Source: Cyanobacteria bacterium SIG29 (GTDB taxonomy: Bacteria; Cyanobacteriota; Vampirovibrionia; Gastranaerophilales; Gastranaerophilaceae). From it: a stretch of 64,000 nucleotides of DNA. Every line of letters begins with the position of its first letter. Position 1 is the first letter of the stretch. The notes beneath the pieces are model-generated. The model was not told the DNA's origin. It did no database searches and worked only from the letters and a program-made list of their open reading frames with translations. This document shows, piece by piece, positions 1 to 64,000 of this stretch. Both the position numbers and the translations under genes were made by a program. Location of the stretch: NCBI GenBank assembly GCA_015152515.1, contig SUTV01000001.1, forward strand, positions 186,001-250,000. The letters run 5' to 3'.

Positions 1-1869
1 TGGATTATGAGCTGAATATGTATCAAATCTAGATACACCAAGCTCATCTTCTGTATTTGCTTTTTTAGCAATATATGGAGAAGTTAAAATTCCTAAAAGA
101 TTTGTTGCCACAGGTAATGTTTCTAACGGAACATCCATTGCGTGTTTTAAAATATAGTCTTCTGTATAGTAATCATTTCCTAAATATGATTCTGGATTAA
201 TATCAGAACGAGTATCAGCATCATCAATCAATCTAGAATGATAATCACCATTTATTACAGCGTTAATTACTTCTGAATCAACAACATCTAGAGTTGATTT
301 AGGTAACTGACCAGCTGCAACTAATGCTTTAATTTTTGTAGAATACATAGATGGACTAACTGAACCTAACTGATTAGAAACATATTCTAATTGAGTATCA
401 CTTGATAATTTAGTCCAATATTTTCCAGAATTTAAAGCATAATCTCTAACAGCTAAAGCACCTTTCTCAAAGTCTTCTTTTGCTGATTGTTTCATATATT
501 CAGGTAATTTAGCGAATCTTTCATTATCCTTGTCAGCTCTATAAAAATTCAATTTGGCAATATCTACATTGCCATCCCAAACTTCAAGCCCACCTGCTGC
601 ACTTTTATTTACAACATTGAAATTTGTAAAATTAGCAGCTTGTTTAATAGTTTCAATATCAGATAAATCTATTTTGCCTTGTTTTTTATAAATTTCACTC
701 ATATTTCTAGAAAGCTCTGATGGGCTAACTTCAAAATAGAATGGATATACAGCATCATCATGTCTCGTAATATCATAAATATTATCTGTATTTTTATTAT
801 CATATGTTGTTAATCTAGCAGGAGAATTTGAAGCTTTTTGTTCATCACTAGCTAATCTATCATCATAGAATTGAATATATGTTGGTTTAGATGCATCATA
901 TTCTGGATTTTTTGTTTGTAAACTACCAGCAGAAGTTATAACAAATGGAGCGTTAATAACTTTCATTCTTGTGTAATCACATTTATCAGGAAGTACACCT
1001 AAAGAAATTTTTTCTTCTGCTCTAAATAAATTTTTAGAGAAGGAATCAGAACCTTTTCTTAATAATTCAGATAAGTGAATACCGCCAAAACCTTCATTAA
1101 CTAAAGCAGCATCAGCTACCCAGTTAATACCATGTTTGCAAAGTTCTTCTTGTAAAGTTTTAAATTCTTCTTCTGTACCTAGATTTGGAGCAACTCTATA
1201 TGCATTTTCTGTCCAATATAAGTGAGATGAAATAGAATCTTTTGTAAAAGGAGTACCTACAATTCTTTTTACACCTTCTTTTTCAAGTTCTGGTAATCGT
1301 TCGATAATACCATAGAAATTACCACCCAATTTATTTGCATGGTTTCTAACACTTGCTAAAGCTTTTGCTCTTAAACTATCTGCATATGTTGGTTTGCCAT
1401 CTTGATTAATAATTCCAGGATAATATTCATCTGGCATTATTAATTGCATTGGTCCATTTTTATTAATTGTTGCACGATTGTTTAAAACAACGTTATATTT
1501 ATTGTCTTGATTGTTATCAAAAATACCAATAACACTACCATTATCAAAAGCATATGATTTTTTGCCAGTTGTTTTATCTGTTAATTTAAATCTATAAGCA
1601 AAACCTTCTTTAGATGTAATATCAGGAATTGAATCAACGTCTACATCTATTTTGCCTTTTTCTAATGGAAAAGAAGTAACTTTATCTGAAACGCTAAAAT
1701 TTCCTTTATTATCTTTTTCTAGATTATAAAGCTCTACTTCACAATTATACTTTTGAGTATCATATAAATAAAAGAAGCTATGTGTTTGATATCCAAATTT
1801 ATCAAGCTTTTTATTATGCCCAGAAAATGTTAATTTTTGAGGATTTATATTACTTCTTTTAATATTCAC
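1..1869 (-). CDS. GH13-like (alpha-amylase fold) protein, degenerate, C-terminus outside window
   Basis: The frame is open from a GTG at 1869 to the window edge (623 codons, no stop). An AAGGAG ribosome binding site lies 6 bases before the GTG. Around residues 185-250 the reading resembles the first part of a GH13 barrel: a SSHLYWTENAYRV block, then LGTEEEFKTLQEEL, then KHGINWVADAALVNEG where active enzymes have DxVxNH. Later WDGNVDIAKLN resembles the family's W-G-x-x-D-x-x-x-LN block. I cannot find the GFRxD or catalytic Glu motifs in the visible part, so activity is doubtful. The N-terminus reads MNIKRSNINPQKLTFSGH and shares the F-x-G leader seen on other orphan proteins here. The fold assignment is moderate; a non-catalytic glucan-binding or structural role is possible. 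Confidence 0.6.
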   Translation of the reverse strand, partial: MNIKRSNINPQKLTFSGHNKKLDKFGYQTHSFFYLYDTQKYNCEVELYNLEKDNKGNFSVSDKVTSFPLEKGKIDVDVDSIPDITSKEGFAYRFKLTDKTTGKKSYAFDNGSVIGIFDNNQDNKYNVVLNNRATINKNGPMQLIMPDEYYPGIINQDGKPTYADSLRAKALASVRNHANKLGGNFYGIIERLPELEKEGVKRIVGTPFTKDSISSHLYWTENAYRVAPNLGTEEEFKTLQEELCKHGINWVADAALVNEGFGGIHLSELLRKGSDSFSKNLFRAEEKISLGVLPDKCDYTRMKVINAPFVITSAGSLQTKNPEYDASKPTYIQFYDDRLASDEQKASNSPARLTTYDNKNTDNIYDITRHDDAVYPFYFEVSPSELSRNMSEIYKKQGKIDLSDIETIKQAANFTNFNVVNKSAAGGLEVWDGNVDIAKLNFYRADKDNERFAKLPEYMKQSAKEDFEKGALAVRDYALNSGKYWTKLSSDTQLEYVSNQLGSVSPSMYSTKIKALVAAGQLPKSTLDVVDSEVINAVINGDYHSRLIDDADTRSDINPESYLGNDYYTEDYILKHAMDVPLETLPVATNLLGILTSPYIAKKANTEDELGVSRFDTYSAHNP

Positions 1870-2063
1870 TTTTTACTCCTTTTCATGCAGAAAATCTATA
1901 TTAGTCTTAATTCACCTAAAAGGTTTTTCTTGCTTTATTAGACATAATTTGTTAAGAATTTTTTACATTTTATTAACAATCACTATTGTAAAAAATTTTA
2001 ACAATAAAATAAAGAGATAACAATTCCGATTTTTTCATGTTTTAAGACTAAAGTGGAGACAAT

Positions 2064-2354
2064 ATGACCAATATTATAAATTCCCATTTATCCAATAATA
2101 ATAACGCTATCCCAGCCAAACGTATAAATTCTGACAATAAACCTGTTAGAAATGTTGGTGTAATTAGCGTGCCAGATCAACTACCAAAATATACAATAGA
2201 TAAGGCATTACAAGAAAAAGATACTTTTAGAAAAAATGTACTAGCCGATAGTTATCAAAGAAGAAATAATCAAAAAAAGAAAAAAAATATTTTCAAAACA
2301 CTTGTATTCATAGGACTTAGCGCAATTACTATTGCAATGTGTAAAAATATTTAA
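2064..2354 (+). CDS. Small protein with C-terminal membrane anchor
   Basis: This 96-residue protein is not recognised. The first 70 residues are polar and rich in Asn and Lys, with no clear domain. A lysine-rich stretch (about 68-76) precedes a single hydrophobic segment at about 78-93 (TLVFIGLSAITIAMC), which fits a tail-anchored membrane protein with its N-terminus in the cytoplasm. A GTGGAG ribosome binding site lies 6 bases before the ATG. It is followed 65 bases later by the degenerate PHP protein on the same strand and could be co-transcribed with it. The divergent neighbour at 1869 shares the 194-base intergenic region, which must hold both promoters. Confidence 0.6.
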   Translation: MTNIINSHLSNNNNAIPAKRINSDNKPVRNVGVISVPDQLPKYTIDKALQEKDTFRKNVLADSYQRRNNQKKKKNIFKTLVFIGLSAITIAMCKNI

Positions 2355-2419
2355 ACCACATAACAAATTTTATTTTTTTCATACTTTAGAAAAATACAAC
2401 TTTTCATCTCGGAGAAATA

Positions 2420-3865
2420 ATGTCAATTAAAATCCATCAAAATATCCCTGTTAATACATATAAAATACAAGAACACAAACCAAGTTCTTACTATTTTGTT
2501 GAACAAAAAAATGACACATTTACTCCATCTTTTACAAGCACAAAAAAATCATTCTTTAGTAAATTATTTGAAACAAAGGCACCAACACCTACAAAACATA
2601 TATCAAGAGATGTTAAAGTTACACAATATGCAAAAGACTTATCAGTTGGTTTAAAAGAAAAACTAGAAGTAGATCTTCCACCAGAAAATTTCGCAAATAT
2701 TTTAACTCCAGATGAATTTAATAAATTACTTAAAACTTTTAATGAAAATAGTTTTAATTCAAAGCCAGAAAATATAATGTCTGGCGTATATGTAGCTGAT
2801 TTAGATTATGTGACTAATTTTTCAACTGGGAAAGAAAATATCTTTGATATTCTAGCAAGAGTAAAAGAATTAGGCGATACATATTATGCTTTACATAAAA
2901 GACCTTTTATTTTTGCTATTACAGATAGAGATTCTTTAGAAGGTATTCAACACGTAATTAAAATGGTTGCAGAAGACCCAGATACATACGAAAATATAAA
3001 AATTTTACCAGCAGTAAAATTATCTTTTGCTCACGAAGCCCCTACTTCTAAAATCGGTTTCGAAAATAGCGAAATGTTAGTTTATGGAATAAATCCATTT
3101 GATGATAATTTAATTAATTTTGTAGATAAAGTAATAGCAAATAGAAAAGAAATGGTCGTAACATTCATTAAAAAAGTTCACGAATTATACCCAGAATTTT
3201 CTTATAATGTTATCGAATTTGCAGAACAAAATAGATTAAAATACTCAAGAGATTATTCAATATCTAATCTTTATTGGCGTGCAAGAGAATATGCTGAAAC
3301 AAAAGGTGATACAGCCATTAGAAGTACAAGTATTCCACCTCAAAAAATATTAGAAGAAGCATCTTCTATTATTGACGAACTTGATGAGATTTATACAGGT
3401 TCTAATCAAGGTTCAAAACCAATTTATGGAACACTTCTTGATGAAAAATCTGATGTAAACCAAAGTATTAAAGATGTATTTTATCAATTCTCTACTCACA
3501 AAGAGAAAGAGACTGGTAAAATTGTATCTACTGCTGAAAACTTAATCGAAGAAATGATTGATTGCGTAGATAAAAATTCTGGTGGAAAAGCTGTAATGGC
3601 GTTATCTGCTCCTTTTTATCTTTCTCATTATTTTGAAAAAAGTAATTCAAAAGAATTTAACAATGTTGTTAAATTTATAAAAAAACTACAAAAAGGTTCT
3701 AAAGGAATGTTATGCGCCTTCGAATCAGTAGTTCCAAGCTATAATATTGATAAAGGTCTTGATAAAAATAGAGTAGAAGAATTTAACAACTTCATTAGAA
3801 GGTCAACTGATTTATATGAAGTTGGCGGAAGTTTCGCAGACGCTTTTTACAGACCTAAATTTTAG
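2420..3865 (+). CDS. PHP-fold protein with all recognisable metal ligands lost
   Basis: The 481-residue protein follows the PHP phosphoesterase pattern from about residue 122 to the end, but without its metal-binding residues. VADLDYVTN (125-133) stands where PHP proteins have DLHxHT; AITDRDSLEGI (166-175) replaces ITDHDTxEGI; ILPAVKLSF (195-203) matches the GxELS strand; GGKAVMALSAPF (388-399) replaces GGxxVLAHPF; and YEVGGSFADAF (466-476) replaces the GGSDxHG ending. The spacing is preserved, so the fold is probably intact and hydrolysis lost. Residues 1-120 are a unique polar region beginning MSIKIHQNIPVNTY, with TPSFTS at 35-40, possibly a weak version of the local leader motif. CGGAGAA precedes the ATG. 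The last 11 bases overlap the convergent TPR gene. Confidence 0.65.
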   Translation: MSIKIHQNIPVNTYKIQEHKPSSYYFVEQKNDTFTPSFTSTKKSFFSKLFETKAPTPTKHISRDVKVTQYAKDLSVGLKEKLEVDLPPENFANILTPDEFNKLLKTFNENSFNSKPENIMSGVYVADLDYVTNFSTGKENIFDILARVKELGDTYYALHKRPFIFAITDRDSLEGIQHVIKMVAEDPDTYENIKILPAVKLSFAHEAPTSKIGFENSEMLVYGINPFDDNLINFVDKVIANRKEMVVTFIKKVHELYPEFSYNVIEFAEQNRLKYSRDYSISNLYWRAREYAETKGDTAIRSTSIPPQKILEEASSIIDELDEIYTGSNQGSKPIYGTLLDEKSDVNQSIKDVFYQFSTHKEKETGKIVSTAENLIEEMIDCVDKNSGGKAVMALSAPFYLSHYFEKSNSKEFNNVVKFIKKLQKGSKGMLCAFESVVPSYNIDKGLDKNRVEEFNNFIRRSTDLYEVGGSFADAFYRPKF

Positions 3866-4730
3866 AATTTAATTTATAGGTTAAAATAACATCATTTCCT
3901 TGTTCTGAAACATAAAGAACATCGTCTTTAATGTACATAAAATATGGTCCAGCAACTTTTTCCATAAATATACTAACTTCACCACTTTTGGTTATTTTTA
4001 GAATATTATCAGCATCATAATTTGCAACATAAATGTTATCATAATCATCAATTGCCAAACCAATAGGACCATCAAGCAAATAATCTTTTGCAAAATTTGT
4101 TCTATTTTTATTTTTATCAATTTTTACAATAGCATTGTCTGTATAACTAGCTACAAACAAATTTCCATCAGAATCAATAACCATGCCAGCTGGTGAGTTA
4201 AAATCATCAATTATTACTTTTTTATGTTCTTTTGCAGTTGAAATTTTAGCACGTTCAATTTTATTTTTTTGAAGTTCAAACATTTCTTGTGCATCTTTTT
4301 TCAACTGTTGAGCAACATAATAATAATCATAATCTTCAGGAATATAAGAAACATATTTAATTGCTAAAGCATAATTTTTTCTGTTATAAGAAATTTTTGC
4401 AACTTGCAAAATAGAATCATAGTCATGCGGGTTTAATGCTAAAAGTTTCACATATGAATTATAAGCTTCATCATATTTTTTTTGAAAAACATAAATAGAA
4501 GCAATATTATAATAAGCATCAGCTAACGCTGGATTATATGATAATGCTTTTTTAAACACATCAATCGCTTCATCATATGATTTAGATTTTACTAAAGAAA
4601 CACCTTTTTGATACTCTTTATTCGCAAGTTCAATATTGTCTTCATAAATTTCTTCATCATACGCAAATGCTGTAATTCCAGCACCTGCAAAGATTACTAA
4701 CACTATAAAAAATAATATTTTTCTTATCAT
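3855..4730 (-). CDS. Exported TPR and NHL-repeat (beta-propeller-like) protein
   Basis: The 291-residue protein starts with a signal peptide ([20 protein letters not shown], cleavage probably near AFA, residue 23). Residues 30-130 hold tetratricopeptide repeats (KGVSLVKSKSYDEAIDVFKK, then ADAYYNIASIYVFQKKYDEA). After a charged linker, residues 170-291 hold NHL-like blades: GMVIDSDGNLFVASYTDN, GLAIDDYDNIYVANYDAD, FMYIKDDVLYVSEQGND. There are only about three blades, too few for a closed propeller, so it may pair with a partner or be shortened. Its ATG overlaps the gatA stop by one base (TAATG), so the two genes are translationally coupled. Role unknown; it probably acts in the periplasm as a protein-binding scaffold. 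Confidence 0.7.
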   Translation of the reverse strand: MIRKILFFIVLVIFAGAGITAFAYDEEIYEDNIELANKEYQKGVSLVKSKSYDEAIDVFKKALSYNPALADAYYNIASIYVFQKKYDEAYNSYVKLLALNPHDYDSILQVAKISYNRKNYALAIKYVSYIPEDYDYYYVAQQLKKDAQEMFELQKNKIERAKISTAKEHKKVIIDDFNSPAGMVIDSDGNLFVASYTDNAIVKIDKNKNRTNFAKDYLLDGPIGLAIDDYDNIYVANYDADNILKITKSGEVSIFMEKVAGPYFMYIKDDVLYVSEQGNDVILTYKLNSKI

Positions 4731-6208
4731 TACACCAACGTCTTTAAAGGAATACTATAATCAAATTGTACAGCTTCTTCCAACTTAAAGGCAACATTTA
4801 ACAATTTGTTTTCATTTAAACAATTTGCTTGTAGTTGTAAACCAATAGGCATACCAGTTTTATCTAATCCAACAGGAATATTCATCGCTGGAATTCCTGC
4901 CAAATTCGCAGTAATTGTTGCAATATCTGTTAAGTACATGCTTAATGGATCTGAAACTTTTGAACCAATATCAAAAGCAGTATGAGGGCATGTTGGTGAA
5001 ATTAATACATCTACTTTTTCAAATGCATTATCAAAATCTTGTTTTACCAATCTTCTTAATTGTTGAGCTTTTTTATAATAAGCATCATAATAACCAGAAC
5101 TTAGTGCGTATGTTCCAAGCATAATTCTTCTTTTAACTTCATCACCAAAGCCTTGAGCTCTAGTTTTAACATACATTTCATATAAAGTTTCAGCATCTTG
5201 CGCTCTATAACCATATTTAACACCATCGAAACGCGCCAAGTTTGAACTTGCTTCAGCTGTTGCAATTACATAATATACAGCAATTGAATACTTAATTAAT
5301 GGCATTGAAATTTCAACTATTTCTGCGCCTAAAGATTTATATGTTTCTATTGTTTTATTCATTGCATTTGCAACATCTTCAGTTAAACCTTCAGAACATA
5401 ATTCTTTAATATAACCAATTTTAACGCCTTTTAAGTCATTTCTTAAATCTTTTGTAAAATCAGGCGCAACTTGATTTAAAGAAGTTGAATCTTTTTCATC
5501 ATGACCTGCGATTGTATTTAATAATAAAGCACAATCTTCAACAGATCTGCCAAATGGTCCTATTTGGTCAAGTGATGAAGCAAACGCAATTAAACCATAT
5601 CTTGATACTCTACCATATGTAGGTTTTAAACCAACTAAACCACAATAGCTAGCAGGTAAACGAATACTACCACCAGTATCTGAACCAAGCGCAATAGTAG
5701 CTTCGCCAGCTGCAACTGCAGCAGCACTACCACCAGAACTACCACCAGGCACTTTATTTAAGTTCCAAGGATTTCTAACAATTTTTGTAGCAGAGTTTTC
5801 ATTACTTGAACCCATCGCAAATTCATCCATATTTGCTTTACCAATAATTGGAATTAAATCTGCTTTTAATTTTTGTGTAACTGTAGCATCATATGGAGAT
5901 ACAAAATTAGCTAAAATTTTGCTTGATGCAGTAGTTTTATATGATTTTAAATTTATATTATCTTTTAAAGCTAACGGAATACCAGCCAAAGGTGCTAATT
6001 CTTCACCATTTTTTATTTTTTCATCAACTTTTTTAGCAGTTTCAATTGCATATTCTCTTGTTAAAGAATTATATGCACCAATTTGTTCTTCAACTGCATC
6101 TACTTGATTATAAACAGCTTCAACCAATTCAACAGCACTAACTTCTTTATTTAATAATGCTTTTCTTTGTTCTGATGAAGTTTTTGAAATTAATTCACGA
6201 ATATCCAC
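4730..6208 (-). CDS. gatA: Glutamyl-/aspartyl-tRNA amidotransferase subunit A
   Basis: GatA is the glutaminase subunit of the GatCAB complex, which converts Glu-tRNA(Gln) and Asp-tRNA(Asn) to their amide forms. The amidase signature is complete: lysine in GIPLALKDN (about residue 82), serine in GGSSGGSAA (about 157) and serine in [11 protein letters not shown] (about 181) form the Ser-cisSer-Lys triad. I chose the GTG at 6208 because GAGAGG lies 7 bases before it; the ATG at 6223 sits at the ribosome binding site. The resulting 492 residues match the family. The gene is divergent from ruvB and coupled to the downstream TPR/NHL gene. gatB and gatC are not in the window. Confidence 0.96.
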
Positions 6209-6259
6209 GTTATTACCTCTCATGCTCTTTTGTAAATATTATAAATTAAAGAAACTTTT

Positions 6260-6288
6260 TTGTAACTTTTTTGGCATAATGTTATTAT
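6260..6288 (+). promoter_or_regulatory. Sigma70-type promoter for ruvB
   Basis: TTGTAA at 6260-6265 and TATTAT at 6283-6288 are separated by 17 bases in the 109-base gap between divergent gatA and ruvB. The predicted start site near 6295 leaves a leader of about 23 bases with AAAGGA before the ruvB TTG. Assigned by eye from consensus. Confidence 0.45.
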
Positions 6289-6317
6289 ATTTAAACAAAC
6301 AAAAAAGGATTTATATC

Positions 6318-7379
6318 TTGGCAATTATTTCAGATGACGACAATAACAAATATGAAAAACCAATAAAAAATGAAGATACTACTGCGCAAGAAACTTCATA
6401 TGATATGTCATTTGAAGCAAATATTCGCCCAAGACATTTTGATGATTATGTAGGTCAAAGCGCATTAAAATCAACTTTAAAAATATCTATTGAAGCGGCT
6501 AAAAAAAGAGAAATTCCATTAGACCATATTCTATTTTATGGACCACCAGGCTTAGGTAAAACCACCTTAGCCTCAGTTATTGCAACAGAAATGGACGCGA
6601 ACATAAAAATAACTTCAGCCCCATCTTTAGAACGCCCACGCGATATTATCGGAATTTTAATGTCTTTAAAAGCTGGTGATGTTTTATTTATTGATGAAAT
6701 TCATAGACTTAACAAAATTTCAGAAGAAATTTTATATCCAGCAATGGAAGATTTTTACCTAGATATGACAACAGGTAAATCTCAAACTTTAAAATCAATC
6801 AGAATACCAATACCAAAATTTACATTAATTGGCGCAACAACAAAAGCTGGCTCTCTATCAAGCCCATTAAGAGATAGATTTGGTATTATTCACAGACTTG
6901 AATTTTACACACAAGAAGAACTTACAAAAGTTATTCAAAGAACAGCTAATATTTTAGAAATTGATATTGAAGAAAAAGGCGCACAAGCTATTGCAAAACG
7001 TTCTCGTGGAACACCAAGAATTGCAAATAGACTAGTTAAAAGAGTTAGAGATTACGCTATTGTAAAATCAAATGGCATTATTGATGAAAAAACAGCAAAT
7101 AATGCACTAGATATTTTACAAATAGATAAATTTGGCTTAGATAATACAGACCGTTCACTATTAGATATCATTGCAAATAAATATAATGGTGGACCTGTTG
7201 GTATTGAAACTTTGGCAACAGCATTAGGTGAAGATGTTAAAACAATTGAAGATGTTTATGAACCATATCTAGTTCAACAAGGCTTTTTACAACGCACACC
7301 AAGAGGCAGAAAAATAACACCTTTTGCTTGTAAATGTTTTGACCTTAAAAATATAGATTTTCAACAATCTTTATTTTGA
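6318..7379 (+). CDS. ruvB: Holliday junction branch migration helicase RuvB
   Basis: RuvB is the hexameric AAA+ motor that works with RuvA to move Holliday junctions. Walker A is [11 protein letters not shown] (about residues 75-85), Walker B is LFIDEIHRL, sensor 1 is [19 protein letters not shown], and the C-terminal winged helix includes [15 protein letters not shown] and [13 protein letters not shown] place the start at TTG 6318 because AAAGGA lies just upstream and because 353 residues then fit the family. The reading frame continues upstream to 6222, but that part overlaps gatA, is lysine- and phenylalanine-rich, and has no homology to RuvB. The last 9 bases overlap the convergent ankyrin gene. 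ruvA and ruvC are not nearby. Confidence 0.96.
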
Positions 7380-8144
7380 TAAAATATTCACAATATCTGC
7401 GTGATTATATTTTAATGCAATATCAAGCGGGTATAATCCTTCGTTATTTTGTATTTTTTTGTCTGCTTTATTCGCTAACAAAACTAAAACTGTTTGAGTT
7501 TGTCCATTTTGACAAGCAGTAAACAAAGGTGTTTCACCTAAATTATTTTTTATATTAATATCTGCATCATGTGCAATTAAATTCTTTAAAATTGATGCAT
7601 TACCATTTTGTGCCGCATAATATGTTGGTGTATTTCCTTTATTATTTTGCAAATCAATATTTGCTCCAACAGAAATCAAATAAGATGCCATATCTTCTTT
7701 TTGTGCATAAACAACATTTTTTAATGGTGAATCTCCATACATATTAACACTATTTACATTAGCTCCATTTTGAACCAATAATTTTGCCATATCCATGTTT
7801 TCATTCATTGCTGCATAATGCAAAGCAGTATTTCCAACATCTGTTTTTAAATTTACATTTGCACCTTGCTCAACCAATCTAGTAGCAAAAGGTAAATTAT
7901 TTTGAATACTTGCCATAATTAATGGAGTAAAGCCATATTTATCTTGAGAATTTATATTAATAGTTGAATGTAAAAACAAAGTAAAAGCTTTTAAATGGTC
8001 ATCTTGAACAGCTTTAATATAACCATTTACATTGTATTTATAACCAGTTCTTTTTACTTCTTTTTTATAATTATTATTGCCAGCAAAACATACATTCATT
8101 GGCAAAATTAAAGCACATAAAATCAATAAAATTATTTTCTTCAT
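7371..8144 (-). CDS. Exported ankyrin-repeat protein
   Basis: The 257-residue protein begins with a signal peptide ([21 protein letters not shown]). Six to seven ankyrin repeats of about 33 residues follow, seen in the recurring G-x-T-P/A-L-x-x-A and L-(I/L)-x-x-G-A-(N/D)-(V/I)-(N/D) pattern, for example [40 protein letters not shown] and [20 protein letters not shown]. The likely location is periplasmic or outer-membrane associated. Ankyrin arrays bind proteins; no catalytic domain is present. The gene is on its own, divergent from the B12 riboswitch, and its 3' end overlaps ruvB by 9 bases. Confidence 0.85.
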
Positions 8145-8212
8145 TTAATAATTATAATTTTTTTTTATAAATTACGCAATTTTTGATTTGAAAAATATTT
8201 TATATAAACAGG

Positions 8213-8240
8213 TTGACAAAAAATAAAAAAGTGTTAATCT
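8213..8240 (+). promoter_or_regulatory. Promoter of the B12 uptake operon
   Basis: A perfect TTGACA at 8213-8218 and TAATCT at 8235-8240 are separated by 16 bases. Transcription would begin near 8247, directly ahead of the cobalamin riboswitch. This is the clearest sigma70 promoter in the window. Confidence 0.75.
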
Positions 8241-8249
8241 AAAAGAGAA

Positions 8250-8366
8250 GTTATAGGGAAACTCCTCAAACGAGGGACTATGCCGTAGCTGTGAGGGAAG
8301 ATTTAAAATCTTCTGGAGTCAGAACACCTATTACTGTCTGGTATTACTTGCGAGCACGAGGTGAAT
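8250..8366 (+). ncRNA. Cobalamin riboswitch
   Basis: The leader shows the ordered sequence blocks of a cobalamin riboswitch: TATAGGGAAACTCC near 8254, an internal block ACTATGCCGTAGCTGTGAGG (8277-8296) in the place of the CCCGCCACTGTGA core, a variable hairpin GAAGATTTAAAATCTTC (8297-8313), and GGAGTCAGAACACCTATT (8315-8332), close to the family's GAGTCAGGACACCTGCC. It is compact, like the shorter type II class. The ribosome binding site GAGGTG of the receptor gene lies at its 3' end (8359-8364), so ligand-dependent hiding of the site would shut translation. The gene behind it is a TonB receptor followed by a B12 transporter, which supports the call independently. Confidence 0.88.
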
Positions 8367-8369
8367 TTT

Positions 8370-10397
8370 ATGAAGAAGATTTTTATTTTTGCTATGGCTA
8401 TTTCAGCCATTCTTAGCACTGCGCCAGTTATGGCTGTTGAAGAAATCACTCTTGATGAATCACCGTCATTAATGTTATTTGGTGATGTTGAGGAAAAAGA
8501 GCTCTATTCTTACAGCAACTATGCTGAATCTATTGAATCAGCAGGAGCAAGCGTTGATGTTATAACAAGAAAAGATATAGCAAAACAAGGAACACCACAA
8601 CTTTCTGATATTTTAAATCAATCAGGTAGTTTGTATGTTCAAAACTCAAATGGTTCAGATGGTTCAGTCTCCTCTATCAGAATGCGTGGTACAGACCGCG
8701 TAAGAATGACTATTGATGGAGTTAGAGCGGATAGAACATCAACAACAAGTCCAGGTGTTGAACCACAATTTATTTTGTCTGATGACATTGAAAGAGTTGA
8801 AATCATAAGAGGACCTCAAGGAAACGTAGCTGGAACAAACGCTTCTGGGGGTCTGATTGCATTACAAACAAGAAGAGGACGTGGTCCATTATCTATTGAA
8901 ATGGGCTCAGAAATGGGAAACTTAGGCACAGTCAAAGAACGTTTTGCGGTTATGGGTGGAAACCATTCATTAGACTACTATATGGGTGTAACTTGGTTTA
9001 AAACTGATGGCGGTATGAAAACAACAGACATTGGGAAAATAAAAAATGATGATTACAACAATTTAAGCGTTGTAGCAAACATTGGTAAAAGAGTACTAGA
9101 TGAGAAAGCTGAAGTTCGTAACATTTTTAGATTTGCACGTTCTAGAAAAGAAGTTGGCTATGGTTGGGGAGGTTATCAAGACCCTAATAACCATACAAAA
9201 AACTACGATATTATGAATGTAACAGCGTTTACACATAATCCAACAGATAAATATAACTATGATGCCAGATTTAGTGTATATCACAATGATTACAACTATT
9301 ACAATATAGAAGATTATGTTACTAGCGGAACAACAATGTCTAAATACAACTCAACAAGATTGAACGCTCAAACGCAACATAATTATAAATTGTTTGACTG
9401 GAACACTTTAAGTGTTGGTTACAATTTAGAAACTGAATTTATTGATGTTAATGAATATAGTTATTCTAGCTGGGGAAACAGCAAAGAAAGTTTTTCAGGA
9501 AACACAATCCAAAATGATATCTTTGTGAATGATTCTATCAACATTAAAGATAAATTATTTATCCGTGGTGGAGCTAGATTAACAAATCATTCTGATTTTG
9601 GAACATATGTAACACCAAATGCATCTGCAGCTTTAGTTTTACCAACCTTTAAACTAGAAGGTGCGAAATCTAAATTCAGAGCATCTTATGGTCAAAGCGT
9701 AAACAATCCAACTCTATACCAAAGATTTGCAACTGGAGCTTACATGAGACCAAATCCAAACCTAGATGCCGAAAGATTGGAAAGCTGGGATGTTGGTTTC
9801 ACTCAAAGCTTCTTTAACGATAAATTATCTTTCGATACAGGATATTTCAATAGTAATTATGAGGATTATATTGGATATATTTCAGATTCTAACTGGATTG
9901 GACAATATGTAAATATCTCAAAAGCGAAAGTTCAAGGTGTTGAAAGTAAAATCACTTGGGCTCCAAAGCCTTGGATTAAAGCAATTGCAAGCTATACATA
10001 TACAGATAGTGAAGATAAATCCACAGGACACGCACTTCAAGGCGTACCAAAGAACTCATTAAAAGGTACAGTTTATTGGACACCAAATGAAGTAGTAAAT
10101 CTATTTGCAGGTGTTGAAGCTAATGAAGGTAGATACATGTCTTCAGCACAAAATGCTGATAAAACAGGAAGCTATGTTGATGTAAAACTTGGCGGTAAAG
10201 TTCGCTTAATAAAAACCGAAAATACAGAAATCTCTTTGAAAGGTACAGTATATAATCTACTTGACCAAGATATTTCAATGTATAAGAGTGGAAACATTTC
10301 ATACTATGCACCTGGTATTCACTTCAGAGCAGGTTTAGCAATGAAATATACACTTCCTGAAAGAAATAAAAAGAAAAAAGAAATTGAAAATCTATGA
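8370..10397 (+). CDS. btuB: TonB-dependent cobalamin receptor (BtuB-like)
   Basis: Outer-membrane receptor for cobalamin. Residues 1-22 are a signal peptide ending in APVMA. The plug domain follows (VDVITRKDIAKQGTPQLSDI, then SSIRMRGTDRVRMTIDGVRA and IERVEIIRGPQGNVAGTNAS), then a beta barrel of about 500 residues with alternating aromatic strands. I start at ATG 8370 rather than GTG 8361, because the GTG is part of the GAGGTG ribosome binding site. The protein is 675 residues, somewhat longer than E. coli BtuB. The last barrel strand (HFRAGLAMKYTL) is followed by 13 residues with four lysines in a row, whereas barrels normally end on an aromatic residue. The substrate is inferred from the riboswitch and the downstream transporter. 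Confidence 0.9.
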   Translation: MKKIFIFAMAISAILSTAPVMAVEEITLDESPSLMLFGDVEEKELYSYSNYAESIESAGASVDVITRKDIAKQGTPQLSDILNQSGSLYVQNSNGSDGSVSSIRMRGTDRVRMTIDGVRADRTSTTSPGVEPQFILSDDIERVEIIRGPQGNVAGTNASGGLIALQTRRGRGPLSIEMGSEMGNLGTVKERFAVMGGNHSLDYYMGVTWFKTDGGMKTTDIGKIKNDDYNNLSVVANIGKRVLDEKAEVRNIFRFARSRKEVGYGWGGYQDPNNHTKNYDIMNVTAFTHNPTDKYNYDARFSVYHNDYNYYNIEDYVTSGTTMSKYNSTRLNAQTQHNYKLFDWNTLSVGYNLETEFIDVNEYSYSSWGNSKESFSGNTIQNDIFVNDSINIKDKLFIRGGARLTNHSDFGTYVTPNASAALVLPTFKLEGAKSKFRASYGQSVNNPTLYQRFATGAYMRPNPNLDAERLESWDVGFTQSFFNDKLSFDTGYFNSNYEDYIGYISDSNWIGQYVNISKAKVQGVESKITWAPKPWIKAIASYTYTDSEDKSTGHALQGVPKNSLKGTVYWTPNEVVNLFAGVEANEGRYMSSAQNADKTGSYVDVKLGGKVRLIKTENTEISLKGTVYNLLDQDISMYKSGNISYYAPGIHFRAGLAMKYTLPERNKKKKEIENL

Positions 10398-10409
10398 TAT
10401 AGTTAAGTT

Positions 10410-11393
10410 ATGACTAAATCAAAAAAAATAACAATAATAATTATTTTAGCAATTATTTTACTAATTTCTTTGTACCTAGCTATGTATGCTGGGTACAAAG
10501 ATTTTGGCTGTAATATGCTTTATAAAGCATTTAACTTAAGCGAAGATACAGATAGTATGATTTTAACAGTTCTTCGCTACCCAAGAGCACTTAAAGCATT
10601 AATTGCTGGTTGTTGTTTAGCACTAGCAGGTATGTTTATGCAATCAGTATCTAAAAACCCATTAGCAGAACCATACATTACTGGTATTTCTGCTGGTGCT
10701 GGGCTTGGAATTGTTCTATCAATCCTCTTATTTAACAGTTCAAACTATTCTATTTTTGGCTTCATTGGTGCTTTAATTTCATCAGCGTTAGTTATTATAT
10801 TTTCCGGTTTAAGCAGGTTTTCAATTACTAAACTTATCTTAATTGGTTTATCAATGAATATTTTTGTAAGTTCATTAATTTCACTGATAATTTTAGTAAA
10901 CCCATTAAAATCTTATATGATGATGTTAATTTTATCAGGCGGGGTAACAAATAACGAAATCATTTCTAACAAAATGCTCGTTATTGTTTTTTGTTTATTA
11001 ATGTTAGCGAGTGCAATATTCATACCAAAACTAAACTATTTAAGATTAGACAGCGAATTACTTGAAACGAACAAAAACAGAAAATACTTATATACAGTAA
11101 TTGTAATAATAATTGCATCATTTTTAACATCCCTAAGCGTATTCGCTGCAGGCATTTTAGGTTTTGTCGGTATAATCGCGCCACAAATTTCAAGAATGCT
11201 TTTAGGGCAAGATTATAGATGGTTATTTATTGCAAACACTTTAATTGGTGGAAGCTTAATTCTTTTAGCAGACTTTGCAGCTAGAACTGTAATTTATCCA
11301 CTTCAAGTGCCATTAGGTTTAGTTGTTGCATTTATTGGCGCACCTATCTTTGTTTACTTCTTAACAAGGAAAGGAGATATGTTCCGTGATTAA
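10410..11393 (+). CDS. btuC: B12 ABC transporter permease (FecCD family)
   Basis: This 327-residue inner-membrane permease has nine to ten hydrophobic helices. Family marks are LRYPRALKALIAGCCLALAG, QSVSKNPLAEPYITGISAGAG (family: NPLAdPxxlGxsaGA), and near the end GFVGIIAPQISRMLLGQDYR, the region that contacts the ATPase. It would form a dimer with two copies of the ATPase encoded next and receive cobalamin from the binding protein. The start follows the receptor stop by 12 bases, and the last 8 bases overlap the ATPase gene, so the operon is compact and shares the riboswitch. Confidence 0.9.
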   Translation: MTKSKKITIIIILAIILLISLYLAMYAGYKDFGCNMLYKAFNLSEDTDSMILTVLRYPRALKALIAGCCLALAGMFMQSVSKNPLAEPYITGISAGAGLGIVLSILLFNSSNYSIFGFIGALISSALVIIFSGLSRFSITKLILIGLSMNIFVSSLISLIILVNPLKSYMMMLILSGGVTNNEIISNKMLVIVFCLLMLASAIFIPKLNYLRLDSELLETNKNRKYLYTVIVIIIASFLTSLSVFAAGILGFVGIIAPQISRMLLGQDYRWLFIANTLIGGSLILLADFAARTVIYPLQVPLGLVVAFIGAPIFVYFLTRKGDMFRD

Positions 11394-12108
11394 TATTAAG
11401 AATTTATCTCTAAAAGTTGATAAGCTTACAATTTTTGAAAATGCAGATATAAATATTCCAAAAGATAAAATAACAGTCCTTGTTGGACCAAATGGAGTGG
11501 GAAAAACAACTCTTTTAAAGATAATTTCAGGAATTATAAAACCGCAAACAGGTTCAATAGAAAAAAACTGCAGGGAGTTATTCTACCTTCCACAAAGAAT
11601 AAAATATCCTTCTGGAATAACACTTCAAGAATATATTGAATCATCATTTTACAAACAAAATTGGAAATGGTTTTTATCTAAAGAAGAAAAACAAAAAATT
11701 GATGAAACACTTGAGCTACTTGAGCTTACAGATAGAAAAAATACACTAATTGACAACCTAAGTTCTGGGGAACTCCAAAAAGCGAATATTGCACTAGGAC
11801 TAGTTTCTAATGCTGATGTATTTTTACTTGATGAACCAACATCAAACATGGATTTAATTAATCAAATAAAAGTTTTAGATATAATCAAAAAACTAACTAC
11901 AAAAGGAATTTCTTGTTTGATTGTATTGCACGACATCAACCTATCAGCTAGTTATGGCGACTACTTTATAGGTCTAACAAAACAAAACAGAATAATATGC
12001 GAAGAAAAAAATAAATTTTTCACACCAGAAGTTTTAAATGCTATTTTTGGAATTAATTTTAAGGTAATAAACAGCGATGAAGATTTCCATATACAAATAT
12101 TTAATTAG
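11386..12108 (+). CDS. btuD: B12 ABC transporter ATP-binding protein
   Basis: The 240-residue ATPase energises cobalamin import. Walker A is GPNGVGKTTLL (about residues 34-44), the Q-loop is near LPQRIKYPSG, the ABC signature is LSSGELQKANIA, Walker B is VFLLDEPTSNMD, and the switch histidine is in IVLHDINLSA. It belongs to the FecE/BtuD group. The signature has SSGE in place of the usual SGGE. The start overlaps btuC by 8 bases and the end overlaps btuF by 32 bases. Confidence 0.9.
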   Translation: MINIKNLSLKVDKLTIFENADINIPKDKITVLVGPNGVGKTTLLKIISGIIKPQTGSIEKNCRELFYLPQRIKYPSGITLQEYIESSFYKQNWKWFLSKEEKQKIDETLELLELTDRKNTLIDNLSSGELQKANIALGLVSNADVFLLDEPTSNMDLINQIKVLDIIKKLTTKGISCLIVLHDINLSASYGDYFIGLTKQNRIICEEKNKFFTPEVLNAIFGINFKVINSDEDFHIQIFN

Positions 12109-12847
12109 CGCTGTTTGCCTAACTTTGGGGTTAGCTTCGTATGCCACAACATACGCAAGTTTATCACCTGTTCCAACAGAAATTATTTATGCACTTAATG
12201 CTGAAGAAAATCTAGTTGGAGTTTCTACAACTTGTAACTTTCCAGAAGAAACAAAAGAAAAACCAATTATTGGAGATACTTATTTTGTTAATATGGAAAT
12301 GATGGTAAAGCTAAAACCAGATTATCTTTTTTCAATGTCATCGGCAAAACCAATGCTTGGGCAATTATCACAAACAAAAACTAAGCCAATTTATTTTGAA
12401 TTCACAAAAATAGAAGAAATTTATGATGCAATAAACTATATTGCAAAGCTTACAAATACAGAAGAAAATGCACCAAAATTAATTGAAAGTATTAAAACAA
12501 AAGTTGAACAAAACAGAACAAAAAATCCAAAAAAAATTCTATACATTGTTCAAACAGAACCTTTAATTACAATCGGAGAAAAAAGCTTTATAACTGATAT
12601 TATAGAAAAATCTGGACACAAGTCAGTAACAGCAGATATTGACCATTATTACCCTAATATCACATTAGAATATGCAATGAAAATGAGCCCAGATATTGTT
12701 ATAGTATGCTTTCCAACAGAAATGAATAAAATAAAAAAACTACTTCCAAATTCAAAATTCATTTATTTAACAGAAAATGAAAGAGATATTATAAATCGCT
12801 CTGGTCCAAGAGTTTATGAAGCCGTAAAATTATTTGCTAATTTATAA
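12077..12847 (+). CDS. btuF: Periplasmic cobalamin-binding protein (BtuF-like)
   Basis: This 256-residue solute-binding protein of the FecB/BtuF class starts with a signal peptide (MKISIYKYLISAVCLTLGLA). The core is two Rossmann-like lobes joined by a long helix. VPTEIIYALNAEENLVGVS (about 32-50) is the typical first strand and loop of BtuF proteins, followed by EMMVKLKPDYLF and later MKMSPDIVIVCFP. It lacks a lipoprotein cysteine, so it is probably soluble. It overlaps btuD by 32 bases, which is long for an operon junction, but the signal peptide supports this start. The end overlaps the convergent HAD gene by 11 bases. Confidence 0.85.
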   Translation: MKISIYKYLISAVCLTLGLASYATTYASLSPVPTEIIYALNAEENLVGVSTTCNFPEETKEKPIIGDTYFVNMEMMVKLKPDYLFSMSSAKPMLGQLSQTKTKPIYFEFTKIEEIYDAINYIAKLTNTEENAPKLIESIKTKVEQNRTKNPKKILYIVQTEPLITIGEKSFITDIIEKSGHKSVTADIDHYYPNITLEYAMKMSPDIVIVCFPTEMNKIKKLLPNSKFIYLTENERDIINRSGPRVYEAVKLFANL

Positions 12848-13595
12848 TTTGAACCTCTTCTAAATTTTCAACGACATATTCACTTGTTTTTTTCAAATTC
12901 GAACTATCAATTTGCCCAGTTGCAACAAGTATTGTTTTTTCAATACCTGCATTTTTTGCACTTATATAATCCATTGGTGCATCACCAATCATAACAGTTG
13001 TATTTGGGTTTGCCGATAATAATTCTAATGCCATTTTTGTAGGGAAACCACTTTCTTTTGTTTGAGAACAAGACTCTCTACCAATTACAACATCAAAAAG
13101 ATTTTTCCAGCCAAAATGTTTTAAAGTTAAAAGTGTTGATTGAGTTGAATCAGATGTAACAATCCCAATTTTCATGCCAGTTTTTCTCAAATTTTTAATA
13201 AAAAGGATTGCACTTTCTATTGGTTTAGTATACTTTTGCATATCTTGATAAAAAATTTCACTTACTTCATCAAAAATTTGTTCTAACTCAATATCAGAAA
13301 TATACACATCAAAAGACTTTAAATCTTGTCTAAAAATATCAATAATTTTAGAGCGGGAATACATAGCTGTTATGCCATCAGAAAGCATTTTGCAATTATT
13401 TGGATTATAACCAAGACACAAACATAATTTTTCAAAATATTCTTGTTTTAAATGATATTTTTTTATGATTTCTTTAACACGAAGCTCTGTCATTTGCCCC
13501 CAAAAATAATGAAGGTCAATAAAGGTTCCATCTTTATCAAACAAAACAGTTTCTATATTATCAATTTTAAATGTTTTTGAAGAAAGACTAATCAT
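12837..13595 (-). CDS. HAD-superfamily phosphatase (phosphoglycolate phosphatase-like)
   Basis: The 252-residue protein has the four HAD motifs: VLFDKDGTFID (nucleophile Asp and acid Asp), IGIVTSDST (motif II), a lysine in GFPTKMALELL region (motif III) and VMIGDAPMDYISAKNAG (motif IV). The helical cap lies between motifs I and II, as in Gph/PGP-like enzymes. The substrate cannot be read from sequence. I use the ATG at 13595 instead of the TTG one codon upstream. The start overlaps the ldpA stop, so translation is probably coupled; the pair may be functionally linked. Confidence 0.85.
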   Translation of the reverse strand: MISLSSKTFKIDNIETVLFDKDGTFIDLHYFWGQMTELRVKEIIKKYHLKQEYFEKLCLCLGYNPNNCKMLSDGITAMYSRSKIIDIFRQDLKSFDVYISDIELEQIFDEVSEIFYQDMQKYTKPIESAILFIKNLRKTGMKIGIVTSDSTQSTLLTLKHFGWKNLFDVVIGRESCSQTKESGFPTKMALELLSANPNTTVMIGDAPMDYISAKNAGIEKTILVATGQIDSSNLKKTSEYVVENLEEVQIIN

Positions 13596-14553
13596 CAATC
13601 ATATTACCTAAAGATACATCTATCAAAGATTTTGCTATTTGAACAGCTTCATTTAAAGCTTTTTTATCATCTAATAAATTTTCCATTTTCAAATAATCTT
13701 TAACAATTTTTCTAGCAAAAGAACCAACTGCTAAACAATGAGGTTTAACTCCACATAATTTTGTTAATTCAGTAGATTTTGTATTTGTTCCGCCAGACAT
13801 CATAATATATGCATTCATTTTTGCATTTTGAAATAATTGAGCTGTGGCAACAGCTTGTAAAGTTGTGCCATATTCATCATCATTTCCACTCATAGCAACG
13901 CCATCTGCCTGAATAATAGTTGTAAAAGGTTCTCTTTTTAACAAAAGTCTTTTTACGCGTTCTTTTAATTTTTTATCGCCTAACTCTGACCTATCTAAAG
14001 AGATACAAAGCATTCCATCAAACATTGAATTTAATTGAGCCCATTTTTCATCAACATCATTTTCATCTGTTGAAATAGCGTGAAACTCAATGCAATCAAT
14101 TCCCTTTTCTATAATAGGTGGCAACACTTCAGAATAATCTTTAATTTCTGAATTCATTGTAATTGCATTTACAGGACATTGTAAAACACACTGATTACAT
14201 CCCAAACATCTCGTTTTTACAACATCTAAAGTTTTTGTTATTGCCTCATGAGGACAAACAGCACGACAATTACCACATTGTAAGCATTTATCCTTATCAA
14301 TATGTGCCTTCATAACATGTGGATCGCCAGCAATACCAACACTAACGCATAAATATCTATCATTTTTTATTCCAGAGCGTGCAAGACCTCTTTTCGCAGC
14401 GTCAACAATTTCTGGCTTTGCACACACATCAAAAAATTGGCATCCTGCTAAAGAATATATAGCAACAAGTTTTTCGACTTCAAGTTCATCTTCATTACCT
14501 GCTCCACATACAAGTTTAAAGCCTTTTTTTGCTTCTAACAAATCTTTTAACAT
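13588..14553 (-). CDS. ldpA: LdpA-like iron-sulfur protein
   Basis: The 321-residue protein carries two [4Fe-4S] ferredoxin motifs, CLQCGNCRAVCP and CLGCNQCVLQCP (about residues 92-127). N-terminal KLVCGAGNEDELEVEKLVAIYSLAG and C-terminal QADGVAMSGNDDEYGTTLQA, MSGGTNTKSTELTKLCG and AVGSFARKIV match my memory of cyanobacterial LdpA (DGRPMSGD, AGGTN, YGSYARK). LdpA senses redox state and modulates clock period in Synechococcus. No kai genes are visible here, so a general redox role is more likely. The start is ATG 14553, with GAAGGTG 6 bases upstream; the GTG at 14562 is part of that site. The gene is coupled to the HAD phosphatase. Confidence 0.72.
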   Translation of the reverse strand: MLKDLLEAKKGFKLVCGAGNEDELEVEKLVAIYSLAGCQFFDVCAKPEIVDAAKRGLARSGIKNDRYLCVSVGIAGDPHVMKAHIDKDKCLQCGNCRAVCPHEAITKTLDVVKTRCLGCNQCVLQCPVNAITMNSEIKDYSEVLPPIIEKGIDCIEFHAISTDENDVDEKWAQLNSMFDGMLCISLDRSELGDKKLKERVKRLLLKREPFTTIIQADGVAMSGNDDEYGTTLQAVATAQLFQNAKMNAYIMMSGGTNTKSTELTKLCGVKPHCLAVGSFARKIVKDYLKMENLLDDKKALNEAVQIAKSLIDVSLGNMIDD

Positions 14554-14627
14554 ACAAAACACCTTCTTTTAAAAGAATTTTATTACAAAAAAATCGCTTC
14601 AACAAACTAATTTTTAAACTTATTTCT

Positions 14628-16496
14628 TTACCAATCAGACAAACTTCCTTGTGAAAAATCAAGTTCATCAACAATACTAATTGCATAATCAATCAAATCA
14701 GATTGTTGGATATTTGAGTTTACTTTAGGCAAATAACTTGTTCCATTTATTCTATCAAACTCTTGCCAAAATGCTAATTGAGTTAATTCTTTCAATGGAT
14801 TATCAGATAAAACATTCTTTAAATAATTACCTTGAGTAGAAAGTAAAATATCTAATTTTAATCCTTGTTCAAATTCAGGATTATATTTTAATAACTCATT
14901 TCTCACATTTTTAGTAGTTTCTCCATCCATATGAGTTTTATATTCATCATATTTTTTAAAAGTTGCTTCTGTTTGAACTTCATAACCTTTTGGTAACGAT
15001 TTCAAAAGATTTTTAATTGAAACATCAATTGAGTCATTAGATTTTAGTATTTTTTCAATATCATTAGCAGCAATAATTTTATCAGCAACTAACTTATTTA
15101 AGATTGAGAAATTTGCAGAATTTTCTAAATTTTTATATTCTGAACTTTCTAACAATTTTCTCATTTTCATTTTTATTCCATTCGGGAATAACTGTCTATA
15201 TTCTTTAGAATTTGGATCACCTTCTAAAACTTCAAATTCAGGAATAGAAGTACTAGATAAAAGCAACTTTGCAAAATCTTGTTTAGAAGATTCTGAATTA
15301 ATTGATAATGGATTAGCAAGACTTGCAATTTTATTTAAAAGTTGAAAAGCATTTGGATAACAAGCATTAATATCAAATTTTTTAAATTTAATATCAGCTC
15401 TTATTTTGTCACTTCTTTCTTGGACTTGTTTTTTATAATTTTCAAACTCTTCACCGCCAATATTTTTATAATTATCAAATCGTTCTAAAGCGACTTTAAT
15501 TTCTTTACCTAAAGATTCTTTGTGTTCAGGGAAATTATTCCAAAAATCTTTCATTAAAGCACTCATTTTTGAATAGAATTTTATATCATAAACATCTAAC
15601 TGTTGATTTTGAATATTATATTTTGGATTATTATAGTTTTCTATCATAAATCTAGATAAATCAAACCTAATCTTTTCACAATGGTTCCAAGCATCAATCA
15701 TAGAAAACTTAGATTTTTCTGTTTTTGATAATAAAAGTTGAATTCTTTCATTAACTTCTTCTGGTGACAAATCAACAAAATATCTATTACCAATTTTTAA
15801 AGATTCTGTATCGCTATTTCTTAATTCGCATCCATAAGTTTGCCCATTTGGGGCATTAATACCTAATGGAAGGAAGAAAGTTCTTCTTGCTTCTGTGTAT
15901 GCATTTAGCGTATCTTTTAATCCCATTTTTTCAGCTTCTGGTGTAATAACATCAGATAATGCTTGAATTACAGTTTTATAAGAGTCAGCTTTTCCATAAA
16001 TTTGTTTTACAAGAAAAGTAGTAACATCTTCCTCACAAGTTAATGTTTTAATACCACGAGCTTCTAACTCTTGCATATGAGAGAAAAACTCACTTTTTGT
16101 TTTTATTTGAGATAAAGATTTTAAAGATTTAAAATGTTCTTCATATGGAAATTTAGCTTGAATATCTTGAATAGTTTTACAATCTTCTAAATCAACAAAT
16201 GCAATTCGTTGAAGTTTTTTCAAACCTTGCTCTTTTAATTTTACAAATTCTTGCTCTGACAAAACATATTGTTGATTTTCTATAAAATTACGCATTGTTG
16301 TTGGCATTTCAGTATCTTTAAATTCACTAAAAGCAGCATCAACACCTTTTGCTCCAAATGACACATAATAATTAGATGGATAAGAAACAAACTTTGAAGT
16401 TTTTTCTACATTTACTATTTTTTTTTGCTCTGCATTTTTCGCATATGCTTGATTTATAAAATAATTATTTTTTATATTTATTGCAGAAATTTTCAT
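14628..16496 (-). CDS. Orphan protein with N-terminal SFG motif
   Basis: This 622-residue protein is not recognised. It is mostly helical, polar and without membrane segments. The N-terminus is MKISAINIKNN, and a V-S-F-G-A motif follows at about residues 46-50, the same leader pattern as in the neighbouring 746-residue protein. Near the C-terminus FWQEFDRINGTSYL resembles FWKKYDEKNGTDLV in that neighbour, which suggests a shared terminal module. I start at ATG 16496, with GAGGA 6 bases upstream; the ATG at 16502 touches that site. The gene lies 12 bases after the upstream gene, and the two are probably one transcript. Confidence 0.6.
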   Translation of the reverse strand: MKISAINIKNNYFINQAYAKNAEQKKIVNVEKTSKFVSYPSNYYVSFGAKGVDAAFSEFKDTEMPTTMRNFIENQQYVLSEQEFVKLKEQGLKKLQRIAFVDLEDCKTIQDIQAKFPYEEHFKSLKSLSQIKTKSEFFSHMQELEARGIKTLTCEEDVTTFLVKQIYGKADSYKTVIQALSDVITPEAEKMGLKDTLNAYTEARRTFFLPLGINAPNGQTYGCELRNSDTESLKIGNRYFVDLSPEEVNERIQLLLSKTEKSKFSMIDAWNHCEKIRFDLSRFMIENYNNPKYNIQNQQLDVYDIKFYSKMSALMKDFWNNFPEHKESLGKEIKVALERFDNYKNIGGEEFENYKKQVQERSDKIRADIKFKKFDINACYPNAFQLLNKIASLANPLSINSESSKQDFAKLLLSSTSIPEFEVLEGDPNSKEYRQLFPNGIKMKMRKLLESSEYKNLENSANFSILNKLVADKIIAANDIEKILKSNDSIDVSIKNLLKSLPKGYEVQTEATFKKYDEYKTHMDGETTKNVRNELLKYNPEFEQGLKLDILLSTQGNYLKNVLSDNPLKELTQLAFWQEFDRINGTSYLPKVNSNIQQSDLIDYAISIVDELDFSQGSLSDW

Positions 16497-16508
16497 ACAC
16501 ATTCCTCA

Positions 16509-18749
16509 CTATAAAGTCCAATCAATTTTATCTACAGCATCTAATTTCATTTGTTGTACTTTTTCAGATTTAAAATTTTTAATCACCAATGAAACTAAAT
16601 CTGTACCATTTTTTTCATCATATTTTTTCCAGAAAGATTCTAATAAAGTTGTTTTTAATTCATCACAAACATCTTTATCACATAACAATTCATAATATGA
16701 ACCTTCATTCAATAACAAGGTTAAAACATCAGACATATTTAACTCATTATCTTTTAATGGAGAAAATTCTAATAAAGCATCAAGAACACCTGTTTCTTTT
16801 CTTTTTGAATCATCTGACATTCTAACATTAAACTTATTGAAAAGTTTATCAGCTTGAGACATATCAAACTTATTTTTTAAAGTAATTCTAACTGGATTAT
16901 TATCTGTCGGTAGTAATATATTTGTTTTACCTGAAGTTACTTCATCAAATAAAGCTTTTGTTTGTTTTAAAGATAAAGAATATATTTCAGCTGGTTTATT
17001 TGAAGAATTTTCATAAACAGAATGTAAAAATGCAAATCTAACAGCTTTTTTTATTACTTGATAATCATTTTGTTCTGAAAGTTGTTTCAATAAATCATTA
17101 ACAAAAATTTGAATACTTTTCTTATCTTTATTTAAAGAAGAAAATGCATTGTCATCAAATAATTCATCAACTAATTGCAAAATCATTTTTTCAGAACTTT
17201 GTAAAGAAATAGGAAGCACATTTGCTACAATTTTTTCTTTAAATTTTTGTTTTTGTTCTTCTATATAAGTTCTTGGTTTCTGAACTCCCTCAATTTTTTG
17301 AGGTTCTTCAATACCATTAGAAAAATTAACTTTTACTTGAGGAATATTAACAACTTGTACTTCTACAGGCTTTTCACTAGAAACTTGTCCTTTTGAGTTT
17401 TGTTGTTGAACTTGAAGGTTAGAAAATCTTTTTTGAAATTTTTCAATTTGACTAGAACTAGATTGAGCAGTTAAAAGTATAGCTACATTTTCAGAATATA
17501 AAGCATCTAACTTTTGATATGATTCTTTAACTTCATCTAATGTTTTAGCATATGCAGTAATTTTTTCTAATTTTTTTTCTAAATCTAAAACAGAGCAAGA
17601 TGATAAATCAACATTAAAATATTTAATTAATTGAGAATCTACTTTCTTTAATTTTGCTTTTATTTCTTGATAAATTACATCTATTTCATCTAACACACTT
17701 CTTTTGGCAACTTCTTTAACCATTGATTCTTCTGTTTGTTTGTGTATTTTTTCAATATTTTCTAGTGTTTCAGTAATATAACTAGAAGAACTATCTAAAA
17801 CACTAATAATTTGACTTGATAATTCATCTTTTTTTTCAAATTGAGAAAGAGCCTCTTCTTCAATTTTTTCTAAAAGAAGAACCAATTCACTCATTGAAAA
17901 ATCACCATTTTTTATTTTTTTAAAAGTAGAAATCTCTTCATCTGATAACATTTTATTTTCGTTTAATTTTGATTTAAAATAACTTACCTGTTTTCTAATA
18001 TTAGCCAACTTTTCAGTTTCTAAAACAAATAATTTTTTAATAGACTCAATATCTTGTTTTGGAATAATAATTTTTTCTTGTTGCCATTCTTTTTGATCTT
18101 TTTCAAAAGTTGTCATCCTAACATTTAATTTTTCACTATAAGAAATCAAAACAGATTCAAATAAATCAAATTCAGTTTTTAACTCATTTATTGAATTTTG
18201 AAGTTCTTTATTCATTCTGTTTTGTGTAACATCAATAGATTTATCAGAAGTTTGAATTTGCATTTCTTGTGCATATTTATTTTCAAAACCTTCAAATGGA
18301 GAAGTAGATTGTATTTTATCTTTCCACATTTGCAATTGTTCTTGTGTTGGTTCACCATTAAAAATAATCAATTCACCATTTAATGAATCAGCTCTTTTAA
18401 TTGCGTTTATAAAATCATACGCAGCACCAGCATCAATAGGATCTTGTGTCGTCATAATAATAACTTGTCCATATGGACCAGTATATTTATCATGTTTTGA
18501 ACCACCTGATTTCTTGTAGCCAAAATACTCACAAATATTTATCATATGTGATCTTTTGATATTGTACATACAAGAAGAATTTCCTGATTTTAATTCTTCA
18601 ATTTTCTTTTTGATATTGCCACCAGCCCCAAAAGATACAATATCTTTTGTCAATGGAGACAACTTTGTGTTGTTTCCGAACCTACTATTATTTACTTTAC
18701 TTTCCGAATTGAAATAATTTGTAGGGGAAGACATTTTTAAAATTTTCAT
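16509..18749 (-). CDS. Large coiled-coil orphan protein with SFG leader and HicA-like N-terminal region
   Basis: The 746-residue protein starts MKILKMSSPTNYF and has V-S-F-G-A-G at about residues 39-44. Residues 60-125 (INICEYFGYKKSGGSKHDKY, then QVIIMTTQDPIDAGAAYDFI) resemble the small HicA mRNA-interferase fold, with GGSKH at the position of GSHH; this match is weak. Residues 170-450 are strongly charged heptad-like sequence (coiled coil). The remaining C-terminal part is helical and ends with the FW-x-x-(Y/F)-D-x-x-NGT motif shared with the downstream protein. AAGGGTG precedes the ATG. No transmembrane segment or signal peptide is seen. Confidence 0.6.
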   Translation of the reverse strand: MKILKMSSPTNYFNSESKVNNSRFGNNTKLSPLTKDIVSFGAGGNIKKKIEELKSGNSSCMYNIKRSHMINICEYFGYKKSGGSKHDKYTGPYGQVIIMTTQDPIDAGAAYDFINAIKRADSLNGELIIFNGEPTQEQLQMWKDKIQSTSPFEGFENKYAQEMQIQTSDKSIDVTQNRMNKELQNSINELKTEFDLFESVLISYSEKLNVRMTTFEKDQKEWQQEKIIIPKQDIESIKKLFVLETEKLANIRKQVSYFKSKLNENKMLSDEEISTFKKIKNGDFSMSELVLLLEKIEEEALSQFEKKDELSSQIISVLDSSSSYITETLENIEKIHKQTEESMVKEVAKRSVLDEIDVIYQEIKAKLKKVDSQLIKYFNVDLSSCSVLDLEKKLEKITAYAKTLDEVKESYQKLDALYSENVAILLTAQSSSSQIEKFQKRFSNLQVQQQNSKGQVSSEKPVEVQVVNIPQVKVNFSNGIEEPQKIEGVQKPRTYIEEQKQKFKEKIVANVLPISLQSSEKMILQLVDELFDDNAFSSLNKDKKSIQIFVNDLLKQLSEQNDYQVIKKAVRFAFLHSVYENSSNKPAEIYSLSLKQTKALFDEVTSGKTNILLPTDNNPVRITLKNKFDMSQADKLFNKFNVRMSDDSKRKETGVLDALLEFSPLKDNELNMSDVLTLLLNEGSYYELLCDKDVCDELKTTLLESFWKKYDEKNGTDLVSLVIKNFKSEKVQQMKLDAVDKIDWTL

Positions 18750-18887
18750 GTTTCACCCTTTTCCTAAATTAAATAATTAAAATTGAGTTTCGAAATTTAC
18801 TCGTTTTTGAAGAAAATTAATATTTCTTTACAAATTTAAGCAATTTTTGAAGTTGAGAAACATTATAAAAACAAAAGGAAAACAACT

Positions 18888-19532
18888 ATGAGCAAAATCA
18901 TTCAATTTGAACCATCAAAAGCACAACAACTACAAAATAGAACAAATAATTCTCAACAAAAAAAATATACTCCAATTCAAGAACAAAAAATGGACACCTT
19001 TGAATTGGAAGGTTTTGACCCTGATTTTTTTGAAAAATTAGAACAAAAAGAAATAAAACATATTGCAACAAGCGCAATGCTAAATGAAGCTGAAAAAACT
19101 CTTTTTGAAGCAATGAAATCAAAACAAGAAGTAACAAAATTAATAAACAAATTATATAATCCTAATTGCCCAGATAGATATGGAACAAAAGAAAATCCAA
19201 TATTTTTAGAAGAAGATTGCATGGGTAGATTTGTAATGAGTGAATGTGACAGAAAAGAAAACGATAAAAGAGTAACAACCTTTTTTGAAGCAACAGGAGA
19301 AATCCAAAGCATACTAACTCATACAAGCAAAAAGACACAAACAAAAGTTGTATTTTTTAATCATTCTGATAACTATATGGAAGTAAGAAAACAAACTTCA
19401 CCAAATTTATTTGGTAAATATACAGAAGAAATTTTCACTTATAGAAATAATAAACCAGAAGCATACATAACTTATCAAAAAAGTATATTTAGTGATTCAG
19501 AAGAAAAAGAGCATTATATTTTTCAAAAATAA
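18888..19532 (+). CDS. Hypothetical protein
   Basis: This 214-residue protein is not recognised. The first 45 residues are Gln/Lys-rich and probably disordered; residues 45-95 are helical; residues 95-214 look like a beta-rich domain with many aromatic and charged residues (TTFFEATGEIQSILTHTSKK, YTEEIFTYRNNKPEAYITYQ), possibly repeated antiparallel strands. No signal peptide or membrane segment is seen. AAAGGA lies 8 bases before the ATG. It is divergent from the large coiled-coil gene and ends 7 bases from the convergent L,D-transpeptidase gene. Confidence 0.55.
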   Translation: MSKIIQFEPSKAQQLQNRTNNSQQKKYTPIQEQKMDTFELEGFDPDFFEKLEQKEIKHIATSAMLNEAEKTLFEAMKSKQEVTKLINKLYNPNCPDRYGTKENPIFLEEDCMGRFVMSECDRKENDKRVTTFFEATGEIQSILTHTSKKTQTKVVFFNHSDNYMEVRKQTSPNLFGKYTEEIFTYRNNKPEAYITYQKSIFSDSEEKEHYIFQK

Positions 19533-19539
19533 TCACAAA

Positions 19540-21483
19540 TTATGCAACTAAATCACTGTATTCGCTATATCTATCATCTGTTGGATATGTGAAAATAATA
19601 GCGCCTGTTGGGAACATATCTCTCATATATTCATATGTAGCTTCTTTATCTATTCTGCCATTTGTTCTTACAGGTGGGAAGCCTTTACAACCCCAAGTAT
19701 GTTCATTAACAGTATAGTGAACAACGGTTCCTTTTTCATAAGCATTATCATTAATGCCTTCTTCTAAACCAATAAGTCTTAATGCTTTTTTACCCATTGA
19801 ATTTGAATAATATTCTTTTCCAACTTGTTCAAAACCAGAAAGAGTAGCATGAGAACCGTGTTTATTTGCGGTCTTAATATTATCCATATTTCCTGAACCA
19901 GTTTTCATTACACTTTGTCCAACTAATTCAAAATTATTTAAATCAAGTAAATAATATCTTTCTTTATTACTGCTTTGTGTTGTATCAAAAATTCCTAAAT
20001 AACCTGTTGCTTTTTGTTCATCAGTTAAATTTTCATATCCTTCTAAAGCCATTAAGAATACATCATAATTTAAACCTTTTTCATCTAATCCCATATTTTT
20101 ATATAATTGTTCAGGATTACCCAAGCTATTAATTGAAAATTCTTTTTCTATATTTTTAGCATTTTGAGCATTGATTTCAGCATTTAATTTATCAATTTTA
20201 GCTTGAATTTCGCTTTCTTTTTGTTTAGCTTTAGCAATTTCAGATTCTTGAACAGATTTAACATTTTCTTCTGCTGTTTTAAACGCTTCTAAAGCAGCTT
20301 GTGTTTCAGGAGCACAATTAGCAAGTATTTCAGCTTCAATTTCGCCCCTTGTTGTTTCATAAGCAGCTAAAGTTTCTTCTTCTTTAGTTAAAGTTTTTTC
20401 TAATTGTGTTTTAGTTTCTTCTAATGCTGCTAATTGAGCTTCATCTTCTTTTAATTTGTTTTCTGCAGAAGTTAATCTTGAGTTTGCAGCGCTTAATTTA
20501 TCAGCTATATCTTTTTTAACAGCTGGGTCCTCTGATGTTTGAGATTTTAAATCAGAAATAGATTTTTTTATTGCATCAATATCACTTTTATCTGAAGTAA
20601 TAGTAGCTTGTTGAGAAGTAATAGCATCTTCATTTTCACTAATTTTAACTTTTACTTCATTTACAACTGCTGTTTGACTATCAATATTTGCTTGATTTTC
20701 TTGTTGTCTAGCCAATAAATCTTCTGAAATATTTTCATCATTTTCTAAAGCTTGTTCATAAGCTAATTTTTTAGCGTCACAATCTTCTTGTGCTGATTTA
20801 ATTGCGTCTGTATTACCTGATTGAGCATCAGTAACATTTTTTTGAGCTTCTTTTAAATCAGCTTGAAGTTGGTCTATGCTAACAGATTCAGTTGCATTTG
20901 AAGAAGAAGACTCACCAATATCTATAGATGAACCACCATTTTTTGAGCCATTGCGTCCACCAGTTCGTCCTGTATCTTTTGCTCTTTCTGGTTTATGAGA
21001 TTCTTCAATAGGTACAACACTATCTTCTAAATCAGGTGTTTCATTTGATTCTTCTGGTGCAAATGTACCATCTTGAATAGAATTAAGTGCAGAAACAACA
21101 TCATAAACAGAAATATCTTGATTCATACCATCTAAATCTTCTACAGCATCAAGAAAAGCATTTATTTCTTCCATACTTAAAGAACCATTAGAATCCACAT
21201 CAACGATATTCATTACTGTATTATCTTGAAGTAAGTCATTAAACATACCCGCAAACGCTTGATTATCTTCACCATAAGAATCATCAGAAACAAATTGACC
21301 ATCTTCAAAAATAAGTTGAGAACTATCAATAGAAGATCCAAAAGAATCACCATAACCTGCTTCAGTTAAAAATTCTTCTAATTTATCAGGATCAGAGAAT
21401 ATGCTAAAGTCAGTAATGCTAGGGTTTAAATTCATTACCATTCTTTGAAAATCTTCATTATTTGTAAAAAAATTAACAAACAC
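19540..21483 (-). CDS. EF-hand, coiled-coil and L,D-transpeptidase (YkuD_2-type) protein
   Basis: The 647-residue protein combines three parts. An EF-hand loop, DVDSNGSLSMEE (95-106), has all calcium ligands. Residues about 205-440 are an alanine- and glutamate-rich coiled coil. The C-terminal 170 residues match the murein L,D-transpeptidase family (PF13645 type): YLLDLNNFELVGQ, KHGSHATLSGFEQVG, LRLIGLEEGINDNAY, VVHYTVNEHTWGCKGFPPV, with catalytic His about 589 and Cys about 599. The expected role is peptidoglycan cross-linking or lipoprotein attachment, outside the inner membrane, but no signal peptide is visible from this GTG start (AGAGG 10 bases upstream). Export would need a non-classical route. 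Confidence 0.75.
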   Translation of the reverse strand: MFVNFFTNNEDFQRMVMNLNPSITDFSIFSDPDKLEEFLTEAGYGDSFGSSIDSSQLIFEDGQFVSDDSYGEDNQAFAGMFNDLLQDNTVMNIVDVDSNGSLSMEEINAFLDAVEDLDGMNQDISVYDVVSALNSIQDGTFAPEESNETPDLEDSVVPIEESHKPERAKDTGRTGGRNGSKNGGSSIDIGESSSSNATESVSIDQLQADLKEAQKNVTDAQSGNTDAIKSAQEDCDAKKLAYEQALENDENISEDLLARQQENQANIDSQTAVVNEVKVKISENEDAITSQQATITSDKSDIDAIKKSISDLKSQTSEDPAVKKDIADKLSAANSRLTSAENKLKEDEAQLAALEETKTQLEKTLTKEEETLAAYETTRGEIEAEILANCAPETQAALEAFKTAEENVKSVQESEIAKAKQKESEIQAKIDKLNAEINAQNAKNIEKEFSINSLGNPEQLYKNMGLDEKGLNYDVFLMALEGYENLTDEQKATGYLGIFDTTQSSNKERYYLLDLNNFELVGQSVMKTGSGNMDNIKTANKHGSHATLSGFEQVGKEYYSNSMGKKALRLIGLEEGINDNAYEKGTVVHYTVNEHTWGCKGFPPVRTNGRIDKEATYEYMRDMFPTGAIIFTYPTDDRYSEYSDLVA

Positions 21484-21713
21484 GAACTATAATCCTCTTA
21501 CTTATATACATATAAAAACATTTAAAATAGATAAATTATATATATTTCGTATATATTTACATTTGTTTACAAAAAAATTTCACATTTTATTAAAAGTTAA
21601 AAAATTCGCTTTTAAAATTCTTAATATTATGAGGAAAAATGTGCAAATTAATTTATGTTTGATATTTAATAGACATGGTCTTATATGTGTATTAAAAAAT
21701 AGGAGAGAGCAAC

Positions 21714-23081
21714 ATGAAGGTTTCTGCAGTTCAGTCCTATGTTACAAATTTTCGTGGCATAGAGAGAAAAGAAGATCCAAAAACTTCGAATTTCGCGATT
21801 AATGGAGCAGGTAGTGGCATAGGTAAAAATATGCTAAGACAATATTTACTTGCTAAATTAGCACCAAAAGGTGTTTGGAATAAATGGGATGAATTAGGCG
21901 AGATTTATAAAACTCAAAATCTAGTAACTTTAAACTTAGGTTCAATGGGATTAAAAGGTGACCAAAAAATCCAAGACCTTCCTGATGAAGTTATTTTAGA
22001 GCAAATTAAACACGGAAATATTTTAGGTGATTTACCAGATTCTATAAGATTAAGCATTGGAAGATCAGGAAAGAAAACCGAACTTCAAGATACAAGAGAA
22101 ATTTTCTTGATTGCAGAATCAAAAAGAAATTACGAAGTAATTAAACTTGAAGCAACAAGACAACCTGTAGATTGGTCTCAATACAAAGCGCAAATAGTTG
22201 TTGATACAACTGGTGCAAATACTACAAGAGAAAAATTGATGAAACATCTTGGCGGAACAGTTAAATACGCTGTTTTATCAGCACCTTCAAAAAATTCTGA
22301 TATGCTAACTGTTGTTCCAGGTATAAACAATGAAATGCTAAATGAAATTGAAGAAAAAGGAAATATTGTTTCTGCTGCAAGTTGTACAACAACCTGTATT
22401 TCGCCATACATCAAATTATTTGAAGAAAAATTTGGAATAGAAAGTGGATTTATTGATACAACACACGCGGCAACTGGTTCACAAAATATTGCAGATAAAG
22501 CAAACTCTAAAGCTGAATCTAAATCAAGAGGTTCTTTAGATGCAATGATTCCTACAACAACAGGTGCAGCAAAAGCAATTGGACTTGTTATTAAATCAAA
22601 AGAAGGCGGAAAAATTCCTTTAGATGGACTTGCAACAAGAGTTCCAACTGGCGATGGTTCTATGGCAATAATCACTCTAAAATTAAAAGAAAAAACAACT
22701 ATGGATGAAGTTGTTAAAGTGCTAAAAGACGCAGAAAACGACCCAAACTACAAAAATTTAATTGCAAAAGCACCAAAAGGTTCAACTTCAAAAGATGTAA
22801 TTAATCGAATTGAAAGTGGATTGTACATTCCAGAAGCTATTAAATTAACAAATGGTGACTTGTTATCTATAAAAGTTTACTATGATAACGAATTTGGTTA
22901 TACAAGAAGCTTGGCTACATTAACTGGAAAAGTTGGTGAAAGAATAATAGCTGAAAATGAAGCAAATTCGCCAAAACAAAAATCAATGCACGAAAGACAT
23001 ACTGGGTATGGTGATTCAGTAGATGAAACAAACCCAGCCTTCGAAGATTATATGAGATCACGCTCTGGCGAAGATTTATAA
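21714..23081 (+). CDS. Divergent glyceraldehyde-3-phosphate dehydrogenase-like protein
   Basis: At 455 residues this is about 120 longer than normal GAPDH (about 335). The catalytic region is intact: AASCTTTCISP with Cys224, His251 in DTTHAATGSQ, then PTTTGAAKAIGL, LDGLATRVPTGDGS and YYDNEFGYTRSLATL. The nucleotide motif is INGAGSGIGK instead of INGFGRIGR, and residues 45-160 are expanded. The first 27 residues are extra and begin MKVSAVQSYVTNFRG, like the leader on other orphan proteins here. AGGAGAG precedes the ATG. Oxidation of glyceraldehyde 3-phosphate is likely, but substrate and cofactor preference may differ. A hairpin terminator follows. It is a single gene, divergent from the L,D-transpeptidase gene. 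Confidence 0.8.
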   Translation: MKVSAVQSYVTNFRGIERKEDPKTSNFAINGAGSGIGKNMLRQYLLAKLAPKGVWNKWDELGEIYKTQNLVTLNLGSMGLKGDQKIQDLPDEVILEQIKHGNILGDLPDSIRLSIGRSGKKTELQDTREIFLIAESKRNYEVIKLEATRQPVDWSQYKAQIVVDTTGANTTREKLMKHLGGTVKYAVLSAPSKNSDMLTVVPGINNEMLNEIEEKGNIVSAASCTTTCISPYIKLFEEKFGIESGFIDTTHAATGSQNIADKANSKAESKSRGSLDAMIPTTTGAAKAIGLVIKSKEGGKIPLDGLATRVPTGDGSMAIITLKLKEKTTMDEVVKVLKDAENDPNYKNLIAKAPKGSTSKDVINRIESGLYIPEAIKLTNGDLLSIKVYYDNEFGYTRSLATLTGKVGERIIAENEANSPKQKSMHERHTGYGDSVDETNPAFEDYMRSRSGEDL

Positions 23082-23102
23082 TTTTAGAATAAAATTCAAA
23101 TT

Positions 23103-23134
23103 AAAAGAGAGTCATAAATGACTCTCTTTTTTTT
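23103..23134 (+). terminator. Rho-independent terminator of the GAPDH-like gene
   Basis: A perfect 13-bp stem, AAAAGAGAGTCAT paired with ATGACTCTCTTTT, around a 2-base loop is followed by more T residues, starting 22 bases after the GAPDH-like stop codon. Confidence 0.85.
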
Positions 23135-23153
23135 AAACATTTAAAGATAAAGA

Positions 23154-23258
23154 TTAAGCTATACTTTCAACAAATTCTAAGATTTCATCGATATTTCTAT
23201 CTTTATCATAATATCCCCATTGTTGTAAAAGTTCTTTTTGTATTGTCCCAATTTTTTT
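23154..23258 (-). pseudogene. 3' remnant of an unidentified gene
   Basis: On the minus strand a 34-codon frame ends in TAA at 23154 and reads like a real protein end (IQKELLQQWGYYDKDRN, then IDEILEFVESIA). It is bounded upstream by TGA at 23259-23261, has no ATG, GTG or TTG and no ribosome binding site, so it looks like the leftover C-terminus of a lost gene. The family is not recognised. It lies on the 3' side of tRNA-Gln, a typical place for integrated elements and their debris. Confidence 0.35.
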
Positions 23259-23270
23259 TCAAATCAAAGT

Positions 23271-23293
23271 ACCTATAGGTTATATATAACCTA
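23271..23293. repeat. Overlapping palindromes
   Basis: ACCTATAGGT (23271-23280) and TAGGTTATATATAACCTA (23276-23293) are both perfect palindromes and overlap. They lie just upstream of the gene remnant on the minus strand and have the look of an operator for a dimeric regulator, perhaps left over from the lost gene. No T-run follows, so a terminator is unlikely. Confidence 0.5.
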
Positions 23294-23328
23294 CAAAAAA
23301 TTCAATAAAATCAAGGGTTTTCAGGGGA

Positions 23329-23364
23329 ATAATCAAACTGACTGTTATAATCAAACTGGTCGTT
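23329..23364. repeat. Tandem 18-bp repeat in debris downstream of tRNA-Gln
   Basis: Two adjacent 18-base units share ATAATCAAACTG and end in ACTGTT and GTCGTT (three mismatches). On the minus strand the units are in frame and read as a repeated Q-F-D-Y-(N/S) peptide that stops with TGA at 23311-23313. This may be the end of another lost gene, since only non-coding hairpin and tRNA sequence lie upstream on that strand. Confidence 0.4.
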
Positions 23365-23385
23365 AAAATACACTTCACCACATGC

Positions 23386-23433
23386 AGAATAATAAAAAGA
23401 GAGAGTTAAATAACTCTCTCTTTTTATTATTCT
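23386..23433 (-). terminator. Terminator hairpin of tRNA-Gln
   Basis: A perfect 23-bp inverted repeat (23386-23408 and 23411-23433) with a 2-base loop lies directly after the tRNA on the minus strand; its core is AAAAAGAGAGAGTTA. It overlaps the last two bases of the mature tRNA and includes a T-run on both strands. The stem is unusually long for a simple terminator. Confidence 0.8.
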
Positions 23434-23504
23434 GGGGCGGAAGGATTCGAACCTCCGAGATGCCTGGACCAAAACCAGGTGCCTTACCACTTGGCGACGC
23501 CCCA
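23432..23504 (-). tRNA. tRNA-Gln (anticodon TTG)
   Basis: The 73-base cloverleaf reads TGGGGCG at the 5' acceptor arm and CGCCCCA plus discriminator G at the 3' end. The anticodon arm is CCTGG-TTTTGGT-CCAGG, giving anticodon TTG (glutamine). The T arm is GGAGG-TTCGAAT-CCTTC. CCA is not encoded. In this cell Gln-tRNA(Gln) may be made by the GatCAB route, since gatA is present. Confidence 0.95.
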
Positions 23505-23638
23505 ATAGCTTTCAACTCTTATATATTATTAAGAGCATACACAAAAGTCAAGAGATTTTTTAAATTTTTCTATACTTTTAATTATTTTTATGGCTTAATT
23601 AGTATAAACATACACGACAAATAAAAAGGAAATTGAAT

Positions 23639-24295
23639 ATGCAAGCAAGACGTGCTGCCAGAGAATTAGCTTTAATATTATTTTCTCAAATGAACACTAT
23701 CGAAAATTTAAATAATTGGGATTTTCAAGACATTGTTCTTAAATCAGTTAGAACTCTTACAAACAACTCTGCTGATGAACTTAAATTAGCTTCTACTGCT
23801 ATTCTTGAAATGAAAGAATTCATTGAAAATTATGAAGCTAATCACCCAACAAACTTAGAAAGACCAATCGAAGTTTCTAATGTACCTGTTGCTATCCCTA
23901 TGACTTCTGATATGCAAGGTAGATTAGATGATTTATTAAATATCGCTGAAAAAACTATGTTGGCTTTAGAAATCGCAGAAATGGCTGCTTTAGAAGAAAA
24001 TTCTGATGTTAAAGAATACATTATCAAAATAGCTAACTCTTTCAAAGCTAACAAAGAAACTATTGACGAACAAATCAAAAAATTTGCTTTCGGTTGGGAC
24101 ATAAACAGATTAGTTAAAATGGATAAAGATATCCTTAGAATTGCAATGTGCGAACTTTTATATGTTCAAGATGCACCAGTTAAAGTTATTATTGATGAAG
24201 CTTTAGAATTAGCTAAAAAATATTCAACTGATGACTCTGCTGCTTTTGTAAACGGTATATTAGGCAAAGTGATTATTGAAAACAGTTTAAAATAA
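23639..24295 (+). CDS. nusB: Transcription antitermination factor NusB
   Basis: NusB binds boxA RNA with S10 during antitermination of rRNA transcription. N-terminal MQARRAARELALILFSQMN and C-terminal WDINRLVKMDKDILRIAMCE, PVKVIIDEALELAKKYSTDD and FVNGILGKV are the family marks. At 218 residues it is longer than E. coli NusB (139) because of a helical insertion at about 65-140. I choose ATG 23639 with AAAGGA 8 bases upstream, not TTG 23633. It is followed 15 bases later by ftsY and probably shares its transcript. Confidence 0.93.
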   Translation: MQARRAARELALILFSQMNTIENLNNWDFQDIVLKSVRTLTNNSADELKLASTAILEMKEFIENYEANHPTNLERPIEVSNVPVAIPMTSDMQGRLDDLLNIAEKTMLALEIAEMAALEENSDVKEYIIKIANSFKANKETIDEQIKKFAFGWDINRLVKMDKDILRIAMCELLYVQDAPVKVIIDEALELAKKYSTDDSAAFVNGILGKVIIENSLK

Positions 24296-24310
24296 CTCTA
24301 AGGTTTAATT

Positions 24311-25291
24311 ATGTTTAATTTTTTCAAAAAGAATAATTCCGAAAACGACTCAATTGAACAAAAAGAAGAAAGTTCAAAGTCTTTTTGGAATTTTTCTTTT
24401 GAAGGACTTAAAAAAACTATTTCTAACACAACTCAAAATCTTGTTAATGATGTTGTTTCTAGCATCGAAGAAGAAGAAGAATTTGATGATTTCATTCTAG
24501 ATGATATGGAAGACCTTTTAATTAAAGCCGATTTAGGCGTTGGGCTTGCTTCTTCCATTACTGACAAATTACGCAAGCAAACTAAAGTTAAGCCATCTCA
24601 AATAAAACAATTTTTAAAAGAAGAATTTACTCAGATACTTTCAACTGCCGGCAGTTCTGATTTAAATTACACAGAAAATGAATTAAATATCTATTTCATT
24701 ACTGGTGTTAATGGTGCTGGAAAAACAACACTAATAGCAAAACTAGCTAACAATTTCCGTCTATCAGGCAAAAAAGTTTTATTAGCCGCTGGCGATACAT
24801 TTAGAGCCGCTGCTGAAGAACAGCTTGATATTTGGGCACAACGCGCACAAGTAGATATTGTTAGAAAAGATGGTATTGATTCTGCTGCCGTTGTTTATGA
24901 CGCTATAAAAAAAGCTCAAAGCGAAAATTATGACATTTTACTTATTGATACAGCTGGAAGATTACAAAATAAACGCAATTTAATGGATGAATTAAACAAA
25001 GTTAAAGCCGTTATTGATAAATTAGCACCAAACTGTTTAAAAGAAAGTATGCTTGTATTAGACGCAAATACAGGTCAAAATGGTTTATCTCAAGCAAAAT
25101 TATTCTCTGAAGCTGTTAATCTAACTTCTGTTGCGCTAACTAAACTTGATGGAAGTGCAAAAGGTGGCATAATCATTGCAATTGCAAAAGAATTTGCTCT
25201 TCCTGTTAAATTAATAGGTGTTGGTGAAAAAATTGAAGATTTAAAACTTTTCAATCCAACAGACTTTTTAGAAGCTCTTTTCCAAAAATAA
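24311..25291 (+). CDS. ftsY: Signal recognition particle receptor FtsY
   Basis: FtsY docks ribosome-SRP complexes at the membrane. A short acidic N-terminal region (about 1-60) precedes the NG domain. GTPase motifs are GVNGAGKTTLIAKLA (G1), DTFRAAAEEQL (G2), DTAGRLQNK (G3), TKLDGSAKGG (G4) and the closing GVGEKIEDLKLFNP. Length is 326, usual for a short-A-domain FtsY. It is downstream of nusB in the same direction. The stop codon is one base away from the end of the convergent hydrogenase-like operon, leaving no space for a separate terminator. Confidence 0.96.
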   Translation: MFNFFKKNNSENDSIEQKEESSKSFWNFSFEGLKKTISNTTQNLVNDVVSSIEEEEEFDDFILDDMEDLLIKADLGVGLASSITDKLRKQTKVKPSQIKQFLKEEFTQILSTAGSSDLNYTENELNIYFITGVNGAGKTTLIAKLANNFRLSGKKVLLAAGDTFRAAAEEQLDIWAQRAQVDIVRKDGIDSAAVVYDAIKKAQSENYDILLIDTAGRLQNKRNLMDELNKVKAVIDKLAPNCLKESMLVLDANTGQNGLSQAKLFSEAVNLTSVALTKLDGSAKGGIIIAIAKEFALPVKLIGVGEKIEDLKLFNPTDFLEALFQK

Positions 25292-25292
25292 A

Positions 25293-26024
25293 TTAGCTTA
25301 TAAAATCAACCATTGCATTTATAAAGGTTAATGGATGTACAGGGCAACCAGGAATATACAAATCTATCGGATATTTTTCTAAAAATTCTCTATTTAATTT
25401 TGTAGAATTTTGATAAATACCACCAGAAATTGCACAAGCCCCACATAAAACTACTATTTTAGGGTTCGGAGTTGATTTATAACAATCTTCCAACGCATAT
25501 GCCATATTTTCTGTAATAGGACCGGTTATAACAATACCATCTGCGTGTCTTGGTGAAGCTACAAAATCAATACCAAAACGGCCCATATCAAAATTCACAT
25601 TAGAACAAGCATTCAATTCCATCTCGCAACCATTACAACCACCAGCAGAAACTTGTCTTAATTTTAATGATTTACCAAAAACTTTTTTGATTTCTTTTCT
25701 TACTTCAAATGCAGTCTTATTATACTCTTCAGGGTTCATATTAGGAGTTACGATAAGTTTTTTTCTATCTGTTGAAGCTAATTTATAATAATTAGAAAAT
25801 TTAATGCTACTACACTTTTTCGCGCAAGCACCACACAAAGTACATTTACCCATATCAATAGATAATGGATTATTTTTTATTGCGCCTAAAGGACAAATAC
25901 TTTCATCAACTTGCACATCAGTTATAATAGGAAAGCCTCTGAATTGCTCTCTCATTGGCGCATTTTGAATATCTTTTATAAATTGTTGTCCTTGATATAT
26001 TCTTAATTTTAAAGTATCTAACAT
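25293..26024 (-). CDS. Ferredoxin-small subunit fusion of hydrogenase-4/complex I-like complex (NuoB/HyfI type)
   Basis: The 243-residue protein fuses two modules usually encoded separately. The first 75 residues resemble a HycF/HyfH-type ferredoxin with one complete CxxCxxCxxxC motif (C61, C64, C67, C71) and a degenerate partner near C44. Residues 120-243 are the NuoB/HycG small subunit with CNGCEME (C130, C133), VLCGAC (C194, C197) and IPGCPVHP (C227), enough to bind the proximal [4Fe-4S] cluster. It is the last gene of the six-gene set and starts 10 bases after the large-subunit stop. Confidence 0.85.
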   Translation of the reverse strand: MLDTLKLRIYQGQQFIKDIQNAPMREQFRGFPIITDVQVDESICPLGAIKNNPLSIDMGKCTLCGACAKKCSSIKFSNYYKLASTDRKKLIVTPNMNPEEYNKTAFEVRKEIKKVFGKSLKLRQVSAGGCNGCEMELNACSNVNFDMGRFGIDFVASPRHADGIVITGPITENMAYALEDCYKSTPNPKIVVLCGACAISGGIYQNSTKLNREFLEKYPIDLYIPGCPVHPLTFINAMVDFIS

Positions 26025-26034
26025 AACTTATTCC

Positions 26035-27498
26035 TTATAAATCATTTCCGCAATATGAAAGATTAAAACTCTTATTACATAATGGGAAGTCTGAAATACC
26101 ATTATTTCTCACCGCCATAGCCAATGCAAACCAATTGTTGAAAGATGGATCTTTTATTTTGTATCTTGAAAGATTTCCATTATCATCAGTCAAAGCGATA
26201 TGAACTACTTCGCCTCTCCAACCTTCTGTTAATGAAACAACAAAACTATTTGGTTTTGGCTGTGGAACATAAACAATATTCATTTCATCGGCATATAATT
26301 CTAATTTAGATAAGAATTTTTTAATAATATAAATTGATTGTTTGATTTCTTTATATCTTAAACGAGTTCTTGAATATACATCACCATCTGCTTTAGTGCT
26401 TCTATTTTCAATATCTTGATACCATTTATCAGGGAAATCAAAACGAGTATCAATATTAACACCAGAAGCTTTTGCAGCCATACCAACAAGACCTAAACTT
26501 CTTGCATTTTCTTCACTTACAACACCTGTTTTTTCAAGTCTTGAAGCAACTGTTGGTGATTTCAACATTGTTTTAATTGTTCTTTCAACATCAGCAGAAA
26601 CTTTATTTAATGTTGAAATGATAGTATTAGACAATTCTTTATCAATTGCGAAATTAACACCACCTGTTGTAATCAAACCGCGACCAAAACGGTTGCCTGA
26701 TATTTCAAGCATAGTATTAATAACTAAAGTTCTTGTTGCACCAAAAATAGAAGCACCCATCAAATATGCGATATCACCAGCAATTGCACCTAAATCACCA
26801 ATATGGATTGCACATCTTTCCATTTCTAACGCAATCAATCTAATTAACTGAGCCTTGTTTGTAATTTCACACTCACCTAACGATTCCATAGCATTTGAAT
26901 AAGCCAAATTATATGCAATTACGCTATCGCCACAAACAGATTCTGCTAATTGGTTAGTTGGGACTGATAAAAATAAATCTTCAACGCCTCTATGTTGCCA
27001 GCCCAATTGGATTTCTAAATCATATATTTTTTCACCGTGACACATAAATCTAAAATGTCCTGGTTCAATAACACCTGCGTGAATTGGACCAACTGCCACT
27101 TGGTGAACTTCATCACCCTTCATTTCAAAAAACTCATACTCTTTTTTATGGTCGCGCATTGGTTTCAACCAAGGATGTCCAACTGGTTCTATTCCAAATT
27201 CTTCATAAAATTCGCGTTCAAAAACATGGAACGCAGGTACTTCTTTGGTTATTGATTCATAACTTTTTTTATCTGCTTCAAAAATAGAAGATGAAATATA
27301 TAATTTACCTTCGCTATCATCAGCCATTACAACAAATAATCTTGTTTTATCAAATTCTTTTTTACCAAAGAAACCGATAACTCTTTTATTTAAGTTTATT
27401 ATTTCAAATCTTAAATCTTCAATATTCAAAACAGGAATATCTGCTATATTAATTCTCTTTTTATTTCCACTAATTAACCAATTCATAATTAAACTCAC
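26035..27498 (-). CDS. Large subunit of Ehr-like complex (NuoC-NuoD/HycE-type) lacking full Ni site
   Basis: The 487-residue protein joins a NuoC-like region (about 25-115) to a NuoD/HycE-like region (HFRFMCHGEKIYDLEIQLGW, HRGVEDLF). True [NiFe] enzymes need two CxxC motifs. Here the first is CGDS (C189 to S192) and the second is LSYC (L480 to C483), so only two of four cysteines remain. That pattern resembles the energy-converting-hydrogenase-related (Ehr) complexes rather than a working hydrogenase. TEGWRGEVVHIAL and KIKDPSFNNW near the end are typical of the NuoD fold. It overlaps the preceding gene by 4 bases. Confidence 0.82.
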   Translation of the reverse strand: MSLIMNWLISGNKKRINIADIPVLNIEDLRFEIINLNKRVIGFFGKKEFDKTRLFVVMADDSEGKLYISSSIFEADKKSYESITKEVPAFHVFEREFYEEFGIEPVGHPWLKPMRDHKKEYEFFEMKGDEVHQVAVGPIHAGVIEPGHFRFMCHGEKIYDLEIQLGWQHRGVEDLFLSVPTNQLAESVCGDSVIAYNLAYSNAMESLGECEITNKAQLIRLIALEMERCAIHIGDLGAIAGDIAYLMGASIFGATRTLVINTMLEISGNRFGRGLITTGGVNFAIDKELSNTIISTLNKVSADVERTIKTMLKSPTVASRLEKTGVVSEENARSLGLVGMAAKASGVNIDTRFDFPDKWYQDIENRSTKADGDVYSRTRLRYKEIKQSIYIIKKFLSKLELYADEMNIVYVPQPKPNSFVVSLTEGWRGEVVHIALTDDNGNLSRYKIKDPSFNNWFALAMAVRNNGISDFPLCNKSFNLSYCGNDL

Positions 27499-28934
27499 AG
27501 TCCAAATATACTTAATTGTATTAACTCATCAAGATTTAACGGAATATAAATTCCTAAAATAAAAGCCAATGCTAACAAACAAATTTGAGGAAGATACATA
27601 GAAATTGTTAGTTTATCAACATTTTGAACCAATGCATCTTTCTTTTCTTGTGCAATATCACCATATGACATATTTAAAACAGCTTTTGCCAAACCATATA
27701 AAACAATAGTTAATAACAATAAGAACAAAATACAAAAGAAATATTGTTCTTTTTCAAACATAGCTTTAACCATTAAAAATTCTGATATAAATAAAATTGA
27801 TGGCGGAAATGCTGTAATACCAACCATTGATAAAATCCATAACCAACCAGTTTTTTTATCAACAGTTAAAAGCCCATTAACCTTCTTTATTTTTTTAGTT
27901 CCATAAATTTCTAAAATGTTACCAGAAGTCATAAAGAAAGAAGCTTTAATTAAAGAGTGACCAATTAAGTGCACCATTGCAGCAAACAAGCCAACACCAC
28001 CAATTGCACTACCAATAATTAAAATACCCATATTCTCAATAGATGAATATGCCAACATTCTTTTATAGTTATTAATATGATAAATAAATACAGCAGCAAC
28101 AAACAATGATAAAAATCCCATTACAAGCATCATTATTTTTGCATAATCAGCACATCCTGCTGTAACTACGATATTAAATACTTTTAAAATAACAAAAAAT
28201 GCTGAATTTAAAAGCGCCGCAGATAATAAAGCTGAAGCTGGTGATGGCGCTTCTGAGTGAGCATCTGGCAACCAAAAATAAACTGGAGCCAAACCCATTT
28301 TTGTTCCAATACCAAATAATAAAAATATAAATGACAGCTTTAACCAGAAATGATTAAATGTTTTGGCATTTAAAATCAAATCATAAAAATTTAAAGAATT
28401 TAAATCACCTGTCGCAATTGTAAGTAAAATAATACCAACAAAAGCAAGCGCAATACCAATTGAGCAAATAAATACATATTTCCAAGCTGCTTCAATAGAA
28501 TTTTTAGTTTTTGAAAAATATATCAAATAAGCACTAGCTAAAGTTGTTGCTTCAACTAAAACCCAAGATAAACCAAGATTGTTACTTACAATAACACCTG
28601 TCATTGCCATTACAAAAACTAAAAGCATATATGTATAATGTCTTTTTCTTCTAACATTAACTTCTTCTAATTTCATATATCTTTTGTTATAAAAAGCAAC
28701 TGCCAAAAATACAACAGATAAAACAACTAAGAATAAAATATTAGAATTGTCTATATGAAAATATTTTCCAGCAAATCTATCTGATTCATTAAAAAAGTAA
28801 TAACCACTAAGTATAGTATGCAAAACTGCATAAGCTATAACAAAGAAATTATTCAACTTTTCTTGTTTAAATAAAAACAAAAAAATACAAGCTAATATAG
28901 GGAATACTAAAAGCATATTAATTATCATATTCAC
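27495..28934 (-). CDS. Antiporter-like membrane subunit (HyfF/NuoN type)
   Basis: The 479-residue protein has about 13-14 transmembrane helices of the Mrp/NuoL-M-N family. Characteristic residues are in GTKMGLAPVYFWLPDAHSEAPSPASALLSAALLNSAF (broken here: GLAPVYFWLPDAH then SEAPSPASALLS), HINNYKRMLAYSSIENMGI and HLIGHSLIKASFFMTSGNIL. It would pump or antiport ions when coupled to the peripheral redox arm. It overlaps the previous gene by 17 bases and the next by 4, so the set is translationally coupled. Confidence 0.88.
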   Translation of the reverse strand: MNMIINMLLVFPILACIFLFLFKQEKLNNFFVIAYAVLHTILSGYYFFNESDRFAGKYFHIDNSNILFLVVLSVVFLAVAFYNKRYMKLEEVNVRRKRHYTYMLLVFVMAMTGVIVSNNLGLSWVLVEATTLASAYLIYFSKTKNSIEAAWKYVFICSIGIALAFVGIILLTIATGDLNSLNFYDLILNAKTFNHFWLKLSFIFLLFGIGTKMGLAPVYFWLPDAHSEAPSPASALLSAALLNSAFFVILKVFNIVVTAGCADYAKIMMLVMGFLSLFVAAVFIYHINNYKRMLAYSSIENMGILIIGSAIGGVGLFAAMVHLIGHSLIKASFFMTSGNILEIYGTKKIKKVNGLLTVDKKTGWLWILSMVGITAFPPSILFISEFLMVKAMFEKEQYFFCILFLLLLTIVLYGLAKAVLNMSYGDIAQEKKDALVQNVDKLTISMYLPQICLLALAFILGIYIPLNLDELIQLSIFGL

Positions 28935-29568
28935 AATCCCTCAAATCTGATAAATGTGATACTTCCATATCTTCAAATTCAGTATTTATATGTTTAACTA
29001 AAAGTCCTAATATAAATACCGCAATAAATAAATCTAATAAAACACCCAAATTAACAATCATAGGCATTTCTTTCGCAACAGATAAAGATAACAAGAAAAT
29101 ACCATTTTCCATTGTAATAAAGTCTATTACATTTGAAATTATTTTATGTTTAATAGTAATTAAAATTAAGCTGATAATTATAACGGCAATTGAAACTCCA
29201 AAATACAATGGATTAATCATTTTCATTGCAGGCATATTCATACTTGAAACTAAAAAACCAGCAAACAAAATCACTGTTGCAATAAATAAACTATAAAAAT
29301 GGTGAATATTTGCTTCAGTATCACGATATTCTTTTGTTCTTTTAATTAATCTGCCTAAAAAAGAAGGAATAACAACTGATTTAATTAATAAAGTTTCAAA
29401 GGCAATAAATAAAAAATTTAATAAAGAAAATTCGTTCATACCTAATACGCAGATTAAGAACAAAAGCATACCTTGTAAAACCAAAATATTAACATGAGCC
29501 GCCAATCTACTTGTAGCAGCCACATATAACATTGTAAAACCGAATAATATTATAAACGCATTTTCCAT
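28918..29568 (-). CDS. HyfE-like membrane subunit
   Basis: The 216-residue protein has about six hydrophobic helices and resembles HyfE, the NuoK-related subunit of hydrogenase-4-type complexes. The assignment rests on size, helix pattern (LLFLICVLGMNEFSLLNFLF, then FITMENGIFLLSLSVAKEMP, which is typical of HyfE/NuoK) and position between the NuoH-like and NuoN-like genes. It starts 3 bases after the preceding stop. Confidence 0.78.
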   Translation of the reverse strand: MENAFIILFGFTMLYVAATSRLAAHVNILVLQGMLLFLICVLGMNEFSLLNFLFIAFETLLIKSVVIPSFLGRLIKRTKEYRDTEANIHHFYSLFIATVILFAGFLVSSMNMPAMKMINPLYFGVSIAVIIISLILITIKHKIISNVIDFITMENGIFLLSLSVAKEMPMIVNLGVLLDLFIAVFILGLLVKHINTEFEDMEVSHLSDLRDCEYDN

Positions 29569-29571
29569 ATT

Positions 29572-30495
29572 CTAACCGCCATAAATTCTAATTGTTATTA
29601 ATGACAAAATTACTAAAGCAATTGCAGACATAGCAAAAACAAACTCAATTACGTGAGACATTCTAAATCTTGCAATAGCAGATTCAACAGTACCAATTGC
29701 AAACGAAATAGCAAATAGTAAAGCGAAATAATATAAAGCTGATAAGCCAAATGGTAAGCTAACAGGAATAACTAAAGCAGAAATAATTGAAGAAATTAAA
29801 ACCATTTTTATAGCGCTCGCCCAACTCAAAAAAGCCAAGTCAGCACCTGAATTATCCAATACCATAACCTCATGAATCATTGTTAATTCCAAGTGAGTAG
29901 CTGGATCATCAACAGGAACTCTAGAAGTTTCTGTCAACATCATAATAAATAAAGCCACAACAGCCAAAACAATAATACAAACACCAATAATATCTGTGTT
30001 ATGTAAAAATACATTTAAACTTTGGAAAGTAAATACACCAACAACTGCACAAATTGAAGCCATTACGATAAAGAATGCTGGTTCAATCAACGCAGTAAAG
30101 CAAGCTTCTCTTGATGCGCCCATACCTTCAAAACTACTGCCTGTATCCATTGCACTAATAATAGAGAAAAACTTTCCAAAGCCCAAAATATACGCAAAGA
30201 TAATGAAAGCAAAATCCATAGTTATTATGCTAAAACCAGATACAGTTGGAACAAATAAACCTGCGGTTATTGATGTTGCAAGAGCAATAACCGGCGCAAT
30301 TTTAAACACAAACGAAGTTGTTGAACTAACAACTGGTTCTTTTTTTAATAATCTTACAAAATCATACCAAGGTTGTAATAATTTAACACCCTTTCTTCCA
30401 CCCCAAAAAGCTTTTGTCTTTTTAATTATGCCAAGCATTATAAAAGGTAAAAATAATATGATAAATAAATTCATTATAATTAAAAGTATAATCAT
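29572..30495 (-). CDS. NuoH/HycD-like membrane subunit
   Basis: The 307-residue membrane protein (eight helices) belongs to the family that connects the redox arm to the membrane arm. Marks are FWGGRKGVKLLQPWYDFVRL near residue 31, ETSRVPVDDPATHLELTMIH (about 190-210, family ETxRxPxDxPxxHxELT) and a first-helix IILFLPFIMLG. It overlaps the NuoL-like gene by 4 bases and precedes the HyfE-like gene. Its role is to carry the quinone-like cavity or its equivalent and transmit conformational coupling. Confidence 0.9.
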   Translation of the reverse strand: MIILLIIMNLFIILFLPFIMLGIIKKTKAFWGGRKGVKLLQPWYDFVRLLKKEPVVSSTTSFVFKIAPVIALATSITAGLFVPTVSGFSIITMDFAFIIFAYILGFGKFFSIISAMDTGSSFEGMGASREACFTALIEPAFFIVMASICAVVGVFTFQSLNVFLHNTDIIGVCIIVLAVVALFIMMLTETSRVPVDDPATHLELTMIHEVMVLDNSGADLAFLSWASAIKMVLISSIISALVIPVSLPFGLSALYYFALLFAISFAIGTVESAIARFRMSHVIEFVFAMSAIALVILSLITIRIYGG

Positions 30496-32474
30496 CCTAG
30501 AAATACCACTCCTACTAAAGCCAAGATTAAGAAAATCAAGCCATATAAAATATAGTGTTGAATATTTCCATCTTGTAATCTTTCAAACTTAGATAAAAAT
30601 TTCTCGTCAAATTTAACTATTGGATTAATCAAATAAGCTTCTTCTACATCTTCCACAGTTGAATTATAATGTGCCTCTTTAGGGAATAAACCTTTTGGTT
30701 TTTTAACATCAAAAATCTTTTTAAATAATGGAGTCATAATTGAAGAAAATGGGCTTACAAAAGATGAAGCAGTATATTGAATATGATTATTTCCTTTATC
30801 ATAACCACAACCCCAAGTATTAAACTCAACTGTTTTTTTGCATAATAATTTTTTTACAGAAAATACTATAAAAATCACAAACAATAAAATACATACGCAA
30901 ATAAATACCTTAACTAATATTGCCAATACAACATAAAAATCATAAGGTAAATTTTCATATTTAATCATTTCAGAAATACTTGATGCTACTGGTAAAAAGA
31001 ATAATGGTGATAAAACACCAACAATCAATGTTAAAGCAGACAATATACCCATTGGAATTAACATTGATTTTTCAACATCAGTTTCAACATGTTCACTATT
31101 TTCACTTCTAGGAAGCCCCAAGAAAGTAATTGAAAATATTTTTGTAAAACATAAAATTGCCAAAGTACCAACTAAAGCCAAACCTGCTGCTGACAATGCT
31201 ATTAATATAAACAAACCTGATGTATCAAGTTTTAATGAACCAAATAATCCAATGTAGATTAAAAACTCACCAATAAAACCATTAAATGGAGGCACAGCGC
31301 AAATTGCAACACAAGCAGTTAAAAAGAAAATTGCCGTTTTAGGCATTTTCTTAACCAAGCCACCTAATAATTCAATATTTTTTGTATGTGTTTTTAAATA
31401 AACACTTCCCGCACCCATAAACAATAATGATTTAAATATAGAGTGATTCATTATATGAAATACTGCACCAGAAAAACCTAATAATGCAACTATTGAATTA
31501 TTATAAAATAAACCTAACAAACCAACAGCTATACCAATTCCGGCAATACCAATATTTTCTACTGAAGAATATGCTAGAATTTTTTTAATATCTCTTTGAT
31601 TAACAGCATAAATAATACCATATAAAGCAGTAACAACTGCAATACACAACATAAAATAAGAAATCAATTGAGTTGGTTTATCAATAATCAAAATTATTCT
31701 TAAAAGTCCATACAAGCCAGTTTTAATCATAACTGCAGACATAACTGCAGAAATATGACTTGGAGCAGCTGGGTGAGCATCTGGCAACCAATTATGCATT
31801 GGGACAAAACCAGCTTTTGTACCGAACCCTAAAAATGCGAAAAAGAAAACTAAATCTTTCAATATGGGATTTTCTATAAAAATCAATTTAAAATCTTCAA
31901 AATTATAACTTCCTGATTTAACAGACATTAAAGCAAATAAAGCAATAATGAATATTACTGAAATATGCATATAAATTAAATATTTAATTCCAGCAGAAAT
32001 AACTTCTTTTTTTTCATCTTCAAAAATAACAAGGAAAAATGACGATAAAGACATTATTTCCCATACAATTAAGAAGAATAAAGCATTTTGAACAACTGTA
32101 ACCGATAACATTGAAGCAGTAAGTAATGGTAAAAAGAAACAATGAGAAGCGAATTTTTTATTTTTACCAATATATGGTTTCATATAACCATTTGCATATA
32201 TCATTCCTAAAAAACTAACAATTGAAATTAGAATTATAAAAAAGGAAGATAATGGGTCAATTATAAAAGGAACTTGTCCAAAAACGCTGCTCCAATTTGG
32301 CACAAATTCAAGATTAACACCATATAAAAGAACTTGAAAAGCAGGTATAATCGTTAATATCGATGCAAATAACGACATTATTACAATTACTTTTAACTTA
32401 ATATTTTCACTACAAAAAAGTGAAGAAACCCCACTTAAAACAAATAATAAAATCCCTATTAAAAATATTTCCAT
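30492..32474 (-). CDS. Antiporter-like membrane subunit (HyfB/NuoL type)
   Basis: The 660-residue protein is the first gene of the six-gene complex set. It has about 15 membrane helices with the NuoL/HyfB pattern: LFFLIVWEIMSLSSFFLVIF, GTKAGFVPMHNWLPDAHPAA, HISAVMSAVMIKTGLYGLLR and QRDIKKILAYSSVENIGIAG. The extended C-terminus (FNTWGCGYDKGNNHIQYTAS) is typical of HyfB/HycC. It starts 72 bases after lrgB, with no convincing terminator between them, so it may share transcription with the SIMPL-lrgAB genes. Confidence 0.9.
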   Translation of the reverse strand: MEIFLIGILLFVLSGVSSLFCSENIKLKVIVIMSLFASILTIIPAFQVLLYGVNLEFVPNWSSVFGQVPFIIDPLSSFFIILISIVSFLGMIYANGYMKPYIGKNKKFASHCFFLPLLTASMLSVTVVQNALFFLIVWEIMSLSSFFLVIFEDEKKEVISAGIKYLIYMHISVIFIIALFALMSVKSGSYNFEDFKLIFIENPILKDLVFFFAFLGFGTKAGFVPMHNWLPDAHPAAPSHISAVMSAVMIKTGLYGLLRIILIIDKPTQLISYFMLCIAVVTALYGIIYAVNQRDIKKILAYSSVENIGIAGIGIAVGLLGLFYNNSIVALLGFSGAVFHIMNHSIFKSLLFMGAGSVYLKTHTKNIELLGGLVKKMPKTAIFFLTACVAICAVPPFNGFIGEFLIYIGLFGSLKLDTSGLFILIALSAAGLALVGTLAILCFTKIFSITFLGLPRSENSEHVETDVEKSMLIPMGILSALTLIVGVLSPLFFLPVASSISEMIKYENLPYDFYVVLAILVKVFICVCILLFVIFIVFSVKKLLCKKTVEFNTWGCGYDKGNNHIQYTASSFVSPFSSIMTPLFKKIFDVKKPKGLFPKEAHYNSTVEDVEEAYLINPIVKFDEKFLSKFERLQDGNIQHYILYGLIFLILALVGVVFLG

Positions 32475-32546
32475 ATTTCTCTAACTATTTTGTTTCGACT
32501 AACAAGATAATTATCACTCTAAAAAATTATAATTCAAGAAGTTTTA

Positions 32547-33203
32547 TCAAAAGAAAAACACACATATTACAGTTGTTAATATCCCAATAATAATAAGCGC
32601 CAAAGTTGCCATAACAACTTGTTTTTCGCGTTTTTTCTCAATACAAGTTGATGTACCTAAAACATGGCTTGTCGCACCAATAGATAGTCCTGTTGCAATA
32701 TCACTTTTTATTTTAAATAACTTTAAAATTTTATGACTAAATATAGCCCCATATATACCAGTTAAACAAACCATACAAGCAGTTAATTCAGGAATACCAC
32801 CAATTGTTTTAGATATTTCTATAGCAATTGGCGTCGTAACTGTTTTCGGAATTAACGAAGTAATTAATTGCCAATCAAAATGAAATAATTTTCCTAAAAT
32901 AAAAGTTGTAATTATCGCGGTAACTGTTGCAATTACAAAGCCAAAATAAACAGCCCTTTTATTTTTCAACAAAATTTTGGAGTTATCTGATAACGGCATA
33001 GCCAAAGCTATTGTAGCTGGACCTAATAACAAAGTTAAAAAACAAGCCGATTCATTATAATTCTTATAATCAATTTTAAAAACGCACAAAATTAAAATTA
33101 AAATCAATCCAGTTATAACCATTGGCGGAAATTTAATAAATTTAGCTTTTTTAACCAATTCAAAAATAACAATCGTAGATATAAGCCCCCAAAGATTAAT
33201 CAT
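32547..33203 (-). CDS. lrgB: LrgB/CidB-family membrane protein
   Basis: LrgB-type proteins act with LrgA as a holin-antiholin-like pair; in several bacteria they also export pyruvate or glycolate. The 218-residue protein has the marks FLTLLLGPATIALAMPLSDN, LIPKTVTTPIAIEISKTIGG and ATSHVLGTSTCIEK. It overlaps lrgA by 8 bases. About seven membrane helices are present. It is upstream of the Ehr-like gene set. Confidence 0.92.
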   Translation of the reverse strand: MINLWGLISTIVIFELVKKAKFIKFPPMVITGLILILILCVFKIDYKNYNESACFLTLLLGPATIALAMPLSDNSKILLKNKRAVYFGFVIATVTAIITTFILGKLFHFDWQLITSLIPKTVTTPIAIEISKTIGGIPELTACMVCLTGIYGAIFSHKILKLFKIKSDIATGLSIGATSHVLGTSTCIEKKREKQVVMATLALIIIGILTTVICVFFF

Positions 33204-33588
33204 TTTTTAATTTCCTCATTCTTTGAAGTCTTACAAATTTAATAACATTTTCAACAAACATTGCAGTTAGCAATAAAGTTATAGTAACAGTTACAACAAC
33301 ATTCAACAAAATAGGAATTAAATTTTTTTCAATAATTCCATAATAAGCAATAATCCCAACTGCTAAAGGCACGAACAATAAAGGCATATATTTTAATAAC
33401 AAAGAACAAATATCTTTTATCCAATCACGCTTAATAATGTTTGTTTGCAACAAAATAAACAAAACAATAATACCTAAAATTGGGGATGGGAATGCAAAAT
33501 TAAAAAATTTCACAAAGAAATTGCACGCAAATTGAATTGCGCACAATATCATAAATCCTATTAAATATTTCATAATTTTGCTAACCAT
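33196..33588 (-). CDS. lrgA: LrgA/CidA-family membrane protein
   Basis: The 130-residue protein has four helices and the family block FPSPILGIIVLFILLQTNII followed by LLKYMPLLFVPLAVGIIAYY, the holin-like core. It lies 22 bases after the SIMPL-domain gene and overlaps lrgB, giving the order SIMPL-lrgA-lrgB. The LytR/LytS or CidR-type regulator often found beside lrgAB is absent from the window. Confidence 0.92.
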   Translation of the reverse strand: MVSKIMKYLIGFMILCAIQFACNFFVKFFNFAFPSPILGIIVLFILLQTNIIKRDWIKDICSLLLKYMPLLFVPLAVGIIAYYGIIEKNLIPILLNVVVTVTITLLLTAMFVENVIKFVRLQRMRKLKND

Positions 33589-33610
33589 AAAATTATGTTA
33601 GCACGAAAAT

Positions 33611-34348
33611 TTATTTTACTGTAAAAGTAGCACTAACAGTTGCAACAACTTTCTTTTCTATAGAAGATGTATCATTTATACCATAATCATTTACTTCAGT
33701 TGAATCAACTGGAACAATTTGAAATACACCCATTTTAGCACTATTCATAGCACCAATTTTTCCATTAGTACCAGAAATCATACTTTCAGCTCTCATTTTT
33801 GCATTTTTAGAAGCTTCACCAACCATTTTTACTTTTATATCATCTAAATTTGAAACAAAATATTGGATACTTTCAGCATTCAAATTAATATCTTTATTAA
33901 CTAATTCATCAACTTTTTTAGACATTTTATTAAATTTAGTAATGTCATTTGATTTAACAGTTACACTTTGGTAAACACTATAAGTATCAACTTCATTCGT
34001 CATATTACCATTTGGAAGTCTTTTATAATTCTCATAACTGTTAATAGAAGAAAAAGAAATATTTTTATCTTCAATTCCATTTTCCAATAAAAATTCTTTA
34101 ATGATTTTTGCGTCAGAATTTATTTTTGCATAACCTTCTTTTAACAACGCTTTTTTAGTTCTAAAATTTATTGTCCAACTAGCACTATCAGATGTTACAT
34201 TTTGACTAGCACTACCAGTAACCCTTATAGTTTGATTTTGTAATTTTTGAAATTCTACAACAGCACCAGATAAAATATAAGTTGAAACAATACTACCTAA
34301 AGCAACTAATACACCCAACAAAACTACTTGATAATCTTTTATTTGCAT
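33611..34348 (-). CDS. SIMPL-domain (DUF541) protein
   Basis: The 245-residue protein has one N-terminal hydrophobic segment (VVLLGVLVALGSIVSTYILS) acting as a signal anchor. The rest is a SIMPL/DUF541 domain: IRVTGSASQNVTSDSASWTI, LLENGIEDKNISFSSINSYE, YSVYQSVTVKSNDITKFNKM, and the C-terminal VVATVSATFTVK. Its location is probably periplasmic. SIMPL proteins are linked to oxidative stress and kinase signalling, but the molecular role is unclear. It heads the leftward string leading to lrgAB and the Ehr-like complex. Confidence 0.88.
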   Translation of the reverse strand: MQIKDYQVVLLGVLVALGSIVSTYILSGAVVEFQKLQNQTIRVTGSASQNVTSDSASWTINFRTKKALLKEGYAKINSDAKIIKEFLLENGIEDKNISFSSINSYENYKRLPNGNMTNEVDTYSVYQSVTVKSNDITKFNKMSKKVDELVNKDINLNAESIQYFVSNLDDIKVKMVGEASKNAKMRAESMISGTNGKIGAMNSAKMGVFQIVPVDSTEVNDYGINDTSSIEKKVVATVSATFTVK

Positions 34349-34479
34349 AACTTTGAACTCCTTTTAATACAAACTTAAAAATTTTTATTTACATTCTTAA
34401 CATTATTTATAACGATAAGCAATTTAAAAAGTTCAGTTGTTTTATGGATATATCAAAGTATGAATAAAGGAGTTTAGGT

Positions 34480-34875
34480 ATGTATAATGTAAGTTTTGGT
34501 GGTACAGTAGCAGGTCACGCTTGGAACAAACAAATTGGTAATTCAAATACAAGAGAACTAGCTGAAGCATTAAAAAGAGGAATGAAAGAAGGTGCTGAAG
34601 CATTAGGCCTTGATAAAGTATATTTAAATGGTGGTTTAAAAATGACAGGTGCTCAATTAGAAAGAAGCAACCCTGGTCTTTTTGACGCAAAAACAAAATT
34701 AATTCTTAATGAAGCAAAACCAAGAATGGAACATTTCCTTGATAAAATGTATAAATTAAATTTAAAATCAAACTTAAAAGAACTTAGTGATGCAGCTAAA
34801 AATACAACAATTAAAGCAACAGAAAATTTTGGTGGCAAAAACATTGTAACTATTGGTTTAAACGTTTTAGGATAA
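34480..34875 (+). CDS. Small orphan protein beginning MYNVSFGG
   Basis: This 131-residue protein is not recognised. It starts MYNVSFGGTVAGHAWNKQ, so the V-S-F-G motif is at residues 4-7 with almost no leader. The rest is helical and basic (ELAEALKRGMKEGAEALGLD, KPRMEHFLDKMYKLNLKSN), with no signal peptide or membrane segment. AAAGGAG lies 9 bases before the ATG. It is a single gene bounded by its own terminator. The protein at 38366 starts in nearly the same way (MNVSFGS). Confidence 0.65.
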   Translation: MYNVSFGGTVAGHAWNKQIGNSNTRELAEALKRGMKEGAEALGLDKVYLNGGLKMTGAQLERSNPGLFDAKTKLILNEAKPRMEHFLDKMYKLNLKSNLKELSDAAKNTTIKATENFGGKNIVTIGLNVLG

Positions 34876-34892
34876 AAAACATAATACAAAAT

Positions 34893-34922
34893 AAAAAAGA
34901 GGTCTTTTTGACCTCTTTTTTT
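34893..34922. terminator. Bidirectional terminator between the MYNVSFGG gene and nusA
   Basis: A 12-bp stem AAAAAAGAGGTC paired with GACCTCTTTTTT, loop of five T, lies 17 bases after the plus-strand stop and 18 bases from the nusA end on the minus strand. The A- and T-runs on either side fit use in both directions. Confidence 0.85.
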
Positions 34923-34939
34923 GATTATTTTTAAGTGAA

Positions 34940-36175
34940 TTATTCTTCTGTTGATTCTTCAGCTTCTTGTTCATCACCTTCGAATTCTGCTACATCTTCT
35001 TCATCCATAGCATATTCTTCTTCTTCACGAATTTCTTCTGCAATTTCATCTACTTCATCTTCAATAGCATCTTCTTCATAATCATCTTGAGCCATTTGAT
35101 GTGGAGCATATTCAATTTTTGCAGCTTGAGATTCACTCTTAATATCTATTTTCCAGCCTGTTAATTTGTGAGCCAATCTAACATTTTGACCATCACGACC
35201 AATAGCTAAACTTAATTGATCATCTGGAACAATAACAAATGCTTCTTTAGAATATTCATCATCAGCTAAAATATCAACAGATACAATTCTTGCTGGTGAT
35301 AAAGCATTAACAATATATTCAACAGGATTTTCACTATATCTAACAATATCAATTTTTTCATTTTTCAATTCGCCGATAATAGTTTGAATTCTGCTACCTC
35401 TTGGTCCAATACAAGCACCAACTGAATCTACATCAGGGTCATTGCTTAATACTGCAATTTTTGTTCTATATCCAGCCTCACGAGAAATTGATTTAATTTC
35501 AACAATTCCATCTTCAATTTCTGGAACTTCAAGTTCAAATAATTCTCTAACGATTTCTGCATGAGCGTGAGAAACAATAACTTGAGGTAATCTTGATGTT
35601 TCTTTAACGTTAAGAACGAATACTCTGATTCTATTACCAGATTTATAATATTCACCTGGAATTTGTTCTTTTTGAGGCATAATCGCATCAGTTTTGCCAA
35701 TATTAACAATAACATTTCTATTTTCAACTCTTTGAATAATACCTGTTGTTAAAGTACCTTTCTTTTCAAGGAATTCATTTAATACAAGATTTCTTTCAGC
35801 TTCACGAATTCTTTGAGTAATAACTTGTTTAGCACTTTGAGCAGCAATACGACCAAAGTTTTCAGGAGTTACTTCAATTTTAACTTCGTCTTCTAATTCA
35901 ACTTCATCATCAAGTTCTTGAGCGTCTTCTAAAGAAATTTCCAAATCAGGATCTTGAACTTCTTTAACAACTAATTTTGTTCTAAATACACCAATTTCAC
36001 CTGATTGCTCATCTAAAATAGCTTCTACATTAGGAACTTCTTTTTGATGTAAGTGCTTTTTATAAGCAGTAACCATAGCATCACATAAAGATGCAATAAT
36101 AACATCTTTAGATATGCCCTTTTCTCTTTCTAATTCTTCACAAGCTTCAAATAATGCTGTTCCGATTTTAATCAT
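34940..36175 (-). CDS. nusA: Transcription termination/antitermination factor NusA
   Basis: NusA binds RNA polymerase and nascent RNA. The 411-residue protein has the N-terminal polymerase-binding domain (1-105), an S1 domain (GTLTTGIIQRVENRNVIVNI), and two KH domains (SVGACIGPRGSRIQTIIGEL and LSLAIGRDGQNVRLAHKLTG). The last 55 residues are an acidic tail (EEDAIEDEVDEIAEEIREEE) instead of the HhH repeats of proteobacterial NusA. GGAGAGAGC precedes the ATG. It follows rimP by 11 bases, the usual rimP-nusA order. Confidence 0.96.
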   Translation of the reverse strand: MIKIGTALFEACEELEREKGISKDVIIASLCDAMVTAYKKHLHQKEVPNVEAILDEQSGEIGVFRTKLVVKEVQDPDLEISLEDAQELDDEVELEDEVKIEVTPENFGRIAAQSAKQVITQRIREAERNLVLNEFLEKKGTLTTGIIQRVENRNVIVNIGKTDAIMPQKEQIPGEYYKSGNRIRVFVLNVKETSRLPQVIVSHAHAEIVRELFELEVPEIEDGIVEIKSISREAGYRTKIAVLSNDPDVDSVGACIGPRGSRIQTIIGELKNEKIDIVRYSENPVEYIVNALSPARIVSVDILADDEYSKEAFVIVPDDQLSLAIGRDGQNVRLAHKLTGWKIDIKSESQAAKIEYAPHQMAQDDYEEDAIEDEVDEIAEEIREEEEYAMDEEDVAEFEGDEQEAEESTEE

Positions 36176-36186
36176 TGTGCTCTCTC

Positions 36187-36720
36187 CTATATTTCACTTG
36201 AATATAATCTTGCTGATATAATATTTTCTTTTTTAATTAAAATATCTTTTTTATCTTTATACGCAAAAACAGTTAAACCTTCCTTTTCATCAAAATCAAC
36301 AATTTTTGCAACAAATTGTTTTTCACCAGATTCATCAACTGCTTCTTTTAATTTTAAGTTGATATCTTTTCCTCTAAAAATCAAATACTCTTTATCTGAA
36401 CGAAGTTTTCTTTCTATTCCAGGTGTTGAAACTTCTAAATAGTATTTAAAAGGAATAAGTTCTTCTAAAAAGTCTGATAGACTTCTTGAAACATTTTCGC
36501 AATCATCTAAACTAACATTGCGCTGTGTAGAATAAATAAATATTCTTAAAAACCATCTATGATTTTCTCTAACTAATTCCACTTCAACAGGAATAAGTCC
36601 AAAACGCATTAGTGTATTATCAATTAATGGCTCAAGCTTTTCCATAAGCTCTCTTTTGTTAACGTACTCAAATGGTGCATTGTCGTTTGATTGAGATTTA
36701 TGATATTTATCTCTCTTCAT
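36187..36720 (-). CDS. rimP: Ribosome maturation factor RimP
   Basis: RimP assists 30S assembly. The 177-residue protein shows LEPLIDNTLMRFGLIPVEVE, LRIFIYSTQRNVSLDDCENV and YYLEVSTPGIERKLRSDKEY, the family core. I use ATG 36720 with GGAAGG 5 bases upstream; the frame is open for 25 more codons to 36795 but that part crosses a terminator hairpin and is not conserved. The partner nusA is 11 bases downstream. The N-terminal 25 residues before the conserved core are polar. Confidence 0.94.
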   Translation of the reverse strand: MKRDKYHKSQSNDNAPFEYVNKRELMEKLEPLIDNTLMRFGLIPVEVELVRENHRWFLRIFIYSTQRNVSLDDCENVSRSLSDFLEELIPFKYYLEVSTPGIERKLRSDKEYLIFRGKDINLKLKEAVDESGEKQFVAKIVDFDEKEGLTVFAYKDKKDILIKKENIISARLYSSEI

Positions 36721-36759
36721 TTTGACCTTCCTTTCCGCAACTAAGACCCTATAGTAAAT

Positions 36760-36785
36760 AAAAAAGAAACGGAAATCCGTTTCTC
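36760..36785 (-). terminator. Terminator upstream of rimP
   Basis: AGAAACGGA pairs with TCCGTTTCT (9 bp) and on the minus strand is followed by a T-run. It lies between the radical SAM gene and rimP, so it ends transcription from the former or acts as an attenuator in the rimP-nusA leader. Confidence 0.7.
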
Positions 36786-36879
36786 TAATCAACATAATTA
36801 TATATTAACATAAGATTTTTATTTTTTAAACAATCTTTTTTTTAGTTTAATTAAAATTAACAAATAAAATAATTTTATG

Positions 36880-37902
36880 TTATTCAACTATTATTTCTTC
36901 ATAATATTTTTTATATTTATCTAATAAAAAAAGTGGTACATCATTAAAAAATTGATATAAGCCAATTTGTTTTGCTTTAATATCAAAATATTTTAATAAA
37001 TACAAATATCGTTGTATCAAATCTAAATTATCCTTATGTTCTTGAAACCAATTATTTTCTATATCTGCTCTAACAGCAATACAGCCTATTTTTTTCGCCA
37101 AGTTTAAAAACTCAATTATAAATTCTTCTTTATCATTAACATTAGGAATAATTATATATTTTAACATCACTTGAGCTGGTTCATTGGAATTTTCATTTGC
37201 ACTACAATATTTTTTCATTGTTTCAACAACAGAATCAAATTCATCAACATTTTTAATCTTTTTATATAATTCAGAATTTCCTGCATCAATAGATGCAATT
37301 ACCATACATCGAGTTTGTTTAATTGCTTCAGATATTGATTCACTATATTTTATTGCAGACGTGTGTATTCTCATTGTATACTTTGGTTTTGAAAGAAATA
37401 ATTTCATTATCTTCTCAAATTCAAAATGCAATGTTGGTTCACCACCCCCAAACTGAATTACACAATTTTCGTCAACTTGTTTTTTATCAATTAACTTTTT
37501 TATAAAATCATATATAGAAACATCAGGAGAATTATTACATTTCTCTTTATTATGGTGTGTTAGGCAATATATACAGTTTGAATTACATTTCCTATTTGCA
37601 GAAATAGCAATTCTATCTATTTTTTGATTTTTTTTCCAAACTTTTTTTTCTAATTGAAAACAATTTTTACAACGATTTATGATAACACCTTTTTCAAATG
37701 ATTTTTTATCATTTTTTTTTGTTTTCATTAATGTATTATAATTTTTTTCTATATCTCCTAAAATTGGTGTAATTGGGATATCATTACATCGTGAATGGAA
37801 ATATGTTGCACAGTAAAATAAACCAGTATAATCAAAATGTATTCCACCTTGAAAATCCTCACAGCAAACATATTCTTTACTTTTTTTTAAAAAATCAAAC
37901 AT
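36880..37902 (-). CDS. Radical SAM protein of unknown substrate
   Basis: The 340-residue protein contains the radical SAM cluster motif CNSNCIYC (C106, C110, C113) and the SAM-contacting GGGEPTLHF. Extra cysteines precede it: CC at 13-14, C31, C39 and a CKNC pair at about 78-81, which may bind an auxiliary cluster as in SPASM or twitch-like enzymes, though here on the N-terminal side. The start is ATG 37902 with AAGGA 6 bases upstream. The gene is single, very AT-rich and flanked by hairpins on both sides, so it may be a recent arrival. No precursor peptide or partner enzyme is recognised next to it. Confidence 0.85.
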   Translation of the reverse strand: MFDFLKKSKEYVCCEDFQGGIHFDYTGLFYCATYFHSRCNDIPITPILGDIEKNYNTLMKTKKNDKKSFEKGVIINRCKNCFQLEKKVWKKNQKIDRIAISANRKCNSNCIYCLTHHNKEKCNNSPDVSIYDFIKKLIDKKQVDENCVIQFGGGEPTLHFEFEKIMKLFLSKPKYTMRIHTSAIKYSESISEAIKQTRCMVIASIDAGNSELYKKIKNVDEFDSVVETMKKYCSANENSNEPAQVMLKYIIIPNVNDKEEFIIEFLNLAKKIGCIAVRADIENNWFQEHKDNLDLIQRYLYLLKYFDIKAKQIGLYQFFNDVPLFLLDKYKKYYEEIIVE

Positions 37903-37984
37903 CAACAATCCTTATTATGATTATTTTAATTAATAATAACCAAAAACACTAAAAAAATTCAAAAAAATAATATATTTTTAATAT

Positions 37985-38015
37985 AAATTGGGTTAGCATA
38001 ATGCTAACCCAATTT
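37985..38015 (-). terminator. Terminator of the MNVSFGS gene
   Basis: AAATTGGGTTAGCA pairs perfectly with TGCTAACCCAATTT (14 bp, 3-base loop) 10 bases beyond the minus-strand stop codon. It is followed on that strand by an AT-rich tract. Confidence 0.75.
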
Positions 38016-38024
38016 ACTCTATTT

Positions 38025-38366
38025 TTAATTATACAATTCTTTTTTCTTTGGTTTTCCTGCTTTTTGTTTACCCTTTTGAGCATAATTAAAATCGCCCAAT
38101 TGCTCTTTAATATATGAATCTATCTTATCTTTAGGTAAAGCTTCAGCTTCAAATTTTTGGTATTCTCTGTATCCAATTCTTCTTAAATCTTGTTCAAACT
38201 GCGCATCTAATTTATTTGAGATAGAAACTCTAGCAGTTCCATTTGCTGATTTATTTTGAGTTGCCAAACCACCATATTGTTTTGCTAAATCTCTTAAAGA
38301 TTGTCTAACACTTTCGCCACCTTTTCTAAATGGTATTCTATATGTAGAACCAAAAGATACATTCAT
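38025..38366 (-). CDS. Small orphan protein beginning MNVSFGS
   Basis: This 113-residue protein is not recognised. It starts MNVSFGSTYRIPFRKGGESV, with V-S-F-G at residues 3-6 as in the 131-residue protein at 34480. The remainder is basic and ends with a lysine-rich tail (QKGKQKAGKPKKKELYN), which suggests nucleic-acid binding. I use ATG 38366, with AAGGGAG upstream, rather than the ATG at 38399, since the extra 11 residues would cover the ribosome binding site. Own terminator; divergent from uvrA. Confidence 0.62.
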   Translation of the reverse strand: MNVSFGSTYRIPFRKGGESVRQSLRDLAKQYGGLATQNKSANGTARVSISNKLDAQFEQDLRRIGYREYQKFEAEALPKDKIDSYIKEQLGDFNYAQKGKQKAGKPKKKELYN

Positions 38367-38433
38367 TACTTTTCTCCCTTTCTTGATTTTAAAAATCAAA
38401 AACTCATAATTATTTTTTTTTGCTATTTCATGC

Positions 38434-38439
38434 CATAAT
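38434..38439 (+). promoter_or_regulatory. -10 element of uvrA placing ATG at the predicted mRNA start
   Basis: CATAAT ends seven bases before the uvrA ATG at 38446, no Shine-Dalgarno sequence is present and a T-rich tract fills the -35 region. If this is the promoter, the transcript is leaderless. Confidence 0.35.
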
Positions 38440-38445
38440 GTATTT

Positions 38446-41280
38446 ATGAACGATAAAATTATTATTAGAAAAGCAAATCAACATAATTTAAAAAATGTAA
38501 GTTTAGAACTACCGAAAAATGAACTTATTGTATTTACCGGTATTTCAGGAAGCGGAAAAAGTTCGCTTGCTTTTGATACAATTTTTGCAGAAGGTCAAAG
38601 AAGATATGTTGAAAGTTTGTCAAACTATGCAAGACAATTCTTAGGTCAACTTGATAAACCTGATGTTGAAAGTATAGAAGGTTTATCTCCAGCAATTTCT
38701 ATCGACCAAAAATCAACAAGTAACAATCCACGTTCAACTGTTGGCACTGTTACAGAAATTTATGATTACTTAAGATTACTTTTTACAAGAATCGGAACTC
38801 CATATTGTCCAGAATGTGGTAGTGAAATAGCACCTCAAACTATTGATGAAATTATAGATAGAATTTTTAAACTACCAGAAGGAACTAAAATACAAGTTTT
38901 AGCTCCAATTATCCGTGGTAAAAAAGGTGAATATATCAATTTACTTGAAGAACTTCGTCAAGAAGGCTTTGTTAGAGCAAGAATTGATGGTGAAATTTTC
39001 AATTTAGATGAAGATGAAATAGAATTAACAAAAACTCAAAAACACACAATCGATATAGTTGTTGATAGAATAGTTATAAAAGAAAGTGCAAAATCAAGAT
39101 TAACCGACAGCGTTCAAATAGCATTAGAAAAAGCTGATGGACTATTAATTATTGATGTTATCGGCGATAAAGAAATGATTTTTTCTGAAAAACTAGCTTG
39201 CCCTACCTGCAACTTAAGTTTTGAAGAATTAGCACCAAGAATTTTTAGTTTTAACAGTCCTTATGGAGCTTGTCCAACCTGTTCAGGACTTGGCGCACAC
39301 TTTGAAATGGATGCTGATTTATTAATTCCTGATAGAAAAAATTCACTAAAAGCTGGCGCAATTTATCCTTGGGCTAAAACAGGAAACCAATATTATCAAG
39401 ATGTTTTATCATCAGTTGCTGACCACTATGGCTTTGATATGGAAACTCCATTTGAAGAACTTGATGAAAAATATCAAAATATTATTTTATACGGCAGCAA
39501 ACGAGAAACCATAAAACTTCGTTTTAAAGAATTTGGTGGAACAAGATATGTAACTCAAAAACGCCCATTTATAGGCGTAATACCATATTTTATGAACAAA
39601 TACAACGAATCAAATTCTGATGAAGTTAGAGATTCTATCCAAGAATATATGTCACAAATTCCTTGTAATGACTGTAAAGGAGCAAGACTAAAACCATTTT
39701 CTTTAGCAGTAAAAATTGCAGGTAAAAATATTTATGACGTTTGTACAATGTCGATTAAAGACTGTTATAAATTTTTCTCTGATATTTATTTAGAACTTGA
39801 TGATTATAAACTAACAATCGCAAAACAAATTTTAGAAGAAATCAGAGCAAGACTTAAATTTATGCTTGATGTTGGATTAAGCTACCTAAATTTAGCAAGA
39901 ATGTCTGGCACATTATCTGGTGGTGAAGCGCAAAGAATAAGACTAGCAACGCAAATAGGTAGTGGATTATCTGGTGTTTTATATGTTTTAGATGAACCAT
40001 CAATTGGTTTACATCAATACAATAACGATATGCTAATAAAAACACTTATAAGACTGCGTAATTTAGGTAACACATTAATTGTAGTTGAACACGACGAAGA
40101 CACAATTAGAAATGCAGACCACATTGTTGATATTGGTGTTCATGCCGGCATAAAGGGTGGTAAAATCATAGCACAAGGTTCAATAAATGATATTATAAAC
40201 GCTAAAAAATCTTTAACAGGTCAATATTTAAGCGGAGAAAGAACTATTCCTATTCCAACTTCAAGAAGGAAAGGAAATGGAAACTACCTAGAAATTTTAA
40301 ATGCACACAAAAATAACTTAAAAAATATTGATGTATCAATCCCATTAGGCAAAATCGTAACCTTAACAGGTGTATCTGGCAGTGGCAAATCAACACTAAT
40401 GAACGATTTACTATATCAATATTCAATCCATAAATTAAATAAAAACAAGCCAAAACCACAAGGCGTTGATGAAATTTTAGGTTTTGAAAATATAGATAAA
40501 GTTATTTGCATAGATCAATCACCAATAGGCAGAACTCCTCGTTCAAACCCTGCAACATACACTGATGTTTTCACTCATATAAGAGAACTTTTTGCAAAAA
40601 CAACAGAAGCAAAAATGAGAGGTTATACAGCAGGAAGATTTAGTTTTAATGTAAAAGGTGGCCGTTGTGAAGCTTGTAAAGGTGATGGTTTAACTAGAAT
40701 AGAAATGAACTTTTTATCTGATGTTTATATTAAATGTAATGTTTGCAAAGGTCATAGATATAATAGAGAAACTCTTGAAGTTAAATATAAAGGAAAAAGT
40801 ATCTCTGATGTTTTAGAAATGAGTATATCTGAGGCTTTAGAATTTTTCGAAAATATACCAAAAATAAAATCTAGACTTCAAACATTAAATGATGTTGGTT
40901 TAGGCTACATGAAACTAGGTCAAAGCTCAACTACACTATCTGGTGGCGAAGCTCAAAGAATCAAATTAGCAAGCGAACTAAATAAACGCTCAACTGGTAA
41001 AACTCTATATTTACTTGATGAACCAACAGTTGGACTTCATTGGTATGATTTAGATAAACTAATTAAAATAATTAATAAATTGGCAGATGCTGGCAATACA
41101 ATTTTAATAATTGAGCATAATTTAGATTTAATCAAAACTTCAGATTATATTATTGATTTAGGTCCACAAGGTGGCGATGAAGGCGGAATGATTATTGCAC
41201 AAGGAACACCAGAAGAAATAGCAAAAAACAAAGATTCTTTAACTGGTTTATATTTAAAAAAGATATTAAAAAAAGAGTAA
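38446..41280 (+). CDS. uvrA: Excinuclease ABC subunit A
   Basis: UvrA recognises bulky DNA lesions and loads UvrB. The 944-residue protein has two ABC modules: Walker [15 protein letters not shown] and [13 protein letters not shown], signatures [12 protein letters not shown] and [12 protein letters not shown], Walker [11 protein letters not shown] and [10 protein letters not shown]. Zinc-binding cysteines are seen in CPECGSE and CPTCNLSF near 120 and 245, [17 protein letters not shown], and CEACKGDG and CNVCKGHRY near 745-770. Length is standard. It is a single gene with its terminator overlapping the stop codon. Confidence 0.97.
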
Positions 41281-41301
41281 CGAAATAGTTACTCTTTTTT
41301 T
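41268..41301. terminator. Bidirectional terminator overlapping the uvrA stop
   Basis: AAAAAAAGAGTAAC pairs with GTTACTCTTTTTTT (14 bp, 6-base loop). The uvrA TAA is inside the left arm, and the end of the convergent MAMKIS gene is 16 bases away. Confidence 0.85.
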
Positions 41302-41316
41302 GTTTTAATTAATTTT

Positions 41317-41685
41317 TTACGCTGTAGTAGAACAAACTTTACCTGGTTTTTTATTAGCCTTATGTTCATCTGCTCTAGAACACAAATAAGCTTGAGAATC
41401 AGCGTCTTTTTTGCAAGATTGAACAATTTTGCCAACAACAGCACCTGCTAACCTACCAACAGTAGTTACAACACCAATAATACCAGCTGTTGTAAGAGCA
41501 GCAATTGCAATACCTTTGTTTTTACTACCTAATTTTTCTAAACCATTTTGAGCAGCTTGCGTAAATGTAGATTTAGCATTTTTTGCAACATAAGCACCAG
41601 ATACAGCTAAACCAGCTACGGTTCCATATCTTTTACCTTTTTGTACCGGTGTGTATGTTGATACAGGGGAAATTTTCATTGCCAT
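41317..41685 (-). CDS. Small orphan protein beginning MAMKIS with glycine/alanine hydrophobic segment
   Basis: This 122-residue protein is not recognised. It starts MAMKISPVSTYTPVQKGKRY. Two hydrophobic, Gly- and Ala-rich stretches follow (YGTVAGLAVSGAYVAK at about 20-35 and IAIAALTTAGIIGVVTTVGR at about 59-78), and then a basic, cysteine-containing tail (four Cys if the CSTTA end is counted). AAGGAAG lies 7 bases before the ATG. The MKIS start is like the other leader proteins, but a clear SFG motif is missing. It may insert in membranes; holin-like function is only a guess. Confidence 0.55.
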   Translation of the reverse strand: MAMKISPVSTYTPVQKGKRYGTVAGLAVSGAYVAKNAKSTFTQAAQNGLEKLGSKNKGIAIAALTTAGIIGVVTTVGRLAGAVVGKIVQSCKKDADSQAYLCSRADEHKANKKPGKVCSTTA

Positions 41686-41774
41686 ATTTTTTCTTCCTTT
41701 ACTACAAAATGAGAAAAAAACATAAATAAAAAAAATTGCCTACATATAATATCTTGTAAATATTTCTTAACAAA

Positions 41775-41805
41775 AAAAGAGGCAAGTTATAAACTCGCCT
41801 CTTTT
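41775..41805 (-). terminator. Terminator of rpsA
   Basis: A 14-bp stem with one mismatch (AAAAGAGGCAAGTT with AACTCGCCTCTTTT) and a 3-base loop begins 16 bases beyond the rpsA stop on the minus strand, followed by T residues on that strand. Confidence 0.8.
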
Positions 41806-41820
41806 AATAATAGTCTTTAA

Positions 41821-42900
41821 CTATTTTTGAATATCTTTTACGCTTAATGCGATTCTATGTTCTTGTGGTGTGAATTTTTTAATTAAAACTTCAATTTCAT
41901 CACCAACATTATATATATTGAATGGGTTTGCATTAGCTGGTTCCATTTCTGCAGATGGTAATAATGCTTCAACACCAGGGTAAATGTTAATAAAAGCACC
42001 AAAAGAAGTTACTTTATTAACTGTACCTTTAATAACTTGTCCTTCAGAAAATTCATTTTCAATTGATTCCCAAGGATTTTCACCCATTCTCTTTAAGCTT
42101 AAGCTGATACGTTTCATATCCATATCAATTTTTAAGATTTTAACTTCTAATTCTTGACCTAAAGAAATAACATCTGATGGATGTTTAATTCTTTGCCAAG
42201 AAATTTCAGAGATTGGTAATAAACCATCAACACCATTGATATCTATAAAGCCACCAAAATCAGCGATTCTAACAACTTCACCTTTAACAATAGAACCAAC
42301 TTCTAATTGAGAAATAATTTCATCAACTACTTGTTCTCTTTGTTCTGCAACAGCTTGTCTTTGAGATAAAATTAATTTGTTTCTTTTTGCATCAGCTTCT
42401 AAAACTTTAACTTCGATATCTTGACCAATTAAACCGTCAAATGGAGCGCCAGTTCTTAATTGAGAAGCTGGAACGAAACCTCTTAAATCAGAAGCTTCAA
42501 CAATAACACCACCGCGTACAATAAGAACAACTTTTGCAGTAATTGTTTCATTATTGTATTTAGCGTTTTGAAGTTCTTGCCAAGCTTTAGCACAAGATAA
42601 TTTTTTCAATGATAAGAAAATTCTACCATTTTCATCATCGCCTTCTTCTTTTAAGATGTAGAATTCTTTTACATCATTGATAGTTAAATAATCAGAATAA
42701 TCTCTGTCATTAACTTGGTTGTTTGTGATTTCTCTATTTGGTAAAAAAGCTTCTGTTTTTGCACCGATATCAACTAAAAAACCATCGTTTTCTTGTTTAA
42801 TTACGATACCTTTTACTACATCAGCTACTGAAAATTTGTAGTTGTAGCTTTCTTCAAGTAATCTCACGAATTCGTCTTGTTCATTTAAAATGTTTGTCAT
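41821..42900 (-). CDS. rpsA: Ribosomal protein S1 (four S1 domains)
   Basis: The 359-residue protein contains four OB-fold S1 domains, at about 22-95 (VVKGIVIKQENDGFLVDIGA), 115-180 (AKVVLIVRGGVIVEASDLRG), 197-268 (VKGEVVRIADFGGFIDINGV) and 285-355 (IKGTVNKVTSFGAFINIYPG). It is shorter than the six-domain S1 of E. coli and fits the short S1 of cyanobacteria and relatives. It helps mRNA binding on the 30S subunit. It lies 19 bases after ispH in the same transcript; in some clostridia the two are fused. Confidence 0.93.
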   Translation of the reverse strand: MTNILNEQDEFVRLLEESYNYKFSVADVVKGIVIKQENDGFLVDIGAKTEAFLPNREITNNQVNDRDYSDYLTINDVKEFYILKEEGDDENGRIFLSLKKLSCAKAWQELQNAKYNNETITAKVVLIVRGGVIVEASDLRGFVPASQLRTGAPFDGLIGQDIEVKVLEADAKRNKLILSQRQAVAEQREQVVDEIISQLEVGSIVKGEVVRIADFGGFIDINGVDGLLPISEISWQRIKHPSDVISLGQELEVKILKIDMDMKRISLSLKRMGENPWESIENEFSEGQVIKGTVNKVTSFGAFINIYPGVEALLPSAEMEPANANPFNIYNVGDEIEVLIKKFTPQEHRIALSVKDIQK

Positions 42901-42918
42901 TTTTCTATATGTCCTTTC

Positions 42919-43785
42919 TTATATTTTTTCTATTTCTTCTATTACTTGCTTAATTATATTTTCTGGAGTAGAAGCACCAGCTGTTACCCCAATATTCTCA
43001 GCTTTATTTATAAAAGCTTCAAATTCTTTTAAATCATTGGCTGTTTCTATATGAATTGTCTTTGTAATTTCACTTAAAATTTCAGCCAAATGAGTAGTAT
43101 TTGCACTATTTTTACCACCAACAACAATCATTAAATCAGAAGACTTCGCAAGCTCTTTTGCTTCTTGTTGTCTTTTTGATGTTGATTTACAAATAGTATT
43201 AAACACTTTTAATTCACTAGAAATTGGAACTAAATATGAAACAATTTCTTGTAAAAATTCTAATTTCTGAGTTGTTTGTATAACAACACCAACTCTTTTT
43301 ATTTCTTTAATTTTATTATCTAAACTTTTTAAAGCTTCTAAATCAGGAATTACAAACACATTATCTGAATAAAGTTTAGCATTTGCATTAATTGCAATAA
43401 CTTCAGGATGTTCAGGTTTTCCAAGAATCAAAACTAAAAATTCTTCTTTAGCTAACTGAATGGCTTTTTGTTGAACCTTTTTAACATCAAGACAAGTTAA
43501 ATCAATAACTTCAAAACCCTTTTCTGCAATTTCATCAATTTTTTGAGGAGCCATACCGTGACTTCTAACAATACAAATACCACTTTCACAAGTTGGTAAC
43601 TCATCAACAGTCTTAATTCCCATTTCATCAAGTTCATTAATAACATGAGAATTGTGAATAAGCTCGCCTAATACCCATACCTTTTTGGACGCATTTTCTA
43701 ATTTAATTTTTTTTGTTGTTTCGACTGCTCTCTTGACTCCATAACAAAAACCTGCATTTTGAGCCAGTACTATATTTTTCTTCAG
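42919..43785 (-). CDS. ispH: 4-hydroxy-3-methylbut-2-enyl diphosphate reductase
   Basis: IspH makes IPP and DMAPP in the last step of the MEP pathway, using a [4Fe-4S] cluster. The cluster cysteines are in NAGFCYGVKRAVE, ESGICIVRSHG and FNTICKSTSKRQQEA; VVGGKNSANTTHLAEI and TAGASTPE also match. The first ATG is at 43623, but conserved sequence continues upstream (LGELIHNSHVINELDEMG and the first cysteine), so that ATG is internal. No in-frame ATG, GTG or TTG exists between the first cysteine region and an upstream TAG; I place the start at CTG 43785, giving 288 residues, standard for the family. A frameshift at the 5' end is the alternative. Confidence 0.9.
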   Translation of the reverse strand: MKKNIVLAQNAGFCYGVKRAVETTKKIKLENASKKVWVLGELIHNSHVINELDEMGIKTVDELPTCESGICIVRSHGMAPQKIDEIAEKGFEVIDLTCLDVKKVQQKAIQLAKEEFLVLILGKPEHPEVIAINANAKLYSDNVFVIPDLEALKSLDNKIKEIKRVGVVIQTTQKLEFLQEIVSYLVPISSELKVFNTICKSTSKRQQEAKELAKSSDLMIVVGGKNSANTTHLAEILSEITKTIHIETANDLKEFEAFINKAENIGVTAGASTPENIIKQVIEEIEKI

Positions 43786-43817
43786 TGTCCTAAACTTCCA
43801 TTCATTGAACTAGCAAG

Positions 43818-43823
43818 ATTATA
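43818..43823 (-). promoter_or_regulatory. -10 element upstream of ispH-rpsA
   Basis: A perfect TATAAT on the minus strand ends 33 bases before the proposed ispH CTG. A weak TTATAA lies 18 bases further upstream. Transcription would begin near 43811, giving a leader of about 25 bases. Confidence 0.4.
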
Positions 43824-43827
43824 AATC

Positions 43828-44286
43828 TCACAGTAATTTGTTTATAACATGAACAAAATATTCTTGCAAGACAGGAATATGAATACCAATTCGAGAAAAT
43901 AAATACAAACAAATCATTATTAAATTTATAACAACACCAACTGTAAGTTTTTCTTGTTCATAAATAAACTTAGGATTTTTTGCTTTTAAATATATACATA
44001 TATATGAATCTGCTACTAATAATGGGAAAGTCAGAAAAGGTAGCACAAACCATAATAGAATAGGTATAACCAAAACAAATGTAATAATAGGATGTTCATC
44101 TGACGAAAATTCAGATAACGAAACATACTCAAGCAAATATGGCTTATGAATAAAGACATAAAGAAAAATCAGAAATAAAATTATTGATACAAACGACAAA
44201 TGGCTTACAAAACTATAAACTTTAAATGTTACAGACTTTTTCGCAAATTTTATTAATGAGTTCAATATAAGTTCTTTTGTAATCAT
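43828..44286 (-). CDS. Hypothetical membrane protein
   Basis: This 152-residue protein is not recognised. It has three hydrophobic helices, at about 24-46 (YSFVSHLSFVSIILFLIFLY), 66-95 (FVLVIPILLWFVLPFLTFPL) and 122-140 (KLTVGVVINLIMICLYLFSR). There is no signal peptide or known motif. Promoter sequence for ispH lies in its last bases. It is divergent from hydG. Confidence 0.55.
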   Translation of the reverse strand: MITKELILNSLIKFAKKSVTFKVYSFVSHLSFVSIILFLIFLYVFIHKPYLLEYVSLSEFSSDEHPIITFVLVIPILLWFVLPFLTFPLLVADSYICIYLKAKNPKFIYEQEKLTVGVVINLIMICLYLFSRIGIHIPVLQEYFVHVINKLL

Positions 44287-44404
44287 AAATTTAAATATCC
44301 TAATAAAACAATGTTACAACTTTATCTACAATCATTCAACATAAATTCCTTTTGGCATTGATTTATATTTTTGCGTTATACTTTAACTATAAAAAGGCAA
44401 AATC

Positions 44405-45811
44405 ATGTATAATCCAAAATCAACAAAAGCAGAAGAATTTATTTCTCATCAAGAAGTTTTAGATACAATTGAATATGCTCAACAAAACAAAAACAACAAA
44501 GAGCTAATCAATAAAATAATGGAAAAAGCAAGGCTAAAAAAAGGCTTAAACCATCGTGAAGCTAGCGTTTTGCTTGTAAGTGATTGTAATGAAATTTTCT
44601 CTCTTGCAAAAGAAATTAAAGAAGATTTTTATGGAAATAGAATTGTTCTATTTGCACCATTATATTTATCAAACTACTGCATAAATGGTTGTACATATTG
44701 CCCATTCCACGCAAAAAATACCCATATAACTCGTAAAAAAATGACTCAAGAAGAAATTAAAAACGAAGTTATTGCACTTCAAGATATGGGACACAAACGC
44801 TTAGCATTAGAAGCAGGTGAAGACCCTGTTAATAATCCTATTGAATACATTTTAGAATCAATCAATACAATTTATTCAATTAAGCACAAAAATGGTGCTA
44901 TTCGTAGAGTAAATGTTAATATCGCGGCTACGACTGTAGAAAACTATAAAAAATTGCACGAAGCCGGTATTGGAACATACATTTTATTCCAAGAAACATA
45001 CAACAAAGAAAGCTACGAAAAACTTCACCCAACTGGTCCAAAACATAATTATGCCTACCACACAGAAGCTATGGATAGAGCAATGCAAGGTGGAATTGAT
45101 GATGTTGGAATTGGAGTACTATTTGGTTTAGAAAATTATATGTATGAATTTGCTGCTATATTAATGCACGCAGAACATTTAGAAGCGCTTTATGGTGTTG
45201 GACCACATACAATCAGTGTACCTAGAATAAGAAAAGCTGATGACATTGACCCAACAACATTCGCAAATGGAATAGATGATGAAACTTTCAAAAAAATTGT
45301 TGCAGTAATCCGTATTGCAGTACCATATACAGGTATGATTATTTCAACAAGAGAAAACAAAGAATGTAGAAAAGATTTACTAGAGCTAGGTGTTTCTCAA
45401 ATTTCCGGTGGTTCAAAAACCAGTGTTGGTGGTTATTATGAACCAGAAAAAGAAGATGAAGATTCATCTCAATTTGAAATCAATGACAATAGAACACTAG
45501 ATGAAGTTGTTAATTGGTTAATGGAGCTTAACTACTTACCAAGTTTTTGTACAGCTTGCTATGGAAATAATCGTACAGGCGAAAGATTTATGGAATTATG
45601 TAAAGACCAACAAATTCATAATTTCTGTCATCCAAACGCAATTATGACTTTAAAAGAATATTTAACAGATTATGCTTCAGACAAAACAAAAGAAACAAGT
45701 AAGAATCTTTTGCTGAAAGAAATAGAAAAAATTACAGATGAAAAACGAAAACAAATCGTTATTCAAAATCTTGAAAAAATAGAACAAGGTTTGCGTGACT
45801 TCAAATTTTAA
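44405..45811 (+). CDS. hydG: [FeFe] hydrogenase maturase HydG (radical SAM tyrosine lyase)
   Basis: HydG cleaves tyrosine to make CO and cyanide ligands for the [FeFe] hydrogenase H-cluster. The 468-residue protein has the radical SAM motif CINGCTYC (C92, C96, C99), and at the C-terminus CTACYGNN, in which the second cysteine is followed by exactly 22 residues and another cysteine (IHNFC). This CX2CX22C motif separates HydG from ThiH. hydE, hydF and hydA are not in the window. The gene is monocistronic; AAAGGC precedes the ATG. Its presence implies an [FeFe] hydrogenase elsewhere in the genome. Confidence 0.94.
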   Translation: MYNPKSTKAEEFISHQEVLDTIEYAQQNKNNKELINKIMEKARLKKGLNHREASVLLVSDCNEIFSLAKEIKEDFYGNRIVLFAPLYLSNYCINGCTYCPFHAKNTHITRKKMTQEEIKNEVIALQDMGHKRLALEAGEDPVNNPIEYILESINTIYSIKHKNGAIRRVNVNIAATTVENYKKLHEAGIGTYILFQETYNKESYEKLHPTGPKHNYAYHTEAMDRAMQGGIDDVGIGVLFGLENYMYEFAAILMHAEHLEALYGVGPHTISVPRIRKADDIDPTTFANGIDDETFKKIVAVIRIAVPYTGMIISTRENKECRKDLLELGVSQISGGSKTSVGGYYEPEKEDEDSSQFEINDNRTLDEVVNWLMELNYLPSFCTACYGNNRTGERFMELCKDQQIHNFCHPNAIMTLKEYLTDYASDKTKETSKNLLLKEIEKITDEKRKQIVIQNLEKIEQGLRDFKF

Positions 45812-46477
45812 TTATTTACTTTTATCACGCAACATTTTTGCAGTGCAACCAGCACCACTCATATCTTCATAAGAATTCTTTTTACAATATGTTTCTTCTG
45901 GGAAATATGTTCCAGGGTCACCCATTGCAAGCAACTTACCTTCATTACTTACTTGGAACATAAACAAATCTCGACCAAGTCTATTTGGTTTTTTATATGG
46001 TCCATTAACATCAACTGAAATAATAACTCTATTATTGATGCTATCAATACTAGGGTTTTCAATCATAATAAAAGTACCATCATTTAAAATAAATTGACCA
46101 TCATCAAAAAAATAGTAATTCAAATTTGAATTTCCATAATAATTTTTATAACGATCATAATCTTTATTACCATAATAAAAATCAGTATTACCGAAATCTT
46201 GAGCTATATTAAAATGTTTTACAAATACATCTTTAAAAGTACGCCCTTCAAAATTGCCACCTTTTGGAACAACACCATTATCAATATAATAATATTCTAA
46301 TGCTTGAGCGATTATAGAATGACTCTTTTTCAACATAGAACGAATTTCTTCATCTTTTGAATTCGCTATAACAGTTGGAATTGTAATTGCCGCAATTACA
46401 CCAATAATAACAAGAGTAATAAGTACTTCTGCTAATGTAAAACCTTTTTTATAATTAATAAGTTTATTTTTCATCAT
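45812..46477 (-). CDS. Type IV pilin/pseudopilin-like protein
   Basis: The 221-residue protein starts MMKNKLINYKKG followed by FTLAEVLITLVIIGVIAAIT, a canonical prepilin N-terminus: cleavage after the glycine, glutamate at position 5 and a long hydrophobic helix. The C-terminal globular part contains many aromatic residues and ends with two or three cysteines. Secretion or pilus assembly is likely. I reject a longer frame to 46786 because it is antisense to the ACT-domain gene. The stop codon abuts the hydG stop. Confidence 0.87.
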   Translation of the reverse strand: MMKNKLINYKKGFTLAEVLITLVIIGVIAAITIPTVIANSKDEEIRSMLKKSHSIIAQALEYYYIDNGVVPKGGNFEGRTFKDVFVKHFNIAQDFGNTDFYYGNKDYDRYKNYYGNSNLNYYFFDDGQFILNDGTFIMIENPSIDSINNRVIISVDVNGPYKKPNRLGRDLFMFQVSNEGKLLAMGDPGTYFPEETYCKKNSYEDMSGAGCTAKMLRDKSK

Positions 46478-46595
46478 AACAAAAGTTATAATAACATTTA
46501 TTACTTGTATAAAGCAAATATTTAAAATTATATTCTGTTTGCTTTTAGTCCATTTTGTTAATAAAATAAATACATAAATAATGATTGGAGTAGAA

Positions 46596-46874
46596 ATGAG
46601 CGAAGATAAAATTATAGTTACAATTTCTGGAAAAGATGGAGTTGGTATCGTTGCTGAAATTGCAAGCGTACTTGCGAAATATGAAGTTAATATTGAAGAT
46701 ATTAGACAAACAATTATGCAAGGTTGTTTTATGATGTTCTTACTTGCTGATATCAGCAAATCAAAATATCCGTTTAAAGAAATCAAAGAAGCAGTAACTC
46801 AATCAGGTCAAAAACTTGGTATGGAAATTTGGATTCAAAAAAAAGAAATCTTTGATAAAATGCACACAATTTAA
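46596..46874 (+). CDS. ACT-domain protein (UPF0237 family)
   Basis: The 92-residue protein is a single ACT domain: [43 protein letters not shown] domains bind amino acids or other small ligands. It precedes the UPF0210 gene by 11 bases; this pair is conserved in many anaerobes. I choose ATG 46596, which has TTGGAG upstream, not ATG 46581. Confidence 0.9.
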
Positions 46875-46885
46875 GGATATTTAAA

Positions 46886-48253
46886 ATGACTTTTTTTAAC
46901 GAAAACTCAATTATTGAAACAATTAATATGATAAAAGTCCACAACTTGGACATTAGAACAGTTACCTTAGCTCTTAGCTTGCGTGATTGTTGTGGTGAAA
47001 ATGTTAGAGAAGTTGGGGACAAAATCTACAACAAAATTACAAAATACGCTAAAAATTTATATTCATACGCTTCTGAAATAGAAGATGAATATTCAATTCC
47101 AATCATAAACAAAAGAATTTCAATTACTCCAATTTCTTTAGTAGGTGAATCTTGCAAAGACATGGACTATGTTTACCTTGCAAAAGTTTTAGACGAAGCA
47201 GCTAAAGAAGTTAATGTAAACTTTATTGGTGGTTTTTCTGCATTAGTAGAAAAAGGTTGTACACGTGGTGATATTGCATTAATTGAAAGCATACCAGAAG
47301 CACTAAAACAAACTCAGCGAGTATGTTCTTCTGTAAATTTAGCTTCAACAAAAGCTGGTATAAATATGAATGCCGTTAAGAAAATGGGCGGAATTATAAA
47401 ACAAGCTGCAAATTTAACTGCTGATGCTGATGGTATCGGAGCAGCTAAATTAGTATGTTTCTGTAATGTTCCAGGTGATAATCCATTTATGGCTGGAGCA
47501 TTCCACGGATATGGCGAACCAGAATGTGCTTTAAACATTGGTGTTTCTGGACCTGGTGTTGTTAGAGCTGCTGTTGAAAATTTACCAAAAGACGCGGATT
47601 TTGGAGAATTAGCAAATAAAATAAAACAAATTGCCTTCAAAATCACTTCAACTGGTGAATTAGTTGGTAGAAGAATGGCTCAAAAAATGAATATCCCATT
47701 CGGCATTATAGATTTATCTTTAGCACCAACACCAGCAATTGGCGATTCAGTGGCAGGTATTTTTCAAGCAATGGGATTAGAACACGCAGGTGCTCACGGT
47801 ACAACTGCTGCTTTAGCAATGCTTAATGACGCTGTAAAAAAAGGTGGCATTATGGCTAGTAGTTATGTTGGTGGTCTATCTGGTGCATTTATTCCTGTAT
47901 CTGAAGATGCCGGTATGATTGAAGCAGCAAAACAAGGTGTTCTAACTTTTGATAAATTAGAAGCTATGACTTGTGTATGCTCTGTTGGTTTAGATATGAT
48001 TGCAATTCCAGGCGATACACCAGAAACAACTATTTCCGGTATGATTGCAGATGAAATGGCAATTGGTATGATTAATAAAAAGACAACAGCTGTTAGAATT
48101 ATTCCTGTTCCTAACAAAAAAGTTGGAGATTATGCTGTTTATGGCGGTTTATTAGGTGAAGCACCTATTATGAGCGTAAACAAATTATCATCAGAAACAT
48201 TTATTAATAGAGGCGGAAGAATTCCAGCACCAATTCACAGTTTAAATAACTAA
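46886..48253 (+). CDS. UPF0210 (PFL family) protein
   Basis: The 455-residue protein matches UPF0210, a family fused or paired with ACT-domain proteins. Family segments include [12 protein letters not shown]-like opening ([16 protein letters not shown]), NINFIGGF-type strand ([16 protein letters not shown]), [33 protein letters not shown] and [11 protein letters not shown] at the end. The structure is related to pyruvate formate-lyase-like folds by name only; catalytic function is not established. It is downstream of the ACT gene and upstream of a TPR gene. Confidence 0.88.
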
Positions 48254-48263
48254 GGAGAATTTC

Positions 48264-48839
48264 TTGTTTTTCAAAATAAGAAGATTTTATCTTTTTCATA
48301 AAATGTACGAAAAAGGAATAAATAGAGAAAACATTGGCGAATACCCAAAGGCTTTGCACTATTTATTCTTTGCTTTATCTTTAAAAGGAAGTTCAATTAA
48401 AACATATAAAGCTATTGCAAGAGTTTATAGAAAAAACAGACAATATTTAAATGGCTTAGATTTTTATTCAAAAGCATTAAATATTCACCCACAAAATGCA
48501 GAACTTTATGCCTTAAAAGCTGATTTACATAGAAAGAACAAACAGTTTGATTTATCTATAAAACATTATGACCAAGCAATAAAATACGATTGTAATAATG
48601 TTCAATATTATATAAATCGAGCTCAGATAAAATTCTTATCTGATGATGTTGAAGGCGCAATAAATGATTATTCTTCTGCAATAAAAAGAGATGAAAATAA
48701 CTCAAATTTATATTCACAAAGAGGATTTTATTACCTTTTAAATAATAATTTTGACGAAGCAAAACAAGACTATAAAAAAGCGAATGAACTTACTCCAAAT
48801 AATAAACATATAAAAGAAATACTTGAGATTATTAGTTAA
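48264..48839 (+). CDS. Tetratricopeptide-repeat protein
   Basis: The 191-residue protein consists of about five TPR units (for example YPKALHYLFFALSLKGSSIK, YYINRAQIKFLSDDVEGAIN, LYSQRGFYYLLNNNFDEAKQ). It starts with TTG at 48264, preceded by AAGGAG at 6 bases; the TTG is supported because no ATG is suitably placed. No signal peptide is seen. It follows UPF0210 by 10 bases and precedes the phosphopantetheinyl transferase gene by one base. Confidence 0.85.
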   Translation: MFFKIRRFYLFHKMYEKGINRENIGEYPKALHYLFFALSLKGSSIKTYKAIARVYRKNRQYLNGLDFYSKALNIHPQNAELYALKADLHRKNKQFDLSIKHYDQAIKYDCNNVQYYINRAQIKFLSDDVEGAINDYSSAIKRDENNSNLYSQRGFYYLLNNNFDEAKQDYKKANELTPNNKHIKEILEIIS

Positions 48840-48840
48840 T

Positions 48841-49422
48841 ATGAAAATTTTTTATATTGAATTAAATCAAAATATAAAAAAAGATAAAAAGAAACTGCAA
48901 TCAGCGTTAGGTCATTACCTTACAAAAAATATTGCAAAAACAGTTTATGGCGTTAAAAATTCTGAATTTATAATTGAAAACTCTAAACCAAAATTTAAAA
49001 CCAACGAAATTGAATTTAATATTTCTCATTCAAATAATATTGTGACAATTGCGTTTGACAACTATCCACTAGGTTTAGATGTAGAACAAATTAAAAATAG
49101 AAACTTAAAAGCGCTAAAAGAAAGATACAACCTTCAACATTATGAAGATGAAACCTTCTTCCAATTTTGGACTCAATATGAAGCGAAAATAAAAATCCAA
49201 GCTGAAATAAACCAAAAATTTTGCTTTAAATTAAAAGATGATTATATGCTTTCTTTATATTGCAATAATTTAGAAAAAAAAGAACTTGAATTATTTGAAA
49301 TTAAAACAACAGAAGAAATTCTAACAACTGAAAATCTTGAAACCTTAATTTTTAACAAAGATTTCAATATTATTCAAAAACAAATTCCAACGCTAAAAAC
49401 ACCGTTAGAAATTAATGTTTAA
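48841..49422 (+). CDS. 4'-phosphopantetheinyl transferase (Sfp/AcpT-type)
   Basis: The 193-residue protein has FNISHSNNIVTIAF, PLGLDVEQIKNRN (the Mg-binding GxDxE-type site) and FFQFWTQYEAKIK (family WTxKEAxxK). These transferases add the phosphopantetheine arm to carrier proteins. It is shorter than Sfp (about 224). It starts at ATG 48841, one base after the TPR gene stop. No polyketide or non-ribosomal peptide genes are nearby. The last four bases (TTAA) are shared with the convergent ROK-like gene. Confidence 0.88.
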   Translation: MKIFYIELNQNIKKDKKKLQSALGHYLTKNIAKTVYGVKNSEFIIENSKPKFKTNEIEFNISHSNNIVTIAFDNYPLGLDVEQIKNRNLKALKERYNLQHYEDETFFQFWTQYEAKIKIQAEINQKFCFKLKDDYMLSLYCNNLEKKELELFEIKTTEEILTTENLETLIFNKDFNIIQKQIPTLKTPLEINV

Positions 49423-50954
49423 CTTTCAACTAAAGTTTTTAATGGAATAGAAAACCAAGAACCACGATTTGGTGTAAATTCTAATTTCTTGTCTAATAAT
49501 ATATCACCAGCAAAAGTATTATCTGGGAAGTCTATAGCGCTATCACATATAACTTCAAAGTTATACAATTCCATCAATCTTTTTGTTGATGGTAAATCTA
49601 CATGGTTTTCATCAGCATTAGTATCAATCTTTTTTCTAATCAAATCTGATAAATCTTTAGCACCATAATCTTCTTGGTTTTGCATAATATGTCTATTTAA
49701 ACCTTGAGCAAATGGACCAACCAAATATACTTTATTAATACAATCATTAATTTTGTTTATTGAAATTAAAGAAACTGAATTAGCATAGTCATTAACAGCA
49801 ATAATTCTTGCTCTTTTAATTTGTTCATCAGTTAAAACATCATGATTCATTGAAAATGCATATTTATCTGGATTATCAGACTCAATTTCTGCAAAATATT
49901 CACAATCTTTCAATTGTTGATATAATTTTTTATCATCTTTTGAAACATACATTTTATCATTAGCTACAATTCTCGCATCACCAACTTTTTGTACTAAAGT
50001 TAATAATTGTGCTTTTTCTTCTTTTGATATAGGCAACTCTAATGCATTAAGAAAACATTTTATATGAGATTTTACACTAACACCTTGTCTTCCTAATTTT
50101 TCTAACACAGGGAAAAATTCTGCAAGTCCTACACCATTTTTGATTTCATCAAATTTTTCTTTAGGATTATCAGAAGCAAGAATTTCATCAAATGTTTTTG
50201 TAATTTTATCGTAAATTAAAGTATTACCTGTTAAATAACTACTACTTTCTGAAGTTTCAAATTCAACATATGGGTCGTTTTCTGAACCTTTTACCTTAAT
50301 ATCAACGCTACCGAAGCCACCACCAGTCATTACACCCATAATATAATCACCAGATTTTAACTCACCACGTTTGGCTAAAATTTTAGCAATAGCAAGCCCA
50401 GCACCACCCAAGTCTTTAGTAACAACAAGTTCAAAATCATCACTAGCATCCAAACCTTCTGCCCTACGACCTTGCTCTTTTATTTCTCTTTCATATTCTT
50501 TAAAATCTACATTTAGAATTGATTCACCTTTATCATTTCTTAAATTTGGAATAAAAGCGATTCTATCATCTTTACACATAGTAAATGTAGTACCCGGAAC
50601 AAAAACTGCTACACTAGAAATCTTTTTATCTGCTTCGTCACTACCATTTTTATCAGTAGCAAAACGAATTTTACCTTCACTTGCCAATCTTAAAACATCT
50701 TGATGGGCATTATAAATAACATCATCAAGTTTAGAAATAAAATCTGCCTGTCCGCCATCTACTTGTCCAGTTTTTTCATCAAATGTTTTAAATCCTTCTG
50801 TAGTGTGATTTAAAAAGCCATTTCTTTTGTATAAATCTCTTCCATCATCAGATTTAACAAGAACCTTACATGTTCCTTTTGGATTACTGGCACCAATATC
50901 AACGATAATTTTATGACCAAAGCTAATAGAAGCCGGATTAGCAGCAATTTTCAT
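49419..50954 (-). CDS. ASKHA-fold (ROK/hexokinase-like) protein with SFG leader
   Basis: The 511-residue protein begins MKIAANPASISFGH, with I-S-F-G at residues 10-13, directly followed by IIVDIGASNPKGTCKVLV, a phosphate-binding strand of the sugar kinase/actin fold. Later VAVFVPG, VTKDLGGAGLAIAKIL, YIMGVMTGGGFGSVDI (glycine-rich phosphate 2 loop) and NKVYLVGPFAQGLNRHIM complete the pattern. It is much longer than typical ROK kinases (about 310) because of insertions, so a change in substrate or loss of activity is possible. AAGGGA lies 6 bases before ATG 50954; the TTG at 50960 was rejected. Confidence 0.68.
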   Translation of the reverse strand: MKIAANPASISFGHKIIVDIGASNPKGTCKVLVKSDDGRDLYKRNGFLNHTTEGFKTFDEKTGQVDGGQADFISKLDDVIYNAHQDVLRLASEGKIRFATDKNGSDEADKKISSVAVFVPGTTFTMCKDDRIAFIPNLRNDKGESILNVDFKEYEREIKEQGRRAEGLDASDDFELVVTKDLGGAGLAIAKILAKRGELKSGDYIMGVMTGGGFGSVDIKVKGSENDPYVEFETSESSSYLTGNTLIYDKITKTFDEILASDNPKEKFDEIKNGVGLAEFFPVLEKLGRQGVSVKSHIKCFLNALELPISKEEKAQLLTLVQKVGDARIVANDKMYVSKDDKKLYQQLKDCEYFAEIESDNPDKYAFSMNHDVLTDEQIKRARIIAVNDYANSVSLISINKINDCINKVYLVGPFAQGLNRHIMQNQEDYGAKDLSDLIRKKIDTNADENHVDLPSTKRLMELYNFEVICDSAIDFPDNTFAGDILLDKKLEFTPNRGSWFSIPLKTLVES

Positions 50955-51155
50955 ACTCAATCCCTTTCATGTATAACTGTTATAACACTATTAGATATTC
51001 ATCACTATAGTTTTTTATAAAAAATTTAATTAATTTAACTTTTTTTACCACTCAAACTATGTAACCAATTAAATAAAAACCATAAATAAAAAATTTGTCA
51101 TTAAAATTTGAAAATTTTAATTTAATTTGATAGTCTCTTAATAAAAGAGGTAATT

Positions 51156-51614
51156 ATGATAAAAATTTTATTTGTATGTTTAGGAAATATTTGCAGATCG
51201 CCAATGGCTCAAGTTGTATTTCAAAATATGATAAATGAGCGAAATATTGAAGATGATTTTGAAATAGATTCAGCTGGCACAGAAGGTTACAATGAAATGT
51301 GCCATATGGGAATACATAGAGGAACAAAAGAAATTTTAAGAAGAAAAAATATCCCATTTGAAGAACACTATTCAAGAAAAATTCGAAAACAAGACTATGA
51401 ATATTATGACTACATTATTGCAATGGATAGTGAGAACATAAGTGATATTGAAAGCATTGTAGGAAAAGATTATGAACACAAAATATCACGATTATTGGAT
51501 TATACAAAATCACCACGCAACATAAAAGACCCTTGGTACACAGGAAACTTTGATGAAACTTATGATGATGTAGTCGAAGGTTGCGAAGCACTTTTAGAGG
51601 CAATTTATAAATAA
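51156..51614 (+). CDS. Low-molecular-weight protein tyrosine phosphatase
   Basis: The 152-residue protein has the LMW-PTP nucleophile loop VCLGNICRSPMAQ (CX5R) near the N-terminus and the acid DPWYTGNFDETYDD near the C-terminus. It acts in the cytoplasm on phosphotyrosine or related substrates. AGAGG precedes the ATG. It is a single gene that faces a membrane protein. Confidence 0.92.
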   Translation: MIKILFVCLGNICRSPMAQVVFQNMINERNIEDDFEIDSAGTEGYNEMCHMGIHRGTKEILRRKNIPFEEHYSRKIRKQDYEYYDYIIAMDSENISDIESIVGKDYEHKISRLLDYTKSPRNIKDPWYTGNFDETYDDVVEGCEALLEAIYK

Positions 51615-51647
51615 AAAAAGTTAAGTTTAAATCAACATAAAATCACT

Positions 51648-52433
51648 TTAAGTTAAATTATCAATTTTTTCTAGATAATTTAACAACAATTGTTGTTCTT
51701 TTTTCAATAAATCAAACAATACAAAATATGGAATTATTATATTGCCACTAAATTCACCTTTTTTAAATTTAATATATAATTCCTGACTATTTTCTTGCTT
51801 TAACATTTCAGATACAACATCAGAAATTTTTTTATCAGAACCCATATTTAAACGCTCATTGTTAATAATGGCATCTGAAATATCTGAAGCGACAGAAGAT
51901 TGTATAAATTCAGAAATAATAGAAATAAACTCAGTATAATACTTAAAATCTATATTATTAAGCATCCTTATAAATTCATCTCTTAATTTATGCTCGTATT
52001 TATAAAATGATTTGATTGAACTTTCATTAATTGGCAAAGACAAATCAAGCGAAGTTTCATGCAAATCATATAACTCATTTATTTTAAAATCTTTTTTAAA
52101 GTCAATACCATCTATAAACCTATTATTAATAGGGGTTGTAACACAATGAAAACATTTAATATAATCTTGAAAATATATTGAAACTATCTTATGTTGCCTT
52201 AATATTTTCATTTTTTCTTCAAGTTTTTCTTTGTTTTCATCACGCTTGTTAATAATTTGCTGTATTAAACAAACAGTTAAAATCAGTCCTATACACTCTG
52301 TTGCAATATTACAAAAATAACCAGAAAAAAATGAATGTTTAGTGTACAAAAAAGCAAAATCAATGTGTACAAACACTATAATTAATAATAATAAAACAAT
52401 CCCTATTTTTAATATTAAGTCTAACTTTTTCAT
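51648..52433 (-). CDS. Hypothetical protein with two N-terminal membrane helices
   Basis: This 261-residue protein is not recognised. Helices at about 6-28 and 38-60 form a hairpin, followed by a charged, mainly helical cytoplasmic domain (KRDENKEKLEEKMKILRQHK at about 66-85). No known motif. It sits close to the tRNA-Ala repeat region. Confidence 0.55.
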   Translation of the reverse strand: MKKLDLILKIGIVLLLLIIVFVHIDFAFLYTKHSFFSGYFCNIATECIGLILTVCLIQQIINKRDENKEKLEEKMKILRQHKIVSIYFQDYIKCFHCVTTPINNRFIDGIDFKKDFKINELYDLHETSLDLSLPINESSIKSFYKYEHKLRDEFIRMLNNIDFKYYTEFISIISEFIQSSVASDISDAIINNERLNMGSDKKISDVVSEMLKQENSQELYIKFKKGEFSGNIIIPYFVLFDLLKKEQQLLLNYLEKIDNLT

Positions 52434-52479
52434 AAAAAAAATTTTATCATAAACTTTCTACAATTAATGGATACAAAAC

Positions 52480-52536
52480 AATAAAAAAGACGATAACTTT
52501 TGTCATCGTCTTTTTTATGGTGGAGGATAGGAGACT
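52480..52536. repeat. 57-bp direct repeat, copy 1 (terminator plus tRNA-Ala 3' end)
   Basis: This copy is identical to 52651-52707. It contains a hairpin terminator (12-bp stem, arms 52483-52494 and 52505-52516) and the last 19 bases of tRNA-Ala with its CCA, including TGGTGGAGGATAGGAGACT. The tRNA sequence then stops, so this is a truncated duplicate and not a second tRNA. Confidence 0.95.
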
Positions 52537-52650
52537 TGTCTTGCTCGTTCGCGATAAACGGCATTTCAGCCGAAAACTCATCGTTTCCGTCTTTCAGCCT
52601 CTGCTCACTCGCGCCGAACTCATTAACGGAGTTCTCGTCTCTCTATACAA
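52537..52650. other. 114-bp GC-richer insert between the two 57-bp repeats
   Basis: The insert is visibly richer in G and C than its surroundings. It can form two small hairpins, at 52559-52572 (CGGC/GCCG) and 52616-52634 (GAACTC/GAGTTC). One minus-strand frame is open through the insert and continues across copy 1, but has no start signal. No known feature is recognised. It may be a short dispersed element or the scar of one. Confidence 0.5.
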
Positions 52651-52707
52651 AATAAAAAAGACGATAACTTTTGTCATCGTCTTTTTTATGGTGGAGGATA
52701 GGAGACT
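52651..52707. repeat. 57-bp direct repeat, copy 2 (part of the real tRNA-Ala and its terminator)
   Basis: This copy covers the 3' end of the functional tRNA-Ala and the hairpin terminator just after it (arms 52654-52665 and 52676-52687). It is shifted from copy 1 by 171 bases. Duplicated tRNA 3' ends are typical of attachment sites of integrating elements. Confidence 0.95.
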
Positions 52708-52764
52708 CGAACTCCTGACATCCTGCGTGCAAGGCAGGCGCTCTACCAACTGAGCTAATCCCCC
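52689..52764 (-). tRNA. tRNA-Ala (anticodon TGC)
   Basis: The 76-base cloverleaf has acceptor arm GGGGGAT paired with ATCCTCC, D arm GCTCAGTTGGTAGAGC, anticodon loop CTTGCAC (anticodon TGC, alanine), T arm CAGGAG-TTCGAGT-CTCCT-like, and an encoded CCA at the 3' end. A hairpin terminator follows immediately. Confidence 0.95.
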
Positions 52765-52868
52765 ATTTGGGCTCATCTTCGAGGTTATGTTCTCGGCTTT
52801 CAAATTCCTTAAAACCATCGCCTCTCCGACTTACAAGATTATATTAACATGTCATAAAAAAAAATCAA

Positions 52869-54653
52869 CTACTTTTTTAAAGTTTCTATAAGTTTTTTTA
52901 TTTTTTCTTTTTCTTCTTTTGCAACAAGCAACTTTTCAGTTGATTTCAATATTGAAATTGCCATTTTTTTATTTCCATTAGAATTTAAAAATTCAGCATA
53001 TTCTTTAGCATAAATAACACTAGCTGGCGCTAATCTTTTTAATACAGAAAAATTAGAAATAGCATTTTCTACATCATTACTATTTACAGAACACATTGCC
53101 ATATAATATCTATACTCAGGATTAGAAATATCAATTTCTGCTGCTTCTTTAAAATATGCATACGCATCAATATAATTTTCTAATTTATAATAAGCTTTTC
53201 CTGTGAATTCATAATACAACTTATTTTGCGGAGATATTGAAACCGCTGTTTTAAATAAATTTAAAGCTGATTCATACTCTCCCTTTTCAAAATGAATTCT
53301 ACCATTTATAAAATGTGCTTCAGGTGTATTAATATCCAATTTTAAAGCACAATTAATATTTTCCTTTGCTTCATCAAATTCATTCAGCTCAAATTTTATT
53401 TTAGCTTTTAAAATATATGCTTGAATATATTTATCATTAGCTAACAAAATTTTTTCTATTAATTCTAATGCCTTTGAATATTCTTTTATTTCATAATATG
53501 TTTTTGCTAGCAAATACTTATACTCTAATGACATCGGATTTAAATCTACAGCCTTTTTAACTGACTGGATAGCCTTTTCTCTTAAATTAAGTTTTGAGTA
53601 ATAATATCCTAATGAATAATATGTAAAATCATCCTTATCATTCATCTTTTCAATTTTTTCAATATATTTTTTAGCAAGAGCAAATTCATTATTATTTACG
53701 AATAATAATACTTTCAATGCAATAGAATCAGTATGGTTAGCATTTAAACTTAAAACATAATCAATTAAATTTGAAGCCAATGAAAACTTTTGATTTGTAT
53801 AATATAAATATGCCAAAGTGTAATTATACAAAATATTTTCAGAATCAATAGTTACGGCTTTACAATAACTTTGTTCAGCCTCATTTAAAAATCCTTTTAA
53901 AGAATATATAACGCCTAATTTATAATAATACTCTGCTTCTCTGGAATTTAATTTTATAGCGTAAGAATAATATTTGATAGCGTCCTCAGAATGTTTGTTT
54001 TGATAAGCTATTTCCCCTAACAAAGCAAAAACTCTATCATCATCACCATATTTTAACAAATCAAGCAACAAAGTTTGACACTCATCATACATTTGCTTAT
54101 CAAAAAGCAATTTTGCAAGATTATAACCAGCATCAATATTTCCATCTTGTGCGCTATATGACTTTTTAAAAAATTCTTCTGCACCTTTAAAACAAGACAT
54201 TTTAAAATATGCTAAACCAACCAAATACAATGCTACACTTGATGTGATTTCTTTTTTTGAAGTTTTATACAATGTAATTACTTGCTCAAAACTATTTTCT
54301 TTCAACAAAATATTGAATAAAACTTCTACAGTATCATCAATTTCATATGTTGCATTATACAATTCATCTAATATTTCTTTTGCTTTTTCTATTTCATTCA
54401 ATTTTACACATAATTGAGCATATTGAAGTTTTGCAGCATAATTTTCTGGACTTTTAACACAAATTTGTTCATATAAAGCTTTCGCTCTATCATATTGACA
54501 TAATAAGGAATACAATAATGCTAATTCTTTTAATATTTCAGAACTTTCATTATCAATAGCAAGCGCTTTATAAAAGTAATCCATTGCCTTTTTATAATCG
54601 CCTACATTCTTATATTCAAATGCTTTTTTTATATAATCTGTCAAACTATCCAT
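52869..54653 (-). CDS. Large TPR-repeat protein
   Basis: The 594-residue protein consists almost wholly of tetratricopeptide repeats, about sixteen units of 34 residues, for example YKKAMDYFYKALAIDNESSE, YYYKLGVIYSLKGFLNEAEQ, YYSLGYYYSKLNLREKAIQS and HFINGRIHFEKGEYESALNL. No signal peptide, catalytic domain or membrane segment is visible. A scaffold or assembly role is probable. Its promoter region is shared with divergent uvrB. Confidence 0.85.
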   Translation of the reverse strand: MDSLTDYIKKAFEYKNVGDYKKAMDYFYKALAIDNESSEILKELALLYSLLCQYDRAKALYEQICVKSPENYAAKLQYAQLCVKLNEIEKAKEILDELYNATYEIDDTVEVLFNILLKENSFEQVITLYKTSKKEITSSVALYLVGLAYFKMSCFKGAEEFFKKSYSAQDGNIDAGYNLAKLLFDKQMYDECQTLLLDLLKYGDDDRVFALLGEIAYQNKHSEDAIKYYSYAIKLNSREAEYYYKLGVIYSLKGFLNEAEQSYCKAVTIDSENILYNYTLAYLYYTNQKFSLASNLIDYVLSLNANHTDSIALKVLLFVNNNEFALAKKYIEKIEKMNDKDDFTYYSLGYYYSKLNLREKAIQSVKKAVDLNPMSLEYKYLLAKTYYEIKEYSKALELIEKILLANDKYIQAYILKAKIKFELNEFDEAKENINCALKLDINTPEAHFINGRIHFEKGEYESALNLFKTAVSISPQNKLYYEFTGKAYYKLENYIDAYAYFKEAAEIDISNPEYRYYMAMCSVNSNDVENAISNFSVLKRLAPASVIYAKEYAEFLNSNGNKKMAISILKSTEKLLVAKEEKEKIKKLIETLKK

Positions 54654-54707
54654 TCTTTAATTATATTTTTATCAATCAAAATAGTAAAGACATTATTGAT
54701 AATTTAA

Positions 54708-54713
54708 TATAAA
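54708..54713 (+). promoter_or_regulatory. -10 element of uvrB placing ATG at the predicted mRNA start
   Basis: TATAAA ends eight bases before the uvrB ATG at 54722, and no Shine-Dalgarno sequence precedes it. If used, the transcript starts within a few bases of the ATG. The same arrangement occurs at uvrA. Confidence 0.35.
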
Positions 54714-54721
54714 ATGTGTAT

Positions 54722-56704
54722 ATGGAAAAACAATTTAAAATAGAGTCAAAATATAAACCTTCTGGAGACCAACCAAAAGCCATTGAAAAACTTGTTGATG
54801 GTTTAAATAAAGGATATGATGCGCAAACTTTATTAGGAATAACAGGTTCAGGGAAAACATACACAATTGCAAATGTTATAGAAAAAATGCAAAGACAAAC
54901 ACTTGTTATTGCACACAATAAAACACTTGCAGCACAACTATATAATGAATTTAAAGAACTTTTTCCAAATAATGCGGTAGAATACTTCATTTCATATTAC
55001 GACTATTATCAACCAGAAGCTTACATACCTAGAAGCGATACTTACATTGAAAAATCTGCAACAATAAATGATGAAATTGATAGGCTTCGCCACAATACAA
55101 CAAGAAGCCTGTATGAACGAAATGATGTTATTGTAGTTGCATCTGTTAGTTGCATATACGGTTTAGGCTTGCCAGAACAATATTTAAGTAGCGCATTAAA
55201 AATTGAAGTAGGCGATGAAATAGATAGAAATGCATTTTTAAAAGAACTAGTTAAAATTCAATATAATCGAAATGATGTAGAATTAGAACGTTCTACTTTC
55301 AGACCTCGTGGCGATATTATAGAAATAATGCCTGCTTACGAAAAAATGATTACTAGAATATACTTATTTGGTGATGAAGTTGAAAAAATTGTCAGAATTA
55401 ATCCAGTTTCTGGTGAAATTTTAGAAGAACTTGATTCAACTGTAATATTTCCTGCAGTTCACTACATTTCTGATGAAAATGAAAAAGAAGGCACTATCGC
55501 ACTTATTAGACAAGAAATGCAAGAACAAGTTAAAAAATTTGAGTTTGAAAACAAATTAATAGAAGCTCAACGAATTCATCAAAGAACAAATTATGATATC
55601 GAAATGATTAAAGAAATGGGTTATTGTAGCGGAATTGAAAATTATTCTAGAATTATAGAACGAAGAAAAGCTGGAACTCCACCATCAACGCTATTAGATT
55701 ATTTTAATGACGATTTTCTTTTAGTTATTGATGAATCACACGTTTCTATCCCACAATTAAAAGCAATGTATAATGGCGATCAAGCAAGAAAAAATGTACT
55801 TGTAGATTATGGTTTTAGATTGCCAAGTGCAAAAGACAATCGTCCATTAAAAATTGAAGAATTTTGGTCAAAAGTAGGTCAAAAAATATTTGTTTCTGCA
55901 ACACCTAGTGACTTTGAAAAAGAAACATCTTCTCAATTAATCGAACAAATTATTAGACCAACAGGACTTGTAGATCCTGAAATTTTTGTGAGACCAACAA
56001 AAAACCAAGTTGATGATTTAATTGAAGAAATAAAAAAAGTTACAAATAAAAAAGAACGAATTTTAGTAACAACTCTTACAAAAAAAATGGCAGAAGACTT
56101 ATGCGACTATCTACAACAACTCGGAATAAAAGTAAGATACTTACATAGCGAAATAGTTTCTATTGAAAGAGTTGAAATTTTAAGAGACTTACGACTTGGA
56201 GTTTTTGATGTATTAATTGGCGTTAATTTGCTTCGTGAAGGTTTAGACATACCTGAAGTTTCTCTAGTAGCAATTATGGATGCAGATAAAGAAGGTTTTC
56301 TACGTTCTGAAACAAGCTTAATTCAAACAATAGGTAGAGCGGCAAGAAATGTATGTTCTAAAGTTATTATGTATGCAGATAAAATAACCGATAGTATGGA
56401 TAGAGCCATTAAAGAAACTGAAAGACGCAGAGCAATACAACTTGAATACAACAAAATAAACAACATTACACCGAAAACAATTAAAAAACCAATTGAAAAT
56501 AATTTACTTCAATTAGTAGCTAGCTACCGAAATATTGAAGACATTGTAGCTGAAGAAATGATTGAACATAATATCAGCAAAAAAGATTTACCAAAATTGC
56601 TTGATAAACTTGAAAAATCAATGAAAAAAGCCGCTTCTATACTAGATTTTGAAAGAGCGGCTGAAATCAGAAATCAAATTAAAAAGCTTAAAAATTTAAC
56701 TTAA
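54722..56704 (+). CDS. uvrB: Excinuclease ABC subunit B
   Basis: UvrB verifies DNA damage and positions UvrC. The 660-residue protein has Walker [16 protein letters not shown], the beta-hairpin [21 protein letters not shown]-like [12 protein letters not shown], helicase motif [17 protein letters not shown] and QTIGRAARN, and a C-terminal UVR domain ([14 protein letters not shown]). I start at ATG 54722; GTG 54716 is in frame but lacks support. Length is standard. The stop overlaps the convergent membrane protein gene by TTAA. Confidence 0.97.
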
Positions 56705-57408
56705 ATATCTTCCTTTACAACAACTGGAATAACTTCATCATACATATCTGAACAATATGAATACAAAGTTAAGAAAGATATAACAAAAGATAAACTATAA
56801 ACAATGTTTAAAACTGTATCATTTTCAAGCATATTAATAAACAAATAATAGAATAACACTGTTAATAAAAATAGAGTAAAGAAGTATTGAAGAATAAAAG
56901 ATAAAAACTGTACAGAAAAATTTCCACCAGCTTCTATTATGATATTAAATTTGAATATATCTGAAAATTTTCCTCTTGCTGAATACAAAACAGCTGGTAT
57001 AAACACAAATGGAGAAAGAAATAAAGTTACACAAATATAAATAACCCACATAATAAATGGCTCAAGGATTACATTTTCAATAATATAATTCATTATATAA
57101 AGATAAATCATTATTAAAGGTAATGAAATCAAGCTTGTTACTATTGAATACTTAAAAAAGCTTGGCAAATGAAACAAACTTGGCAAGAATGGTGATTTAT
57201 TATTGATATTTTGGTGCATTAAAAACCCTGCACAACCAAAATAAACAAGAGAAAGTAGTACAAGCATTAAAACATTACTACTTGAATCTAGCTGGTCTAT
57301 TATATTATTATCTAAAACCATAAAAATAGGAGCAGCCAATATAGGCAATTTTAATGCCCACCATTTATCACTAGAAATATTTCTTATTGCATTAATTATT
57401 GAAGCCAT
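56701..57408 (-). CDS. Multi-pass membrane protein (DUF4013-like)
   Basis: The 235-residue protein has about six hydrophobic helices, including [40 protein letters not shown] and [20 protein letters not shown]. The pattern resembles DUF4013 proteins, an uncharacterised membrane family, but the match is not strong. It follows ftsH by 8 bases in the same direction and is probably co-transcribed with it. Confidence 0.6.
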
Positions 57409-57416
57409 AATTCACC

Positions 57417-59285
57417 TTATAATTTATCTACGAACTCTTCGCCTTTTATATTAGCGATAATTTGAGTAACATCTGCATCTTCTAAAGTTTCTTTTTCTAA
57501 TAATTCTTTCGCAATTGCATCAAGTAAATCTCTATTATCAGATAAAAGTTGTTTTGCTACTTCATATCTTTCATCAATAATTCTCTTAATTTCTCTATCT
57601 AAATCAGCAGCGAATTCTTCTGAAAAATCTCTTGTTGTACCAAAATCTCTGCCCATAAATACATGTTCTTGTGATTTACCATATGTCATTGCACCCATTT
57701 TTTCAGACATACCCCATTGTGAAACCATCTTTTTAGCAATAGATGTAACTTTTTCTATATCACTTGAAGCACCTGTTGAAATTTTATCCACGCCATATAC
57801 AATTTCTTCAGCAACTCTACCACCCAATGTCATTGTAATTTGGTCTAATAATTTAGCTTTGCTAACATGTACTTTATTGTCTTCAGGTCTTGTCCAAGTT
57901 ATTCCTAATGCATATCCGCGTGGAATAATTGTAACCTTATGCAATTCATCACAATTTTTCAATAACTTCGCTAAAAGAGCATGACCAACTTCATGATAAG
58001 AAGTTATTTCCTTATCTTCATCAGTCATAACTTTACTTTTCTTTTCTATACCAGCAATAACTCTATCGATTGCGGCATCAACTTCTTCCATATTAATAGC
58101 TGCTTTATTTTTTCTTGCCGCAAGTAAAGCTGATTCATTTAACAAACTTTGTAAATCTGCACCTGTAAAACCTGGAGTGCGTTTTGCTAAAACTTTTAAA
58201 TCAACATCTATATCTAATGGTTTTCCCTTTGCATGAACATTTAATATTTGTTCTCTACCTTTTACATCAGGCAAACTTACCATTATTTGTCTATCAAATC
58301 TACCTGGTCTTAATAAAGCATTATCTAAAATATCAGGTCTATTTGTAGCAGCTAAAATAATAATATTTGTATTACCATCAAAACCATCCATTTCTACTAA
58401 CAATTGGTTAAGAGTTTGTTCTCTTTCATCATGGCCACCGCCAAGACCAGCGCCTCTTTGACGACCTACAGCATCAATTTCGTCAATAAAAACTATACAA
58501 GGTTGATGTTTTTTTGCTTGTTCAAATAAATCTCTAACTCTTGAAGCACCAACACCAACGAACATTTCAACAAAATCTGAACCACTAATTGAAAAGAATG
58601 GAACACCAGCTTCACCAGCAACAGCTTTTGCCATCAATGTTTTACCTGTACCAGGAGCACCAACCAAAAGAACACCTTTTGGAATTTTTGCTCCAAGTTT
58701 CATATATTTTTCACCATTTTTTAAGAAATCAACAATTTCTTCTAATTCTTGTTTTTCTTCATCAATACCAGCAACATCTTTAAAAGTAATTTTTACCTTA
58801 CTATCTAGCATCATTTTAGCTTTACTTTTACCGAATGATAACGCTTGTGAACCACCACTTTGAACCATTTTTGCCAATATAATAAAAAATACTATTATTA
58901 CTAAAATTGGAAGAGCAGTTCCCATTAAGCCCATAAATGATGAAGATTCATTTGCTTTTTTAATTTCTACATTTACATTATTTTCTGATAGTACAGGATA
59001 TAAAGTAGTGTCATTAACAGGAATATTTGCTTTATATCTTAATGAAGCAGTTACAGTTTCCTTTCCATCAATAATTGTTTTTATATCATCATTAACTGGA
59101 ACAGCAGTAACTGTATCATTTTCAATAACAACTTCTTTTATTTCAGAATTTTTTACTTTTGATAAAAATTCTGTATAAGAAAGTGTTTTTGTTGAGGTTG
59201 TTGGTCCTGCAAAAAGCATAGACGCCAATGCTAAAACTAAAATACCAACAACTAACCAAATTCCCATTGATTGATTTTTATTCAT
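57417..59285 (-). CDS. ftsH: ATP-dependent zinc metalloprotease FtsH
   Basis: FtsH degrades damaged membrane and cytoplasmic proteins. The 622-residue protein has two membrane helices (about 9-28 and 120-140) around a periplasmic domain, then AAA+ motifs [15 protein letters not shown] (Walker A), [16 protein letters not shown] (Walker B), [10 protein letters not shown] (SRH), and the zinc site [10 protein letters not shown] with a later Asp/Glu in the M41 domain. AAGGA precedes the ATG. It is followed by the membrane protein gene. Confidence 0.97.
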
Positions 59286-59326
59286 TTTATATCCTTTACC
59301 TAAATATTTTTCTTAAATTATAACAC

Positions 59327-60712
59327 CTAGTTTACTCTACCGTAAACATCTTCATAACGAATAATATCATCTTCACTGATATAATCGCCTTTTTGCACCT
59401 CAAGAATTTTAACAATTTCTTTTGTATGGTTTTGAAGTGAATGTTTTGCTTGAAGAGGGATATCAATACTTTGTCTTTTTTCCAAAGTATGAACTTCTCC
59501 TTCTAAAACAACTGTTGCAACACCTTCTAAAACAACCCAATGTTCACTTCTATGATTATGAGATTGTAATGACAATTTATGTCCTGGTGATACAGTGATA
59601 ATTTTTGATAACCAACCATTACCACCATTTAAACAAGTATAAAAGCCCCAAGGTCTAAAAACTGTTTTATGAGTTTCTGCAACTTCATTTTTATCAGATT
59701 TCAATTTTTGTACAATTTTACCTATTTCTGAAGTTCTATTTTTATCACATACCAAAACTGCATCTTCTGTTTCAACAACAATAACATTTTTCATGCCAGC
59801 AACGGCAACTAATTCTTTAGAAGAATAAACCAAAGAATCAGATACTTTATCTAAAATAACATTACCTTGTATAACATTTTCTTTTGAATCTTTATTAGAA
59901 TTAGAATAAATAGCCTGCCAAGAACCATTATCAACCCAATCGGTATCTAATTCAACAAAAGCGATATTTTCTGCTTTTTCTATTACAGCATAATCTAATG
60001 AAATTTTTTGAATATTTTCAAAATATTCATATTTTATTTTGTTATTTTCATCAAACATATCTTTAGAAAAACCAACACAAGCTTCTGGCGCATAATGTTC
60101 AATAGCTTTTTTCAACACAGAAATTTTAGAAACGAAAATACCACTATTCCAAAAATAATTACCATCTTCAACGAAAGAAGTTGCAACTTCTAATGATGGT
60201 TTTTCAACGAATTTTTCTACTTTTTTTCCATTTTTAATTTTTTCGCCAGCCTTTATATAGCCAAAACCAACTTCAGGATAAGTAGGTTTAACGCCAAGCG
60301 CTACAATATAATTATTTTTTGCACACAATTTAGCGTTTTCAATCGCTTCAATAAATTTTTCTTTATCATTTATAGAAAAATCACAAGGTAAGATTACAAC
60401 AGTATCATCCTTCTTACCTTCTAAATATGTTAATGCAGCAGCAACTGCACCTGCTGTATTTTTAGACATAGGTTCTGCAATTACAATTGGATTTTTACAC
60501 AAAGCCATTAACTGCATTTTAGTATCATTTAGTAATCTTACATTTGTAGTTGTAACAATATTTTTTTCAAGAGCTAAACTAGAAACAACCTCATAAGTAT
60601 TTTGAAGCAAAGTTTTTTTATCGTTAAGCTTCAATAAAGATTTTGGTGATGCAGACCTTGATATAGGCCATAATCTTTCCCCTGAACCACCTGCCAAAAT
60701 TATACACTTCAT
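59327..60712 (-). CDS. manC: Mannose-1-phosphate guanylyltransferase/mannose-6-phosphate isomerase
   Basis: The 461-residue bifunctional enzyme makes GDP-mannose and may also isomerise fructose 6-phosphate. The N-terminal domain has LAGGSGERLWPISRSASPKS (pyrophosphorylase signature) and VEKPSLEVA. The C-terminal cupin (about 350-461) has FRPWGFYTCL and HNHRSEHWVVLEG, metal-binding residues of type II phosphomannose isomerase. It feeds surface glycan synthesis. It is a single gene divergent from the MerR-like regulator. Confidence 0.93.
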   Translation of the reverse strand: MKCIILAGGSGERLWPISRSASPKSLLKLNDKKTLLQNTYEVVSSLALEKNIVTTTNVRLLNDTKMQLMALCKNPIVIAEPMSKNTAGAVAAALTYLEGKKDDTVVILPCDFSINDKEKFIEAIENAKLCAKNNYIVALGVKPTYPEVGFGYIKAGEKIKNGKKVEKFVEKPSLEVATSFVEDGNYFWNSGIFVSKISVLKKAIEHYAPEACVGFSKDMFDENNKIKYEYFENIQKISLDYAVIEKAENIAFVELDTDWVDNGSWQAIYSNSNKDSKENVIQGNVILDKVSDSLVYSSKELVAVAGMKNVIVVETEDAVLVCDKNRTSEIGKIVQKLKSDKNEVAETHKTVFRPWGFYTCLNGGNGWLSKIITVSPGHKLSLQSHNHRSEHWVVLEGVATVVLEGEVHTLEKRQSIDIPLQAKHSLQNHTKEIVKILEVQKGDYISEDDIIRYEDVYGRVN

Positions 60713-60799
60713 TTAGATACTCCTATACCTATATAAATATACTAACACAAACCTTTTTCACGACAAATTGCAAAGATATGTAAATATAGTTATCATTTT

Positions 60800-60828
60800 T
60801 CGACAAAAAAATTAAAAATAGTTATAAT
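60800..60828 (+). promoter_or_regulatory. Promoter of the MerR-like gene
   Basis: TCGACA at 60800-60805 and a perfect TATAAT at 60823-60828 with 17-base spacing lie 44 bases before the start codon. Confidence 0.55.
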
Positions 60829-60871
60829 ATTCTTATGAGCTTTCATGCTTAATATAGAGGGGATTGTTTAC

Positions 60872-61399
60872 ATGGGAATATCTGTGGTAGATAGTATTGA
60901 GAATAAAGAGTTTTCGCCTAAAGAAATTAGGGAAATGCTTGGCATTGATAATTCGAGAATTCAAGAATTATGTAAAATGGCTGATATTAAACTTAAAAAG
61001 AATAATAGAGGCTTAACTTATTTTACAAAAGATGATGCAACTACTCTTCGTGAATTTTCTTCAAAAGCTAACACTGCCCTAACTGTCCCATCTAAAAATA
61101 CTGTTTTAAAAGGCACAAACTCTATATCAAATGCTTCTATTGTACAATTAGTTGATACATTAAAAGGTATTGAATCTTCTATTACAAATAGAATTACATC
61201 TTTACTTGATGAAAAACTTGATGGTATGGATGATGTTGTAATGGAATTAATCAGAGTTAAAACTGAAAATGAAACAATGAGATTTAAAATCAATGAATTA
61301 AATAAAGAAAACTATAGATTGAAAAAAGAAGTAAACTCTTTCAAAAAAGTTCCATTTGGCTTCTACGCTAAAGCTTCTTCTGAAAATAGCTTATTCTAA
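60872..61399 (+). CDS. MerR-like DNA-binding protein with C-terminal coiled coil
   Basis: The 175-residue protein has a MerR-type winged helix (about 13-60: SPKEIREMLGIDNSRIQELC, GLTYFTKDDATTLREF) and a C-terminal helical region (about 95-165: TRITSLLDEKLDGMDDVVME, NETMRFKINELNKENYRLKK) that is probably a dimerising coiled coil. No effector-binding domain is seen. GAGGGG lies 9 bases before ATG 60872; the ATG at 60845 is an alternative. The frame overlaps the nagA end by 4 bases. Confidence 0.75.
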   Translation: MGISVVDSIENKEFSPKEIREMLGIDNSRIQELCKMADIKLKKNNRGLTYFTKDDATTLREFSSKANTALTVPSKNTVLKGTNSISNASIVQLVDTLKGIESSITNRITSLLDEKLDGMDDVVMELIRVKTENETMRFKINELNKENYRLKKEVNSFKKVPFGFYAKASSENSLF

Positions 61400-62319
61400 A
61401 GAAGTTCAACTTTTTCAATTCTGTTTAATTCATTCCAATAGACATTAAGATTATTATTTAAATTATGATATTTTAATTGATTAGAAGATGCACAAATAAG
61501 TGCATCTTTTAAATTTAATATATTTTTATCTACTAAATTTTTAACAATATCAGCTAATAACATAGAACTTCCAGCAAATACTCCATCTGCATTTACAAGC
61601 CTGCCATTTTTATTAAATATTAATTGCGAAGCAAATATGTGTTCATTTTTTTCACTATGTGCCAAAGGTAATGCATCACTAATCAACAATATTTGACTTA
61701 AATCTTTTTGTTTAAAAGTCAATTTTAAAACATCATCATTTATATGCATAGAATCAGCAATAAGTTCTACATAAATATTCTCAACTAAAGCACTAACAAC
61801 AGTTGAGTCATCCCTATGAGAAAAATTACCCATAGCATTATACAAATGAGTGACTTGATTTACATTTGATAAATCAGTTGCTAAAGTATGACCAGCTGAA
61901 ACCTTAACACCTTTTGAATGCAAATATTTAGTAAATTCGCCATTGTTATCAAGTTCTGGAGCTAAAGTTACTATCTTTATAATTTCATCATCAATTTGTT
62001 TATATTTTTCTATTTCAAGTGGAAGAATATATTCTTTATTATGTATGCCAGCTTTATTTGAATTTATAAATGGACCTTCCAAATGAACACCTACAATTTG
62101 AGCCATTTTTTTTGTTTGTAGTGATTTAGCTTCTTTTACAACATTAAGACGCTCTTTTATAACATCAATTTTATCAGTCATAATAGTAGGGAAATAATAA
62201 CCAACACCATAATTTAACAACTTTTTTGAAACTTCAAGCATATCTAAAGTACTACAAGTCATAAAATCAATGCCAAAGGCACCGTGTATATGTTGCTCAA
62301 CTAAAGCTTGTGAAATCAT
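61396..62319 (-). CDS. nagA: N-acetylglucosamine-6-phosphate deacetylase, barrel only
   Basis: NagA removes acetate from GlcNAc-6-phosphate. The 307-residue protein starts at EQHIHG (H10, H12) and has the other site residues: HLEGPF (E81), SAGHT (H144), THLYNAMG (H158) and ISDALPLAH (D215). Family proteins are about 380 residues and have a beta-sandwich domain made of N- and C-terminal strands; both parts are missing here. The start is real: GAGGTAG precedes it and it lies 3 bases after the rpe stop. The barrel may still bind metal. It overlaps the MerR-like gene end by 4 bases. Confidence 0.85.
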   Translation of the reverse strand: MISQALVEQHIHGAFGIDFMTCSTLDMLEVSKKLLNYGVGYYFPTIMTDKIDVIKERLNVVKEAKSLQTKKMAQIVGVHLEGPFINSNKAGIHNKEYILPLEIEKYKQIDDEIIKIVTLAPELDNNGEFTKYLHSKGVKVSAGHTLATDLSNVNQVTHLYNAMGNFSHRDDSTVVSALVENIYVELIADSMHINDDVLKLTFKQKDLSQILLISDALPLAHSEKNEHIFASQLIFNKNGRLVNADGVFAGSSMLLADIVKNLVDKNILNLKDALICASSNQLKYHNLNNNLNVYWNELNRIEKVELL

Positions 62320-62322
62320 AAT

Positions 62323-62955
62323 CTACCTCAATGAAGCAATAGCTTCCTTCATATTATCACTTGAAAATACATAATTACCTGCAACTAAAGCATTAGCACC
62401 AAGTTTTTTGCAATATTGTGCAGTTTCTGCATTAATACCACCATCAACTTCAATAATTAAATCTTTATCTGTATATGCTCTTATTTCAATAATTTTATCA
62501 GCACAATCTTTCATAAATTTTTGACCACCAAATCCAGGTTCAACAGTCATAACTAAAATCAAATCAACTAAATCTAAATAAGGTTTAATTTCATTTACAG
62601 ATGTGTTTGGTTTTATTGATAAACCAACTTTAATACCATAAGACTTAATTATATTAATAACTTCAAAAGTTTTTTCTTTTGTTGCTTCATAATGAAAGGT
62701 AATAATATCAGAACCTGCCAACGCAAAATCTTTAACATATTTAGCAGGATTATCAATCATCAAATGTACATCTAAAGGAATTGATGTAATTGGTTTAATT
62801 GCTTTAACAACAGGAGCACCAATCGTCAAATTAGGAACAAAATGTCCATCCATAACATCTACATGCACCCAATCTGCACCATTTTCTTCAAGGCGTTTTA
62901 TTTCAGCCTCTAAATTAGCAAAATCACTTGATAAAATTGATGGAGCTATAATCAT
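62323..62955 (-). CDS. rpe: Ribulose-phosphate 3-epimerase
   Basis: Rpe interconverts ribulose 5-phosphate and xylulose 5-phosphate. The 210-residue TIM barrel has APSILSSDFANL, WVHVDVMDGHFVPNLTIG, VHLMIDNPAKYVKDF, TVEPGFGGQKF and IEVDGGINAETAQ, all metal- and substrate-binding segments. It follows rnc by 3 bases and precedes nagA by 3 bases, so rnc-rpe-nagA look like one operon. Confidence 0.96.
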   Translation of the reverse strand: MIIAPSILSSDFANLEAEIKRLEENGADWVHVDVMDGHFVPNLTIGAPVVKAIKPITSIPLDVHLMIDNPAKYVKDFALAGSDIITFHYEATKEKTFEVINIIKSYGIKVGLSIKPNTSVNEIKPYLDLVDLILVMTVEPGFGGQKFMKDCADKIIEIRAYTDKDLIIEVDGGINAETAQYCKKLGANALVAGNYVFSSDNMKEAIASLR

Positions 62956-62958
62956 TTT

Positions 62959-63675
62959 TTATTCCTTCACTATATTTAATTTTTTCAACGCATTAAATGC
63001 AGCAATTTTTTCTGCTTCTTTTTTTGTCTTTGCTTCACCAGAACCTAATACATCTCCCTGATAACTCACACTAACAATATATGTTTTATCATGAGCCTGA
63101 CCAAATTCTTCAACAAGTTCATATTCTGGTAAACTTTTTGTTTTACCTTGAGTATATTGTTGTAAAAGTTCCTTTGAATTATACATAAATAAAACCATTG
63201 AAACATCTACATTAATTTTCGAATAAACATTACATATAAAATTTTTAGCCACGTCAAAACCCAAAGATTTAAAAACAGCACCAAAAACAGCCTCCATAGC
63301 ACAAGCTAAAATAGACTCTTTTTTTCTACCGCCATCTTTTTCCTCATGTACACCCATTTTAATAAACGGAGCCAACCCAATTTCATTAGCCAATTTTGCT
63401 AAAAATTCATCACTAACTAAATAACTTCTAATTTTAGTTAATTTGCCCTCATCATAATTTGGATATTTGTCATATAAATCTTCACTCATAACAAGACGAA
63501 GAACACTATCACCCAAAAATTCCAAACGTTCATAGTCAGGCATATTTTCTTCATTATTTTCATAATTGAAAGACGGATGAGTCAGAGCCATCTCTAAAAG
63601 CTCTACATCCGTCTTTTCTATATCGAAATTTTTAAGAAAAATTTTTAATTGTTTTTTTTTAGCCGCAAATGACAT
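62959..63675 (-). CDS. rnc: Ribonuclease III
   Basis: RNase III cleaves double-stranded RNA, including rRNA precursors. The 238-residue protein has the signature ERLEFLGDSVLRLVMSE and later an acid ILACAMEAVFGAVF, followed by a double-stranded RNA-binding domain (LLQQYTQGKTKSLPEYELVE, KEAEKIAAFNALKKL). I start at ATG 63675, not TTG 63681. It overlaps the end of cdsA. Confidence 0.95.
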   Translation of the reverse strand: MSFAAKKKQLKIFLKNFDIEKTDVELLEMALTHPSFNYENNEENMPDYERLEFLGDSVLRLVMSEDLYDKYPNYDEGKLTKIRSYLVSDEFLAKLANEIGLAPFIKMGVHEEKDGGRKKESILACAMEAVFGAVFKSLGFDVAKNFICNVYSKINVDVSMVLFMYNSKELLQQYTQGKTKSLPEYELVEEFGQAHDKTYIVSVSYQGDVLGSGEAKTKKEAEKIAAFNALKKLNIVKE

Positions 63676-64000
63676 AAACAACTTTCTTTAATAATTCAGT
63701 AATCATTGGCAGTGTTAAACCTGAAAGAATAAAGAATTTAATGTAATAATAAGCAATTGGAACAGAGAATATATAACTATCTGCTCTGTCTAAAAAGCCA
63801 CCATGTCCAGGAAGTGAATGACCAGAATCTTTAACGCCAGCATCACGCTTAATCAAAGATTCAGACAAATCACCCAATTGTGCCATTATTGTAACGAACA
63901 AAGAAAGTACAAATGAATGATATATAGAAACACCAATCAATTTACCTATAATCAAACCTACAATAATTGCACAAATACCACCAGCAACAGCACCTTCAAC
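63659..64000 (-). CDS. cdsA: Phosphatidate cytidylyltransferase, partial (C-terminal part only)
   Basis: The frame is open from the window edge to the stop at 63659 (about 113 codons visible). It contains the CdsA signature SLIKRDAGVKDSGHSLPGHG followed by GFLDRADS, and a terminal membrane helix. CdsA makes CDP-diacylglycerol for phospholipid synthesis. The N-terminal part is outside the window. It ends inside rnc by 17 bases. Confidence 0.93.
   Translation of the reverse strand, partial: VEGAVAGGICAIIVGLIIGKLIGVSIYHSFVLSLFVTIMAQLGDLSESLIKRDAGVKDSGHSLPGHGGFLDRADSYIFSVPIAYYYIKFFILSGLTLPMITELLKKVVYVICG

Follow-up and report, generated by a model that had tools for sequence, protein, structure and literature searches.

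The question raised by this locus is why proteins of otherwise unrelated kinds should begin with the same short polar leader, and what that leader might do. The window, i.e., the whole 64,000-nucleotide stretch of Cyanobacteria bacterium SIG29 (Candidatus Gastranaerophilales) DNA that was analyzed, was originally predicted to encode at least seven such proteins, and the seven named N-termini all read as described. The leader is built of two conserved blocks with a variable, polar, acid-poor linker between them; its consensus is M[KR][IV][NS]x[IV], followed up to about 60 residues on by a [STN]F[GKRT]G-like core. The seven leaders and two further leader-like N-termini are given below, with scores from a profile built either from other genomes or partly from the rest of the same genome (part-own-genome profile, no window gene included).

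1819..1869, minus strand: leader of the GH13-like protein; GTG start; MNIKRSNINPQKLTFSG; TFSG at residues 14-17; the gene leaves the window at position 1
2420..2539, plus strand: extra leader-like N-terminus of a 481-aa orphan; MSIKIHQN...TPSFTS; 11.9 bits (other-genome profile)
16350..16496, minus strand: leader of the 622-aa orphan; MKISAI...YVSFGA; SFGA at 46-49; 22.0 bits (other-genome profile)
18624..18749, minus strand: leader of the 746-aa orphan; MKILKM...DIVSFGA; SFGA at 39-42; 11.0 bits (other-genome profile)
21714..21758, plus strand: leader of the GAPDH-like protein, a second GAPDH copy; MKVSAVQSYVTNFRG; NFRG at 12-15; 15.3 bits (other-genome profile)
34480..34503, plus strand: very short leader of a 131-aa protein; MYNVSFGG; SFGG at 5-8; 11.7 bits (part-own-genome profile)
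38346..38366, minus strand: very short leader of a 113-aa protein; MNVSFGS; SFGS at 4-7; 12.7 bits (part-own-genome profile)
41638..41679, minus strand: extra leader-like N-terminus of the 122-aa ORF 41317-41685; MKISPVSTYTPVQK; degenerate core; 16.0 bits (part-own-genome profile), 12.6 bits (other-genome profile)
50913..50954, minus strand: leader of the ROK-like protein; MKIAANPASISFGH; SFGH at 11-14; 10.0 bits (part-own-genome profile)

The GH13-like protein has a Pfam alpha-amylase match (E 4.7e-10), and its leader is the lowest-scoring of the seven, at less than 6 bits with the part-own-genome profile. The 746-aa gene ends 6 bases ahead of the longest start of the 622-aa ORF, and because of this short gap the two probably form one operon. 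No ROK match was found for the ROK-like protein in Pfam (E up to 0.1) or PDB sequence searches; a distant homologue in genome G039 begins MKVNSIGSQNMYVGVAPSFKS. Judged by eye, a Shine-Dalgarno-like purine-rich stretch precedes the start of all seven genes, and none of the seven leaders contains the hydrophobic core of a Sec/Tat signal peptide; the contig-wide leader profile required a polar stretch before the core, and the absence of a hydrophobic core is thus true by definition there.

The motif is N-terminal well beyond chance. Across the 408-kb contig, the first 60 residues of each ORF, 23,580 in all, contain [VI]SFG 10 times and the 105,278 others twice, about an 18-fold enrichment with a half count added; the 393 ORFs behind this count were called by length, without a gene finder, and adjoining stretches share 500 bases at the edges of the window. 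Five called window ORFs contain [VI][ST]FG, always close to the N-terminus only. At a threshold of 8 bits, the part-own-genome profile matched 8 of 58 window genes versus none of 215 internal decoys; the eight are six of the seven named proteins, the 41317-41685 ORF, and a hydrophobic N-terminus at 45812 on the minus strand that is probably a false match. The profile from 44 leaders of other genomes matched 5 of 58 versus 2 of 263 decoys at the same threshold (p=0.003), namely the 622-aa and 746-aa orphans, the GAPDH-like protein, and the ORFs at 41317 (minus) and 2420 (plus). Because the two tiny proteins, the ROK-like protein, and the GH13-like protein fall below 8 bits with this profile, they are, by sequence score, weaker members. 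Profiles took the place of a loose regular expression, for which the enrichment was weak. The leader is also present outside the window.

A trivial origin would be chance or composition, with MKI.. and SFG frequent because the proteome is rich in Asn, Ser, and Lys. Little or no leader enrichment was seen in the profile search of G064 and G035 (f1) and G006 (f6), and there was none in the sampled f9, f12, and f8 genomes; apart from that of G035, these results would fit such an origin. For this genome, however, it is refuted by internal decoys of the same proteome combined with held-out training: with the profile from other genomes only, 19 of 377 called genes of the whole contig matched versus 5 of 1580 internal decoys (p=3e-10), and in five other f1 genomes a held-out profile matched 17 of 545 versus 9 of 1921 decoys (p=2e-6, all five together). 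We regard chance as a negligible contender. A DNA pattern for the first block had 196 matches in 40 genomes versus 100 for the reversed pattern. Among frames of at least 80 residues selected by a codon pattern for an N-terminal MKI[NS]x[IV], 32 of 42 had the F core at residues 5-75, versus 10 of 90 control windows in the same proteins. Of the DNA-pattern matches, 30 loci were those delivered with the search itself, and 40 further stretches were chosen for having S, N, P, or A as fifth residue and not for the core; the 42 frames are not independent, with at least two families recurring across several genomes.

Second copies of central enzymes are tagged. A tagged second, divergent GAPDH was found in 5 of 117 genomes, with the leader in all five, and a comparable adenylate kinase in 3 of 117, with the leader in 3/3. 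The canonical GAPDH and adenylate kinase of genomes with tagged copies were untagged in all seven read; elsewhere, the leader was absent from canonical copies at 24 GAPDH and 29 adenylate kinase loci, and the canonical GAPDH of the window's own genome (L381) has none. This orthologue conservation and the held-out statistics both support the lineage-specific N-terminal tag of the original prediction. The carbohydrate-enzyme theme that had been suggested also holds: GH13, GT5 glycogen-synthase-like, nucleotidyltransferase, and GAPDH proteins bear the leader, and GH77 enzymes have a variant. Other bearers are an ADP-ribosyltransferase, a kinase-like protein, and CheR-type, LysM, and metallophosphatase proteins, as well as proteins with later hydrophobic segments.

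It had been predicted in advance that most long GlgA-like (glycogen synthase) proteins would carry both blocks and that canonical ones would not. The core was found in 11 of 20 long copies versus 0/30 canonical copies and 0/120 internal windows, using an expression tuned after the sequences were seen and with the 20 copies being part of the long matches listed; the first block mostly differs in the long proteins, so the prediction held for the core only. By eye, the core is followed in several of the long proteins by a Pro/Gln-rich linker and then a hydrophobic segment. The leader is not a general mark of ADP-ribosyltransferases: at 30 loci, 16 N-termini were readable, while 12 loci were truncated short of the start and another 2 had no frame, and 3 of the 16 reached 8 bits, these being L158, L171 (doubtful by eye), and L177 (a training sequence). 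A glycosome-like compartment for glycolysis only was weakened as a candidate by an ADP-ribosyltransferase, a kinase-like protein, and CheR-type and LysM proteins among the cargo.

The composition of the leader is distinctive. Leaders are Leu-poor and rich in Asn/Gln/Ser/Thr, and acidic residues (D+E) make up 0.9% of positions 8-13 in 19 tagged proteins versus 12.0% in 271 other polar N-termini, a count in which the core block of the profile overlaps these residues in short leaders. D and E are absent at residues 2-13 in 18 of the 19, partly through selection. As a rule, type III signals are difficult to recognize in a sequence, and a sharp motif is seldom seen in them. With such signals the leader shares its N-terminal position and the lack of acids in the first 12 or so residues; serine is not significantly enriched in it (8.9% on average over residues 8-50 versus 6.7%, p=0.08) and stays short of the type III figure of >10% in the first 50. 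For P. syringae T3SS signals, part of PMC3338616 gives three N-terminal patterns that are not absolutely required, and the tagged leaders match two of them, the aliphatic third residue and acid scarcity. Both kinds of signal are thus N-terminal and polar, with an aliphatic position 3 and hardly any acid in the first dozen residues, but no second block figures in the P. syringae-type rules as given in that part of the source, whereas the present leader has one around its F-x-G core and no significant serine excess.

Flagellum-derived export genes are widespread in Gastranaerophilales. An order-wide search found the FHIPEP family in 117 of 117 genomes, FliP in 115, and flagellin in 43; there was no FliP match in the window's own assembly and no flagellin match in its genome. 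Two FlhA clades split 100/100 in a tree. The class scoring 850-891 bits occurs in at least 40 genomes, all those listed having flagellin; the second class, at 690-736 bits, occurs in at least 110 of 117, including at least 73 of the 74 without flagellin. In G045, rated 99% complete, even the best FHIPEP match (E 2.8e-48) is not full-length. FliI, FliH, and FliF are encoded in the window's own genome (L012 9882-16784), and FliI is absent from the G001-type clusters looked at. The order fliE-fliF-u338-fliH-flhA was found in 9/9 other f1 loci fetched, and several genomes retain FliE and the rod proteins FlgB/C/G. The export-gate protein falls below the equivalog cut-offs for both SctV (589.6 versus 692.25 bits) and FlhA (667.4 versus 772.1). 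Tagged genes do not cluster at the flhA loci: there were five profile matches over 12 loci, at least one of them false (FlgC of G012), in a search where the genomes of the loci were partly in the training set. In other orders (f9, f14), the second FlhA class is present, with no significant leader.

In 15 of 19 f1 genomes, an amylomaltase (GH77) gene whose product starts with a variant leader comes immediately after the gene for a free-standing FlhA C-domain, the two matches being separated by 73-140 bp; the pair is missing in G029, G035, G014, and G000. The GH77 start has F.RR instead of F.G and was recognized by eye, with an expression composed after the sequences were seen, and none of three tested (L350, L351, L353) reaches 8 bits with the leader profile; the neighbor link therefore rests on a variant leader. 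The entire block around the free FlhA C-domain gene looks conserved, so the adjacency may be due to shared ancestry.

The seven leaders had been thought either to gather proteins in one place or to mark them for export, and on sequence evidence export is favored, because the leader is acid-poor, Leu-poor, and Asn/Gln/Ser/Thr-rich, because the tag is found on an ADP-ribosyltransferase, a kinase-like protein, CheR-type proteins, and others in which hydrophobic segments follow later, and because the free FlhA C-domain gene adjoins leader-bearing or leader-like genes. We propose, with confidence falling just short of even, that the leader acts as an N-terminal address by which proteins are targeted to a flagellum-derived type III export system, retained after the filament was lost. 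Gastranaerophilales would keep the export apparatus with or without flagellin; it would read the leader through a putative receptor, either FlhA or the free-standing FlhA C-domain, and export the tagged proteins, which might act outside the cell, e.g., on glycogen or starch and on neighboring cells. This is held less firmly because the three GH77 leaders tested do not reach 8 bits with the profile and the second FlhA was not seen in every genome. Also counting against it are the rarity of a sharp motif in type III signals, the nonsignificant serine excess, the few ADP-ribosyltransferases that score, the poor leader enrichment in G064, G035, and G006, the other orders with the second FlhA class and no significant leader, the few tagged genes at flhA loci, and the lack of a full-length FHIPEP match in G045 and of a FliP match in the window's own assembly.

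The main rival is an internal-localization tag, by which the leader would dock spare glycolytic and glycogen enzymes on a cytoplasmic assembly, granule, or membrane patch, the flagellar-type genes serving otherwise. Many cargoes are indeed carbohydrate or nucleotide enzymes, the hydrophobic segment that follows core and linker in several long GlgA-like proteins would suit it, and a sharp motif fits a docking peptide; we nevertheless judge it rather unlikely, as it predicts neither acid-poor, Leu-poor leaders nor FlhA C-domain neighbors, and the cargo extends to an ADP-ribosyltransferase, a kinase-like protein, and CheR-type, LysM, and metallophosphatase proteins. That the leader is always N-terminal, with a low-complexity linker, could also mean that it serves regulation, as a translation ramp, degron, or protease site, and does not affect where the protein goes, but this is quite improbable given that second enzyme copies are tagged while the canonical copies that were read lack the tag, and that the conserved core is sometimes more than 40 residues from the start.

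Export might also proceed by another route, such as a type IV system, an unrecognized one-step exporter, or vesicles, the second flagellar-type set being incidental. Type IV secretion signals are usually C-terminal, and the neighbors of the free FlhA C-domain gene likewise speak against such a route, which we consider distinctly unlikely despite the effector-like cargo without a hydrophobic signal core and the FlhA-bearing relatives of other orders without a significant leader. In favor of another route, part of PMC4451040 proposes a type IV system for the related predator Vampirovibrio; against it, the gut types are said in part of PMC3787301 to be without a type I system.

The preferred reading, export by flagellum-derived machinery, has partial parallels. 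The Myxococcales-type non-flagellar T3SS resembles the Gastranaerophilales set in its lack of a filament and in having an export core related to the flagellum that was formerly annotated as a relic in decay, but is said in part of PMC3459982 to be without FlgB, FlgC, and FliE, which Gastranaerophilales keep, with FlgG, in several genomes. In Chlamydia, glycogen synthase has been detected outside the bacterium, and a Sec-type route was suggested for GlgA (PMC3722199, in part); other glycogen-pathway enzymes showed preliminary type III secretion in a heterologous assay (PMC7935935, in part). Glycogen enzymes would be the common cargo, but the leader here is non-Sec and on extra copies, the canonical ones that were read being untagged. 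In Melainabacteria, sections of PMC3787301 list 13 flagellum-related genes of the same kind, two flhA among them, and incomplete sets were read there and in part of PMC4040986 as loss or genome reduction. Against this, we would argue for a kept function, because the genes occur in nearly all of 117 genomes and there is a separate FlhA clade.

In its fullest form, the proposal is that gut relatives of cyanobacteria run a flagellum-derived secretion machine, retained after loss of motility, that would export a parallel glycogen/glycolysis toolkit and effector-like proteins via an N-terminal zip code read by the free FlhA C-domain, a combination we regard as possible though doubtful. Among the matches listed in openly licensed PMC full text, there was no paper on such a secretion system in Gastranaerophilales, Melainabacteria, or Vampirovibrionia. 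If true, the "decaying flagella" of a widespread uncultured gut order would be a working secretion system, and a type III-like system would have a substrate signal readable from sequence, with its cargo named. This bears on why flagellin-free lineages retain genes for flagellar export and on the ways in which gut Melainabacteria influence their environment.

All seven N-termini of the original prediction, in which otherwise unrelated proteins of the window were said to share a leader, were confirmed on reading the sequence. The leader is a short tag, M[KR][IV][NS]x[IV], followed within about 60 residues by a core resembling [STN]F[GKRT]G. Genes were called as ORFs by length rather than by a gene finder, and over the whole contig (window plus neighbouring stretches, n = 393 ORFs) [VI]SFG was found 10 times within the first 60 residues and twice elsewhere, bearing out the predicted N-terminal bias; with half a count added, its density is ~18-fold higher there. 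Profiles comprised two blocks, residues 2-7 and eight residues around the F, and the training sets and some expressions were picked after earlier matches had been read. The first profile, trained without window genes, matched 8/58 window genes but 0/215 internal decoys at ≥8 bits. The second was trained on 44 leaders of other genomes with the genome under test excluded: at 10 bits it matched 19/377 contig genes versus 5/1580 decoys (p = 3e-10), and the leader is therefore on roughly 5% of the genes called on the contig. Five other genomes of the window's family (f1) gave 17/545 genes versus 9/1921 decoys at 8 bits (p = 2e-6).

An independent check used a codon pattern for the first block only, MKI[NS]x[IV], which had 196 matches in 40 genomes, versus 100 for the reversed pattern. 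Sixty-three distinct frames were read from these matches, and in 32 of the 42 that are at least 80 aa long the F core lay at residues 5-75, compared with 10/90 control windows further in. The linker between the blocks in these frames is poor in D+E (7.6% versus 14.6% in protein bodies) and rich in N+Q+S+T (36.7% versus 21.3%). In 19 held-out tagged proteins of the window's genome, D+E made up 0.9% of residues 8-13 and Leu 3.5% of residues 8-50, versus 12.0% and 8.7%, respectively, in 271 other polar N-termini.

Enrichment by the second profile was not uniform across the sampled genomes. There was little or none in G064 (1/80 genes versus 2/265 decoys), G035 (3/82 versus 4/285) and the f6 genome G006 (2/108 versus 5/357); the f7 genome G013 gave 4/107 versus 1/328. 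Beyond the order, no clear excess was seen at 8 bits in the families sampled: two f9 genomes (3/199 versus 7/689), f14 (3/101 versus 2/308), f12 (0/92 versus 2/355) and f8 (1/114 versus 3/203). Genomes of f9, from another order, contain look-alike N-termini with RFGK, QFSG or AFGQ, without a significant profile excess, at the following sites in fetched stretches:
L131 19232 (-), look-alike N-terminus
L135 15905 (+), look-alike N-terminus
L056 2749 (-), look-alike N-terminus

Gastranaerophilales are relatives of cyanobacteria that lack photosynthesis; the assembly of the window's genome, G000, is 1.54 Mb and 82.5% complete, and the window spans C13:186001-250000 in it. Leader bearers in the window are a GH13 protein, orphans, a GAPDH-like protein, small proteins and the protein previously called ROK-like. 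The claim that three of these have carbohydrate-type folds holds for the GH13 and GAPDH-like proteins, the latter aligning with solved GAPDHs in its catalytic Cys and His regions and being 79-80% identical to copies in two Candidatus Gastranaerophilales MAGs; the ROK assignment found no match in Pfam or PDB sequences. Elsewhere on the contig or in relatives, the bearers include a second GH13 enzyme, adenylate kinase, a kinase-like protein, a LysM protein, a PF03496 ADP-ribosyltransferase, a nucleotidyltransferase, a metallophosphatase, CheR-type methyltransferases and GT5 glycogen-synthase-like proteins; some have later hydrophobic segments (judged by eye), and many others had no match in a Pfam search. 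PF03496 domains occur in 44/117 of the order's genomes, with some of the frames exceeding 2000 residues, and in 0/14 control genomes. The layouts of two further proteins were noted, the second of which was not scored as leader-bearing:
L004 11192-14080 (-), 962-aa protein, leader ahead of a hydrophobic stretch and a lipobox-like LSGC, resembling a stack of two signals
Window 19540-21483 (-), L,D-transpeptidase (YkuD_2, E 4e-19), EF-hand-like start (by eye), then a long coiled coil

The leader is kept in orthologues, as had been expected, and it marks extra rather than canonical copies. A second GAPDH in 5/117 genomes carries it in each of the five, and a second adenylate kinase in G000, G035 and G067 in 3/3, counts that ignore kinship between genomes and are not phylogenetically independent. 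The canonical copies read in the same genomes (GAPDH of G000, G105, G069 and G057; adenylate kinase of G000, G067 and G035) lack the core in 7/7, as do all of 25 further canonical GAPDH loci, one of which yielded a wrong frame, and 29 adenylate kinase loci in other genomes. The core was visible in 11/20 fetched long divergent GlgA-like proteins and not in the other 9, versus 0/30 canonical GlgAs and 0/120 internal windows. Several of the long GlgA-like proteins are laid out as a core near residue 7-12, a Pro/Gln-rich linker, a hydrophobic segment and a starch-synthase-like domain:
L280, L282, L286, L289, L292-L295, GlgA-like proteins with core, linker and hydrophobic segment
One GH77 class has a variant start, M[RK]VLGINN.[IL][ST]F[QE]RRP, in 17/17, recognised by eye and not scored by the second profile; two other GH77 copies (L379, L380) lack it.

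A stand-alone FlhA C-domain, about 490 aa long and with a differing N-terminal part, is present in 19/19 f1 genomes searched; in G000 it is located outside the window:
L021 6988-8451 (+), free-standing FlhA C-domain gene
The G000 protein matches FHIPEP (E 8e-51), and its closest solved relative is an FlhA chain (E 5e-21). In known systems, the FlhA C-domain docks export substrates. Downstream of the C-domain gene, on the same strand, 15/19 f1 genomes have the GH77 gene that bears the variant leader, with 73-140 bp between the matches. In G000, the two genes that follow are on the opposite strand and have strong leaders, at 26.1 and 21.1 bits, and one gene beyond is a third leader bearer (15.1 bits); four other such loci, followed gene by gene, scored in 3/43 genes. 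Since the entire block looks conserved, part of this adjacency may be due to shared ancestry.

A compact, filament-less flagellar-type cluster, the candidate export machine, precedes the window:
G000:C13:169882-179939 (L012 9882-19939), about 6 kb before the window, FliI, FlhA, FliH, 338-aa protein, FliF, FliE, transglycosylase, FlgC, FlgB, FlgG
The 338-aa protein, without a Pfam match, sits where FliG is usually found. The cluster's FlhA reaches neither the FlhA nor the SctV equivalog cut-off. FHIPEP proteins occur in 117/117 genomes of the order, FliP in 115/117 (not found in the incomplete G000 assembly) and flagellin in 43/117. Among the matches listed, an 850-891-bit FHIPEP class occurs in at least 40 genomes, those 40 all with flagellin, and a 690-736-bit class in at least 110/117, including 73/74 without flagellin; the exception, G045, has as its best listed match a fragment (E 2.8e-48). 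In a tree, 28 FlhA proteins split (support 100/100) into a clade of 11 holding the flagellate-associated class and one of 17 holding the other; f10 and f12 supply three of the 17. The program warned of long branches meeting and named f10 rows. G006, G012 (f6), G118 (f9) and G123 (f14) each have one FlhA in either clade. Incomplete flagellar sets have been interpreted as loss or reduction (PMC3787301, PMC4040986); the short FlhA branches within f1 speak against decay, and the order fliE-fliF-u338-fliH-flhA recurs in 9/9 other f1 loci fetched. Tagged genes are infrequent around flhA clusters: 12 loci gave 5 profile matches, of which at least one is false. In the sampled f8 genome the only FHIPEP match is below the cut-off and the leader shows no excess, which is consistent with a leader-FlhA link but comes from 100 kb.

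The position and composition of the leader and its lack of a hydrophobic core all fit a type III signal, as do the cargo and the neighbours of the FlhA C-domain gene. Other points count against it: the motif is sharp, the serine excess is weak, a majority of the ADP-ribosyltransferases lack the leader, and relatives in other orders have the second (690-736-bit) FlhA class yet no significant leader. For Vampirovibrio, a related predator, a type IV system has been put forward (PMC4451040). The nearest parallel for the cargo is the glycogen synthase of chlamydiae, which has been detected outside the bacterial cell, although a Sec-type signal was suggested there (PMC3722199); preliminary heterologous type III secretion is described for other glycogen-pathway enzymes (PMC7935935). 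Our best reading of the leader is a flagellum-derived type III export signal, and we put secretion of the tagged proteins by such a system at just short of an even chance.
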